NCBI GenBank assembly: GCA_916610825.1
Contig: OU744446.1
Location: 16,488,538 to 16,552,537, forward strand
DNA length: 64,000 nucleotides
Source: Haliclystus octoradiatus
Lineage: Eukaryota; Cnidaria; Staurozoa; Stauromedusae; Haliclystidae
Reading direction: 5' to 3'
Position numbers and translations under genes: made by a program. Positions 1-64,000 of this stretch are shown piece after piece. The notes under the pieces were generated by a model. The model worked only from the letters and a program-made list of their open reading frames with translations. It searched no databases and was not told where the DNA came from. Position 1 is the first letter of the stretch, and every line of letters begins with the position of its first letter.

Positions 1-270
1 GTTTTACTACAAGTTAGCCTACTAGAGTCCATAATTTATCTAGACAGCAAATAGTTATGCTCCAATATATTGGTATGATGAATTCGAAATTGTGAACATG
101 AAATATTGTTATAATTAAGAAAACGGATGAGGCTCACTTGTTACTGTTTTCTTATTGTAAATATGAATAGCAGGAGTGGATTACATGAAATAAATATGAA
201 AATATGAATATGTAAATATGAATTACATGTCACCATTTTCATGTGTGTTTTCTTGTGATAAAATAATTAC

Positions 271-613
271 CTTTTATTAATGAATATGGAAAGAAATCTC
301 GATCGTCTAGAGGTTTTAAATATGTTGGTAGATCTTCGTTTAATTTCTTCAGACGTACATCTTCAAATTTACAATTCTTTTGATATAGTGCAGCAACTGG
401 TATAAATTTTTCATTGCCAAATAATTCTTCTGTTACTTCTAACACATAACTTATCGGGGTTTCAATTTTTTCAAATTGATCCCTCAATTCCATCGTAGGT
501 GGTTTGACATAAGCAATGTTTTTATTATTTGAATCCAATGACAATAAAAATGTCTGAGCATAGGATAATGATCTTTTACCGTTATCGCAGTCATACGAAC
601 CAATAAATTGGAA
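271..613 (-). CDS. Exon 26 of the mosaic gene (unrecognised C-terminal domain)
   Basis: Acceptor TTTCTTTACAG precedes the exon and AAAG|GTAATT ends it, leaving phase 1, so the gene continues beyond the window. It encodes residues about 1154-1267, starting FQFIGSYDCDNGK and ending YSLIK. Two cysteines, many Lys/Glu and no transmembrane stretch are seen. I do not recognise the domain; with the preceding two exons it looks like a separate folded unit. The reading frame is open over 114 codons and in phase with exon 25. Confidence 0.72.
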
Positions 614-3600
614 CTGTAAAGAAAAAGATACAATCAACACCATGCGTGTTAGAGGAATGAACAATTATATAATCAGACAATCAGTTACAAAATTTCTGAA
701 AATAATCGAACCAGATCATACATCGGATCAGATAATGTAATAGTAATCTGAATGTTTGAAAAATTTCGCAATCCAAATCTGATCTGATTCGAAGGAGAAT
801 AATCCAGAAAAAATTGTTGATCTGATCCATTCTGACAAAATCGGAATCCGATTGTTCAAACCGGCAAAAATTTCCAGAAATTTATTAATATCAAAGGTTT
901 TGAATGTGAAAACTATAGCCTGATTTCTTAAATAAATACGGTATAGATGCATCGAAAATAATCAAATAGTGTAGTAAATTAAGGCAGACAAATATCTTTA
1001 ATTAATCAAGTTTTCTGAAAACAAGTCGTTGTCAAATAAAGTATTAACATTTTCAAGGAAATCTAAAATCCGATCTGATCTGATCCGAAGTTGATTATAC
1101 AAGAAAACCGACGATCAAAAATCCAATCCCATCCAACCAAAACCCGATTGGATGGGATTCAGATCAGATTTGCAGACCTCTAGAACCAACTTTCCAATCC
1201 AGCATCCCATCTAAGTTTCGAATATTTAGTACTGCATCAGTAGGCCTAACTACTACCGTAATCAATACAAACGATCGTTTCGAAGGTTCAAACACATCAC
1301 TTAAAACATTATAGTAAAGAAATGTGGAAATAAGAGTAGGCCGGCTTATCGTATCGTATATCAGTTATGTAGATTACCTTCAGTGGTGCTGAACTTCGTT
1401 TTAAATATGAAAAACTTCCCTTGTCTCGACTTTTGGCACCTTTCAGTGTAGTTAAATCAGGATAAATATCCTTTCAGAGAAAAAGAAGAAGAATTAAAAA
1501 TGTTGCAATCAAATGAGCAATAATATTATGTTATCATTTATCAAATCCTCTGTGACCGCAATCAATATCAATAGATTCATCACATGAACCTTATTAGGCT
1601 AGGGTTATATGGACGCACCGAACTCAATTAATTCATTCATTCGGATTAAATCTCATGATAGCGCGCTTCGTATAACACCATTCGGTTCATCAACATTCCT
1701 CAAAAAACATTAAGTGCGTCAAGCTAGCTCCGCACATCAAGCCTTGATGTGCGGAGCTCTTCTTCATGAATTAATGTCATCGCCACGTTATACGAGCGAG
1801 CTATCATCGCACCGAAATAAATACATTCGACTCACGGTGCTGTGATTGAGCTCCTATATCTACCTTATATGGCAATAAACCGGGGGATGTGCAAATTATG
1901 AATTATTTTAAAGGATGTTTCCATGGCAATGCGATAGAAAGAACATCGCTTTCGGGAAGTTTCTATGGTGACTTGTTTATATGATTGAAAGATGGCTGAC
2001 AGGGAAGCTGATGTTTTCCAATACCATGATTTAAAATATTTAAAAACGTTTTATTTTAGTCAATCAAAATGCATCAGCACTAGAATTGGGGTCGCTTTTA
2101 TCATAATATGCTATTTTAATGGAAATTCGCATCTAATTTGCTCTGAGTACTATGCCTTGTTAGAACAAAAACTGTCTCCAGTAAAAATGCTTGCAAACCT
2201 CTGAGATTACTACTTCATACAAGTTTCAAACTATTGATAGGAAAAATAGAACAGAAAAATTGCTGAAAATGAAAAATAATGCAAACAAAACACACTGGTT
2301 TCAAACCATGCGGTATAATTCCCAGAAAACTACTTCCTATCACGTGACATTTTGGCCAGTTTTTAAAGATCGTCGACATTCGGTTCGTCTGTATAACCCC
2401 ACATGCGAATTTAATGCTAATCAGTGTCGCACCTAATTTGAATTGAGTTCGGTGCGTCCATATAACCCTAGCCTTACATATCAAACGAAATAAGAATAAT
2501 TTGAAAATAATAAATATTGAGCAGCAAGATAATAATAAGTATTTCAATTCTACAAAAGAAATACGATAAAAAAATGTCAACAATACTTCTTTACCCAGCA
2601 CCATAACAGAGCCCCACAAACCATGCCCTAAATTAACCTTAAAACAAGGCTAATGTCAAAAAATGTTTCATAAGAGATAATTAAAACATATCCTATTTGA
2701 GTCAATTATTGTGTCGTGTTATTAGGAGTACATTGGCCCAATTTACTGTCTACTGCTAAACTTAAAAAACTTTCCCCTTCTGCCTCTGATATTTCTCACC
2801 AACGTCATATCTCTTTTTTAGGTCACATCGAAAGATCAAAGACGTATGCCCCTCAACCGCTGCATGACATCCTTCATTGGAAACCGAAAGAGATGCTTCA
2901 ACGGGGCTATGGGAGAGTAGTATCTTTTCATATTGTTTTGTATCGTGAATTGTGTAATTCTTTGTCAGCTATGTCTGACCGTGTTTTGTCTTTGTGTAGC
3001 AAATATGTAAGGTGTAAGAGGGAAGGCACATTCCTATAATGTGACTGTCTATACTACTACTATTATAGCTGATCAACATAATGAAATTATTATCAAGTTT
3101 GTTAAAATGAGTCCACAACGAACAATTGTCCCTTAAAGTGCCTATGAAATGAAAAAATCAATTTCGAGATTTTTACATATATTAATTCTGCATCATCGAC
3201 TTAGTACTTTGTTGAATTTTTTTTTGAAAATTTGAAGTCCGAGGTATTTATTTTGCATCTCAAACATGCTACATTGATTAATTTTGGGACAGGCGCCTGT
3301 CACTAATTTAGCGGCTGTGACGTCAACAGGTGTATTGAAGAAATTGCACTAACACGCCACAACCAAACTGAAAGAGAAAGGTGTCTGGAGAAAGGTTTTA
3401 CCTGCTTTAAACTTTAAAATATATGATGACATTGAACAAAAATGTGATATTGAATTTAGTAGAACAAGTTCAACAAAGTTGTTTATATTCAGATTGTCGA
3501 CTCTCGAGTCGAGAAGAATGTTATTATGACATTACATTTACAACTGCAACTCAACCCTATTACAAGGAGAGAAATGTACAACATTTCATGTCTGATCGAA

Positions 3601-6600
3601 TCAATCGATCAGTGATTTATGTCTTGAAGTTCAAGTCAAACGAAGCGAATGTTTGCGAGGATGTGGATCTCTCGAGAATCATTGAAGGCATGATTTGAGA
3701 GGCAAAAAAATCATTCGAGAGTCAGATCTTTCGGTTCTGCCAATTTTTTGAGTCTGTAGTTTGACTTCTGATATGTTCTTAACCTTAGAGACAACTGTGA
3801 GCAACTTTACAATTTCTTAATTTGCAAAGTTTTGATTTATAATAACAGGAGTAAAGGTAGGCGACAGTTGTTCTATATTACAAGGTGTATCATGTGCAGA
3901 TATTGTGGATGTTGAATTGGGACATAAACATTGAGAACGATCAATAGAAGACAATCAACAGGTGCAGGATACGAGTTGATAATTATACCATTATTCAGAA
4001 CAAGTGAATTACGAACAAGCAAATAATAATAATAACAATTAAATATCCTAAATGATCTCCATGACACTGTTCCGGCTAGAAGTATGTTCAGAGTAGAGCA
4101 ACGTATAAGCTGTAGGCCTAATGATTTGTACACACTAACATGTCTTTTATAACGATCTGTCGTCGTCTCATTTATTATTGCCTGGCCGTGAATTATTAAT
4201 ATTGCTCCAATCTCAAGACGTCTCGATAGCTTTCAGGAAGAAACTATAGGCCTTAATGTCTAAACGACGAGTAAAAGCTGTAGGCTTGAAGTGTGAAGAA
4301 CCAGAACATACAGCAGTGACGAAGGAACAGAACCAAATAATGTAGCCTTCCATAATCTCTCCACAACTTCTTTGTGTGTTCGTCTTTCGGGAATGTCTGC
4401 ATAGAAATACCTACTGTATATGATGCTGTTTGCAACTTGCATCGTCAGGGAGTCGTCCTGCTACACAATATTTCCATCCTGCTTTGAAAGTTTGACACTC
4501 AACAATAAAAGGAGCAACGTTCGCCATGCTAGCTTAGATCTCTTCTTTCGCTTTCTCTCTTTACAAACCTATTGACGTCACGCGCCTCATTTGCATAATC
4601 TGACCGCGCGAAACTTGTCCTTTTTTTATCAACGAAAATGCAGATTTCAGGCATTAATAAAACAGGTAACAGAAAATTCAAAAAATAAATAAACCACACC
4701 ATCGGAATCACAAGGAAAAAATACTACAGTAATATATAATAAAAACAGGTACCAAAAATTCATTTCATAGGCACTTTAAAGACTTATTGTTTAGAGCTAC
4801 TAACAAGACAACCATTCAAATCCCTATCTATGGAAACCTATAGTCGTTTAAAAATGTATTAATGCCCAATCAACTCAAAAAGTCAAGAGCCACGGTCACT
4901 GACCATGGTGGCCTAGATAAGTAGGCTACTCCATTAGTTTTTCAATTTATTATCAATTGATAAATATAGAGCTTACCTTTGATGGTTTTCGGCACCTATT
5001 TTGCACTGGAACATCTGATATTTTTTCCTTGCTCATAATGTAGATTGCACCAGCAGCACTATCTAATCTGAAATTTTTTGAATATTATACATTTATGAAA
5101 TTTTAAATTTATCAGTTCTAACTATTCGAGAAGTTCTCAGCTTTATATGCTAATCTAAACAGGCTTAACAACCACTGATATTGTCATTTTATAAACCATA
5201 GCTAGATAACCCAGTTATATATTGATTTCTAAAGTCTAAAAAGTGCTTCCAAAGATACAGGTCCACATATGATGTAATATGCTCTACATAATGATTATCT
5301 GCATGAAATAACCTGCAATCATCAATTTAGAATTTGATATGTAAAATAGTGAGAATGATAGAGGAACATTTCACATCATTGCCTGAATTATAGCCTATTC
5401 AACAGAGATGAAATCCTTAAACCATGTCCATGTATGGGACAGAGGACAAGATCAATAGAATATCATACTATGTTACCCTTAGACAGAGAAATCAGAGCAG
5501 ATAGCAGGGGAGATTGCCAAGCTACCTTGCATTGGGTTGGGAGGCAATAGATGTCATAAATATATTACGAAGTGGATAATGATCCGGCGACAGCCGAAAT
5601 CTTGAGCACTAGAGGCAATATTCCACTCATCTTCTGCGCATGAGTATTTGCTTTTCTCTCACATTCGTTCAAAATGCAATGGCAACGGTGGTCATGTTCC
5701 TTGATCACGTTAATAACAATTATGTTAGTCAATTTAATAATAGAATATATAAAATCTTGAAATGAAAGTGCTAGAGGTTGAAAACACATTATTCAAGAAA
5801 TCCACAGACGCTATATGCCACACCATCAAACCGTGCTCCCAATCTTAGAGAAAAAGCGAACCCTGAAACTTCAAGAGCGTCGAATAAATTTCACAACACT
5901 CAAATATTGAAAACGCTGGCTATTAGAGTAGGTGGGGTGACCAAAAGCTTTGATAAATCAAACACAAAATAAATTTCATAATACAAGATATGTGAAAAAT
6001 GTTTCTGTTGTACTGTATTTATTCCAAATAGTCGATCAAATATACGGTGCTATGGATTCTTTTACAAACTATTTATGATGATTTTATTGATTTAAGTCGA
6101 ATCGATCGACGAAGCCATGTTTGCTATATACATGCGCACGTGTAAAGTATTTAATTTATAGTTGATTTATATGTAAATCCAATACTTTTTATTGTGTTAT
6201 TACTGTATTGTGTTTACCTTCTTTGAGAATTCATTAGTACTCCCAAAGGACTACTATTTTACATATAAAATTACGACATTTATTAGGGTCAACTGAATGT
6301 GAACAAGGCTATAGATTTTTCCTGATTTAACATGCAAATGAATGCATGCACGCACAATGCAGGAAAAAAATCCGCAGTAGGCCTACACGTAAAAATAGCC
6401 TATACGTACACAAGTAAATAGCTGACTTATAAATTCACAGATTATAGGGGCAGGTCTAAAACCCGGACACAGGTAAAATGCCGGATAAAAAACACAGATA
6501 AAATTCCATTGTTCTTCCGTATATCACACTTCTGCTCCCGCGTCTAGTTAACTCGCGTTCAGCGGCAGAAAACAAGCATTTTAACGTTGAAATATTCAAC

Positions 6601-8795
6601 ATTCTAACGTAACAAAAACGTTAATTACAATCGAATTGTATCATTCAAAACGTATATCTATTTTAAATTATTATCTCAAGCAATACAATTTGTCAATTTA
6701 AAACCAATATACATTTACAGTTTTTTATAATTCACAGTTTAATATGTTAAATTTGTCAAAACCAATGCTGCGCTGTTATTAGTTCTATTTGCGTTACTCT
6801 TTATAGTGTGATTGTGGCTCCGTTATGCAGTAGTTGATATTGCTATGTTTATGGAAATTAGATAAATAAGATTTGTTTTCCTGCATTTTATTGCCAGAAC
6901 TTGCTGATGAGTCCTGATCTCTGATCTTTTGTTAAGCAGTGATTATTATAGCGCATATAATTTCGTATTTCTCAACTACTGTATTAAATGTACTAATTCA
7001 GATGCCTGCAGAGTTCTGTGTGCAGTCATAAAGTAATACACGAAGCAATAAAATCTATATTCTACCAGCAGACAAGACAAATATCCGTTATTAGTTTCTT
7101 TTTTCATAGATCAATTAAAAATTGATAACTGTTAAATATATTAACAATCTCAAAACAACCTTTTACAGGAATTAATAGATTTGATAAAAACCCTGTCCCA
7201 AATGATCTTATATCGAGTGCACAGTATCAGTGTATAACAGCACCCTTTATATGTGTATTCTTTCCGCAAGTATATTCTATTTCGAAATGAATGCGTCAGT
7301 ATATACTGTCTCTATTTGTGATGTTGGATGATTGCTAGACCATAACTGAATATTTGATCGAGAGCTGAGTTACACCTTCTATAATGTCTATAATGCGTGA
7401 TTCCAAATCCATCATCTCCTTTAGAAAAGGACAGGACATGTCCTTCATTGTATATGGCTTCTTAAAAAAGCCGGATAGAATTTTTTTGTTTCTATATACC
7501 AACAAGATGAACAGTGTTGACTAACTTTACTAGGATTGTCATTATACGACTCTATATATCCTTGCCATTTGATTGTTGTGTTAATTTCGCGTAAAATATT
7601 GTCTTACGGTGATTGATTGAATTTGGAAATAAAGGCTTTACTTCTAACTTACTTAGAGTCAATGGATTTCTTTTGGCAGCCAAATACCGTTAAAAATGCA
7701 TGGTATATGTTTCCGCTATTCTAGCAAGCAAGAAGCTGTTTTTCCAAAACTTCCGAAATCAAAAGTTGGGGGTGTCACGCACCCCTACATCCGTACTATT
7801 TTCGGCCTTGCTTGATATCACGATATATAGTCATTAGATGTATATCGGATATAATTGGAAACATTTCATGACAGTATATCTAGGATTGTAATCAGATACA
7901 GCCATTCAAGTTGATATGGGGATATTTTTAGGGGTTTTCAAAATACCGATAGTTCACTTTCAGCAACGTTAACGTGTAGGTCTCTCAAATGAGAGCGAGA
8001 CATGCCAATGACTATAGTTATCACTGAATGTCAAACCTTAACTCTGAAGACGATATTGCTATCTTAACAAATAGCATATCTGATGCACAACAGCTTCTTG
8101 ATGAAGTTGAATGGGTTGGTAAAACGGTAGGCTTGACAATTAACACGACCAAGACGAAATTTATTGCTTTAGGCATAAAACAGGCACACCTTGCTACATC
8201 TAATGGTGACATAGAACGTGTAGATTCGTTCAAGTACCTAGGTTCTGTACTTCCATCTTCTTCAGATGATTTAACACAACGTAGAGGCCAGGCTTGGGCA
8301 GCCATTAAAGGTCTGAATAAATTCTGGGCGTCCGATGTCAACACTGACGTTAAGTTAAGACTGTTCAGACACACGATAGAACCGGTTCTATTATATGCAT
8401 CTGAAACGTGGGTTCTATCAACCTCACTATTGACCCGACTTGACTCAGCTTATGACGCCATGCTTCGGCATGCTTTAGGAGTACATTGGCCCAACTTACT
8501 GTCTACTGCTAAACTTAGAAAACTTTCCCCTTCTCAGATGTTTTTTTTAGGTCACATCGAAAGATCAAGGACGTATGCCCCTCAACCGCTGCATGACATC
8601 CTTCATTGGCAACCGAAGGAGATGCTTCGACGGGGCTATGGGAGAGTAGTATCTTTTCATAATGTTTTGTATCGTGAATTGTGTTATTTAAAATTTTCTT
8701 TATCAGCTATGTCTGACCGTGTTTTGTGGCGTTCTTTGTGTAGCAAATATGTAAGGCGTAGGAGGGACGGCACATTCCTATAATGTGACTGTCTA

Positions 8796-8833
<38 letters not shown>

Positions 8834-11800
8834 ATGTCAAACCTGGACATGTATGAATACAAATTAAAAGATTTCATGAAAATGAGACCAGTTTTGATAA
8901 GTTAGAAGCAACCTTTCAAGTTGACTAATTATGGTTGACTAAGGGGGCATTTAGATATTGGGCCCTGGGCATACATTAATCACAGAAGCTTAGCTATCAA
9001 CTAAAGTTGTATCTATATAAGCGCTCCCGATCAATCCGAGCAGCCGTTGTTGCCAGAAATAAAAGTTAGCGTTGATAGGACAGGCTTTGAGAAAACAATT
9101 GATGCCCTTAACAATGATACTTGCCCTCAGAGGAACATTTCAACAGCAGCTAATTGAAGATTTACACTCAATAGGTATATCTGATGGGAAGTACATTATC
9201 AATAGAATGCACTAAACAAAACTACTAATTTACCGTATTGCTTATCTTTATTATTTGACATCGCAATTTTACTTAAAATGGGAATAAACCTCCAGACTAT
9301 CTTTACACATGTAGTTGACTTGCCCATGTCTCACTTTTACTTTGACGATTTTGATATGTTGGTAAGCTTACCGCTCGTCAAAGTGTGGTATATCAAAGCG
9401 GAACTTAAAGATCAGTCAACAGATGTAGTACAACCCGACGTGAAATAAACTATGGCGTAAATTTTGTTTCGATCTGGAAATGTCTGGAAATGATTTCTTA
9501 GTGAAAAATGCCTTCAATGTTGTGTTTTGACCCAAATTTCGCTGAAGATTTTTGTAAAATGAAAATGTCACCCTCAGACTTTCGAAACAATTTCCAGATC
9601 GAAAAAAATATTTATGCCATCGATTTCATCACGTCGGGTTCTATACTACTCCCACATTAAAGGGTATTTAGCTCTATGTAGTAATAGCCTTCTAGGTCGA
9701 CCTAAGTTTGATTCAATGACTTTGAAGAAGCAGGTTTTCCATGTTTTTCTAATCTAAGCCTCTAGTTTATATAAAAAATTTAAACTTTAAAACCGACCAT
9801 TTTAAATTTAGTTGGTTCCGCAATTCGAATTCTAAGAAATTATTTGTATTTTGAATACATCTAAGAATTATATAAAGTGATATCAAGACATCGACACGCC
9901 TCGTTCTCATTTGACAGACAAACAAGTCGGAGAAACATAATAACTGGCTTTTTTCAAAATCTGAAAAGTAGTGAAATCGCACTTAGATATGGCAGTTACA
10001 AAATATGGACACTTTTTCATTAAGTTTTTTAATTGACTTCGATACATGTCTGAGGATGACATACTAAGATAAACAATGAGTTTTGTTGCCTGTTTTAGTG
10101 CGAGGGACATTTAACTTTCCATCCACCGGTGATCATTTTACATAAGGCTAGATTTATCTATTTTGTCTAAATAAAACGCTGTAACTCCAGTATTTCGGTT
10201 GAAGTCTCACTTATTTGATGACGGTTTTGATATGTTGGTAAAGTGACCAACCATCGAAATTCGACAAATCAGAGTAAGCGGGACATGGAGCTTGTCAAAT
10301 ATTTCGGTTATTATCGGTTTGATTGGATTTTTCTACTCCTTCGACTCTGTTTCTCCAGATCGAGTTGTTGCTCTTTTTTATTTAAATCACTCAAAAGTCA
10401 AAATGACTTTTGTTCTTCATATCTAAATGAAATTGCACTTGAATTAACACAGCTTTTGTAAATAATACATTAGTTGAGAAATACGAAATTATATGCGCTA
10501 AATAATCACTGCTCAACAACAGATCAGAGATTCAGGACTCATCAGCAAGTTAGTGCCGGCACGAAAATAAATCTTATTTGTCTAATTTCCATAAACATAG
10601 AACATAGCAATATCAACTACGGCATAACGGAACCACAACCACACTGCAGAATAACGCAAATAGAAATAATAACAGCGCAGCATTGGTTTTGACAAATTTA
10701 ACATATTAAACTATGAATTTCATAAAACTGTAACTGTATATTGGTTCTAAATTGACAAATTGTATTGCTTGAGATAATTAATTTCAAATAGATATACGCT
10801 TTGAATGATACAATTCGATTGTAATTAACGTTTTCGTTAAGTTAGAATGTTAAAGATGCTCATGTTTGAATAAACGTTGTTTAAAAATATATTAACTTCA
10901 TGTTGTTTTCTGCCGCTGAACGCGAGTTAACCAGACGCGGGAGCAGAAGTGTGAGATAAGAAAGAACAATGGAATTTTATCTGTGTTTTTTATCCGGCAT
11001 TTTACCTGTGTCCGGGTTTTAGACCTGCCGCAGATTATAGCCTATAGGGCGATCGAGGTAAGACTTTAGAAATTGAAAATGATCAAGGAAATTGTCCAGG
11101 GCAGGGTCGTTAGTGGCAAAACACATGATTAAAAGTACCAAAACTTTTCACAATGAATCTTGGGTGTACTGAATCGCTACTGAAAACCTTCCGAGAGCAG
11201 AATTGCGCTATTTCCTCTACGGCTTTCAAAACATTGACCAGGCTACAGGTGCATTTCAACTCTATCATCAATCGTAAACAAACTTAACAAGCCGTCAGAA
11301 TGTCAGGGAAGTGCTGAAATCAATGTTAGTTAATCAGAGCTATACACAACGCTATAAAGGCTATCTTGAGCAGCTTAATGATTAACATTTAATGACTTTA
11401 ATCGCAATGTGACAACACGAGATAACAAGAAAATTGACGCCATTATTAAACACTTGTCACAAGTTGAAAATTATTAGGCTTAAAATAAAAATTTGTTCAG
11501 TTGTAGCTTTCAGTGAATGACGTCAAGTTACGATTTTTAAAACAGATAAGATAATGAGCAATAATATGTTACCTTTTTGTAAAAATTCCAAGTAAAAGGT
11601 GTCGCTGTGATCGAGAAAACGCGAGTGGCAATGATTGACCAGTCTCATCGCGGTCGATTGTGTTGTTTCAAATCTATTGTCATCACAAATTATACGTCCC
11701 GCATCATTGAACAAGTACAAAAGTCTGGCAAAGGAGTGTTATCGTGTTGTTTCACTTCTGTTGTTATGTTGATGCAGGCTATGAACTTTAAGACGAAGAC

Positions 11801-14800
11801 GAACTCACATTTTATTTACGACCTCATCGATGGTTTCTTGGAATCATGTTGAATGTGAACATTAAACTTTAATTTACATTGTTTTGTTCTTGCTTTTTAC
11901 ATTAACAATTTTCATCTGACCAGATGACACGAAGGAAGTTAGCACTTTCGATCATATATGCCTGTTTTGTTTACTGAAGATAATGAAACTAGGATAAAAA
12001 CAATACGATATTGCTATGGCAACATATTTACAAATACATATCCTCAAATATTGACTTTATTGATCGAACTAAATCGAAACTTACGTCAAGCTGCACCCTC
12101 CTTCGGAATTTCACTCTGAAGTGGTCATTTGGCTTACTCACAAATCAGTAAATATACGGGGACGTTCGAATATTAGAGTGTACCTTTCTCAAATTCAGAT
12201 AAAATATTAATCTTAGGGTCTGCTTTACCAGAAAAGTTTTTAACCAGTTTGAATCTGCTGCAAACGCAAACCCCTTCTTTTTCATTCATTTTTTTTAAAA
12301 TATTCTCGTAACTTTTGGGTATTACGTCCCTTTTGAAATAATATTTGGGGTAACTTTTTCATAATCTGAAACATTTTATTGTCATCCTTCAAAATTTCTG
12401 TTTATTAAGGTCTTTGAACAACCCCTCGAAGCGCAGTGGATGTCCGGACTCACGGAACAAATGACACGAGGTCGATTTTGGTTGCTCAAACTTTCGCACT
12501 GTTTCCGTTGCATTGTGAGATAGCCGAGGGACAAGACATTCATTTCAGTGGTGTCTGTAGTGTTGCCAGAGAATGATGTTGATTCCCTTTCTTTTTTTGT
12601 TGCTATAGTTTCTCGCGTTAATTATGTTCCTATTTATGTCTTTTCACGACAGCCTGACAGGGAATAGGATAGGTTAGTAGAAGATAGACAGTCACATTAT
12701 AGGAATGTGCCGTTCCTCTTACGCCTTACATATTTTCTACACAAAGAGCGCCACAGATCACGGTCAGACATAGCTGACAAAGAAACTTGTAAATAACACA
12801 ATTCACGATACAAAACATTTTGAGAAGATCCTACTCTCCCATAACCCACGTCGAAACATCTCCTTTGGTTGCCAGTGAAGGATGTCATGCAGCGGTTGAG
12901 GGGCATACGTTTTTGATTTCTCGATGTGACCTAAAAAAGGCATCTGACGTTGGTGAGTAATAGCAGGGGCAGAAGGGGAAAGTTTCCTAAGTTTAGCAGT
13001 AGACAGTAAGTTGGGCCAATGTTCTCCTAAAGCATGCCGAAGCATGGCGTCATAAGCTGAGTCAAGTCGGGTCAATAGTGAGGTTGATAGAACCCACGTT
13101 TCAGATGCATATAATTGAACAGGTTCTATCGTGTGTCTGAACAGTCGTAACTTAACGTCAGTGTTGACATCGGACGCCCAGAATTTATTCAGACCTCTAA
13201 TGGCTGCCCAAGCCTGGCCTCTACGTTGGGTTAAATCATCTGAAGAAGATGGAAGTACAGAACTTAGGTACTTGAACAAATCTACACGTTCTATGTCACC
13301 ATTTGATGATGCGAGTGTCGTAATATGTAATTACGTAAGTAATGTATAATCATATTGTACGCATACGCAGCTGTATATTAGACAGTTTATTAATCATTTA
13401 TCTTTATAATAGGGTTGACAGTTATTGAAGTAAGTTGTGTTATTTCTGAGTTACTATTATCATAAAACATATTGTCAGATGTTAAATTATTATACTACCA
13501 GATTCACTTAATAAGTTCGCTGATCAATAATTGATTACGCCACATTTGCCTACATTTCAAAGCCGAGCATTGGGAAAATTGGATTGAAGATTTTAAATGA
13601 TTTAGAAGAGCAACTGAGCTACAAAAAGCCAATGGAGAAAGCCAGAGAGATGCCCTTCTGTATTGCATAGTACAAAAAATGCGTACAAAATACTTCGAAC
13701 ATTTACTTGGGATTCTAAAAGAATAGCAAAATCAGATGGTACATTCGAAACACTCAAGAAAGTGATGCTAACTTTGATACAGTTACAAGAAAGTTTACGG
13801 AAGATTTTCTACCAAAAAGAAATATTATTCGCGAGAGAACCATATTTCAAACACTCAATTGGAAAATGAAATGTTGAAGAATACATGCGTGACATACGGA
13901 AACTAATGCAATATTACTAAAGCAATGCTAGGCTTGTTTTCACAGGGCTGATTAATAAACTGTAGGACATGATGTAAAGCAAGGTGAAGGTAGCCTGCAC
14001 GCAGACCTTACTTGAAAATCTTACGTCCTCGTTAATCTAACGATAACGAGGAAGTAAGATTTTCAAGTAAGGTCTGCGCGCAGGCTAGGTGAGGGAAGAG
14101 CATTGATTGCTCGATTGAATGAAACAGAAATATTCGTTAGTCATTGTTATGTATTTATCTACATAATTAATCTTGAAGGGAAGAGCAATGAACACAGTAA
14201 ACATAAGCTTTACTTAGAAAACACTTCTTAGACTAACTGCTATTGCAGTGCACATTAACATAAGAACCGTCAGCACCATGTAGGTGTGACATAGTAGGGG
14301 GTAGCTTACAAACACTACACTTCTCCCCTTTTACATTACAAATAAAGTATACTATTAAAACAGAAGATAATTACTTAACGAACTACATAACTAAATAATA
14401 GATTATGAATCAAAACTGAATAATAAATCTATCGTAAAAACCGAGCTACATATCCTGCTTACTGTCTTTCGTAATATCTTTACAGCCGTAATAATTTGGA
14501 ACACGTTTAGACCTCACCGGTCTGTGATTAATTAGTTGGTCTTGATGTCGGTGATGCGATACACCATCACTATCTTTAACTGTCACATTTCGTGGGCCCT
14601 CACTTCTTCAATAGTGCCCTTTGACCATTTGTCTGTATTTCGTCTATAATCTCGAAATCGAACCGAATCTCCTTCCGTGTATTTTGAGCTCAGAAGCTCA
14701 ACATCTTTAGTTGACATTTTTTACAGTTTGTACTGCTCTCTCAGCGTCCCCGTTTGAAGACGGATGATATGGAGGAGAAGGAGCATGCCTCGCAACAATA

Positions 14801-17800
14801 CTTTTAATAAAATGTGAAAATTCATGTGACGAAAACTGTGGACCGTTGTCCGAGACAATAACTTTGGGGTTTCCATATCTAGAAAACCAATGTTTTAAGA
14901 TTTTAGCAGTTTTTGTAGTATCGGTATCATAGATACCCGTCACAGCTACTTCTGGCCACTTAGAATGAGCGTCTACCAGAATTAGTAAGGCCTTACCATT
15001 GAACTTAGGTGAATAGTCGATGTGGACACGTTACCATGGCAGCTCTGGCCACACCCATGGTAGTATTGCTTCTCTTGGTGGATGACGACGTGACTCCATG
15101 GCATAAGTCACAATTTTTTACAAGTTCTTCGATGTCTTGGCCGATATTTGGCCACCAGCAATGAAGACGAGTCAGCATTTTCATCTTGACACACCCTGGA
15201 TGATTACGATGTAATTCGTCTAATACTCGCTCTTTTAAAGACGAAGGAATAACAACGCGACGTTCCCACAATAAAACTCCATCTTGTATAGCGAATTCAT
15301 AACGTTTTTTAAAATAATTCAATAAGGTAGTATCCGTACAATGGTCACTCCAGGCATTCTCAACAAGAGGGATAACTTTCTTTAATACAATATCTACATT
15401 TGTTTCATTCTTGACATCATCCCCAGACACAGGAATACAATTTATCTGACGAATGAAAAATATAGATGATGAGTCAGTATGATCAGGTGCAGATTCAGTT
15501 GGCATACGACTTATCGCATCTGCGTTTCCATGGTCTTTACCGGGTTTAAATTCTATTTTGTAACGGAATGAAGATAATTTTACGGCCCAACGCTGTAAGC
15601 GTGCAGCAGCTAGCACAGGTAGAGATTGTTTTGGCCCAAATATATGTAGTAAGGGCTTATGGTCGGTAATGATTGTAAATCCACGGCCATAAACATATTG
15701 TCTGAATTTATCAACCCCATACACAATAGATAAAGCCTCTCTGTCTATTTGAGCGTAGCATCTCTCTGATGCGGTCAAACTACGATTTGCAAATGCAATT
15801 GGATGCTCATTTCCATTGTCATCTCTATGGGCCAGTACACAGCCTAAACCAACAGGTGATGCATCACAATGTAAAAGAAGCTCCTTTCTATCATCATAAT
15901 AACTTAATATTGGAGAATTGACTAATAGTGACTTGATCTGTTCAAAGGAAGACTGGCATTCGTTAGTCCACTTCCAAATAACACTGTTAGAGATCAAATC
16001 ATTCAATGGTTTTGCCACGGTTGATAAATTTTGGCAAAAGCGTCCATAATAATTTACTAGACCTAGGAATGATCTCAATTCAGAAACATTTAAAGGTACA
16101 GATGCAGAAACAACAAATTTTACTTTGTCATTGTCAGCTTCTATACAATTGGCACTAATAACTTGGCCTAAATAGACAACTTTATGTTTCATGAACTCAC
16201 ATTTTTCTTTGTTAAGTTGTACATGGTGCTTCTTTAATATTGATAGTACATCGTCAGTAATACTAATGAGAGATTGTTCGTCTTCTGAAGGAATCAATAT
16301 GTCATCCATATAAATTAGTATCCGACCATTAATAGAGGATAACAGCTTTTCCATAGTTTTCTGACAAATAGCAGGGGCGCAAGCAATGCCATATGGTAGA
16401 CGGCAATGACGATACAATCCTAGATGTGTATTTATAGTTAGTAAATCACGAGATGATGGATGTAGTTCTAGCTGTTCAAAAAATCTGGATAAATCCAACT
16501 TGGTAAAACATTTCCCACCATTCAACTTTGCAAATAATTCCTCGGCAGTTGGGAAAGGATACTGATCAATATGAATTTGTGGATTGACACTTTTCTTAAA
16601 ATCAGAACAAATTCAAACATTGCCATTCTTCTTTGGGACATTGACAGTAGGGAGGCCCAATCACTAGTATCAACTTTTTCTAGAGAACCAGATTCAGCAG
16701 CTTCTTCTAGAGCTTGTTCAACAGCTGGTCGTAAAGCGCAAGGTACAGTCCGTGAGCGTGAAAAAATCGGAATAAAATCTTCTTTCAAGCGAATTTGCAC
16801 TTGAACGCCTTTAATCTTTCTAAGGTCTGAACCGAATACATCATTGTATTTATACAAAACTTCATCGAGCGTATAGCTTCATACATCAGAAGATGACTAT
16901 ACAGACGATATATTTTGATGTTGAACTGTCATCAAGTCCATACGCTGTAAAGCATTTATACCAAGGACACAATCATATTGATTGTCAACGATATTAAATA
17001 ATACATGATATTTACAGTTGTTAGTTGGGTTAACAATTTTAATAAAAGCTTTCCCTTTCACTGGCATACGAGAACCGTTATAGAGACGCAAATCAACTGC
17101 ACCCTTTAACACAGTGGGTGATGGAAAGAATTGTTCACTAAGTATGTTACAAGTTGCACCTCCGTCTAGTAGAAATTTCACAGTATTATTATTTACAAGC
17201 ATATTCGCATAAATAGTGCCACCGCTGTTAGATGTGTTAGATACTTTTGAAACTATGACGACATCGTCATCGTCACTGGTGCCACGACACATTCGAGATT
17301 TGGCATAGTGCCCAACAGTGCCACAAAATTTCCGGCATTCTGCATCAATAGCAGGGCAAAACATTTTGCCTGCGACATGTTGTAGCTCACAAAATTTATC
17401 ATTAATTTTAACAACAGATTTGTTACTGAAATTACTATGGTTTGACTTACTTTTACTTTTAATTACAGTAGAAACACTAGCAACTGAAACTGATTGTTTC
17501 TCTGTGTTTGCTGATTGTTGTTCAGCAGCTTCGGAAGCATGTGCGATATCTAATAAGCGTGCCAACGTAATGTTATCTTCACGCAAATATTTTTTACGTA
17601 AATCATTTGAAAAACAATACTGCATTACTTGATCTATAATCATGTCATCAACGAGTGACGATTTACAAATACCTGAGGAACAGGTAAATTCACAATGACT
17701 GCTAAAACTTCTTAAACAAGTTACATAAGTGTCCGTGGACTCACCAATGTTTTGTTTACATTCACGAAATAAAAACCGTTCGTATCTTTTACTTTTACGA

Positions 17801-20800
17801 GGATGGAAGTAGGTATTTAACTCGTTCGTTAATTTACTGTAGATATCAATCGGTATACCTGCGGGATCATCATCTGGCATGACCAAAGTATCTTTTAGCT
17901 CTTGCACAGCAGCACCAGCTACATGCAATAATAATGCAGATTTTCCTTGTCGGCGATAATTCTCCTCCCAACGCAGAAATGTATACGTTAAATCTATTTC
18001 TCCATTTCTCCCATCTACTGGCAACATTTGAATCAGGTGACAAAGAAAAATTAGTTGGTGGGGGACCATCCAAAGTTGGGTTGCTGTTGTTGCCTTGCAT
18101 TGTTAACAGAGATCGTGGAATTAGCTCTGATTTTGAAGTAAAATCGTATATATCAGGGTCAAGACCTGCGGCGGTCATACCATTTTGGAGACGACCAATT
18201 AATACACCCCGTGTACCATCAGCTGAAAAACCCCATTCTGCACATGCAGCAATGGCTTGCTCTTTTTTCAGCGACTTCAATAATAAAACTGATCCCATTC
18301 ACGTCGCCAATTGTTATGTATTTATCTACATAAATAATGTTGAAGGAAAGAGCAATGAACACAGTAAACACAATCTTTACTTAGATAACACTTCTTAGAC
18401 TAACTGCTATTGCAGCGCAGATTAACCTAAGAACCGTCAGCACCATGTAGGTGTGACAAAGTAGGGGGTAGCTTACAAACACTACAGTCATGGTTTGTTT
18501 AAAGGGGCAAAATTGACCGGCGACCGCTGCGAGATCAATTTGAATTTATGCTTAGCGTAATTCAACCGTCTCGCTTTGAAACTATTGTTATACGCAAGCC
18601 TAATTTGTAATAAATTCAAGTCAACAATGAACATTGTGTTATAAACAATAAACATGCACGTGATCCTAAGTGCGTGGCGCCTGCCGGTCATTTTTGCTCC
18701 TTTAATGAATACGACTCCTGTAAAAAAATGGGCTACAGGTGTTGCGCCGAAAGTCCGTTGCACCGAATGACTAGTGATGTGCGCATACATAACAGTTGGG
18801 TATTATACAGGCAGTGGAGTAAGTTTGAATGATGGATAGTTTCATGCTTTTTAGGAATGATTTTCTGGACAGTTTTATATCAATCTTGTGTGAGCAATTA
18901 TTCCAGAGAATTGTTCTTTGGAAACGTTTTAGTCTGCATCCAGGCTATCTGGCTTCCCGGAAGTATTTCTGCATAAAGATCGTAAAGATTATTTACATCG
19001 ATCCGTGATAACCACCGTGACGAACGAACTATCGGCGTAGTGATATTCGACGCAACGGACTTTCGGCGTATCGGCCTTTCGGCGCCATGACCATTCGGCG
19101 CAACGACCATTCGGGGCAATGGAATTTCGGCGAAACGGCCTGCACTCAAAAAAATTGTATTAAAAGCTAATATAAAGCTGTATTGTTTCGCTTCGCCAAG
19201 AAAAAAAAGTCCTGTGAAAAAAAGTTATTGTAAAACTTATCAGGTTCTAAATAAATGATGATGATGATGATGATGATGAAGAATTGTGTTTCCGTTCATG
19301 GACATGGTAAAAAAAAGAGCTTGCTAGAATGGAAGAGAATGCTATTATGGGAAAAGTGGATATTCAAACAGATTGGTGCGTGTAGTGGATTGTTTTGCGT
19401 CTATGGTCTTATACATAATGTATTTCCGCTGTCAACTGCACTTGAATCTGCCAATAGAGAATACCCTATCATTCTCTAGTTTCATAACAATTAGACCAAT
19501 TTACATCTAAAAGATCTTTGTTTTGAGAACCAATAAGGCAGATCAGTAACAAATAGTTCGGAATGATTTGAAACTTAACAGCAGTACTCATACAAGCATG
19601 TGTGAATTACTATGTATTACCCGAGCTGTTTGACCACCTGAAATGAACAAGAGTATTTCGTGGGACCAAATGGTAACCATGACAACAATATCGATTATTG
19701 ATATAACCTATGCCTACATGTGAACAGGTAGGGTTAAGGTTATCAGACTATCCATATGTAACAGTTACCTGGGCAGAGTGACCACTTCAAGTTAATGTAT
19801 ACGTAAAGGCACACGTACGGAATGACATCTCAAACAACTCTAACATATGTACTCCTCATAAAGAAAGGCCAATCATACACTTCTGCCTGAATACCTGAGC
19901 TTAATGACCGTCTGGGAGAATTAATTGGAATATTCTTGCTCGAATACTAAACATAGCAACCATTACGTGTAACAATTTTAAATTACATTATTTTTAAATA
20001 ATATCGCCCCGGAATTAGTTAATGCAAGACATTTCACAGTATTTGATGTTCGGGTAGATATTATCAAATTCCACTACACAATAAAAATATACTGTTAACT
20101 ACTTTTATAACTCCATTTGGTCGTTATTGTTTCAAACTAATTCTAATGGGTATCACTATCGTCCCTGCAATAATTCAGAAGAAAATGCAAGCGTTACTAG
20201 AGGGGTTACCAGGATGTGATGTAATAATGGATAATATTATAGTGTATGGGAAAACACAAGAGGAACACGATAGTTAGAAGCCGTTTATCAACGAATCAGA
20301 AAATCTGGACTCAAATTAAATCGTGAGAAATGTCAAATAAATAAATCTGAAATGGTATAATTTGGACATTTGATAACTATATAGGGCAGGAATTGAACCG
20401 CACCCAAATAAGTTACAAGCGTTGAGAGATTTACCAATACCAACATGTGTATCCGAATTAATACCTGTACAGTACTTGACATGTTTAACTATTTAGCAAG
20501 ATTTATTCCAGAGCTATCAACAGTATTGTCACGGTAAAGTGATTCATTATAGAATGTTGTTCATTGGTATTGGGGATCAGTGCAAAACGAAGCATTTGTT
20601 AAAATAAAAGATTTGATATTGAAGCTTCCATCTTTACAATACAATGATATTCACAAAGATATAATCGTCAGTGAAAAGGCCAGTTCTTATGGTCTTAGTG
20701 GTGTACTAATTCAACGCCACGATAAAGGTCTAATGCCTGTTGCATTCTGTTCAAGAAGATTAAAAGATTCTGAGAAGCGATATTCTCAAATTAAAAATGC

Positions 20801-23800
20801 CTTGCTAGTGTTTGGGCAGGTGAGAAACTTTCAAGAAGTACTTAATTGGCTTGAAGAACTTCGAATTATAAACGGATCATTATATTAAAACAGCCTTTTT
20901 AAAGGAGAAATGTTTATATTTTGAATTTAAGAAAGTAATAAACGTAAAACTGATTCAGTTTTTAGTTTCACTTGTTAAAACCATTTACACGCAGCTTTTA
21001 ATTTCAAAGTGAAACATTTTTGGTCTGGAGAGTTCAATTTGAATTAGATTTGGCTGCCCGCTAGATTATCAACCTATTAAAATTTTCAAATTTCTAAATT
21101 TCTTAATACAATGATATCAAATAAATTATCGAGAGAAGTTTATTATTTCAAAACAACGCCAGAATATCATAATATTCATACAACAAATGTGTGTTACAGT
21201 ACATGGTTATCTCGGCATAATTTTTGCATAATTTCCCGACAACGGATTATTATTAATAATAATACGCAAACCGTGTCTGTGATCAAATCACCATTGTTTC
21301 ATTATTGTTAAACTCCTTTTCCGCAGAGCACTTTCCAAACTTCTTATACGCTTCTGGGTTATCTATAGGCCTTTGGCTATCCGACGTTTTGTTTGTACAG
21401 TTTAAAATGCTAAAAATTGCTCATAAATTGCGATTAAAATTTCCAAAATCCTGATATTTCGACGGAAGTTATGTGAAAATAAACTGCTCTCTTTGGTGTA
21501 TCCCGTCATGCCTAGCAACATCACGAAATTTAGAGCACGCTTTATTTTAATGGCTGCCAATATTTCGTAAAAGTGTTTCACCATATTTTGCAAAAGTATT
21601 TCAATATGCCTAGAAGGAGAAGTGGTCCAACAATACTCCATTTTACATCAGAAACAGAAGACACACTTCTCGGTAAGTCTTTTATAACTTAAATGTTTAA
21701 ATGCTTCATGTAAAGTCTGTCGAAGTCACTTTTACCGTGGTTTTTACCCTGTTGCATGAGGGCTTACAGGACTCTGATGGCAATTGTTACTTTTAGTTTT
21801 CTTTTAAGTATCATAATCCCAAATAGCCTACTTTGTTATCAAGTTATCGTTGGCAGAAGAGATTACTGTGTCACTGTATCGCCAATATTAGCTTGATTTG
21901 TTATGAACTGTTCTTCGTTGGAAGAAAGGATTTACTGTCTCACCGTTTTATGTCAGCAGTTCTGTTCTGTTATTCACACTGCACACACAGATATTTGACC
22001 CATAACAATTAAACCAATTCAGAGAATTAGTGTGGTACTTTTCAGTCGTCAAGCAGTTGTAAGTTGTACATATACAAAATTGGAGTTGTAATTTAGAATT
22101 TTAGCTGCCTTCTATCCTTCTGTCGAAATGTACATTTATAATGTGCCATACATTGACAACGTCCACTGTGTCCACACATTGTTTACTTTAATCATTATTA
22201 TATGAGGTATGTGAATGGTGACCATTATAGACGTGTGTCCTCTCTGTGAGAAGTTGGCTAAAGTTAATAAAATATTAGAGTTTGGGTCTCTCATTTATGT
22301 AATTTACTGTATCAAATTTCAGAATCACCTGTTCTTATTACCAATATCAAACAATGACTCATGCTGAGATTCACTCAACCGACACAGCAATAATATTTAC
22401 ATACCAATGCCTTTCATTGTGAAAACAAGTTCATTAACTGCAATACCTAACATACAATCCATATTTATTTCATTTGAACTATGTAGTCAACATAAAATGT
22501 ACTTATGGATAACCAATATTTATAAATATATTTGATTTGAAATATGTAGTACAATATAGTATCAATTATCTCCTTTTTACTATGCTTTACATGTATGTAA
22601 CGATTAATTATCAAACTTGAAATGAATAATCAGTGTTGTTCTGCATTTTTAATTCCTTCTCATGACTATTTTGTTTCACTGACATTCTCTTTGACAAGGC
22701 ATACTGCAGGCTACTATTACGGGAGCGAAGCGACATCTTTGAGGAAGCCGAAGGCTGAATGGCCCGGGTGCAGTATGAAATAAAAGCAATTACTACAGCC
22801 TACTAGCCTGCTCGCAGACTCACTGTCAAAATGTTAATTTGGTAAACAGTAGAGTCTGCTAACTCGAGGTCAAAAGCTTGCCTTTGCTGAATCAGCACGG
22901 GGCGTGGAAATTGGCTGCCTTGCTTTCGCTAAGAATGATTGGCCATGAAAGTCAAGCCCAGAAAAAGACCAACGACTCCAACCATATTATTGTTAATTTA
23001 CTTGAAACTCATTTACAGCTAGTATTTCACAATTAATTTTAGGGAAGATATCTTGTTTTCAATATATCTTAAATTTGAATTTAACATCAGTAATGATCAA
23101 ATGGTCTACTGCATTAATTTATGCTTCATCGGAATTAAACTCGTGCCACTACGAGTTTGAACTAGCCGCGTGATAGACTTATTTTGTCGACTGAACGAAG
23201 CAAATATAGAGTAATCATAATGAAAATAAGAAGACGACGAAAAGCAGTGGCTCAACAATAGCTTCCTTTCTAAAGCCATTAAATACTGCGGCTGAACTAA
23301 AGGGTTTGTTTTTTGTTGAATTAATTTTCCTTGCCAAGCTGCCATGTAATGATGTTGTGGTTTTCGTGTCGCGCCTCTCCGCTTGTATTAGCTTTTGAAT
23401 AAAAACGCTGTCCAAAACATTTCATACATTTATGAGACTAATCAGAGATATAACTAAAAATAATTGATGCAATTACGACAGTAAATGGTTCCAACACGTG
23501 GAAATGATATTAATTCTCAATTCTTGGCATTGAAGTTTATCGCAAATGTTCCAAACGATTTAGAAAGGCATGAAGTTTTCTGAAAAATGACAAGGAAGGG
23601 GAGTTATTGCAGTCTAGCCCACCAAGCCTCTCTTTGAAATACTCTTCTCTGATTTGTCGCCAGAAAATCTTGGCGTCGAATCACAGCCCTTGTAAGACAA
23701 TAGTTTTTACACCTTTCCACGCCCCGTGCTGAATCAGCAAAGGCAAGCTTTTGACCTCGAGTTAGCAGACTCTACTGTTTACCAAATTTACATTTTGACA

Positions 23801-26800
23801 GTGGGTCTGCGAGCAGGCTAACAGCCTACATGATCTTGGGATTCAAGAGAACAGAAATTACATGCCACAGACAAAACTTATAAAAGACCATAAAAGAAGG
23901 TTTATTATGCCAAACGACTATTTTTGAAGTAGGTCGTCCAGACCTGAAATTCCAGGGTCTAAACCTCTCTGTTTACATTGAAGGCAGGGAACACAAATGA
24001 ACTGTACAAGTCCATTTTATGTATGCTTGATATACATCAAAGTACATCTAATATTGAAATGTTAAGTCGTCATTATTATCATCATCATCATTTATCAAGT
24101 AGCATTTACGGTGAAACTTTTTTCAATGGATTTTATCATAAAATAATGTCATGTCTCTTTGTATTAATATCGTACTATATTATAGAATAATAATTATAAT
24201 ATGCACTCAGATACTTTGGTTACTCGTTAATTTTACAATTTGAATTTGCTTTGCATACTTTAGGAAAACGTCTACGCTGACCACAAAATATACCAAAAGC
24301 AGCCAAAATAACATTCTTATATTTATTAAACGGTGTAATTAAATGATATAATTTCATCTACAGTGACCCGATCAAATAAATCTCAGATGCATACACAAAC
24401 ATACATGCATACCTTTAGCGTTAGCTGCTAAGCTGTTATATATCATAAGTATACGTAACTATTGTATGGTTGATTAAAGCTCCACATTATTTGACTTTCC
24501 TTGTCTTTCCAGGTCGGACAAGGTCAGAGTTCAAGGCCAAAGGTCAGTTCTCTTTTAGTTCTAAACTTGAAGCCACCCATGTTGAGTTGATAATTTTGAT
24601 CTTTTCACTGTCATAACCTGTCAAATCTTTGGAATATAATCCTTCTCCTTCATCAAATCTGTATTTGAAAATGACATTAGAATACAAAAATAATTTTTGA
24701 ATAACATCAAGGACAATATTGGTGTCGTATCATAATCAGTCGTTCGATACAAATCATCATCATCATTGGTTGAAACTTATTATGTTTCTCCTTATATCCG
24801 TGATACGCTTTACACGTGTCTCCTAGCATTCTCCATTCAGATTGATGTCCACAGCCATGGCCGTTAATCCTATTATGGGGTAGTGGGGGGGGGGGGGGGT
24901 GATCTTCAGAAGAAAAATTTTGAGGCAAATGTCGGGCAAGCTTGAGACGGAAACATGCAAAATTCCTGCAATATTGAAGCGTTTACAGTCGTGAAGCTCC
25001 AAAATATGCATATGCTACGCCTTTTTTCAGGCAAAATTGACAATACTCTCCCTCGTTTAAAAGTATATAGATACCGCCGTGTCCGTAGAAAACACAACAA
25101 CGGTGTGACGTCCGGTAACCGATTAGTATATGATTGAATGAGTGACTGTGAATTACTTACAGAAAATGTGATTACAGTGTACTCTCCTTTAACATCATTA
25201 CTTTTGATATCACAATCCGCTTCAGTTTACTGATTTTTGAAAACCGTTTTTTATCAATTCCGCAGTTTATTGCGGATAATATCACGACCCGCTTACTGGC
25301 ACGGCCATCAGCAGACACTAACGCTGTGAGTGATATTATCGAGGCTACACTGTATTTACACAGTTAGTTATAATTAAGATAGTTTGATTAGTTGTCAGAT
25401 TTAAGTCTTTACTGAAACATATATGTAAGTTTTTTCGCGAAAGTGAGTAGTTAGAGGTAATAATGCATCAATGTGTTACAGGGTGAAGCAAAAATAATGA
25501 CAGTATACTTTTCATCTAGAATGACAAATAACAGTCCATAAGTATCGTACAGTATAAATAATGTCTTTTCTCTAAACTATTATGACTTATATACACTTAT
25601 ATACATTAATTATAAACTATTAGACGTTATTCTTATTTCGTTGATTAATTCTGATTCGGTGTATTTGTGTTGAACTGCTTCAATTATGTTGATATCTTTG
25701 ACCTAAGCTGGAAACCAATTTGGGACACATGTTCAAGAATATGGGACGCACAAATGCTGGAAACTCAAATATATATGGTTAGAGAATAAAGCCCCGGCCA
25801 AATGAAGCCAACATTTTCACAACATCTGATAAAATTTCGCATCAATGTTGTGAAAATGCTGGAAAAATGCTGGCTAGGGTGGCCAAATGAAGCCAGCATT
25901 TTCACAACATCAATCGCCGGTGCTGGATAAATGCCGGAAAAATGCTGGCTGGGGTGACCAAATGAATCCAGCATTTTAACAACATCCGGAGCCGGAAAGA
26001 AATTTCTAAAAGGGGAAATCTTCTTTGGCATCATTAGATTATAATTTATGTTTATTCAAATTATTCTCGTTCAATAATATCTTTCTTTTTGGTTGTCCTT
26101 CTTTGCTCTACTTCGTGGGCAATTTTAAATCAAACCTCATTACATTTTAATAGTCATTCTTTAAACGGTATGTGCTTTCTTTGTCACTGTCCTTCACAGA
26201 AATATTAAAACCACTTGAGAATTTCGAATAAAGACCAAAAACTGCTACAGAAAATGACAAACTATATTATTTGTATTTTTCGACTCATTATATGAAATGA
26301 TAAATCAAAATCTTCATAGCAAGACTTTCGCACCAAACTGTTGTCATTAAGTGACTAAATTAAAACATTACGTAATCATTGACTAATATTCGAGACGTAG
26401 AATGTTGGCCAATTTTTTGATCATCTTCAAAGTGCCAGCCAACAAAATCTAACACCGAAATTTGTTGAAATTTGTTGGCTGGGGTGGTCAAATGAAGCCA
26501 ACGTTTTACCTGCATTTGATAAAAATTTCACTCAATGTTGTAAAAATGCTGGCAAAATGCTGGCTGGGGTGACAAAATGAAGCCAGTATTTTCACAACAT
26601 CGATATTGTGAAAAAGCTGGCAAAATGTTGGCTTCATTTGACCTGGGCTTAAGCAATGGAGGATGCGAAAAGCCCGATCTCTATCATTCGTACCGCTGTT
26701 CGTATTCGCAGGGGTTTTGGTGTGAAATGGATCCGGTGGGTGTGAAATGGAGGATTCATTCCAGTCGATATGAACAAGTTAAAAGTTGTCATATGAATGC

Positions 26801-29800
26801 ATGATATAATTGAAAATTTTGGACGTTCAACACTCATCTCCTTAAGGAGATATATATTTATATTAGTTAACTATAAATCGCAAAATAGACAGACAAAAGC
26901 TCAGTATTAAATTGGATCATCTAACAGAATTGAGAATCATAGCAAGTGAAAATTAGTGCTCACCTGTACAAATGCTTAAGTCCTTTAGTCCATTTCCAAG
27001 GTTTAACGTCAAAATTCCGAGGAGCAGAATCAGCGCGCCATACGCTAACCTGGATAAAGATGACCACGAGGTATAAACATAGAATGGTATCATTTACTCA
27101 GTTGAATGAGTATCTATATTGTTCGTTCTGATTTTAATAGAGTACACATGGCTTACATTTCATACTCCCAAAATAGATTTCATGGTAACTCTAAAGTATA
27201 GGCAGTAAATCGCTCAAAGCGCCTGAAGAATTATTTTCTTTCTGTCTCCGCATAGAGTAACCCTGATGTAATGCTGAAACAAACTGTTGGCAGATGCAAT
27301 ACTTCACATTTATTCCCAGATGCGTATTTTTGGCTATGATGTGTTTGGAGAGTTGTGGTATGCAATGAATTACTACCTGTATCCTTTTCTTTATGATCCC
27401 ATGAAATTTATTCATTGGCACACCCATAATGACACAACATACCGATTAGGCTCTCGCATGCTTCCGTTCGATTTTAGAATCTCACCCACACCCTTCTTTA
27501 CATGATAACTTATCTATCCTATCTAGCTATTGATTTTTGCTTCGTGTTTTGTTTATAACAGCAATATAATACACATTCTTAAAAACTTTGATTACTGTAA
27601 AACAAATAAATCAGCCCAAATCAGCCCAGCAAGGTTGACTCATTGCTATATAACAATCAAAATATTCCGAAAAGTAATAATTATCTATATATACAAATAA
27701 TTATGCACATTGATATAACTGAATAACTATACCTCATCAATCATTCCTTCCATAAAGTTGTTTTCAGTGCCATTTTCCGTGTATCCAAGATAAATCTCTC
27801 CAGAGACTTTAGGGGAAAGAGAAATATCGGATTCATTTTCTTTCTTATTTAATATCAGTTTCTGTATAGAAAGAGAAATGTTGTTATTCTGACACATAAC
27901 CAAAATATATCAAGAAATTCATGAAAATTATGATTATAATCATTTGGAAGTGTGTTCTACCTATATATCGCTATTTACATTCAGGTGTAGCATTATCTAC
28001 CCTACCACTAAATAAACACCACTAGTATATATTCCCTCAACAAGTAGTATACACATAAACGAACAAAACATGATGATGAGTAACTTCATTTTCGAGTCAA
28101 GAGATCAATACAATATTTTCAAAATATATATAGCATATTTGATCATGATTGGGTCTATAATATACAGTAGCCAATATTTCTCTGGATTTTCTTGACCCAA
28201 GAATAAATGTTTTTAAAATTATGCAATGATGCATTAACTAATATATTTAATACGCCTGCATTATTTTCGGTCAAAATTCCGAAGTTCAGTATTCTAAACT
28301 ACGTTAGAAAATAATGATTTTCATACCACAAATATGTTACTGTACAAGGTTATCCCAACATAAATGTTTGCATAATTTCCCGACAACAGATTATCTGTAT
28401 TATTTCGCCATTGAGACGTACGTAAGTCGCGGATAGACAAAACGTAATTTATTTACAAACATACACTACTATTATTACAGAGATAATCCAAGTAATGCAA
28501 TGTCAGAAATTTGAATTTGATGTAAAGAATTCATGCATGCATAAACTAAATTTCTTAGTAAAGTCGTTATAACCACTTCGCCACATTGATTTGTACATTT
28601 CTTCAGCTCATGCCAAACTAACGGGTGCTAGAATTTATTGTTCGACATCATTTTCAACAAAAATGTCAATGATCTTACAAACCTGGCTCAATTTATCATA
28701 TTCGAAAGCAATGTAGTTCCATATGCCGTATTGAAAACCCTTTATCATAACTGCTTCAGTGATTTTCACATTTTCAAAACCCCCATAGAGAGTATCTCCT
28801 TTGACAAATATATTTGGTCCTGTCGATAGAAATATGCAATTATGAATAATAATAATAAAATATATATTTGAAGATTTCATTTGAAAGTTAAATATTTTTG
28901 AATACTCTACTTACCATAGCCTGTGTTTGAAAGTATAGGATGGGTCTTGACTTGATAACATTGTGGCTTCAATTGACATCCAGCCCTGGAATAGATCAGG
29001 TATCAATAATTATCGACATGAATAATCAGGGTGTAACTTAAGAGTTTAAGGGACTTACGAAATTGACATCTTAGATATTTTTATCGACGCATGTTTAACA
29101 GTTGAAACATGTTCGGGTACGTATGATTACATCAAATTTTATCGCATATTCGGATATACGAATAGGAAAAAAGAACCTGGAAAGCTGATAGAAAAATAAA
29201 ACTTTTCCCTCTTCCACGAGTTTATTTTATTTACTTACTAGTCAGCAAGCAAAAGTGGTATTCCAATGTTATAAAAATACTAACAATTAAGTTCAAAAAT
29301 CGTATTTCTAGAGTTTCCTATTCAAATACCAGCATTTTTATCATAGCATTATACCTGAAGATGATATCATCAATAGCAATATCACTTGTAGAACCTTCAC
29401 CTCGAGTTGCTTGAAAACGAAGTCGAACAGGAACCTCTCCAATATTCTATTTGTAAAACATAATGTAATATACAAGCACTTACTAATCTACTGCAATCGC
29501 TTGTGAAATAAAGTTAGTGGGTCGTGTATAGTATATTTGAATTCATAAACAAACTAAGTCAATCCCGATTTAATGCTTAATTTAGACCAATTTATTCTTA
29601 AAAGATGCAATCTTTTCTTAGAAGTAAGATTGGCAAAATTTATGGAAGATTCATATGCTTGTTAGCATTAAAAAAATGGGCAAGTATAAAGACTCAGCCT
29701 CATGAAGTCATCTACATATCAAGTTTACTCGCACCTATCAAATGTTGTCTCCGTTTTTAGTAGTATCGTCATTATCATTCTTAGTTGGTTGCTGTCGCAG

Positions 29801-32800
29801 TAGTAGTGGAATAGTGATCGATGGTTTTGATTTTTGAGTGCCAGCGCAGAGATCGTTTTGTGGATCGGCAAAAGAGCAACAAGGAGCAGATAAGGAGGAT
29901 GCAGGACTAGCCGTTGGGAGCGGGTGTACAAGTCCTTTTAATATTCAATCCATTTTCTTTCCAGCAGCATCGTTGTATCAATTAAAGTTGTCATGTCGCC
30001 ACTGTCATAGGCTAGTAGTCGTCTCCTCACGCTACTGCGAAGATCCTAGTCAGCTGTTACTAACAAAGAAGTTTCGGATGTGCTCGTTACCGAGGAGGGA
30101 GAAAGCATGCTTTTAATGCGCACCATCTATACCATTTATCCGTGGATCGAACAAGAAGGGTGACAGACAGCTGAAAGGGTGAGAATTTTCCGATAATGAC
30201 CGTCGCCAATTTACAATTTACAAACACATGGCAAACCTTGATGTGGTGGATTCAACTCCGGATACCGCACCTTAACTTGCTTCCAATTCACGGTTACAGA
30301 TCCAGAGCGGACTTTGGTGAAGTTGGCAAATTTATTGTACTTCTGGGATATGCATTATTGAACAAATATAAAACTGAATTGTTCATTGTCTTGTTAACTG
30401 GTATTTTCACCGAATTCGATAAGAATAATCATATTGTATGATAAAGGTATAGGGAAAAATTTTTATGAGCGTTCCGCCTTAGTTCAGGTTTCTGTAGCGG
30501 TATGGAATGCGGATCAACATGCCGTTGGATCGATTCCTCCTCTTTTTTTTACAATATGTCATGATTATCCACTTAGTATATTCCCGGGAGTATATTTTTA
30601 AATTTATAACTATACATTATGTAATTGACCAATAGTTGGTAATATTTGCCTGAAATAACATCCAGTAAAATTGTTAGTAACATTGGGGAAAATATAGGAC
30701 AATTTTTTTCGATTTTTACAAATGCTCAATCTGTTCTTAACATTATTTTTTCAAATTCAATATACAACTTTTGCAACAGAAGTTTGAAAATGCATATCAA
30801 GCTGAATTAATGGTTATCATCCGGAGTGCTGATTGATTTACATCCTCATATTGCAGAAAAGCATCTATTCTCTTACAGAAGCATTTGTTGTATGCAAGCA
30901 AACATGAGAAGTACTTACGGTAAGATCAGCATGAATATCAAACCATCGATTTCCTTGGTTTCCAGAATAGCGATTAATCTGTGTCCAACTGTTCTCACCA
31001 TTTATTTCCCTATCTACCGAGAATGTCCCCATTCCAGGAGTTATCCCTGTTGATCCATCGTACATATGTACACTGAGATCTACCATACAAGTTTCAGACG
31101 TAAGAAACCACGGGGTGATGAAGCTACACTAAAAGATACCAAAATCACAATACAATGGTTTGGTACAGGCAACATCGGGGAATATGAAAAAGCTATAAAG
31201 TGTATGTTAAATCTATTTAGTAAATAAGTGAAGTATCTTCAAAAAGGTAATAATAACTCGTTGGATACAAGCTTGAATATATAATAAAATTCATTGTAAA
31301 ATAAAAATAAGGAAATTGAATACATATATAAAGCGCTTGCTTCTGACAATCATTAAATCTGAGCTTGAACAATTATATATGAGCCTCCTTCGCATGCATA
31401 TTAAAGTATGATTATTGACGCTCTCATAACACATCATATCGAGATGAAAAGTGGCTTTTCAACAATGCGACACCAAAACCGAGTTTCCTTCCTTCGAATA
31501 TAGTCAATTATGTCACTCATATTGATCGCTCCAGATAGATAACAGTGTTATTATCGTTAAAATAGAAATTGATTAATAGTAGAAACAAACCAAGTGAGGT
31601 GATAAAACCTAATACATCGCTTTGCAATATTAAATATGCCAATGTTGCTTTTTTATTCAACTCGATCTATCTACCTTCTGTTGTGAATGCAATACATTTG
31701 TCCTCCCTGGTAACAACAATTAATGATTTGACTATAATTGATCATAATTCATCTATCATGTTATGTCTTGGTAGTATCAAAAGAACAAAAATAAAACTTT
31801 CTACTCTGGCTTTCCCAAAGTTTGAACTTAAAAATCTGTAATCATTACATGCAGTATGATGAATATGTTATAAAGAGCCAACATCTAAATTTATACATAT
31901 ATGCTTACTCTGTCGCCGGGATTGAGACCATTGGATCTAGAATTCATAACAGCATAGTATCCATCTTTATCACCAGGCGTGTGATCTTCCAAAGGGCCGG
32001 TTTCTACAGATGGTGTTGTATATGCGTAAATCCACAGAGTCTCGTCATCCATGCCAATCTCAAGTGAGCCAGGTTGAACTTTAGTCAGGACACCAAAGTC
32101 TATGGTTTTGAGATTGCATTCTATATTGCTGATATTTAAAAAAGATCAACGAAATAAACGCAGGTAAGTATTTTGCAATTTTCTACGATTTTTCTACAAC
32201 CTTTTTGCATCTACTCTCAATTTGAAGTCGAATAAATATATTATTTTGGTGAAAAAAGGTTTTCTAAATTACGTATCATACAATCACATACTGATAGTAT
32301 GTCATGTAAACGTTCAAGAGTTATTCTCGCCGAATAGCCTCCGTGCAGCCCTACTGCTTTCATTCCTGAAAGTATACTCATTTTGATAAATGGAAAGGGG
32401 TCTGCCACAGCTGGCTACTCTCATGTCAGAATAGGTTACTCTATCATACAGATAATTAGTCGTAATAAACTACCTTACGCCTTTCAATATATTAACCCAT
32501 AATGAAATTCTTGTATCTTCTGAGGGGAAATGAATAGGCTTTTCCAATACTATTTTGCTTGTGATACCATTTAATGATAAAGCATAATTGTTTATCTAAA
32601 ACGTAAAATAGAAGGGTACTTATGCCTAAATTCAATAATTATAATAATAATTCAAAAGATTTATTATGTTGAGTATAAACTCAGATAAACATATGCATAT
32701 GAAGTCTTCAATATTGGGTGAAATAGAGCATTATAGAATAAGAGAGAAAGATGAGGCAAAAGGTCGCACTTGAACGCGTGAAATTCTGGAGTAACTGAAA

Positions 32801-35800
32801 AAGTATTAAATTAATCTTTATCTTTATTCTAAATTCTATAAGTAGAAAAGGCACAAGCATCACGTCATTTTGGCTTACACATAATGTAAGGAATTAAAAG
32901 TGACCGAATATTATACCATGGAGTTGTTGGATTGGGATGGAGGGAAAGCTGAGGAACAGCTGAGTCAGTGGCTGATGCCACTGAAACGATGCATGATTGG
33001 TAAGCTTCTATTACCTGGCATTTTTCCGCTAGTAAAGCTCCTATTTTGAGAGCACGTTTGTATACTTTTGACCGCAAAAGTAAACAAAACGTATATGAAA
33101 GTCAGCTGAGCTATATGAATCTAGCAGAAATATACATAATTTATTAAACTGTTTTGATGCAGAATACTGCATGGATGATGTTTGAAATTGACAAAATAGG
33201 ATGGCTTGTATTATATGCAAATGTTCAGTAACGAAGTCAAAATTGTAGGGATAACATATCATTCATGACCCAGGATACTAAGAATTTTATTCATACCTAT
33301 TTTTCAAAAATGATAACCATTACAATTCAGCTCAAAATTATCTTCAAACTTCCAACTTTATCTTCCGAGCTGTTAGTATATTGACATTGAACTGTCTCTA
33401 ATATTGAATGATTATTACTACTACATTACAAATTTGACGAATGTGATACTGATCGCGTAGTGGTAAACGCAGCAAAGGTTTTCATCCGAAATTATCTTGT
33501 TGCTCGATGACAATGTGGCATCAAACAGTATTCTTGAATATACACGGGTGTACCAACCCCTTGAACGAAGAAAGAATCCAACAGTCTGATATAGGGTGCG
33601 ATAAAGATATTGAGGGATCAGGGATCTATATAATCCCGCCATAATTTGAGTAATACACTTGATTTACCATTCACTTGTTTTGTTGATTGACAGTAATAAA
33701 TCAAAGGTTCATGCACGGGTTGCCATGCTTAATCGAAACATTCCTGCACGAGTGGGGCTGGGAGACACGTGTAAAATGTAATGAAAAAATAGTCGCAAGT
33801 GTGTTTATTCTAGCTTCCCGAGTGACCGACAACATACCAAGTTCAATTATTTGTTATGGAGCATGGCAAAAGCCGCGTGGCGTGCATGAACGCTTTTCTA
33901 AACGAAAACATTCTATCAACAAAAGTTATTAATTTTACCAATGAAAAACTGTCAATTTCAACAACAGAGAATGGAATACAAGTTGACCAAATCAGAATCG
34001 TGAGTATGATCAGATGATACGGTCGCCTCCTGACAAGTACAGAAAATCCTGCCATTATGTCTTCGTACTGAAAACTATTGACGATAAACGATCAACGAAG
34101 ATACACCACCAAAATGACCAGGATATTTTAATTTAACTTGAACAAAGCAAGATTTGAAATATTTTATTTCAATAATATCATGTGAATCATTTAACCGCTG
34201 TAGCCGATACAAATGTACAATTGTTGAACGATGGTTGAGTTGGATGAATATTTTAATTGCATGATCCGTTCTGTATACTTTATGGTTTTTGCATTTGCAT
34301 TTACATTTGTCTACTTCTTCAATAGTCTTTTAGGAAAGCCTGCTCCCAGTGTTACCGTTATCATTATTATTATTTTACTACCATTTAAATAAGGTCCAAA
34401 ACTGAGATTTGGTCGTTCTGTACGAAACCCTGTGTTACAACCTTACGACTCTTTATCGAGTTTTACATGCATGCTTAGTCGACCAATCAAATTGCTATAA
34501 GTAGTTCCATTATTTTAGAATAAAGAGTACTGTGTTCCTTGATCGACTTTTACCTGCACGCTCAACGACAAATAAAATTTCTAGGAATCATTCTATAGTT
34601 TTAGAATATTCTTTCTTTGGCAATGTCAATGAGTCGACGTATCATTATAACGCATAGCTAAATGTTGAGGTTTAATGGTTTGTTTTGATGGGAGGATTTG
34701 TAATATATTGTATCTACACATTTGACTACATATTATTTACAAAGAAATGTTGCAATATTATGTAATTATTTGCAATTAGTGTAAATCCAGTAACTGGACC
34801 TTGTGTGATAAAACTTTCAGATCACTAAATAGCAAAAATAAATAACGTCGTGTGGTGAGCTTCACAATAAAATTTGAACAAAACAAGAAACGGGAAAGTG
34901 TTTATGGTATTTTTATGCACATTTTGTGTGAGTTTCAAATTTCAATATATGTGGCGCTCGGTCTATTTAACAATTAGCCATCGAGCCCGAGTTGGCTACC
35001 GTCGAATTGTCACCGAGGTTCTCCGAGATGACTATTTAGAACGGTAGACAACAAGGGCGAGTTGTCTAATTGTTTTAGTAGAAACCAACTGCTGTTACAA
35101 TCCAAACGTATCAAAGGAAATAAATTACAACTATTTGTTTGCTACTTGCATAATTAATTTCAAGTACAACTATCAATCAAAGGCATCCATGACGACTGCA
35201 GCGTCGTGATTCGGATGATGAATTTTAATTTGACTTGTTTCAGATTTAAATTTTAAAACAAAGCAATTCCATATTAATACTGGCTACAAAATACAACCCC
35301 ACAAAATAGCAAATTTGAGCAAGGTAGCTATTGAGTATCTAAAATATATAAATGTTTAAAGTCTCTCATATAATAGTTTGTTGTTTATAAATTTTAGCTT
35401 TTAAAAATTTTCTGATGAATCTGCAATAGAGTAGCGACGAAAAAATTGTGACAAGATTGTTAAAAACATTAAATTTGTGTATGCATAGACTACCATCAGA
35501 CAACTTTCTTCTCATATTTTATTGCTTGTTTTGTTTTCTCGGGCATGGAATTTATAAGACTCTGGTATAAATTTGATTCAAAACATTGCGAATCGGAGGT
35601 TTACTTTCTGAAATTTGCGAGGGAACCTGCCAGCGTTCACTATGAGAAAATAGTGAACGATAGAGCAACCAATCAAAATGCAAGTAATCAAATAATGTAC
35701 TAGTCGGTTTCGACTAAATAGAAATATAGTGATATACAAACAGACAGTATTATTAGTATAAGAAGATCGACACAATAGGCAGGTCCTCTAAAAGTTTGAT

Positions 35801-38800
35801 AATTGATTTTATTCCAGTTTCGGATTTATCAAACCCGAAGAATTCCATGAAAATAATAGTAATTCCAAAAAAATCAAATAACCCTTCAATTTCGAGTTTC
35901 AAATTCAAAAATATCGTAGAATGTCAAATTGATACGTGATTGGCTTGCAATTTTATGACATCATTTCCTGGACAAAACAAAATCATAAGACGCTAAACAT
36001 TGGAGATTTTAGCATTTTTTGAAATTATTGGTACGTCAAATTCTAATGTAATTATTTCCATTAGCACTGCTGTTCCTTTTCAAAATATGGAAGACTGACT
36101 TTAAAAAATTTATTCCGGTGACCTTGAATATTAATCAATAGAAATCGTTCTAAAATATTTGTATCAATTTACGTTGTTTTTGTCTACTTTCGAGCATGTA
36201 GTGTCAAACAGTCAAAGTAACAAGGCTACAACCATAATGTTTTAAACGAGTTGGATGATAAGTAAAAGGAGTTGTATGATGCTACAATTTATTATCAAAT
36301 TATCCACATTATTTTCTTGCGAATCATGTGGTCTAATAAAAGATCAAATTTATTGTTATGTAGCTGTGATTCTACCATGATTCTACGAAAACAAGGTTCG
36401 CCGTCTTTGCTAATGAATAGGATAACATAGATATAACTGCTACATAAATAACATCCATTGCCTTCACACAAACTGCATGATTAATTATTGGTCCAAGTAA
36501 ATGTTTGTTAATCAATTCAAAATGAATCATAAATTGCTTTTCGGTTTTCAGGAAATGATACGCCTCAACGTAAATCGTCGTAGCATGCTGATCGATAAGT
36601 GTTTGTTAATTCAAATAAAAGCACATTGAATGCGATTTCACCGTCTGATATCTGGATTCTATAAATTCAATATATCTATAAATAATAATAGATTTGAAGT
36701 ACAACCATGACTTAACTAATAGATTAAATGAATAGTAAATAAACTTTACAAGGTATAAATACCAAACAATAACACTACAATTAAATGTAAATTCGCCTTG
36801 CACTCAGTTGATGATGTGCTTGCCATAGTATGGCAAAGGGGTCAGGTCATATTACAATTACAATTACAAATCTGGTGACAATAACACAAGCAACAGTGGA
36901 TGAAATTTTGCAGCTACTCTCCAAACAATCCAATCCAACGTAACGGCGCGTAATGCAAGACAGACGCAGGGGCGCAAATTGAAATTAATCTTAGGGGGGT
37001 GTCTGGGAAAAGGGACCGATATTTTTCTTAAAATTTCTCATAGTTTTGTGTCATGCTTCCGACATTTGTTAAAAAACTTTCCAACATTGGCGCACCTACT
37101 GCAGATATTCTGGCTTACTAGGAAAGCACTAGTAGTAAATCAAATTTAATAATATATGCACCATGGCCACAGTGGACTGATCACTCTTAAAATTAACAAG
37201 AGAAATTCACTAATATAAATTCACTACTATGTGTAAATGAAAAATTCAATACATTTATAATAACATGAATCTATAACATTTATAATAACATAACATTACC
37301 TATTGAGTCAAACATGAATACAATTTATTTTTCTATCAATGATAATCATGTTGCATTTGCTACTTTGAAATGTGAATTGCCGAAGTAATTATGTTTTCAT
37401 CTGTCTTCCACTCTTTGGTGCTTTAGACAACTTTTTCACAACACTAATCATCCATATTTAATGCATCTATGATGTCTCTCTCTGTTGCCAAAGTCATTAG
37501 AACATGGAGACGTGTTTGATTAGTTGTACTGCTTAATAATGTCTTTATTAAGTTTAACTTGGAGAAAGCTCGTTCATTAGAGGCAGATGTTATTGTTGCT
37601 GTCAATAGTAGCTTCAGAAAACGCAACGTTAATGGGGAAACATTCGAGTACTGAAGACAATAACTATAAGTAACTAATATATATAATAAATAACTATACA
37701 ATATTTCAATTTCACTTTCCAATGATTCGATATTAGGTCTTGCGGAAATAGGAAAGAGGTTGAGAAGCTGTTGAGCCTGATTCGATTTTACATTCTCATT
37801 GTACGGTGGCTTAAAGATCAAAACAACAGGTTCAACAATTTTGAATGCATCTTCATAGTTTTCCTTCAAATGATTGAACTGGGTATGTAGTACCTTTAAA
37901 AATTCTGTGCAAAAAAGGCTTTATAAAGTATATTCAGCACTGCTAGCTACATTTTTATCGTATCTCCTTGGCTGTAGGCGTATGAGATGGTGCCTTGAAA
38001 ACTCTTAAATCAGGATCCACATCGTGATCCATATTAACTTTTCTTGATGAGTCAATTTGCTGATTATAGCATCCTTGCGAATAGAAGTTAGGGTGTTTAT
38101 AGCAGAAGTTGCCTTCAAAGCATCTGTTACATTAAGCTTAACTGTCTGCACATGTTCAGTTAGTATTTTTGTTTTGGTCATAACATTTCGCATGAACATT
38201 AATTCAACAATAAATTCAAACGAAACAAGCTTCAATGAAAGATTTTCTGCTTTGTCGCTGTAGAACGATCTCCCTCTTCCATTTCCTTATCCAGCCCAGA
38301 AATGATGGCATCATAGCTAGACCACACAGCTTTTATAGATTCACATCGTGCAACCCATCTTGTACCAAAAAGATTCCTCAATTGCATATTGCTCTCAGCA
38401 TTCACATCTTCCTCCATCTGCTACTTGAAGATTGCAAATCTTTTTGCACTGGAACTGAAAAATACATAGGAAAGCTGCAATGTATCCCAGTACATGTACA
38501 CAGCTCGCTGGGGGCGTTTTACAGCATCATTCAGCCATCCTTTCAAAAGAGGACAATGACGTGCAATCAAATGAACAACTTGATGAAAATTTCCGTTCAT
38601 ATCATTTGCATATCATTAGATTCTGCACTAAATCTGTAAGCTCCAATATTACCTTAATATATTAACTAATACGCATGCGTACTGAAGCAATACAATTTGC
38701 GTGCTCATGACCAAGTGTTCAGTTGGCAACAAAAATCGAATCCATCAACATCGTTATACCGTAATGATAGTAGAAATATCATAGTTACAATAAACATTTA

Positions 38801-41800
38801 AAGTATACTATTATTAGCCCATCAATCATATTAACATCAACAACGAAGAACAAAGATTGCAGCTGACACACGGTATGACATTATAGTTTATTAGTTTAGT
38901 TTAGTGTTAAATTAATCATTACGCATATAATAAATATAGCTAACTTACTTTAATTTACCTCATTTTACTTTTCCTATCTTATAGTTTAAAACAAGTTTCC
39001 ATATCATATTGTACATATCAAAGAGATCAATGGTTATGTGTTATTGTTAAAAGCTGTGTCTATTTCTTGAGTATTCTATGTCTATCTATTCGCTTTCATC
39101 AATCTATGTATCTGTCAAGTTACCACCAACTCATCGTTTTAATCAATTTGGCAGCTACAAGATCCTCAAAATGCTAGCCCTTGACGACCAAGAAACCGTG
39201 ACACATCGACAAATATCTTTATTGCCTCCCTGTTTCTTTTCCCTTCGCACTCGATTTCAATGCACTATTTTATCTGCCCTTTATTCAACATACTGTCAAC
39301 ATGTAAATTTTGTCATTGGTACATGGCGAAAGCTTCAATTGCAGATTTGTGACTCTTGTTTGTGGAATGGCTCGAGAGTTTCCCTTTCTTTACTTTACCT
39401 CTACTTTTCATTTGTTCCATTGCCAAACATTTTTAACCCACGCCTCGGAAGATTGTTCATGCCCTAATCAAGTAGGAAACAGCTGACAGCAGAAACAATA
39501 TGCAGCATCATTTCCGATTGAAACTTTCAAATGAGAAAATTCTCTAAACCAATCAGCACAGAACCTGCTATGCTTCGAAGGGTCGACATCACTATTTCTG
39601 GGATAGGATCGAAGTAATACCTGAAATAGGCCCATGCTCAATACATAATCTATATATTCATCATTCTTAATTTCTACGCAAACCAGGATCATCATGTCCT
39701 GGCATAAAGCTCTAACTTGGTGATTCCGTACTTTCTTGGCTTTGCCGCAATTCAAGTAGACATGTTTCAAAAGTTTTGAAGATGAGTCACGTACTTGTCT
39801 GACAATCTCCACTATATCTTCCAGGATGGTTCCAGGGAATGCAAATTATGCTTGATTATCAGAATCCATTATTTCTTGGCATGATGGCAGTTTCTCGCAT
39901 AGAAATCGTGGTTGTCCAACACAAGTGATCCATTTTGACGTGCTCCAAGAAGAAGATGCCATAGAATCATCATCATCATCATTCAAAGTATCTGATAAAT
40001 CAACTGTCATTGAGGTGTCATCATTCAGTTCCAATCTTTGCTGTTTTCTCGCTGGTTGCTAAGTATGAGGCTTGGGCTCTTCATGTAATCTAGATCTAGT
40101 AGCCTCTCTATATGAGTTACATTGCAAATTCTGAAGCGTGTCGATTTCGAATTCATATATGCCGATTATTGAAATTTCTATCTATTCACATATCTATTAT
40201 TCTAAACTGCGTACTTATTCACTAGAATGTCTCGAGCGTCCTACTTGAAAGTAAAGTTTAATAAGAAAATCCGTCAAAATTACTTTTTGTTCTTTCAAGT
40301 TTGTTATTTGTAAAGTTATTGTAGGACCGACAGGGACCGACTTTTAACCAAAAATTAAAAATGAGAGGGGGTAGACACCCCCCTCACCCCCCTGATTTGC
40401 GCCCCTGGACAGACGAAATAAAAGAACGAAGATTTGATAAATAACACTACTTTGATGATGAAGTGGTGATCTAAGCCGCTTATTGATGAGTGAGGTTTTC
40501 TCTCCAAATCAAATATATCAATATATTTCCAAATGAACACTGCTTAATTTTTGGCGAGAGTTTGGAGAAGGCGAGTGAACCTATTTCGGTTTAAAGTTGA
40601 GGAAGGCTTTGACGGTCTTCGACAAAAACAGTGAGTCCACACTTCGTGCACTTGCAGATCTGCCTGGCTGAGAACTGAATTGAAGATGTTTAAAGTACAT
40701 ACTGAAATTTTAGTGGACCTGCCTAGTATACGTTCTTTTCATTCTATACATCACAAGAATGGTACAGAAGACGAAACGTCACAAGACCGTATCCCTTTTA
40801 TCAATACTTCTTTGTCAAACTTTGTGCAATATATAGAGGCAGTGTATTTTTGTGACATTTCTTTTTGTAGCAATTATGAACATGGACTGCTCGTCCACAA
40901 TGGCACAAAAGCATATATAACGACATCAACAAAAAGACTAATGAGTCATAGAATTCAGCTTACCTTTGGTGATTTTGTTCTCATTGCAGAAAAGTATGTA
41001 TTACTTTGCCTAAATGTGTAGACACCCACTCTTCCACCTCTATAAGTTTTATCGAAAATATTTCCAGAATCAGCAACTTTTAAGGCATGCTAAAGGACAA
41101 AAGATGTTGTAAATACATAGATAATGGACAATGGATTCCCATCATATTTATCCTGTCAATACCTATAGCTATAAAGTTAAATAATTAAAGTAGAACAATT
41201 ATTTTGTATTGTAGTTTAAGCTCCTAAAAATCCAGGGAAATTAGCTAAATTGCTTATTTATTGTGTTTATTCACAGTGGAAATGAATACAAATACAATTC
41301 ATTTTGTTTTGGATTTTCAAAGGAATTACGATGAAGATGAAGTTGATTGGGAATATCAACACACTCCCGAGAGCTGTTGATATGATGAGATATATGATAC
41401 ATTTTGTTTTTTGAAATTTCAATTGGTGTCATTGAAAAATGGTGGTCTAAGCCTTAACCAGTTTGACAAATGACTTCCGTGTAAAATGCGTCACGTAAAA
41501 ATTATGCAGCATTTATCAAACAATGTCCGTTGCCGAGTTTACGATATGGAGTCTAAATTTCGATGGCCCATCAACAAGAGTGAAGTAATCATTTTATAAA
41601 TCATGTAATACAGCCTTTGTCTGGAGCATCAATTATCTCTCATCAATTTCACAACAGCAATGATTGTTTTTCTAATTTAACGTGTCATTGATTTTTCATA
41701 AATACAATTTGAATGACGTTGTTACGAATATCATTTCAAAAAATAACTCAACAATAAAAATACTCGACATAGCACGAAAACCCATATACTTTTAGGAGTT

Positions 41801-44800
41801 GCCATGGAATATCGTGGGTTGTATTGACATCACTGCAAAACTCGTGATACAAATCTGCCAATCGTGACTCGCGTTTGTTTGAAGTGATCATTAAACTGCA
41901 TTAACCTTTGTTATCAGATAAATGACAACCGCATATTTTCAATACCTTTAACCAAGTAATTCTTAATCTTCCAGAGTCTGGATTGTGTATGATTTTCCAA
42001 GTATATGCGGAGCTCAAGTTCAATTTCATGCTGTAAGAAGAATGAGGCCAAAGTACACGGCTTTGATTCGCAACGCTTCCTTTTTCCCACAATGCATCAC
42101 TGAGTTCTTTTCCAGGACCAGTGGTCGAATTTATCATCTATAGATGGAATTTCAAATGCGCGTGGCACGAACACATTTTAACACAGATTCGGGTAGCTCA
42201 AGCTAATAGATGAAGAATAGAGAAAAGACTTTTTTCAATTTGGACGCGTATAAGTGGAAATATTCGATGCTGAAAGTAGGCTATTTTCTATGAAATTTAC
42301 GGTGGAATCAAAAAGTTTTAACGTCCAAGTTGGCTATGCCCGCTTTCGATTCTGAGCGATAGGAAATGTAATTTTTACAGTTTTGAATTGTCCTTTTTTC
42401 TATAGTAATCCCCTTTGTAATTTCGACTATCATTTCAAGTTAAAACAAGTAGTGAACGATCGAAAATAGGGTATATACAATATGAAATATCACCGATTAT
42501 GCGCGTCCAATTCGAAAAATCCTTTTCAGTATTCTTCATCATCTAGCTTCAGTTACCCGAATATGTGTCCAACTTTCTCCGTGTTATGTGCAATTTAATG
42601 ATAATTATATTACTATACAGTTAAAGCCAACTAATTACGGTAATCGTAATGTCCAGGCACGGCCTACCATTGCCATAATAAAGTTCAAGCAAACTATATT
42701 GTAATTGTGCTTTAGCGTATTACTTGGCACAGATTATCATTTATGACTAAATGGTTACCACACACTTACCGTATTGGGATTCATATTCACTAAACGAGAA
42801 AAGTTGGGAGAAAATAGTGGAGCCATTAAAAATCACTAGCTCCGAGACAGTGATTATTAACTTCCCGATTGTCTTCCAACTTTTTTGAGATTAGTTAATA
42901 TGAATACAAACATTTGCAAGCGTGTTGTAGTCATTTTCAAAAAGTAAAGAAAACGTAAGAATCTCATTTTACGGAGAATTTTAACTTCAGTAATTCAAAA
43001 TTTAATATTCAATTTCCATTCGTGCAGCAAACAAAGGGAACTCCATAGATAGAGATTGTTGAATAAACAAAGACATATATGAAAACTTCTGTAATATAGA
43101 TTCTAAAATAATTCTCCAGGAAGTTTACTGTACTAATGTTATTTAAATTTTGTAGGTTTACCTTGAAGCACCGTAGCCTATAGTTGTCTTAAATTCTATT
43201 TTTTTTTGCATGCTGTTCGTTGAATAACTAATTTACCACCCTTTCAATACATATAAACATCTTAATATAAATATCGTTTGGTAAATCGTTGCCAAAATTG
43301 AGACATTTATTGAATTATTATCGAAAAGTTATAATTTCTGTATTTTATCATAAATGAAACATTTTGAGTACGTTATATCAACATGGTTGATACGAATTAG
43401 GCAGTAAAAATAGGCCTGAATCGTCTTTTATTAGGATAGAAAAAGCCATTGAAAAGGATTCAAGTTTACTATATGGAAATGTCATTCCTTATTGAGCAAT
43501 TAAGTCAGATTAGGAAGACATTAAATTCCTTTTCATTTTGTTTCACTACTAGAAAGCATGATGGAAGCAGGCTTCGAAGCATCAGCTTCAACTAAAATGA
43601 TCTCTTGCTCATTTATTTTACGAGTTTATTGTTCAGTTTTGATGAACAAAATGTGCTTTTGCATTTGTTAATTATGTTATCGCAATTCGAGCGATATCTC
43701 ACCTTGAGAGAGATACTCAATCTAGCATACCATTTTGCCCTTATGAATCCCATGGTGATTCTCCAAGTACAAATATAGAAGTTTCTGCAGAGAAATTTGA
43801 AGAAATTGTAAGGATGCAAGATAGGTCTCTCGAAAAACCATTATTGACCGGCGATGATTATTTTGAAAAATATACATTTTTTTCTAAATCTCATTTTCAA
43901 ACACCAGTTGCGACATCACCAACTCTGTTTTGAGTTTGCATAGCGATGAAATCCGGTAACTGGAATATATCACGAGGAGTGTTTAGATGGCAGAAAAACT
44001 ACAAAGAAGTGTTTTGTGATTTGCTAATACCATCTACCAAAGATGTAATATGGAATAAAGTATTTTGTTGAAAGAAAGCATAATGTAGATAATTGTGTGC
44101 TTTGATACTGTTTTTTGTTTACAAATCTGTGAATACGATATTTCTTGCAAAGAAGAAATATTTCGAATCCAGCTTCATTTTGACAACATAAAATCAACGG
44201 CTTATATTTCTGTATTTCAATTACACTGACATTACTGAACCTCGATCAAAACAACATAAACATTTTATGTGATTTCTTGATGTTTGGACCATATGGTTTG
44301 TTACAAAATTGATTCCAACTGAATTTAATTACTGACGGTTGCCCAGTCGTTCGTTTGTCTGCGTTTCGAACCACGATGTTTTTGGTAAGAAGTGTTCTGA
44401 TAATTAATACAGACTTGTTCGCTTAGAATGATGATTTTGAGGACATATACATATCTCGTATTTGAAACCATGATTGTCATCATCTTTATATTCAACTCGA
44501 TTGCCTTGCTTGTGTATTTGAAAAAAAAAAGTTACAATATTGAAGATTCGTTTCAGAATTCACGGCTCAAATACCATCAACTCATTGAAATAACATGACG
44601 TAAATAAATAAGCTACGAGATCAGATTTAAAAAAATTCCATACAAAGGCTGCCGGTCTTATTTGACCCTTTAATATACAATATAACATATTTCGTAGTTA
44701 TCGAATCAGAAATTTGCTTCACTATTTGGTGATACAAAAGCCTTATAGAGAAGCGATCTTAAATAGCTATTATTGTAAACGTAAGATTAAAGCCCTGGCC

Positions 44801-47800
44801 AAATAACTTTTTTATTTCGCCAACATTCATCGGATTTGTTTAGTCCATTTTCGTCAACATCTTGAGGGTGGCCAAATGACTTTTTATTTTCGCCAACATT
44901 CATCGGATTTTGTTGAGTTCATTTTCGTCAACAGCGGATGATATTTCGAGGATTGGAAGCTAGTCAATCGAGCCCACCAATCCTGAGACAGGCTACGTCA
45001 TTGTCGACCAATCAGAGGAAGGTTCATATTTTCAACAAAGCTCAACAATGTTGAGGAAATAAAAAGTCATTTGGCCACTTCGCCAACATCGGTAGAGAAC
45101 AATAGAACTCAACAAAATCTGATGAATGTTGAGGAAATTTTTGAATGTATTCAAAATCGAAATTCAACATCAGCCAACAAAATCCGAAAAGTTGAGGATG
45201 GCCAAATGACTTTTTATTTTCTCAACATCATCGGATTTTGTTGAATTCAACAATGCCGGCGAAATAAAAGTCATTTGGCCGGGGCTTAAGGCTTTTTTGA
45301 TGTGAAATTGCTTAAGCGTAATTTTTATTGACGTTAAAATCTATCTATATACCTGCGAATGCGAAAGCCTGTATGTGATTGATTACTCGATTGATTTATA
45401 TTTGTCGACAGTAGTTTACTATTTAAAACCTGCTTCATACCCCGCTTTGTACACATGTGACAATCTCATTATGCCCTATCCGAAAATCAATGGTGGACTA
45501 CAGGACGGCGCATGAAACGGAAAATGAACGCCTTCAATTTAACTAATAGAAAACGGTGCTCGTGATTTTTTAAGCCTTTTTCATGTCTCATTACGCACCC
45601 AGAGTGTTCGTATCCAGAGTACATAAAACTCAGCATCGTTTTCTATTTGTTTTATAAAATAAATAACCTGCTTATTTTGACATTAAAAAGCTTAAAATGA
45701 TGATCATACCTAAATTCTCCTAAAATGACGTCATTGTTGAGACTAGAACTAGAGCGGATTTTCAATTTTCAAAGAAACACGCTGTGACATTTGAGAAAAG
45801 CTACGACAAGTTATAAAAATTGAGTATAATAGATTGAAAATAAACGCAAATGGCATTGGTTAAGTCGGAATACATTATTCATATAGAAGATTTAAAGTAT
45901 TATTCAGCTACTCGTATACAGGATCCTATGTGTTTATGCTTTTGAAGCAGTGAAATACTAAAATTTAACGTATCGTAACATGCCGCTTTGGTGTTTATCA
46001 ACAAAACAAAACTGCTGTATGAACTACAAACATAAACATTGAACAAGGGAATTTTATAGGTAAATATTTACTTAATGATTTTGTTTCAAAATTATTGTGT
46101 TTTGTGTTGCTAATTTTAAGTTGAAGGTTATTTCTGAGCGCTCTATCAAGTAAAGCTTTCATCATATGAACGCCATTTTGTTTTTGTTGCTAAATTGTTT
46201 CATTTTGGGACATTAAACCAAAAGCCGTAATTTCACGATTTTACGCAGCCTGACACAAACATCAACAATAACCAATCAGCGATCAGTATCACATTCGATG
46301 ATTTTATAATGCTGGATAGTGCTCAGACACTCCAAACGTCATACGTTCGGAACATTAACACGTGTTACATTGCGGCGTGGTATCTTAATAAAATTACTCT
46401 CACATTGTCAGCCATATGGCTAGCTGTTGTTATTGTGATTTGATTATTCTTTACCTCCATATTATCTGGTTATTAAATTAGATCTGTTTCAGCAGAGATT
46501 ATAATATATATGGAAGATATGGATCATATATATGATAATGTGTAATCATATATATGATAATGTGTAATCATATATATGATAATGTGTAATCATATATATG
46601 ATAATGTACAATATGTTCATTTGTCGTTTTTGAAGCTCGAATCAAAATTAGGTAGAAACGCAATATAGAACATACCTATTGCTTTGATATCCAAAAACAA
46701 GACCTAGAAACCCATTATCCTTTGCCCCTTGAGATGTCACCATTACTGTGCCTGTGTACTCTAGTTGACCAAATTGATTTTTCCCAATAAACATCCCTGG
46801 TTCACTGAAATTGCAATATGATATAGCAGATATTATTATCATAATGCATGGATCGTTTGACTCTACATGGTATAAGTTTGAGCGTGTTTGCAAAGAAGCA
46901 ATTTGTCGTAAAGCAGTATATGCTATGAAAGACAGTGAGAACAAGTGAGCACAACGACTGTGGAACTGGAACTAATTTACAATATTAACAGTACACAGAT
47001 ATTTTATAGGAATAACATAGTGTGATGGCGTTAATTACCCATAGAATACAAGTTCACATATACAAGACAACAGTTTGATGATTTCAAATTGCATTATACA
47101 ACACATACGTAATTCACAAATTTATGTCCGGCAGGAATTATTATGGTGAGGCTGATTAAAATATCACGAATTTGAGTGGGCATCATACCACAGTGGAAAC
47201 AAACAATGTGAATGCCTGTTACAGAAGGAATCCGTACCACTTCTCTATTTATAGAAGAGAGGCTCTTTTCGCTGAGAGCAATGATTCAATTCAAGATTAT
47301 GTATATTCAAGTGCTCTTTATTGATCTCACCCGTCCGTGACACTGCAGATCAATTTCAACAGATTTCATGGTATATTGGCCTTGATTGCCAATGGGCAGC
47401 GATGCGCCGCAGCTACTCACAATGTAATTCCCTCTGGACAATGCCATCCACCGCCCTTAGAAGGTACTTATTTGATGTTTTAGATAAATTCAATGTTAAA
47501 GGAGCTAAAATGACTGGCAGGCGCTACGCGCTTAGGATCACGTGCATGCTTATTGTTATAACACAATGTTCATTGTTGATATGAATTTTATTACAAATTA
47601 GGCCTGGGTATAACAATTGTTCCAAAGCGAGACGATTGAAATAAGCTAAGAATAGATTCAACTTGTGCTCGCAGCTGTCGCCGGTCAATTTTGCCCTTTT
47701 AAGTTGATCTTCGGGGGATTTTAATCACGGTCAATCAGATATGATCAGATCTGAAGTTCTGTTGCTCTGCCAACTGAGCTAATCCTCAGTTATGCATCAC

Positions 47801-50800
47801 GCAACATGGCGTATGGCTAACGATTATATTGTCGTGAAGAACTATTTACCGCCATTATGTAGCTTATTATCTTACCTTTTTGTATACTGGATAACCTCTC
47901 TTCCGTTGTCAAACAATCTCCAAAGAGGAGCACGCTGTTTATCTTTCAAATCACCTAGAATAATACTATGGCCTCCGGTGAAGGTTGCATGTATACGATC
48001 ATACTCCACTGGAAAGTCATCCTACAAATGATTTTAAATAAAGGCAAAGCTATATGTTAAGATAAAGGCATAAAGTTGACTTTAAAATTAGTCTTCGAAT
48101 ATGTAGCATGATGCACTAATTCGCTACAGTATTTGTGGCTTGAAAAATGCAATTCACGTTTCAACGTTGAGCAAACTAAGCGCGATGGTCATTTTTATGC
48201 CTTTAGAATGGTTTATAATTTATTCAACTTCAAATTTGCTTGATGCTCATTATTATTTGAACGCCAAATCATCCTCCGAAGGATCTACGAAAGTGGCTTA
48301 AAGTGAATACTTATCTTATATATAGCTTATCAGCGCAATAACACAGGTGTATCGGCATTATTCAAATGGTTATAACATCTAGATAAGATGTAATATCAGT
48401 TTACTAGGAAAAGTAACGTAGAACTAATGTATACATTAATAGTCTTTTGACGGGGTGTACCATTTCAGAAATCGAGCAAAACCGAGCAAAAATTTAACAG
48501 CAAGTTAAGAGGGAGACCCTATAATGTCATGTTTTTATGAGGAAAGCAAAGGAAACTTCTCAAAATTTCGAAATAACTCAAGTTGACACTGTAAAATTTC
48601 ACAAGAATCTGGAAAAAGGCATCCCCAAGAATGGCTTGTCCCAGCACAGCAGATATATGGAAGTCCCTCGGGTGTAAAAATGTTCACAATAAGTATAGCT
48701 GATGTCATTGTTTTGATGTGATTGCCTTGTGTCCTCGTCTATTGCTGAAGATGGTTCACATAGTAATTGATCTGTAATGATTAAAGTGTTGAATGGTGCC
48801 ATTAAAATATCTTGACTAACCCAAGTAACATTTGAATTTATAGGCAACCCAATTTTGGCTCAAAATCACTGTTGTCTCTCCCTGTCGACGTCCTCACTAT
48901 TCGCAGTAATTATTAAGCGCGTATTAATTATAAAAAATACAAAACTATGCGTCAGTAAATGACAGCTATATGCTTAGGTTTGTACGTACTATTTGAAATT
49001 ATAAACAGAATACAGATAAGCTCCTAATTGAATCATACTTCATCATCTGAAACGCCATCTCCATCTTCATCTCCTTCACACGCATCACCAATGCCATCTT
49101 TATTCAGATCATTCTAATCATAGAAAGTTATGGAAAATATCTAAACAAGATGCACACAATGTTCATGAGCATAACAATTGTTTATAAATGTTCAATGTTC
49201 AGATTTTGGAGTACAAGTAGAAGTCTACAAGCAACCTCATTTTGAAACATTGAAACATCAGTTGTGAGATCAGCAAATCGGTTTAAAGTTTTCCACAGGG
49301 TTTTGAAAATCTAGAAATGAAAATTTTGAGTTTGTTATTTATGTAGCAGTTTTTACTTTTCAATCCAAATTTTCAAGTTATTTTAATATACATATGATTC
49401 AACAGAAACTGATTATTAAAATGTGTTGAGATTTGATTTAAAATTGCCCACAAAGTATAGCAAAGAAGGGCAACTTTGGAGTTTTGTATGATATATATAT
49501 TTGATAGATGTTGACTCTACAAAGGTTGACACAGAAAGAGGGTCAGTTCATATTACATTGATTATTTACATGTAGAGAAAGACTGATACAAACGGAAGTA
49601 ACAACATATAAAAACCATTACATAGATGTCCCCTCTACGGAGACGGATTCACAACAAACAAAAACAAATACTTTATAAGAAATTTTAAATTAAACATGAA
49701 TTAAATAATGAGTATGATAAAAATCTGTTCATTTATCAAAAACGACAGTTCATACATTGTACATTATAGTTGTAAATTGTAGCGACGCTGATATTGAGTT
49801 GACGAGGTTTTGTTTCAAATTCTTCGGACAATTTTATTTATCGATCGGAATTTTAAATCTTTGTTCTGATGATTTCCATACGGTAGAGAAGGAGAGTGAT
49901 GTCTGCTTATCCATATGGTTTTATCTAATGATGATGGGTAGGTAATGATGATGTCTACTGGCAGACAAAAAGGGGCTTTGAAAGGACTTGCCAAGAGAGA
50001 GTGAATTCCCCTCAAAATGTTGTTCAAAGCCTCGTCACGCAGCTATGCACAGAAAGCCTCTCATATTCTCATCGATCTGTTGTTGTAATATGAATATTCT
50101 ATTGATTATTCAAGTCTATTGCCCACGTTACTGGGTATTATTGTCATAGCGGATTTGCTTTGAGGCCTACTGTCTGCCCACAATAGCGTTTAATTCTGCC
50201 CTATTAGCTGCTGCTCCTAAACATATAGTTAAATAAAAAAATTGTTATTTGTTGTCAAAAGCGTTCTAAGATCTTCTCGACGCCGTCAAAATAAGAAGTG
50301 ATTTGAAAGAATGCCGCTTGCGTCGACGCTTTGTTGTGAATAACCACAATATGTATGCGATAAAAAGCTGTCACGTTTATAAATAGGGCGTCAAACGGCG
50401 GATAATTTGACAAACTATGCGACCGAAAGCAGGTCTCAATACGTAATAAAATACATTGAACTATTCGGAAAGTTGGGAATATCAAAATAAGTCAAGGGAT
50501 AATTTTACGTCATTAAAAGCGTGCTTTCCATAAAGCAACTCTTTGAAATGACAGGGAGGGCAATTCCCCGTGTGCCCATATGTATGGATGAGCCGCCACT
50601 GTGGACATGTACACATTTCATTCTTGAAATAAGTAAAAAAAGCTTGACCGAAGTAAAATCTTCTTGCTCTTCCTGTGTTATTACGTAATGTTCGTATTTG
50701 GTAGGATCTGACATAGTATTATTACGAATTGTTATTGTTAGCTGGTTGTTTATCTTTCACATGCCGCTGTATAATATGTTTCGAACAAAAGGAAGCGATA

Positions 50801-53800
50801 AAAGAGCCATACATTACAACGCGTCGTTCTCGTCTTGAAGTGTAAACAATGTTATAAATGGGTCCTGTTTTTCAAGATTTATTAGTGCAGTTTTCTCTGT
50901 AGTATTTATCCATGGTATGTTTTATGGTTATACGTCTTCCTGGTCTGGGTAATTTCTCCATGTGTTATTATGATGTATTTAATATGTGATCTCATGTGAT
51001 ATTTATTGAGATTGTGCTTGGTTTTTGAGGGATTGTATTGGTCTGAGTGCATGTGACGGTGCGTGATGATAATTATAAATTTATTGAGATTTTTGCATCG
51101 TATTGTCATGATATAAGTTACTGTTTTGTAAGTTGTGCATGTGTTATTGCGTATTGTTTCTGATTTTTCCCTCTTGTTTATTCATAGTTGTTGAGTCAAT
51201 GCATAAAGCTATACTACATTACCCCGAGTTTTCCGTCTCCACCATAAAGATCCTCCAAATAATAAGCTCAAAGGCTTGAACTGCACATTTGAAATTTCTG
51301 TATGCATGTCATGAATACGGTAGTCAAAACGCTTTTAGATTTTTTTGATCGCTGGAAAATCTCTATGGCAAAGTAAAATACGATGTGAATGACAAAAATG
51401 TGATCTAGCCGTAAATTGTCATCAATATTTACGAAAGGTTGTAAATATGTCTCATTTTCTCTTTTATACCACTGAATTCTATTTAAAATGTAAACATCTA
51501 TATATATTCTGTAATCTTCTATGCATCTGTCATCTTACCTGCTTCTTGTTTGGAAAGAAGGGGCAGTTATCATTGAGATTATCAATACCATCCATGTCAA
51601 GGTCACTGTCACACTTATCGCCAGCATGATTGATTCCATCCGTGTTAGCCTGCATATAATAAAATAGCTATCAGCTTAGTATTACATCATGGCAGAAAAA
51701 TTTATCAGAAGTATGTATTCAGAACATTATGAATTTGCTCTATGAATCCGAGTTTACTGCAATACGAGGTCCATACATGAATGATTTTGATATATAGTTT
51801 TTGCAAGAGTACTTTGAGCTTTAACTTTTCAGGATTCCCTGCCACAAGAAATCTCCTCGCAGAAACGATTCCCCTGAGATTACGAATAATTTTAGATATT
51901 AAGCTCGATAGATGATCTAGGTTTGGTTCAGTTAGGGGCAAATACATTTACATATTCCTATAGTTACATACAAGTGCTATTTGTAATAGGATTTCAAAAC
52001 CGCAATGGCAGATATTTGTCCAGAAAGCAAGAAAGTGGCTCAATCTTAAATTTTCATAAATAACATTGATCACTCACCTGACCTCCATTTGGCACCGAGG
52101 GACAATTATCCTTCCAATCTGGTACACCATCATTATCTCTATCAGGTTTTTCACATTTATCACCAATCAAATTTTGATTACTATCTTCTTGAAAATAATT
52201 ACTAAAAAACGGACAATTGTCACATGCGTCATCTTTACCATCAAGATCAGTATCTTTTCCTGAAGAAGATGATGCCGTATTTGGACACGGATCTCTTTTA
52301 TTAACTTTATCATCATTATCAATATCATCATCACATAAATCACCCATTCCATCGCCATCAGTATCTAATTGATCATAATTTACCGTTATAAAACAATTAT
52401 CACATTGATCAATGATTGTATCACCATCAGCATCATTAACAATTTCATGATTTTCAGTTGATAATATACAATAATTATCCATATCTCCACTTCCGTCATT
52501 TTCAACATCATCATCACATGCATCGCCTTTACCATCCAGATCTGTGTCTTCTTGCCCACTATTAACTATATATGGGCAGTTATCCTTTCGACAATACTTT
52601 GCTGTGCAATTTAACTCAGAATTTGAAAATCCATCAGAATCAGAGTCGAAGCCGCATACTCTACCATCCCCCGTGAAACCAATAGGACATTGGCAAATGT
52701 AGAATCCAGGTTCAGTATTTACACATTGTGATCCTCTATTACATAGGTGAGCTGAAGAATTTTCACACGGATTCTTTGGAATGCAAACTAATGAAGATAA
52801 AATCGTTTGTGTACTTGTTAATTATCGTCAAATTATTAAATAGCAATGTTCAGTTTGTAGTTACGGCGTTATTGTAGTTAACGTAGCTATAGTTTATATG
52901 TTTAATAGTTAGTTGTTTTGGCTGGAAAATTGCTCCAATCAAAACATTTTTGGTATGGACTTAGCAAAATCAGATTTCTATTGATATATTCGAAAAATCC
53001 GATATAATGAAGTTAAAGTCATATCCACATTTATTTTGAGCCGGATTCACGATATATATAGTGTTGGATTGCTCACTCCTTAACGATTAAGGTTTTTATC
53101 CAGTCGGTAAATCATAAATGTACAGAACTAGTGAGTGAGTGAGTGCCTTTAACATTCATGTTTACCTTTTCCGATTGGAGTCCAAGTTCCGTTCTTGAGA
53201 CAGCTAGTTCTTTGCTCCAATATTATAGAACGCGGGTCTATACATTGAGCTGTACAAGTAGAACCTTCAAAACCGTAATCGACACTGCATTCGAATGTCG
53301 CATGTAACTTGCCAAACTTAAAAAGAAATTTAGTAATAATAGTGAACATTTTTATCTTGCATCCGCTACGTATAAGAGCTTCAGCATAGGATTTTTATCT
53401 TGCATCCGCTAAGTAAGAAATTCAGCATAGGATAATAGCATCGGAGACCATCAGAGTATCTTTGGAAGATGGTACTATTCTATAACACAAGCAACAGTAT
53501 ATAGGTCAATGGATACTTCAATATTTGATCCAAAAGTTAGACATATTATCACTATCGATTTCATATAGGACATCATTGGAACACGTTCAAAGTAGTTATG
53601 GCATAAGTAAATGAATTGTCTCAATATATACGCGTCGACTTGCATGATTAATACTTATTGAAAGGGATTTACTTAATCTTTAGAATTTAATTTACATTGG
53701 AGACAACGCAGGGAAAGAAATGATGCATATTTGAAAGAGACTCCTGCGGTATACAGCATATATATCAATTTAACACTGTTAATCAATTTCAAAAGTCTGC

Positions 53801-56800
53801 ATGTGTGTATAAACTTTACCATGTAACCTTTCTCATTTACCTCTTGCCATATATTACTGTACGGTCGTGTCTGCTGTATCAAAGAGCAAGGGCTAACGGC
53901 CATTGTAACCCTTAGAATCTAACCCTGTAATGTCAGCAGACACGAACTACCATCATCATATAATAAAGATAATATACATCATTTGGGTCGTTATTCAATC
54001 CTGCACAGATATTGAAATTCTAATTACATGTCAGTTTGCGTTTAGCATCCCAGTGATTTCTCATGCACTATATGGAATTACCTGTGGTTTATTGTCTGGA
54101 TGTCTGCATTCATGCTGTTTGGTACATGTTGCGTTTCTGCCAATCCAAGTCCCATCTTCTTTATTACATGTAAATACCCCTGCATCACTTGGAGTTTTAT
54201 CAGCTGAATCTGAACATATCAATTGGCATTGAAGTGGTTGATACGAACAGTTGTACCATCCATACTTGACTGTCTTATTCAAGAGTGGACAACCTTTGGA
54301 CATCATAAAAGGAGGAAGGGAATTGAATGATTTAGGAGTTAATTGAAAAATGTGGTATCATTGATTGATAGTTTCTCTATAGCATATAATTAGATGATTT
54401 GTCTGGAAGAAAGACGGAGTCGAGTCCATGAATGCAATGTAAAAATCGTATTTGCAAGAAATTGTCGCTGATATATTTTCAGAGCAAGATTATATGATAC
54501 CTTCGACAATTCGTATCTTCTATGCACGATTTATCACTACCAGCATCAGCCCCGGGCATCAACCTTGAATCTCAACGTGATTCATTGGTATTATTTATGG
54601 TGTCATTATGTACTACACATCTAGTAATTTTGAGCATCCACTTTAGTTCATTATTTTTGGCACGACGAACTAATCCCGAAGTATTTATAAAAACGCGCAA
54701 AGTAACAAGTACTCATGTATTGTTTACCGGAGCGACAATATAGGTTTTTTCACCATATCAATCCACCAGGTTTGTTTTTGCTTAAGCTGATAATGATTAT
54801 AAGCATTATTCTCGCTACATCAATAAAAGTAAAACTTTAGTATTTTTGGCTCTTGTGCAACTATACAGTGGACATTGAGAATCGAAAATAGTTCATTGTT
54901 GAATTATGAACGTCAACAAATTTCATTTTTATAATGCTAGCATTGTTTTCTTATCGGAAACGGGATTAATTTCTGTTGTTTTTGGTTGGTAAACTGTTGA
55001 TAATAGTATACGCAAAATATATAAGACATAATCTAAAACTTGTTTTATGATCATGTTCTAGGTTAGATGAATTATTTTTCTTGAGCTGGTGTGTAATATG
55101 AGCTAATGACAAATAATGTTTTATCATCCTGAAGAAATTTGCTAGGATCTTTTTTATCAATTAATTTTTATGACACCAGAGACTGAATATTCCATTATAA
55201 TGATGGTACTCTTTGACTGTCAGAAAACAATGCTTACTCTTTCAATTTTGATCTCCTTATGTTGAAATTCAAACGATGGAAGGCTGTATAGTATTATTTG
55301 GACAATTACAGAAATTTTTACCTTAATTTTAATATAATGTCTAATCGAAAAGCATAAATTAGAAATAGATCGATTACTTACAGTGTAAAAGACAACTCAA
55401 TAAAATCAAATTTCTTTCACTCTCTAAAATCGTCACAGATGATACCCGAAACATTGAGTATTTTTTAGTAAAACATTCAAAATTGCTGGTTGTCTTTGAC
55501 TTCTGTTCTACAAGAAAAGCTAAAGTTTGACGGTAGTCAACTCGGGCGCGATGGCTAATTGTTAAATAGACCGAGCGCCACATATATTGAAATTTGAAAC
55601 TCACACAAAATGTTCATGTAAACACCATAAATACTTTCGCGTTTCTTGTCTAAGACAAATTTTATTGTGGAGCTCACCAACGTTGAATTTGTAAATCATT
55701 TCACGGCCAGAGTCTTCTTAATTCATACATTTCGTGTTTTTGTCATGCTTTTGTGGATTCGCAAAATCATGGGAGAACAAAAGAATCAAAGACCATGAAG
55801 CTCACATGCAGCTTTTTCTCAAAACGATAAGAAAGCTTTGACCGTGAATCATGAAATATAAATTGCATTTTTGAAGGGTTCACAATAAATTTAATTGAAA
55901 CAAGAAATAGGAAATTGTTCAGCATATTTTTATGAACACTTTTATGTGAAATTCAAGTCGCCCGGAGAAACCTGCCGTTTTAGTTCTGTGGCACTCGGTC
56001 TATACTCATCAACGACTGTATAATATTGTTGTTACTTACTATGCGGTGTTGTTGCTGGTATTGGTGAATTAGAAGGACTTGGATATGGCGTAACAGTCTA
56101 TAGCCAAATAAATTATGTATAATAAATCATCATTTTGGAAGCAAAGCATTCTAAAAGTATTAAATATAAAACCTTCAACTTACAGAATTTTGTTTTTGAT
56201 TTTCTTTTGACCCCTTTGTTTCTCTACGAACTGAAAAACAATTGACAGTGAGATGAATTATCAATTTCAACATTGTTTGAGAAATAATTGTATTATCTTC
56301 ATGAAATCGAATCAATCAGAATGTATAAATTACTGTATTTTATATTCATGTTACTCTATATATTTCATCACAGAATGTGAAAACATGCACAACACCTTAG
56401 AAGTTCTTTTTATTATTTTGATCTAGGCTAGCTCTGGCCGAGTGAAACATACCTATAGGCCTATAACTATATACGGGAGGAAGATGAAAAAAGTAAATGG
56501 CATATGTGCCAGTCAGAATTTATATTCTATTGTATTTTATATTCACGTAGCTCTATTTATTTCATCACAGAATGTGAAAATATGCTCAACAAGTTAGAAG
56601 TTCTTTGTAATATTATTATCTAGGCTAGTTCTGGCAGAATGAAATATACCTAGAATATACGGGAATCAGGTGAGAGTAAATAACGTATGTACGTGTCGTC
56701 ACACAATGATTCTGCTTTCTTATTGCGAAGAGTTACAAATTATTCTTATCGAAGGTATTCACTTACTTTCTTACTATTAGATTTTAACCAATCATCAATA

Positions 56801-57806
56801 AAACATATCAAAGGAAATTTCTTTCTTACAAGAATATTTTGCGTGTTTCAAGTCAATTTTTCTTGCTGAAAAACATCCTTGTCTTAAGCAAAATATATTG
56901 TACATGTCCAACTTTTTAAGCGATCTCACCATGCAAGGGAAACAACTTAAAAGCTAGGAATCAAAAGTAAATGCGGCTTAAAACGAGGACTTTTCGAGAA
57001 AAGTTGACTTCATATAAGCAAAATACTCTTTGAAGAATGAAATTATCTAAAGAGTATTGGCATAATTAAAAACGGGAAATATTAAATAAAAATAAAAACT
57101 TTGATCAGAGTTTAATACCAATGAAGATCCCAATGCAAATGATAACGATTAATGCGATAAGTAGAATGAAGGTTATAAACACGCATCTTATTTTTCTTTG
57201 CCTTTCATCATCTTTGGTCTTACGATGGTCGCGATTCCTCTTGTTGGATTTTGACTTTGGCTCAGTCTGTATGTGATGAAATAAATATAGAGTGAAATAT
57301 ACACAACAATATCGCACACTTAATATAAAATTATTTGACCAACTCCAGATGACAGCAATGAGCAATACTGGAACGCACTTTTTATGTATAGATAGAATAG
57401 ATACATAGAGTATATCTGTCATAAATTGAATGATATGAAATTGACAGGCAAATAATGGGAAGAACAACTTCCATTTGAATAGAGCCTAAAATGAATAATA
57501 AAATATATTGATTTGGTCTTCAGAGTTAAACAACATTGAAATTTCTGCAGTATGATGATAAGTCAGCCTTTGATAATCTATTGCTAAAACTGATAGGATG
57601 TATGGTCTTTTTCAACTCTGAAGAACTTTCTAATTAATACAGGAGAATAATATGAGGTATTTTTAATATGCATTTAAAACTTAGTTCAATAAAATAATGA
57701 AACTGATTGATATTGAAATTTTAATAATAATATAGTGTTATTATCATATAATCATAATTATAATAAAACCTACCATGCAAAAGGGTTTAACTTTGCTTGA
57801 TTTCAT
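271..57806 (-). CDS. Type II membrane mosaic protein: CCP-EGF-thrombospondin-LamG/MAM, 26 exons, 3' incomplete
   Basis: One spliced gene was assembled by eye from 26 minus-strand exons (57774-57806 down to 271-613). All phases match, and 3802 coding nt give 1267 codons with no stop. The start is ATG at 57806, with an in-frame TGA nine bases upstream of it on the minus strand. The protein should sit in the plasma membrane with its N-terminus inside. It has a basic tail, one hydrophobic anchor (residues about 39-61), a Pro/Ser/Thr stalk, two CCP-like modules (about 96-217), EGF (about 218-257), acidic calcium-binding type 3 repeats (about 258-515), a thrombospondin C-terminal lectin-like fold (about 516-736), and LamG interrupted by MAM (about 737-1080). 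The part after about 1092 is not recognised. Family knowledge predicts a calcium-dependent adhesion or matrix-binding ectodomain; the ligand is unknown. Classical thrombospondins are secreted and end at the C-terminal domain, so this is not an ordinary thrombospondin. It could still be two neighbouring genes, but continuous phase argues for one. Confidence 0.8.
614..1377. other. Intron 25
   Basis: No exon or RNA gene is seen. The stretch 700-1190 is rich in GATCTGATC / GATCAGAT words in both orientations, a low-order degenerate repeat with no clear unit. Confidence 0.5.
1378..1470 (-). CDS. Exon 25 of the mosaic gene
   Basis: A 93-nt phase 0-0 exon (31 codons) between acceptor TCTGAAAG and donor AAG|GTAATC. 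The peptide begins DIYPDLTTLKGAKSR and ends RSSAPLK. It is basic, Ser-rich and probably a linker; no known motif is seen. Confidence 0.62.
1597..2473. mobile_element. TTA-flanked non-autonomous DNA transposon with perfect 33-bp TIRs
   Basis: The ends are exact inverted copies over 33 bp (left 1597-1629, right 2441-2473, beginning GGCTAGGGTTATATGGACGC). The direct trinucleotide TTA flanks both sides (1594-1596 and 2474-2476). A 3-bp TWA duplication is typical of PIF/Harbinger-type elements, so that class is inferred. No transposase is seen. Inside lies a perfect 16-bp inverted repeat with a 1-nt loop (1726-1758). Confidence 0.82.
1726..1758. repeat. Near-perfect cruciform hairpin
   Basis: Arm AGCTCCGCACATCAAG (1726-1741) is followed by one base and its exact complement (1743-1758). 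It lies inside the TTA-flanked element. Confidence 0.85.
2720..3066 (+). mobile_element. LINE 3' fragment (RT C-terminus plus CTA tail), copy 1
   Basis: This matches the end of the longer LINE copy at 8039-8832: the region encoding HWPNLLSTAKL..., then PQPLHDILHW and KYVRCKREGTFL, followed by a shared 3' end TGTGACTGTCTATACTACTAC. It is 5'-truncated and has small internal deletions. The product would be inactive. Confidence 0.8.
3137..4775. mobile_element. TTAA-flanked TIR element, 1.64 kb
   Basis: Ends AGTGCCTATGAAATGAA (3137-3153) and its inverse (4759-4775) are flanked by TTAA on both sides (3133-3136 and 4776-4779). TTAA is the target-site signature of piggyBac-type elements; class membership is inferred from that alone, since the tips do not resemble the usual piggyBac CCC start. 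No transposase reading frame is visible, so it is probably non-autonomous. Confidence 0.72.
4977..5067 (-). CDS. Exon 24 of the mosaic gene
   Basis: 91 nt, phase 2 in and phase 0 out; acceptor AAAATTTCAG and donor AAG|GTAAGC. It encodes LDSAAGAIYIMSKEK...NRCRKPSK (residues about 1092-1122) and joins in phase to exon 23, 21.9 kb upstream in the gene. Its function is unrecognised; the single Cys may pair with one in exon 26. Confidence 0.65.
5068..6437. other. Start of the 21.9-kb intron 23, no gene seen
   Basis: No conserved reading frame, RNA gene or clear mobile-element terminus is seen. Short open frames at 5565-5972 lack recognisable motifs on either strand and look random. Confidence 0.4.
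6448..6986 (+). repeat. Left terminal inverted repeat of the Mutator-like element
   Basis: Inverse of 10464-11030, with small indels, for example around 6580-6600 and 6880-6900. Confidence 0.85.
8039..8832 (+). mobile_element. 5'-truncated LINE with 12-bp target duplication, copy 2
   Basis: The insertion is bounded by direct repeats AATGTCAAACCT (8027-8038 and 8833-8844). It opens within the RT just at the catalytic DD (DDIAILTNS). It continues through the thumb region (GLTINTTKTKFIALG, FKYLGSVLPSSSDD, LFRHTIEPVLLYASETW), reaches a stop at 8783, and ends in a (CTA)n tail (about 8796-8832). Target-primed integration explains the truncation and duplication. The domain upstream of the DD box is missing, so it is inactive. 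The RT resembles CR1/L2/RTE-type LINEs; the exact clade is uncertain. Confidence 0.88.
9432..9640. repeat. Foldback MITE-like repeat, about 209 bp
   Basis: The left arm starting AACCCGACGTGA (9432) and including TTTCGATCTGGAAAT is inverted at 9586-9640. Arms are about 50 bp with some mismatches. No target duplication could be fixed. Confidence 0.72.
10464..11030 (-). repeat. Right terminal inverted repeat of the Mutator-like element
   Basis: Inverse of 6448-6986. The short open frames here are not genes, because the same arm also occurs inverted on the left and is not conserved as protein. Confidence 0.85.
11041..12672. other. Intron 23, no gene or clear repeat
   Basis: No exon-like or mobile-element protein signature is seen on either strand. 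Short frames at 11523-11852 overlap on opposite strands and look random. Confidence 0.4.
12673..13320 (-). mobile_element. LINE 3' fragment, copy 3 (minus strand)
   Basis: This is an inverted relative of the copy at 8039-8832. Read on the minus strand it encodes FKYLSSVLPSSSDD, LRLFRHTIEPVQLYASETW and HWPNLLSTAKLRKLSPS. It then shifts frame near 12840 and ends with the shared GTGACTGTCTAT and a short CTA-like tail. The frameshift makes it a pseudogene fragment. Confidence 0.83.
13557..13920 (+). pseudogene. Ty3/Gypsy gag remnant
   Basis: Read in one frame through a TGA and a TAG: HWENWIEDFK, then FRRATELQKANGE, then DALLYCIVQKMRTKYFEHL. A shifted frame carries FDTVTRKFTEDFLPKRNIIR with ERTIFQ. 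The W..W..F..F pattern followed by F.PK.N.I.ER..F is the retrotransposon gag signature. Stops and shifts show it is dead. It may belong with the RT/RNase H remnant at 20030-20885, split by later insertions. Confidence 0.65.
13991..14087. mobile_element. 97-bp hairpin MITE with TAGCCTGC ends
   Basis: Almost a complete inverted repeat: TAGCCTGCACGCAGACC... reads back as ...GGTCTGCGCGCAGGCTA, with arms over 40 bp and a tiny loop. Flanks GGTGAAGG (13983-13990) and GGTGAGGG (14088-14095) look like a target duplication with one mismatch. The same 16-nt tip, apart from one or two bases, ends the element at 22804-23820. Confidence 0.82.
14145..14319 (-). repeat. 3' LTR of the Gypsy element
   Basis: 175 bp, 94% identical to 18312-18486. 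The polypurine tract lies directly inside it. Confidence 0.93.
14454..18298 (-). pseudogene. Broken gag-pol polyprotein gene of the Gypsy element
   Basis: Translation starts at ATG 18298, only 13 nt inside the 5' LTR. Gag opens with a SAP-like helical region (MGSVLLLKSLKKEQAIAACA), shifts frame near 17950, and later carries a Cys-rich knuckle spaced CX3CX4HX6C rather than the usual CX2CX4HX4C. The protease shows FLLDGGATCNIL near 17160, with DGG where D(S/T)G is expected. RT carries YMDD (about 16310), RNase H CDASPVGLG and TDHKPL, and integrase an HHCC finger (HRNHPG...CDLC, about 15110-15220). The integrase core shows the three acidic positions in HIDYS (about 15020), SDNGPQF and DAERAVQ. 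An SH3-like tail ends at 14454. Frames break near 17950, 16650, 15050 and 14610. It is annotated as a decayed element; no intact product is possible. Confidence 0.88.
18312..18486 (-). repeat. 5' LTR of the Gypsy element
   Basis: 175 bp. The next bases inward on the minus strand (ATTGGCGACGTGAATGGG, 18294-18311) are where the primer-binding site should lie; I could not assign the tRNA. Confidence 0.92.
18503..18701. mobile_element. 199-bp TTAA-flanked MITE, copy 1
   Basis: Inverted ends AGGGGCAAAATTGACCGGC and its near-complement (GCCGGTCATTTTTGCTCCT) are flanked by TTAA (18499-18502 and 18702-18705). A second copy of the same length lies at 47500-47698 in the opposite orientation. TTAA suggests mobilisation by a piggyBac-type transposase (inferred). 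Confidence 0.82.
18738..19145. repeat. Inverted degenerate TTCGGCGCAACGGAC minisatellite
   Basis: The segment 19020-19145 has about six copies of a roughly 20-bp unit like ACTTTCGGCG(CAACG)ACC in plus orientation. The segment 18738-18775 has one to two units in minus orientation. About 240 bp of unrelated sequence lies between. Confidence 0.72.
19255..19278 (+). repeat. (ATG)n microsatellite
   Basis: Eight ATG/GAT triplets in a row. Confidence 0.95.
20030..20885 (+). pseudogene. Ty3/Gypsy RT and RNase H remnant
   Basis: Degenerate RT pieces: TPFGRYCFKLILMGI, GLPGCDVIMDNIIVYG (the YxDD-box region, here IMDN), and later RNase H: VSEKASSYGLSGVLIQ, MPVAFCSRRLKDSEKRYSQI. Several shifts and stops separate the pieces. 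It is a different family from the element at 14145-18486, because residues around both boxes differ. Confidence 0.77.
20886..22690. other. Intron 23, little recognisable content
   Basis: The only repeat noticed is 21170-21255, a direct relative of 28315-28400, sharing TTTGCATAATTTCCCGACAA and neighbouring bases. No genes are seen. Confidence 0.45.
22698..22775. repeat. Short GC-rich inverted-end segment
   Basis: CATACTGCA near 22700 is mirrored by TGCAGTATG near 22770, enclosing a locally GC-rich stretch with GGGAGCGAAGCGAC. It may be a small MITE; no duplication could be fixed and no tRNA fold is evident. Confidence 0.4.
22804..23820. mobile_element. 1017-bp Mutator-like non-autonomous element, 9-bp duplication
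   Basis: TIRs of about 107 bp with two mismatches (22804-22910 and 23714-23820) begin TAGCCTGCTCGCAGAC. A perfect 9-bp direct repeat ACAGCCTAC flanks them (22795-22803 and 23821-23829). The size of the duplication and long TIRs fit Mutator-like elements. No transposase is present. Confidence 0.88.
23830..25786. other. Intron 23, no gene seen
   Basis: Contains a 15-G homopolymer at 24885-24899 and a weak inverted pair around 25275-25345 (GATAATATCAC and GTGATATTATC). No coding or mobile protein signal is seen. Confidence 0.45.
25790..26649. mobile_element. TAA-flanked TIR element built from repeated TGAAGCCAACATTTTCACAAC units
   Basis: The ends AGCCC(C/A)GG(C/T)CAAATGAAGCC are inverted copies flanked by TAA (25787-25789 and 26650-26652). 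Internally, segments like GGTGGCCAAATGAAGCCAGC recur near 25880, 25950, 26485 and 26565. The TAA duplication suggests a PIF/Harbinger class. It shares its terminal AGCCC(C/T)GGCCAAAT with the element at 44791-45286. Confidence 0.78.
26964..27049 (-). CDS. Exon 23 of the mosaic gene (LamG end)
   Basis: Acceptor CTTTATCCAG and donor AG|GTGAGC; phase 0 in, 2 out. It encodes VSVWRADSAPRNFD..., continuing MIDE from exon 22 to form the (I/M)DEVxxWxR strand that closes LamG-like jelly rolls. The phase choice rejects a nearer AG that would give a stop. Confidence 0.77.
27733..27861 (-). CDS. Exon 22 of the mosaic gene (LamG)
   Basis: 129 nt, phase 0-0, acceptor TTCTATACAG and donor GAG|GTATAG. It encodes KLILNKKENESDISLSP, SGEIYLGYT and NFMEGMIDE. 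The GxIxLG...F.G.IDE pattern is the second half of a laminin-G/concanavalin-type fold. Confidence 0.82.
28683..28819 (-). CDS. Exon 21 of the mosaic gene (LamG)
   Basis: 137 nt, phase 1 in and 0 out, acceptor CTATCGACAG and donor CAG|GTTTGT. It encodes PNIFVKGDTLYGGFENVK and YGIWNYIAFEYDKLSQ. The WxxIAFxYD motif is the central strand of LamG-like domains. Confidence 0.82.
28915..28985 (-). CDS. Exon 20 of the mosaic gene (end of MAM, linker)
   Basis: 71 nt, phase 2 in and 1 out, acceptor CTATTCCAG and donor G|GTAAGT. It encodes AGCQLKPQCYQVKTHPILSN. The first Cys is the expected closing cysteine of MAM. Confidence 0.8.
29355..29446 (-). CDS. Exon 19 of the mosaic gene (MAM C-terminal strand)
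   Basis: 92 nt, phase 0 in and 2 out. It encodes NIGEVPVRLRFQATRGEGS and SDIAIDDIIF. The (G)xIAIDDIxF signature is diagnostic of MAM domains. Confidence 0.88.
29820..30140. other. GC-richer stretch in intron 18
   Basis: Less AT-rich than its surroundings and open on the plus strand from 29838 to 30116, but no motif is recognised and no splice continuity with the host gene is apparent. It is possibly an old repeat insertion. Confidence 0.3.
30919..31128 (-). CDS. Exon 18 of the mosaic gene (MAM core)
   Basis: 210 nt, phase 0-0, acceptor ATCTTTTAG and donor ACC|GTAAGT. It encodes CSFITPWFLTSETCMVDLSV, then HMYDGSTG and SGNQGNRWF. The C..(L/V).FxYHMxG pattern and GNQGxxW are MAM features. Choosing the upstream AG keeps the frame open; the next AG would introduce a stop. 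Confidence 0.87.
31909..32128 (-). CDS. Exon 17 of the mosaic gene (MAM N-terminal half)
   Basis: 220 nt, phase 2 in and 0 out, acceptor AAATATCAG and donor AGA|GTAAGC. It encodes NIECNLKTIDFG, GMDDETLWIYAY, then TGPLEDHTPGDKDGYYAVMN and GLNPGDR. The DDxxxW...TGPxxDHTxG...YxxV...PGDR string is the classic opening of a MAM domain. Confidence 0.88.
32474..32595 (-). CDS. Exon 16 of the mosaic gene (LamG first strands)
   Basis: Acceptor TTACGTTTTAG; the donor chosen is GTAAG|GTAGTT, because it gives the phase 2 needed by exon 17. The alternative GGC|GTAAGG five bases earlier breaks the frame. It encodes INNYALSLNGITSKIVLEK and DTRISLWVNILKG, the A-strand and (S/F)xWV strand of a LamG jelly roll. 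Exon 15 joins directly in phase 0. Confidence 0.75.
33000..36958. other. Intron 15, part before the hAT element
   Basis: No exons or RNA genes are seen. The segment 34849-35012 is a dispersed repeat, related by inversion to 55520-55684 and directly to 55866-56010. Confidence 0.45.
34849..35012 (+). repeat. Dispersed repeat (copy A)
   Basis: Contains TTTCAAATTTCAATATATGT followed by GGCGCTCGGTCTATTTAAC, matching the reverse complement of 55520-55684 at high identity. Confidence 0.8.
36967..40407 (-). mobile_element. hAT element with 8-bp target duplication and ZMYM/TTF-type transposase remnants
   Basis: Perfect 13-bp TIR CAGGGGCGCAAAT at 36967-36979 is inverted at 40395-40407. A perfect 8-bp direct repeat GACAGACG flanks it (36959-36966 and 40408-40415). 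These are defining hAT features. Minus-strand coding pieces inside encode a TTF-type zinc finger and a hAT dimerisation domain. The element lies in intron 15 of the host gene and is oriented the same way. Confidence 0.95.
37444..40034 (-). pseudogene. Broken hAT transposase (TTF zinc finger to dimerisation domain)
   Basis: Pieces in order are: an acidic Ser-rich N-terminus (40034-39846); a finger with DPSKHSRFCADWFREFSHLK and DAAYCFCCQLF (39812-39468); a segment with HCPLLKGWLNDA (near 38540); LRNLFGTRWVARCESIKA (38417-38232); FEFIVELMFMRNVM (38235-38005); and the C-terminal dimer domain with SASNERAFSKLNLIKT (37869-37444). The family resembles ZMYM1-like hAT transposases. Stops and shifts separate the pieces. 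The stretch 38640-39460 shows no transposase signal, so part of the catalytic core appears lost or replaced. Confidence 0.85.
40964..41089 (-). CDS. Exon 15 of the mosaic gene (end of thrombospondin C-terminal domain)
   Basis: 126 nt, phase 0-0, acceptor GTCCTTTAG and donor AAG|GTAAGC. It encodes VADSGNIFDKTYRGGRVGVY and FRQSNTYFSAM. The ADSG.I.DKTY.GGR.G.F.FSQ pattern is the conserved last third of thrombospondin C-terminal domains. The usual final Cys is absent here. Confidence 0.88.
41946..42137 (-). CDS. Exon 14 of the mosaic gene (thrombospondin C-terminal domain)
   Basis: 192 nt, phase 0-0, acceptor ATCTATAG and donor AAG|GTATTG. It encodes MINSTTGPGKELSDALWEKG, ANQSRVLW, AYTWKIIHNPDSGRLRITW. 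The NSTTGPGxxLxxALW block and (A/S)YxWxxxHxPxxGxxR match thrombospondins closely. Confidence 0.93.
42175..42575. repeat. Foldback repeat, about 400 bp, next to exon 14
   Basis: Left arm (about 42183-42248, GATTCGGGTAGCT...GAAGAATA...TTGGACGCG) is inverted at about 42502-42566 with roughly 80-85% identity. It sits about 40 bp upstream of the exon 14 acceptor. Confidence 0.72.
43162..43177 (-). CDS. Exon 13 of the mosaic gene, 16-nt microexon (predicted)
   Basis: Exon 12 ends in phase 2 and exon 14 begins in phase 0, so an intervening exon of length 1 mod 3 is required. The 16 nt here lie between acceptor ACAACTATAG and donor AAG|GTAAAC. They add W-L-R-C-F-K, which aligns with the strand just before the VxNSTTGPG block of thrombospondins. 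Short length keeps confidence moderate. Confidence 0.55.
43731..43784 (-). CDS. Exon 12 of the mosaic gene (thrombospondin C-terminal domain)
   Basis: 54 nt, phase 2 in and 2 out, with a strong acceptor AATTTCTCTGCAG and donor TG|GTATGC. It encodes NFYICTWRITMGFIRAK. With exon 11 this gives FGYQSNRNFYICTWR, matching the family's FGYQ-SSRFYVVMWK strand pair. Confidence 0.82.
44791..45286. mobile_element. 496-bp TAA-flanked MITE
   Basis: Inverted tips AGCCC(T/C)GGCCAAAT followed by (A/G)ACTTTTxTATTTC are flanked by TAA (44788-44790 and 45287-45289). Internal blocks with ATTCATCGGATTT repeat in both orientations. The tips match those of 25790-26649, so both elements may be moved by one transposase family. 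Confidence 0.82.
46523..46609 (+). repeat. 22-bp tandem repeat with palindromic core
   Basis: About four near-identical copies of ATCATATATATGATAATGTG plus two bases. The ATCATATATATGAT core is self-complementary, so the array could form repeated cruciforms. It lies in intron 11 just below exon 11. Confidence 0.92.
46676..46804 (-). CDS. Exon 11 of the mosaic gene (thrombospondin C-terminal domain)
   Basis: 129 nt, phase 2 in and 2 out, acceptor GCAATTTCAG and donor AG|GTATGT. It encodes EPGMFIGKNQFGQLEYTGTV, then FLGLVFGYQSN. The PGxxxGxxxFxxxxFxGTxxV...GFxFGYQ pattern is diagnostic of the family. Confidence 0.93.
47500..47698. mobile_element. 199-bp TTAA-flanked MITE, copy 2
   Basis: Same element as 18503-18701, inverted relative to it, with TTAA at 47496-47499 and 47699-47702. 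The stretch GCGCTTAGGATCACGTGCAT is shared. Confidence 0.85.
47876..48021 (-). CDS. Exon 10 of the mosaic gene (start of thrombospondin C-terminal domain)
   Basis: 146 nt, phase 0 in and 2 out, acceptor AATCATTTGTAG and donor AG|GTAAGA. It encodes DDFPVEYDRIHATFTGG and APLWRLFDNGREVIQYTK. The P.W...D.GrEv.Q....pG stretch (with exon 11) is the entry strand of the thrombospondin C-terminal fold. Confidence 0.86.
48022..49038. other. Intron 9
   Basis: No exon is recognised. An 82-codon minus-strand frame at 48599-48847 lacks a plausible splice connection or motif. Confidence 0.45.
49039..49113 (-). CDS. Exon 9 of the mosaic gene (last type 3 repeat)
   Basis: 75 nt, phase 0-0, acceptor TATGATTAG and donor GAA|GTATGA. 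It encodes NDLNKDGIGDACEGDEDGDG and VSDDE, a calcium-binding thrombospondin type 3 repeat with its Cys. Confidence 0.93.
49114..51538. other. Intron 8
   Basis: No exon, RNA gene or clear mobile element is seen; AT-rich with several short overlapping open frames that look random. Confidence 0.45.
51539..51649 (-). CDS. Exon 8 of the mosaic gene (type 3 repeat)
   Basis: 111 nt, phase 0-0, acceptor TATATGCAG and donor CAG|GTAAGA. It encodes ANTDGINHAGDKCDSDLDMD and LNDNCPFFPNKKQ: the DxDxDG...DNCP..PN..Q pattern of type 3 repeats. Confidence 0.94.
52078..52787 (-). CDS. Exon 7 of the mosaic gene (EGF plus six type 3 repeats)
   Basis: 710 nt, phase 1 in and 0 out, acceptor CTTCATTAG and donor CAG|GTGAGT. 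It opens with CIPKNPCENSSAHLC and SQCVNTEPGFYICQC, a six-cysteine EGF module. Acidic repeats follow: DSDSDGF, DTDLDGKGDACDDD, DADGDTIIDQCDNC, DTDGDGMGDLCDDD, DTDLDGKDDACDNC, DRDNDGVPDWKDNC. These bind calcium in thrombospondins and cartilage oligomeric matrix protein. One repeat carries an irregular ENDGSGDMDNYC, and another keeps Asn in place of Asp (EDSNQNLIGDKC). Confidence 0.95.
53166..53316 (-). CDS. Exon 6 of the mosaic gene (second CCP-like module)
   Basis: 151 nt, phase 0 in and 1 out, acceptor TTCTTTTTAAG and donor G|GTAAAC. It encodes FGKLHATFECSVDYGFEG, then C..QC and TSCLKNGTWTPIGK. The C-(x)n-Y-G-F-x-G...C..NGTW pattern is sushi/CCP-like. It begins in exon 5 with ECRHPDNKPQ. Extra cysteines make it non-canonical. 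Confidence 0.83.
53345..53436 (+). repeat. Tandem duplication, about 46-bp unit
   Basis: TTTTTATCTTGCATCCGCTA...TTCAGCATAGGAT occurs twice in succession just above exon 6. Confidence 0.75.
54082..54293 (-). CDS. Exon 5 of the mosaic gene (first CCP-like module)
   Basis: 212 nt, phase 1 in and 0 out, acceptor ATGTCCAAAG and donor CAG|GTAATT. It encodes CPLLNKTVKYGWYNCSYQ, CQLICSDSA, VFTCNKEDGTWIGRNATC. The G.....C...GTW....C end is CCP-like; the Cys-rich middle differs from standard sushi modules. It ends in ECRHPDNKPQ, the start of the second module. Confidence 0.86.
54294..55519. other. Intron 4, distal part
   Basis: No exon or repeat is recognised apart from scattered short open frames. 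Confidence 0.45.
55520..56012. repeat. Foldback pair of the dispersed repeat (copies B and C)
   Basis: 55520-55684 is inverted relative to 55866-56012; both share the end GTGGC(G/A)CTCGGTCTAT. Copy B matches 34849-35012. The pair forms a foldback of about 490 bp in intron 4. Confidence 0.75.
56040..56097 (-). CDS. Exon 4 of the mosaic gene (Pro/Ser/Thr stalk)
   Basis: 58 nt, phase 0 in and 1 out, acceptor TTTGGCTATAG and donor A|GTAAGT. It encodes TVTPYPSPSNSPIPATTPH, a likely O-glycosylated stalk. Confidence 0.82.
56184..56230 (-). CDS. Exon 3 of the mosaic gene (juxtamembrane)
   Basis: 47 nt, phase 1 in and 0 out, acceptor TTGTTTTTCAG and donor TCT|GTAAGT. It encodes RRETKGSKENQKQNS, a hydrophilic segment just outside the membrane anchor. 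Confidence 0.8.
56333..56665 (+). repeat. Tandem duplication of about 198 bp in intron 2
   Basis: The stretch 56333-56475 recurs at 56531-56665. Both contain TGTATTTTATATTCA(T/C)GT, TTTCATCACAGAATGTGAAA and TTAGAAGTTCTTT, at roughly 85% identity. Confidence 0.82.
57119..57266 (-). CDS. Exon 2 of the mosaic gene (basic tail and membrane anchor)
   Basis: 148 nt, phase 0 in and 1 out, acceptor TCATCACATACAG and donor G|GTATTA. It encodes TEPKSKSNKRNRDHRKTK, then a 23-residue hydrophobic run starting CVFITFILLIALIVII. The strong positive charge before the run predicts an N-in/C-out signal anchor, with the long C-terminal part outside the cell. Confidence 0.87.
57774..57806 (-). CDS. Exon 1 of the mosaic gene (start codon)
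   Basis: ATG at 57806 begins MKSSKVKPFCM and ends at a consensus donor ATG|GTAGGT, phase 0, matching exon 2. An in-frame TGA lies nine bases upstream of the ATG, so this is the first usable Met in this exon. The second Met at 57776 is also possible but closes the exon. Confidence 0.75.
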
Positions 57807-58981
57807 TCTAGTTCAGCCAGATCTTCTTTTTCGTATCCGTTTTGTTGCTTATACTTTCTATAATGTGCTGATAAAATAAATAGATTGAGAGGCATATTTA
57901 ATTGAAGTACTATATGTATTCTAAAGATCAAAATATAGCTATAAATTGGAGATTTGATAATTGCAAGCAGCCTTATATATTCAGCTTAATGGATTGATTA
58001 GATTCATGTGCGATAGATTCGGAAGAGAACAGGACCCTCCTTTTTGTCAGCACGCTCTCACTCAGGTGTCAGCGCAATGTTGTTTGTGCGATGTGGTGCT
58101 GCAGATATTGTGTGATGAATAAGTATGATTGTATGTAAAAACATGGCAAATAGTACATGCGTTCTGACCTATGCCTTCAGATTGCTCTTTTTACTTTTAT
58201 ATTATTGGAATACATTCAGCTCGAGGAAACTATTGTGCAAGTGTTCTGAATTCAGGCAGCTTCAATTATAGAAACGAAAAAATCTGTTCGCAATTTTTCC
58301 AGCGAAATACAAAAAAGAAAAAAAGAAGGAAAATGAATAATTCATTAAATGGACAGAATGTCTCTATCCGCCCTAATATCAGCTTATGCAACACATATAG
58401 CTCGGTCATCTCCTTTGCGTTTGCCACTATCCATGCCTCTGCAAGTGTTGCCAAGAACTGGCTTTGCGAAGATCTCACGAGAGCCACTTATGGCACATGA
58501 GGTCTATTGATGTATAGAATCTGAAGAATTTGAAAGATCGTGTTTGTAAGATCATTCGAAAAACAGAAAAAACTGCATAGATATTGAACAACATAGAAAA
58601 TGATGGGCCTCCAAATATCTTTGGAAGTAAGTCGTAGAATAGATCTTACTGCCTCGAGACCTTGGCTCGATGTAAGTTTGCCTTTATTTGAGAGAATGTT
58701 GAGTGAAGTTGTCCTGTAATTAATGAAAGATTCAGATTTTGCATAAATTGGATGATTTCCTGTGCGGTATTCTAGAGATTGCAATTATTCATATAGTACT
58801 TTTCAGCTGCGATTTATACAAATTACAGAAAGCATTATTTTGGAAATCGATGAGATGCATATAGCGAAAAATTTTGTAATGCTGCTTTGAAATGGTTTGT
58901 GCCAGCAATTCTGCTATTTCTTCCATAAACTTTCATAGAACTTTTGCTATGCTAGCCATCTTCCGCTGTAAACTCTGTTAC
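57807..58981. other. Upstream region of the mosaic gene
   Basis: It should hold the 5' UTR and promoter, but no TATA box or initiator can be assigned with confidence. Open frames at 58171-58784 on both strands show no family motif. Confidence 0.35.
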
Positions 58982-59082
58982 ACTGATTGGTTGCATAGCT
59001 CTTTGGTGAGATCAACGCAGTCAAAATACCAACTTCTTGTATTTTGAGTGCGTTGATCTCACCAAAGAGCTATGCAATCAGT
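58982..59082. repeat. Long hairpin, arms about 45 bp
   Basis: TTGGTGAGATCAACGCA and flanking bases (left arm 58982-59030) are matched by the inverse at 59041-59082. There is one 4-nt insertion in the left arm and a loop of about 10 nt. Confidence 0.9.
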
Positions 59083-59131
59083 CAGATATTGACAATTTGA
59101 TATCAAATATCAAATTGTCAATATCTGACTG
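59079..59131. repeat. Perfect 25-bp-arm palindrome
   Basis: The arm starting CAGTCAGATATTGACAATTT (59079-59103), a 3-nt loop CAA, and its exact complement (59107-59131). It overlaps the end of the preceding hairpin by four bases. Confidence 0.95.
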
Positions 59132-59170
59132 TTTTTTCTAAATTAAAAAATAACGAAAAAATATATCTGT

Positions 59171-59578
59171 ATGATTAATACCTTCGTGTTTGTCCGAAAC
59201 CAAAACTTTACTTTACATATCCAAAATTGTATCAGAAAAGCCAATCTATCATTATACCAAATTAGACAAGTCAAAAAATCATTAAATCATCCTAACTTGG
59301 CAAAATCAATTTACATCACATACATCCGTCCTCAAATTGAACATTGTAGTCTTCTTTTACGTGGAATCACTCAAACTGATAGATTAAAATTAGAAAGAAT
59401 TCAGAAGAAAAGTCTAAATCACCTAACACGACGTAATACTGAAATTGAGCACCATCTTCCAAGTCTACACATCAGAAGAATTGTAAAATTATCAAACCTT
59501 ATTCACAAGACATTGTCAACGGAAACTCCCAAGCTCATTCACTCTCTTTTCACCATCTCCAACACAAAATATGCATGT

Positions 59579-59615
<37 letters not shown>

Positions 59616-59737
59616 CTGCAGATAAACCAACTCTAATTTGTAATAATTCACAACTTGGTGAAGACTTTCAATACACTATACTTTCGAATTGCGCAGCTCT
59701 GAGAACTCTGGGGATACTTACACGAACTGATTTATAA
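59171..59737 (+). pseudogene. LINE reverse-transcriptase C-terminal remnant with CA microsatellite
   Basis: One open frame, KANLSLYQIRQVKKSLNHP, then SIYITYIRPQIEHCSLLL and LERIQKKSLNHLTRR. It resembles the RT thumb/connection of Jockey/CR1-type LINEs (Y...IRPxxEY....LE.IQK.AL..L). The RT catalytic domain is missing. It includes a (CA)n tract (about 59583-59613) read as Thr-His repeats. This is a different LINE family from the three CTA-tailed copies. Confidence 0.7.
59583..59613 (+). repeat. (CA)n microsatellite
   Basis: About 15 CA dinucleotides inside the LINE remnant. Confidence 0.95.
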
Positions 59738-60179
59738 AACGATTATAATATTACTTATATATTAAAAAGGCGTATCATTCAACTAATGCGCAAGCGCATA
59801 AAAAGTGTACAATATACTGTGGTGTCGTTCCAGACAGAGAACACGCTTGCATTATGTCTGAACAGAACTGGCTATATTTCAACATACATTACAAGATTAT
59901 TCTAAGATCATATGACTTTAGTAGTTACACAATAGTTACAGTAAGTATTTAGATGTTTATAATTAGGTAGATGTTTATAATGCAGGTATAGTTTCAGCAG
60001 ACTCGGTGTTTGCTGATGAGCCAGTTGGATCGAATTGATTCCTTGAGGCAAGAACGGTATTTCCATTGTCCGATCACCATGCCGTATTTCTTCCTTTTTG
60101 GAAGGATATACTCAACATTCTTAGGTATGCGTGCTGAAGAGGGCTGGTACATTACTATATCTCTATAAGACCATTGGAA

Positions 60180-61160
60180 CATGGGAAATAAACAGGAGAT
60201 TCAATTTTCTTGCACCCTGAACGAAAAAATCACTGCACAATTTCTTCATTACCAACCTCTTTCGCATTACCCGAAACAAAACTATGAGGGATACCAAAAC
60301 GAGAAAACATATCGGCTAGTAAGCGAACAGCAGTGGATGTGGCCCGATTGGGGGATCTGCTAGTCTCAATCCAACAACTACCGGCATCTGAAACAATTAT
60401 AATTGACCCAATATCTGAAATATGCGCAAAATCAATATGACGAAACTTTCCCAGCGGGGTGCTTCTGGCAAAATGTTGATTGTTTTTGGAAAACGAGGGC
60501 GTAGCACACGACAGGTAGAATAGTTTGTATTAATTTTTTCAATTTCTTTAAAAATTCCTGTCCACCAAGTACCCTGGAGTAAAATTCGCCTGGTAGCATG
60601 ATTTCCGGAATGGGTGTTGTGCGCCTTTTTGAGTACATCCGATCTCAACTTAATTGGGATATATGGTGCTGATTTAAAACAAATGAGGTTGTTATGAACT
60701 GTAAGTTCATCTTTAACAAGTGAGAAGGCCTCTTCTGCCTCTGATAGACCGGACCAAAAGCCCGAAATAATACGTTTAATAATTCTTTGTGCAACGCGAT
60801 CGTTAGATGTTGAATCCTCAATTTGACTGCTTAAAAGAGTTGGGGCAAAAAATGCCGAGTTAGTAGCAACGGAAACGCTGGCAACTACGTCTTCCCACGT
60901 AATTGTATTTTGAGTAAGACGAGATAAAGCATCTGCATGAGTAATGTTAGCACCAGGTTCGTATTATAGTTCAAACTCGAAGGCAATAAGATTAATAGCC
61001 CATCTAGAAAGGCGTACTGAGGCTGTTCTAGCTATTTATTTGTGAGTACCAAAGATAAAAGATAGAGCCTGATGATCGGAGACAATCAGAAATTTTCGCC
61101 CTAACCAAAGTTGACGTAGCCGTTCTACTCACCATACCACTGCAAATGCTTCACGGCCTG
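60180..61160 (-). pseudogene. Ty3/Gypsy RNase H-integrase remnant
   Basis: Minus-strand pieces in order are RNase H (REAFAVVW, FLIVSDHQALSFIFG, then NITHADALSRL), a connection segment, the integrase zinc finger (AHNTHSGNHATRR ... TCRVLRPRF) and the start of the catalytic core (GSCWIETSR, SRFGIPHSFVSGN). Several stops and shifts are present. The second catalytic position reads SGN instead of SDN. It is inactive and no LTRs were found. Confidence 0.78.
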
Positions 61161-61728
61161 CTTAATCCTGACCCCCCCCCCCCACTTCTTCAAATTTTGT
61201 CCGAATTATCATAAATACTTTGATCAGTAGTTGATCAGTAGTGATCAGGTGTTTTTAAGGCTGATAAAACAAAAGCGTTACATTTATTACAGATTTTGTT
61301 GTGGTGTGGGGGCAAATCAAAAGTTTGATCACGCTGTCATAACTGAGTACTGATTAGGTATTTATATTGCTGATCAAATTATGATAAACGTAATAATCAC
61401 GTTTTAGGCTCAATATATAGCGTAGTCCTGGCCCCCCATCCCACTTAACCACGCCCAATTTTGAAAATGTTCATGTCAAAAGATTGATCACGATGTTATC
61501 AAACTGATCAACTGACGATCAAAGAGATATTCACGTTCCACGGTACAAAATCAGCATAGTCCTTGTCCCCCACCCCTCAAACCACGCCCAATTTCAAAAT
61601 TTCCATATCAAACGTTTGATCACGATGTGATCAGTCCTGATCAGGCTATAGCTAATCTGATCAACTAAAGATCAAAGAGATATTCACGTACCATGGTACA
61701 AAATTACCGTCAGCCCTGGCCCCCCATC

Positions 61729-62362
61729 CAGAGCCATCTATTTACAAGAGTTGGGACACGCTGTCATGTGCCGCTATCGTATCCTATTGGACAGATGCCA
61801 TTCACGTGATTTTTTGGACGCCATTTTCGTACTTTCGGCAGCAGGGTTCTTGTTCTTTTGGCGCCAGGTTTCCTATTTTAACTATTAAATTATTAATTGT
61901 TGTGTTAATAGGCACAATAGTAATCGAAATAAAAGTATTGTTTACTATTCCAACTGGGAACAAGAATTAGAAAAAGTTGTCTTTGACTGCAAAGAATAAT
62001 CGTAAGAGCGTAAGAGATACTCTTTTAACTCTACAAACTCCTTGTCCATTTAGCAATTCCAATAGCATTGATCTGATTTACTCTTGAGCAATATGCTGAT
62101 GAGATCAATAACATAATATACATTGAAGTAAATTTGTATTCTAATTTTGAGAGTCCAGCAAATAAATATGGAGAAAGGCAACTCATCAATGGTTATATTA
62201 CTCTTGCTAAACAATCGCAAACGATTTCACAGAGTTCCAAAATGGCTGAAAAAAACACAACATTCTCTTGCACATGCGCACTGCTGTTGAAAACGTGCTC
62301 GGGTCCAGGCCAAAAAACATAAATGGCATCAGTGTCCCAGCTCTTGTAAATAGATGGCTCTG
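61729..62362. mobile_element. hAT-like non-autonomous element inside the array, 634 bp
   Basis: Ends CAGAGCCATCTATTTACAAG and its inverse form TIRs of about 30 bp with one or two mismatches. The direct repeat CCCCATC flanks both sides (61722-61728 and 62363-62369). CAG-type tips fit hAT; the 7-bp rather than 8-bp repeat may reflect slippage in the C-run. The array sequence resumes after the element. Confidence 0.75.
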
Positions 62363-62779
62363 CCCCATCCCCCCTTAAACCATACCCAAATCCACACATT
62401 TACACAACGCAAGTTTGATCACGACTTGATCAGCGCAGATCACGCTATTAGTTTACTGATCAGGCAAAAATTGGATAGGTAACTTCAAAAAAGCATTAAT
62501 GCTAATCAGAAATGTGGAAAAAGTGGTAGAATTTTATATTTTTTGATTTTGGTATGATGACTGTTGGGTAGACCAAAACCTTCTGTCCGTAGATGATGTC
62601 CTTAAATTTTTACATATTGATACATCTTAAACTCCAAAATTGAGCTTAAACAAATTAATCTATTAGATTTAATGCCAGAGAAATGTTGTTTCTCGCTTCG
62701 TTGAATGACCAATATTAAGCAATCCCAATGAGCGATTACTTAAAAAATGGCACATGTTTGTTGTGATAGACGTCTCGTC

Positions 62780-62895
62780 GCGTTGTAATCTGCGTCACAG
62801 ATAGCCTGCGCGTAGAAAGCAATTCATTTAAAAAAATACGAAATCTCGTTCTTTGTGAATGAATTGCGTTCTGTGACGCAGATTACAACGCAACG
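62780..62895. repeat. Foldback within the array
   Basis: CGTTGTAATCTGCGTCACAG (62781-62800) and GCAATTCATT (62819-62828) are mirrored at 62858-62890. The left arm carries an 18-nt insert that includes TAGCCTGCGCG, the same tip seen in the Mutator-like hairpins. Confidence 0.8.
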
Positions 62896-64000
62896 AAGTA
62901 TTCGCTAGTTGGCATCAATCGTGATCAAACTTTTGATATGAAGATGTGTGGATTTGGATGTGGTTTGAGGGGGGTGGGGCTCCAGGGCTACGGTAATTTT
63001 GTACCGTGGAACGGGAATATCTCTTTGATCTTCAGTTGATCAGAATAGCTATAGCCCGATCAAGACTGATCACATCGTGATCAATGTTTTGATATGAAGA
63101 TTTTCGAAATTGTGCTTGTTTAAGTGGGGTTTTGGACCAGGACTACGCTATAAATTGAACCTAGAAGGTGAATGTTTAGTTGATCGTAATTTGTTCAGCA
63201 ATATAAATGCCTGATCAGTACTTATGACAGCGTGATCAAACTTTTGACATGTAAACTTTCGAATTTGGTGGGGTTGGTGGGCAGGCGTAGTCCTGGCCCC
63301 CACAGCAAAATCGTTAATAACTGTAACGCTTTTGTTTGATCAGTCTTAAAAACACCTGTTCACAACTGAACAACTACTGATCAAAGTTTTTATGATGATT
63401 AGGACAAAATTTGAAAAGGTGGGGGGGGGGCAGGACTACGCAGGTCATGTTTAGCTATAGCCTGACCAGGACTGATCATATGGTGATCAAACTTTTAATA
63501 TGAAAATTTTTGAAATTGATGATGATTTAAGAGAGTGGGGGCAAGGACTACGATGATTTTGTACCCTCAAACGTGAATATCTCTTTGATCTTCAGTTGAT
63601 CAGTTTAGCTATAGCTTGATCAGCACTGATCACATCGTGATCAATCTTTTGATATGAAAATTTTCGAAATTGGGCGTGGTTAAGTGGGATGGGGTGGCAG
63701 GACTACGCTATAAATTGAGCCTAAAACGTGATTATTACGTTTATCATAATTTGATCAGCAATATAGTTGCCTGATAAGTACTTATGACAGCGTGATCAAA
63801 CTTTTCATATGTAAATTTTCGAATTTGGTGGGTTGGGGAGGGTACTGGCATAGTCCTGGCCCACCACAGCAAAATCGTTGATAACTGTAACGCTTTTGTT
63901 TGATCAGTCTTAAAAACACCTGATCACAACTGATCAACTACTGATCAAATTATTTATGATGATTTAGACAAAATTTGAAGATGTGGGGGGGGGGGCAGGA

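Follow-up and report, generated by a model that had tools for sequence, protein, structure and literature searches.

A sushi-type thrombospondin gene with a predicted membrane anchor in the staurozoan Haliclystus octoradiatus

The window analysed here, a stretch of 64,000 nucleotides of Haliclystus octoradiatus contig OU744446.1 (assembly GCA_916610825.1, positions 16,488,538 to 16,552,537), carried on its minus strand a thrombospondin-related gene that runs from approximately 57.8 to 24.5 kb. The spliced model comprised 23 exons and 1,136 residues with AG/GT borders and unbroken phase, and neither a stop nor a frame break occurred over the modelled exons. The exon chain was built from a codon-usage scan, tblastn with homologues and a homology-guided search for short exons, and the homology-guided exons 9, 12, 15, 21 and 22 were controlled with 40 dinucleotide shuffles per exon. 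An earlier note had described a gene of 26 exons and 1267 codons reaching position 271; the gene is real and the core of that observation is well founded, but the model gave 23 exons and 1,136 residues with a stop at 24,544. Computation established the domains and the clade of the protein, the stop codon, and the greater part of the exon chain. Rfam (gathering threshold) and a tRNA scan of the window were both empty.

Relatives of the predicted protein were collected in three homologue searches. The first search (8 proteins at E up to 0.001, of 5,837 candidates) contained three proteins with both TSP_C and MAM, namely P0002 from Acropora palmata, P0003 from Nematostella, and P0004. The second search (48 proteins at E up to 1e-10, of 7,078, the query P0004 counted in) added P0010 from Stylophora and P0014 and P0016 (EukProt), amid many proteins that had nothing but MAM in common with the query. 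The third search (12 proteins at E up to 1e-15, of 5,495, the query P0016 counted in) added P0055 and P0057, and no protein among these 12 was named as medusozoan. By Pfam, MAM followed TSP_C in P0002, P0003, P0004, P0010, P0016, P0055, and P0057, and in P0014 it did so by alignment only; LamG_3 was detected by Pfam in P0002, P0004, P0055, and P0057. The earlier note had proposed to look for orthologues with the same order; homologues with MAM behind TSP_C came, for example, from Acropora palmata, Nematostella, and Stylophora.

The domain order of the spliced protein was a basic tail, a membrane anchor, a stalk, two sushi-like modules, an EGF-like stretch, type 3 repeats, TSP_C, and a MAM domain between two LamG-type parts. 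All exons are given by their window positions on the minus strand. Exon 1 (57792-57806, MKSSK) is the start chosen in the earlier note; its phase fits and its donor is weak (GTTAAA). Exon 2 (57119-57266) encoded the predicted basic cytoplasmic tail and transmembrane anchor and was aligned to the tail and transmembrane segment of P0003, P0004, P0014, and P0016. Exon 3 (56184-56230) encoded part of the stalk, with 3 of 15 residues identical to the best homologue, and exon 4 (56040-56097) a Pro/Ser/Thr-rich stalk; Thr-rich stalks lay at the same place in P0014 and P0016. Exons 1, 3, and 4 were placed by phase and splice signals alone; together with exon 22, they lack homology support and are tentative. 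Exon 5 (54082-54293) contained sushi-like module 1 and the start of module 2, with cysteines that align with those of coral sushi modules and 21 of 68 residues identical to P0003, and exon 6 (53166-53316) contained the remainder of module 2, placed by phase and homologue alignment (11 of 46 residues identical to P0014). No Pfam Sushi/CCP hit was obtained in the spliced protein, and the two modules were recognised by cysteine spacing and homologue alignment only; in the relatives P0014 and P0016, one had no Pfam Sushi hit and the other had one at E 0.014, below the cut-off.

The anchor and N-terminus were read from Kyte-Doolittle hydropathy only, interpreted by eye. The window protein contained one transmembrane-like segment at residues 36-54 (19-residue mean 3.42) following the basic tail. 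The 15 residues before and the 15 residues after this segment were equally basic (+3 each), and therefore charge alone leaves the topology unsettled. Among the seven homologues examined, four (P0003, P0004, P0014, and P0016) had just one transmembrane-like segment each (means of 2.79 to 3.08), immediately preceded by a run of basic residues. These segments began 66-125 residues in and are therefore too distant from the N-terminus for an ordinary signal peptide. By the same reading, P0005 and P0026, canonical TSPs from beetles, showed a hydrophobic, signal-peptide-like N-terminus, and in the third canonical TSP, P0006, this stretch was weaker (1.17, residues 7-25). The tails of the four anchored homologues shared, by eye, the pattern x-N-K-(V/I)-(S/T) after basic residues, and KSNKRN of the window protein was aligned there. 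The other three of the seven models had no anchor: P0002 begins within the sushi region; P0055, from a partial contig, begins where the sushi region ends, directly ahead of the EGF; and P0010, scrambled with duplicated blocks, begins between the place of the anchor and the first sushi module and has neither an anchor nor an evident signal peptide. We regard all three models as incomplete. P0057 begins inside TSP_C and was left out of the comparison. From hydropathy, flanking charge and homologues, we infer an anchor with a probable type II topology; the membrane anchor claimed in the earlier note is retained as a prediction from sequence.

An anchored protein may not stay anchored. Shedding is common among stalked membrane proteins, and the basic residues of the stalk just outside the membrane (VRRETKG) could serve a cleavage that routinely frees a soluble, thrombospondin-like adhesion protein; we regard this outcome as unlikely, though worth keeping in mind. 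A sushi-TSP that is secreted from the outset, the hydrophobic exon being alternative or spurious and the main transcript carrying a signal peptide, seems to us decidedly improbable. Canonical thrombospondins are secreted; exons 1, 3, and 4 are the weakest of the model, three of the seven homologue models are without an anchor, and an upstream first exon may lie beyond 57.8 kb. However, the basic run and transmembrane-like segment were present in four of the seven homologues, and these are the ones whose models reach that far.

The thrombospondin core was encoded by exons 7 to 14. Exon 7 (52078-52787) contained the EGF-like stretch and type 3 repeats (tblastn E 3.6e-41 with P0003; Pfam TSP_3 above and EGF below the cut-off), exon 8 (51539-51649) a further type 3 repeat (best tblastn E 3.2e-5, with P0005; Pfam TSP_3), and exon 9 (49039-49113) the last type 3 repeat, with 17 of 25 residues identical to P0014 and a best score of 94 against a shuffle maximum of 14 (0 of 40 shuffles as good). 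TSP_C was divided over five exons: part 1 in exon 10 (47876-48021; tblastn E 2.4e-4 with P0002), part 2 in exon 11 (46676-46804; E 2.5e-7 with P0002), part 3 in exon 12 (43703-43784; homology-guided, best score 51 against a maximum of 26 in 40 shuffles), part 4 in exon 13 (41906-42137; E 1.2e-12 with P0003), whose 3' end adds nine residues opposite a homologue gap, and part 5 in exon 14 (40964-41076; E 6.5e-10 with P0003).

The domain search on the spliced product that the earlier note had suggested brought three families over the Pfam cut-off: TSP_C (E 7.4e-50, covering positions 1-195 of a profile of 198), TSP_3 (E 1.5e-38, six stretches), and MAM (E 2.9e-16). The single EGF-like stretch at residues 222-255 (best EGF_3, E 2.8e-4) and LamG_3 (E 9e-4) remained below it, and Sushi was absent. 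Compared with PDB, the EGF, type 3 and lectin-like part matched the thrombospondin-2 structure 1yo8 in a single 524-residue stretch (E 8.4e-105), and the MAM part matched MDGA1 (E 1.8e-8). When five homologues were compared, counting columns with at least three homologues present and agreeing, the window protein kept 35 of 35 invariant cysteine columns and 216 of 290 invariant columns, cysteines included. The DDD calcium motif of TSP_C, encoded in exon 11, was KDN in the window protein versus DDD in all five homologues compared. In canonical TSPs this motif coordinates calcium and controls matrix deposition, according to the sections covered of the paper on sushi-TSPs (Shoemark et al., 2019; PMC6526912). 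The loss of DDD would suit a protein kept at the cell by other means than matrix deposition, but drift explains it equally well because the anchored homologues retain DDD.

To place the gene among thrombospondins, a tree of the TSP_C region was built with 11 rows; 4 of 15 chosen rows were dropped for motif mismatch, mega-TSPs and poriferan TSPs were left out, and the midpoint root served for drawing only. The window protein grouped with P0014, P0016, and P0055 (95/98), and one branch parted the sushi-TSP rows and the window protein from three canonical TSPs (100/100). The branch of the window protein was long (1.27 changes per column). At least four further TSP_C loci were found on the same contig (2.15, 9.38, 9.64, and 33.31 Mb), and each scored better in its best single piece with a canonical protein (P0005 or P0006) than with P0004; in the 10 kb retrieved per locus, no piece matched the MAM or LamG part at E up to 0.01. 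Of the five TSP_C loci found, the window gene is alone in being of the sushi type because the others score as canonical and showed no MAM or LamG pieces in the 10 kb covered. A decaying paralogue or pseudogene would account for the long branch, the missing DDD, the undetected Sushi and the LamG_3 match below the cut-off, but all 23 exons are free of stops and frame breaks, all 35 invariant cysteines are kept, and the gene is the sole non-canonical one among the five loci; we consider decay very improbable.

Exon 15 (32474-32595), homology-guided with a best score of 39 against a maximum of 23 in 40 shuffles, contained the first part of the LamG-type domain. The MAM domain followed in exon 16 (31909-32128; tblastn E 3e-5 with P0003), exon 17 (30919-31128; E 1.5e-7 with P0003), and exon 18 (29355-29446; E 0.008 with P0002), with a Pfam MAM match in all three that extended in exon 18 up to profile position 157 of 158. 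The LamG-type domain resumed in exon 19 (28915-28985), placed by phase and aligned to P0002 and P0004 (6 of 23 residues identical to P0004), and continued in exon 20 (28683-28819; placed by alignment, Pfam LamG_3 below the cut-off) and exon 21 (27733-27861; homology-guided, best score 52 against a maximum of 26 in 40 shuffles). For the tentative exon 22 (26964-27049), phase and a VxVW motif fit; it failed the shuffle control, in which another candidate was best in the interval (score 22) and 4 of 40 shuffles equalled or beat that score (maximum 27). Exon 23 (24544-24658) contained the end of the LamG-type domain and a TGA stop.

The arrangement of these exons suggests that MAM is nested in the LamG-type domain. 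Joining the strands before and after MAM lifted the LamG_3 match of P0004 from 50.2 to 63.6 bits (profile 45-146 extended to 2-146) and that of P0055 from 46.6 to 59.4 bits (profile 44-144 extended to 2-144). In the window protein, joining the flanks lifted it from 22.5 to 23.7 bits; because this gain of 1.2 bits is small and the match stays below the cut-off, the nesting there rests on the alignment. Nesting is thus supported in the two homologues and weakly suggested for the window protein. An AlphaFold model of P0057 had a mean pLDDT of 50.9, too poor to test it. The nesting appears to be new; it was unmentioned in the sections covered of the sushi-TSP paper (PMC6526912).

The passage from TSP_C into MAM and LamG also bears on whether this is one gene. 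The 8.4-kb intron that separates exons 14 and 15 and the homology-guided nature of exon 15 could indicate that a thrombospondin gene stops after exon 14 and that MAM and LamG belong to a second gene, both of them ordinary, but the phases fit across the exon 14/15 junction and MAM follows TSP_C in seven homologues by Pfam and in P0014 by alignment only. We rejected the two-gene reading as scarcely credible, and the read-through from TSP_C into MAM/LamG proposed in the earlier note finds support in these homologues. A hAT transposase C-terminal dimerisation region (37447-37920, minus strand, E 4.4e-8) lay within this intron. Other mobile-element remains in the window were a reverse transcriptase fragment (8028-8780, plus strand) and an integrase zinc-binding fragment (60400-60963, minus strand).

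The gene is closed by TGA at 24,544-24,546 on the minus strand, inside an exon aligned to homologue C-termini. The translation of this last exon was FDEGEGLYSKDLTGYDSEKIKIINSTWVASSLELKEN followed by the stop, with 17 of 35 residues identical to the C-terminus of P0004 and SSLEL plus a few residues before the stop, as in homologues. Each of the four homologues whose models extend to the C-terminus stops at the same point as the window gene, with SSSLELTYMN in P0002, SSSLELTELN in P0004, SSSLELNKN in P0057, and DSSLPEV in P0055; the models of P0003, P0010, P0014, and P0016 stop inside or near MAM and carry no information on the gene end. The exons below 24.5 kb and the C-terminal "unknown domain" that the earlier note had assigned to them lie outside the gene because of the stop at 24,544 and the homologue ends. 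A single 26-exon gene down to 271 with an additional C-terminal domain is hardly tenable: the segment 613-271 has a coding-like composition and a good acceptor, but the in-frame stop lies in an exon matching homologue C-termini, P0002, P0004, P0055, and P0057 end at the same place, a retroelement ORF lies between the stop and the last claimed exon, and beyond the window the minus strand has further open stretches, one of which matches a Death domain weakly and below the cut-off. The remaining module order of the earlier note (anchor, stalk, two CCP-like modules, EGF, type 3 repeats, TSP_C, LamG/MAM) was recovered, the CCP-like modules without a Pfam Sushi hit, and 396 residues were counted past the TSP_C match in place of the more than 500 it had given.

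The retroelement ORF (15008-16612, minus strand) had RVT_1, RNase H, and integrase zinc-binding matches. The exon 613-271 (minus strand), roughly joined with two neighbours, gave no Pfam match, and the Death-domain match outside the window was at E 0.0063. The segment 271-613 may be a coding-like part of a neighbouring gene, and our guess is that it forms one gene with the open stretches outside.

The mitochondrial genome of 18,316 bases was also inspected. Its COX1 reads TGA as tryptophan (family search, COX1 only), and its ORFs, ordered by eye, were cox1 (reversed), cox2, atp8, atp6, cox3, nad2, nad5, nad6, nad3, nad4L, nad1, nad4, and cob, with polB-like ORFs in addition. ARAGORN detected trnM and a tRNA with a tca anticodon, read as trnW. 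We take this order to equal the ancestral medusozoan order gene by gene. In the parts covered of PMC3519871, the ancestral order, which has polB and no tRNA genes besides trnM and trnW, is described as common to limnomedusan Hydrozoa, discomedusan Scyphozoa, and Staurozoa.

Our preferred reading, to which we give a probability of about 0.7, is that the window gene encodes a staurozoan variant of the sushi-TSPs, a type II membrane protein exposed at the cell surface and a putative tethered adhesion or matrix receptor. A short basic tail would lie inside the cell, followed by one uncleaved anchor and the stalk. The ectodomain would begin with the two sushi-like modules and the single EGF, followed by the type 3 "wire" loaded with calcium, and would end with the lectin-like domain and the LamG-type domain into which MAM is inserted. 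It is established for thrombospondins that the type 3/lectin unit binds calcium and ligands. Together with the two further jelly-roll domains, this unit may bind matrix proteins, integrins or glycans beside the cell, and tethering would replace secretion and coiled-coil oligomerisation. Judged by its domain anatomy, the tethered protein would be a calcium-dependent adhesion or matrix-binding receptor.

We also think it reasonably likely that cnidarian sushi-TSPs are all membrane-tethered in type II orientation, with MAM inside LamG, and form a receptor or adhesion branch that predates the split between Anthozoa and Medusozoa. The Nematostella homologue P0003 shares the anchor layout. The prevailing view takes thrombospondins to be secreted and matricellular; a tethered branch conserved in cnidarians, if true, would mean that the calcium wire and lectin unit also became a fixed receptor ectodomain, and it would bear on the early animal origin of thrombospondin functions.

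The type II anchor on a sushi-TSP appears to be new, in that it was not found in the searchable open-licence literature. In the portions covered of the sushi-TSP paper, the word "transmembrane" occurred once, in a reference title, "anchored" was absent, and the figure key showed a signal peptide and no membrane segment (PMC6526912); in a 2025 sea anemone matrisome study, the anchor was unmentioned in the ten passages covered (PMC12549020). The protein as such is not the "undescribed system" of the earlier note, since the sushi-TSP group was already published for corals, Nematostella, and calcareous and homoscleromorph sponges (PMC6526912). The occurrence of a sushi-TSP in the staurozoan Haliclystus octoradiatus therefore extends the group from corals, anemones and sponges to Medusozoa; its presence in Staurozoa was not found in the searchable open-licence literature.

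Compared with canonical TSPs (TSP-2, 1yo8; COMP, 3fby), the window protein shares the EGF, type 3 and lectin-like signature unit over 524 aligned residues. Canonical TSPs are secreted, mostly oligomeric proteins that end with TSP_C, as described in the sections covered of PMC6526912, whereas the window protein, its first exon being tentative, has a predicted anchor in place of a signal peptide, and 396 further residues in place of a terminal TSP_C. Mega-TSPs resemble it in a second ConA/MAM-like domain after TSP_C but have a signal peptide and typically over 2,700 residues, and no leucine-rich repeat or cadherin hit was obtained by Pfam in the window protein. Further domains after the C-terminal domain were already described for both mega-TSPs and sushi-TSPs (PMC6526912).

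By tree and C-terminal layout, the predicted window protein belongs with the sushi-TSPs. It shares with them N-terminal sushi-type modules, a single EGF-like domain, type 3 repeats, TSP_C with more ConA-like domains behind it, MAM among them, a length in the range of 1,000-1,300 residues, and a position in a clade apart from canonical TSPs. In the published sections covered, ConA-like domains number two in Oscarella, TSP_C counted, and three in corals; the definition calls for three or more sushi modules; and the DDD motif is present in the first ConA domain of "most sushi-TSPs" (PMC6526912). The window protein differs in having two sushi-like modules without a Pfam Sushi hit, although its introns may hold more, and KDN where DDD is usual. 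It also differs in its predicted anchor, which was not found mentioned for sushi-TSPs in the sections covered of PMC6526912, and in its occurrence in Staurozoa, whereas the group had been reported in Anthozoa and sponges. Because one defining feature differs and the usual motif is gone, the window protein is best described as a variant of the sushi-TSP lineage and not as a plain member.
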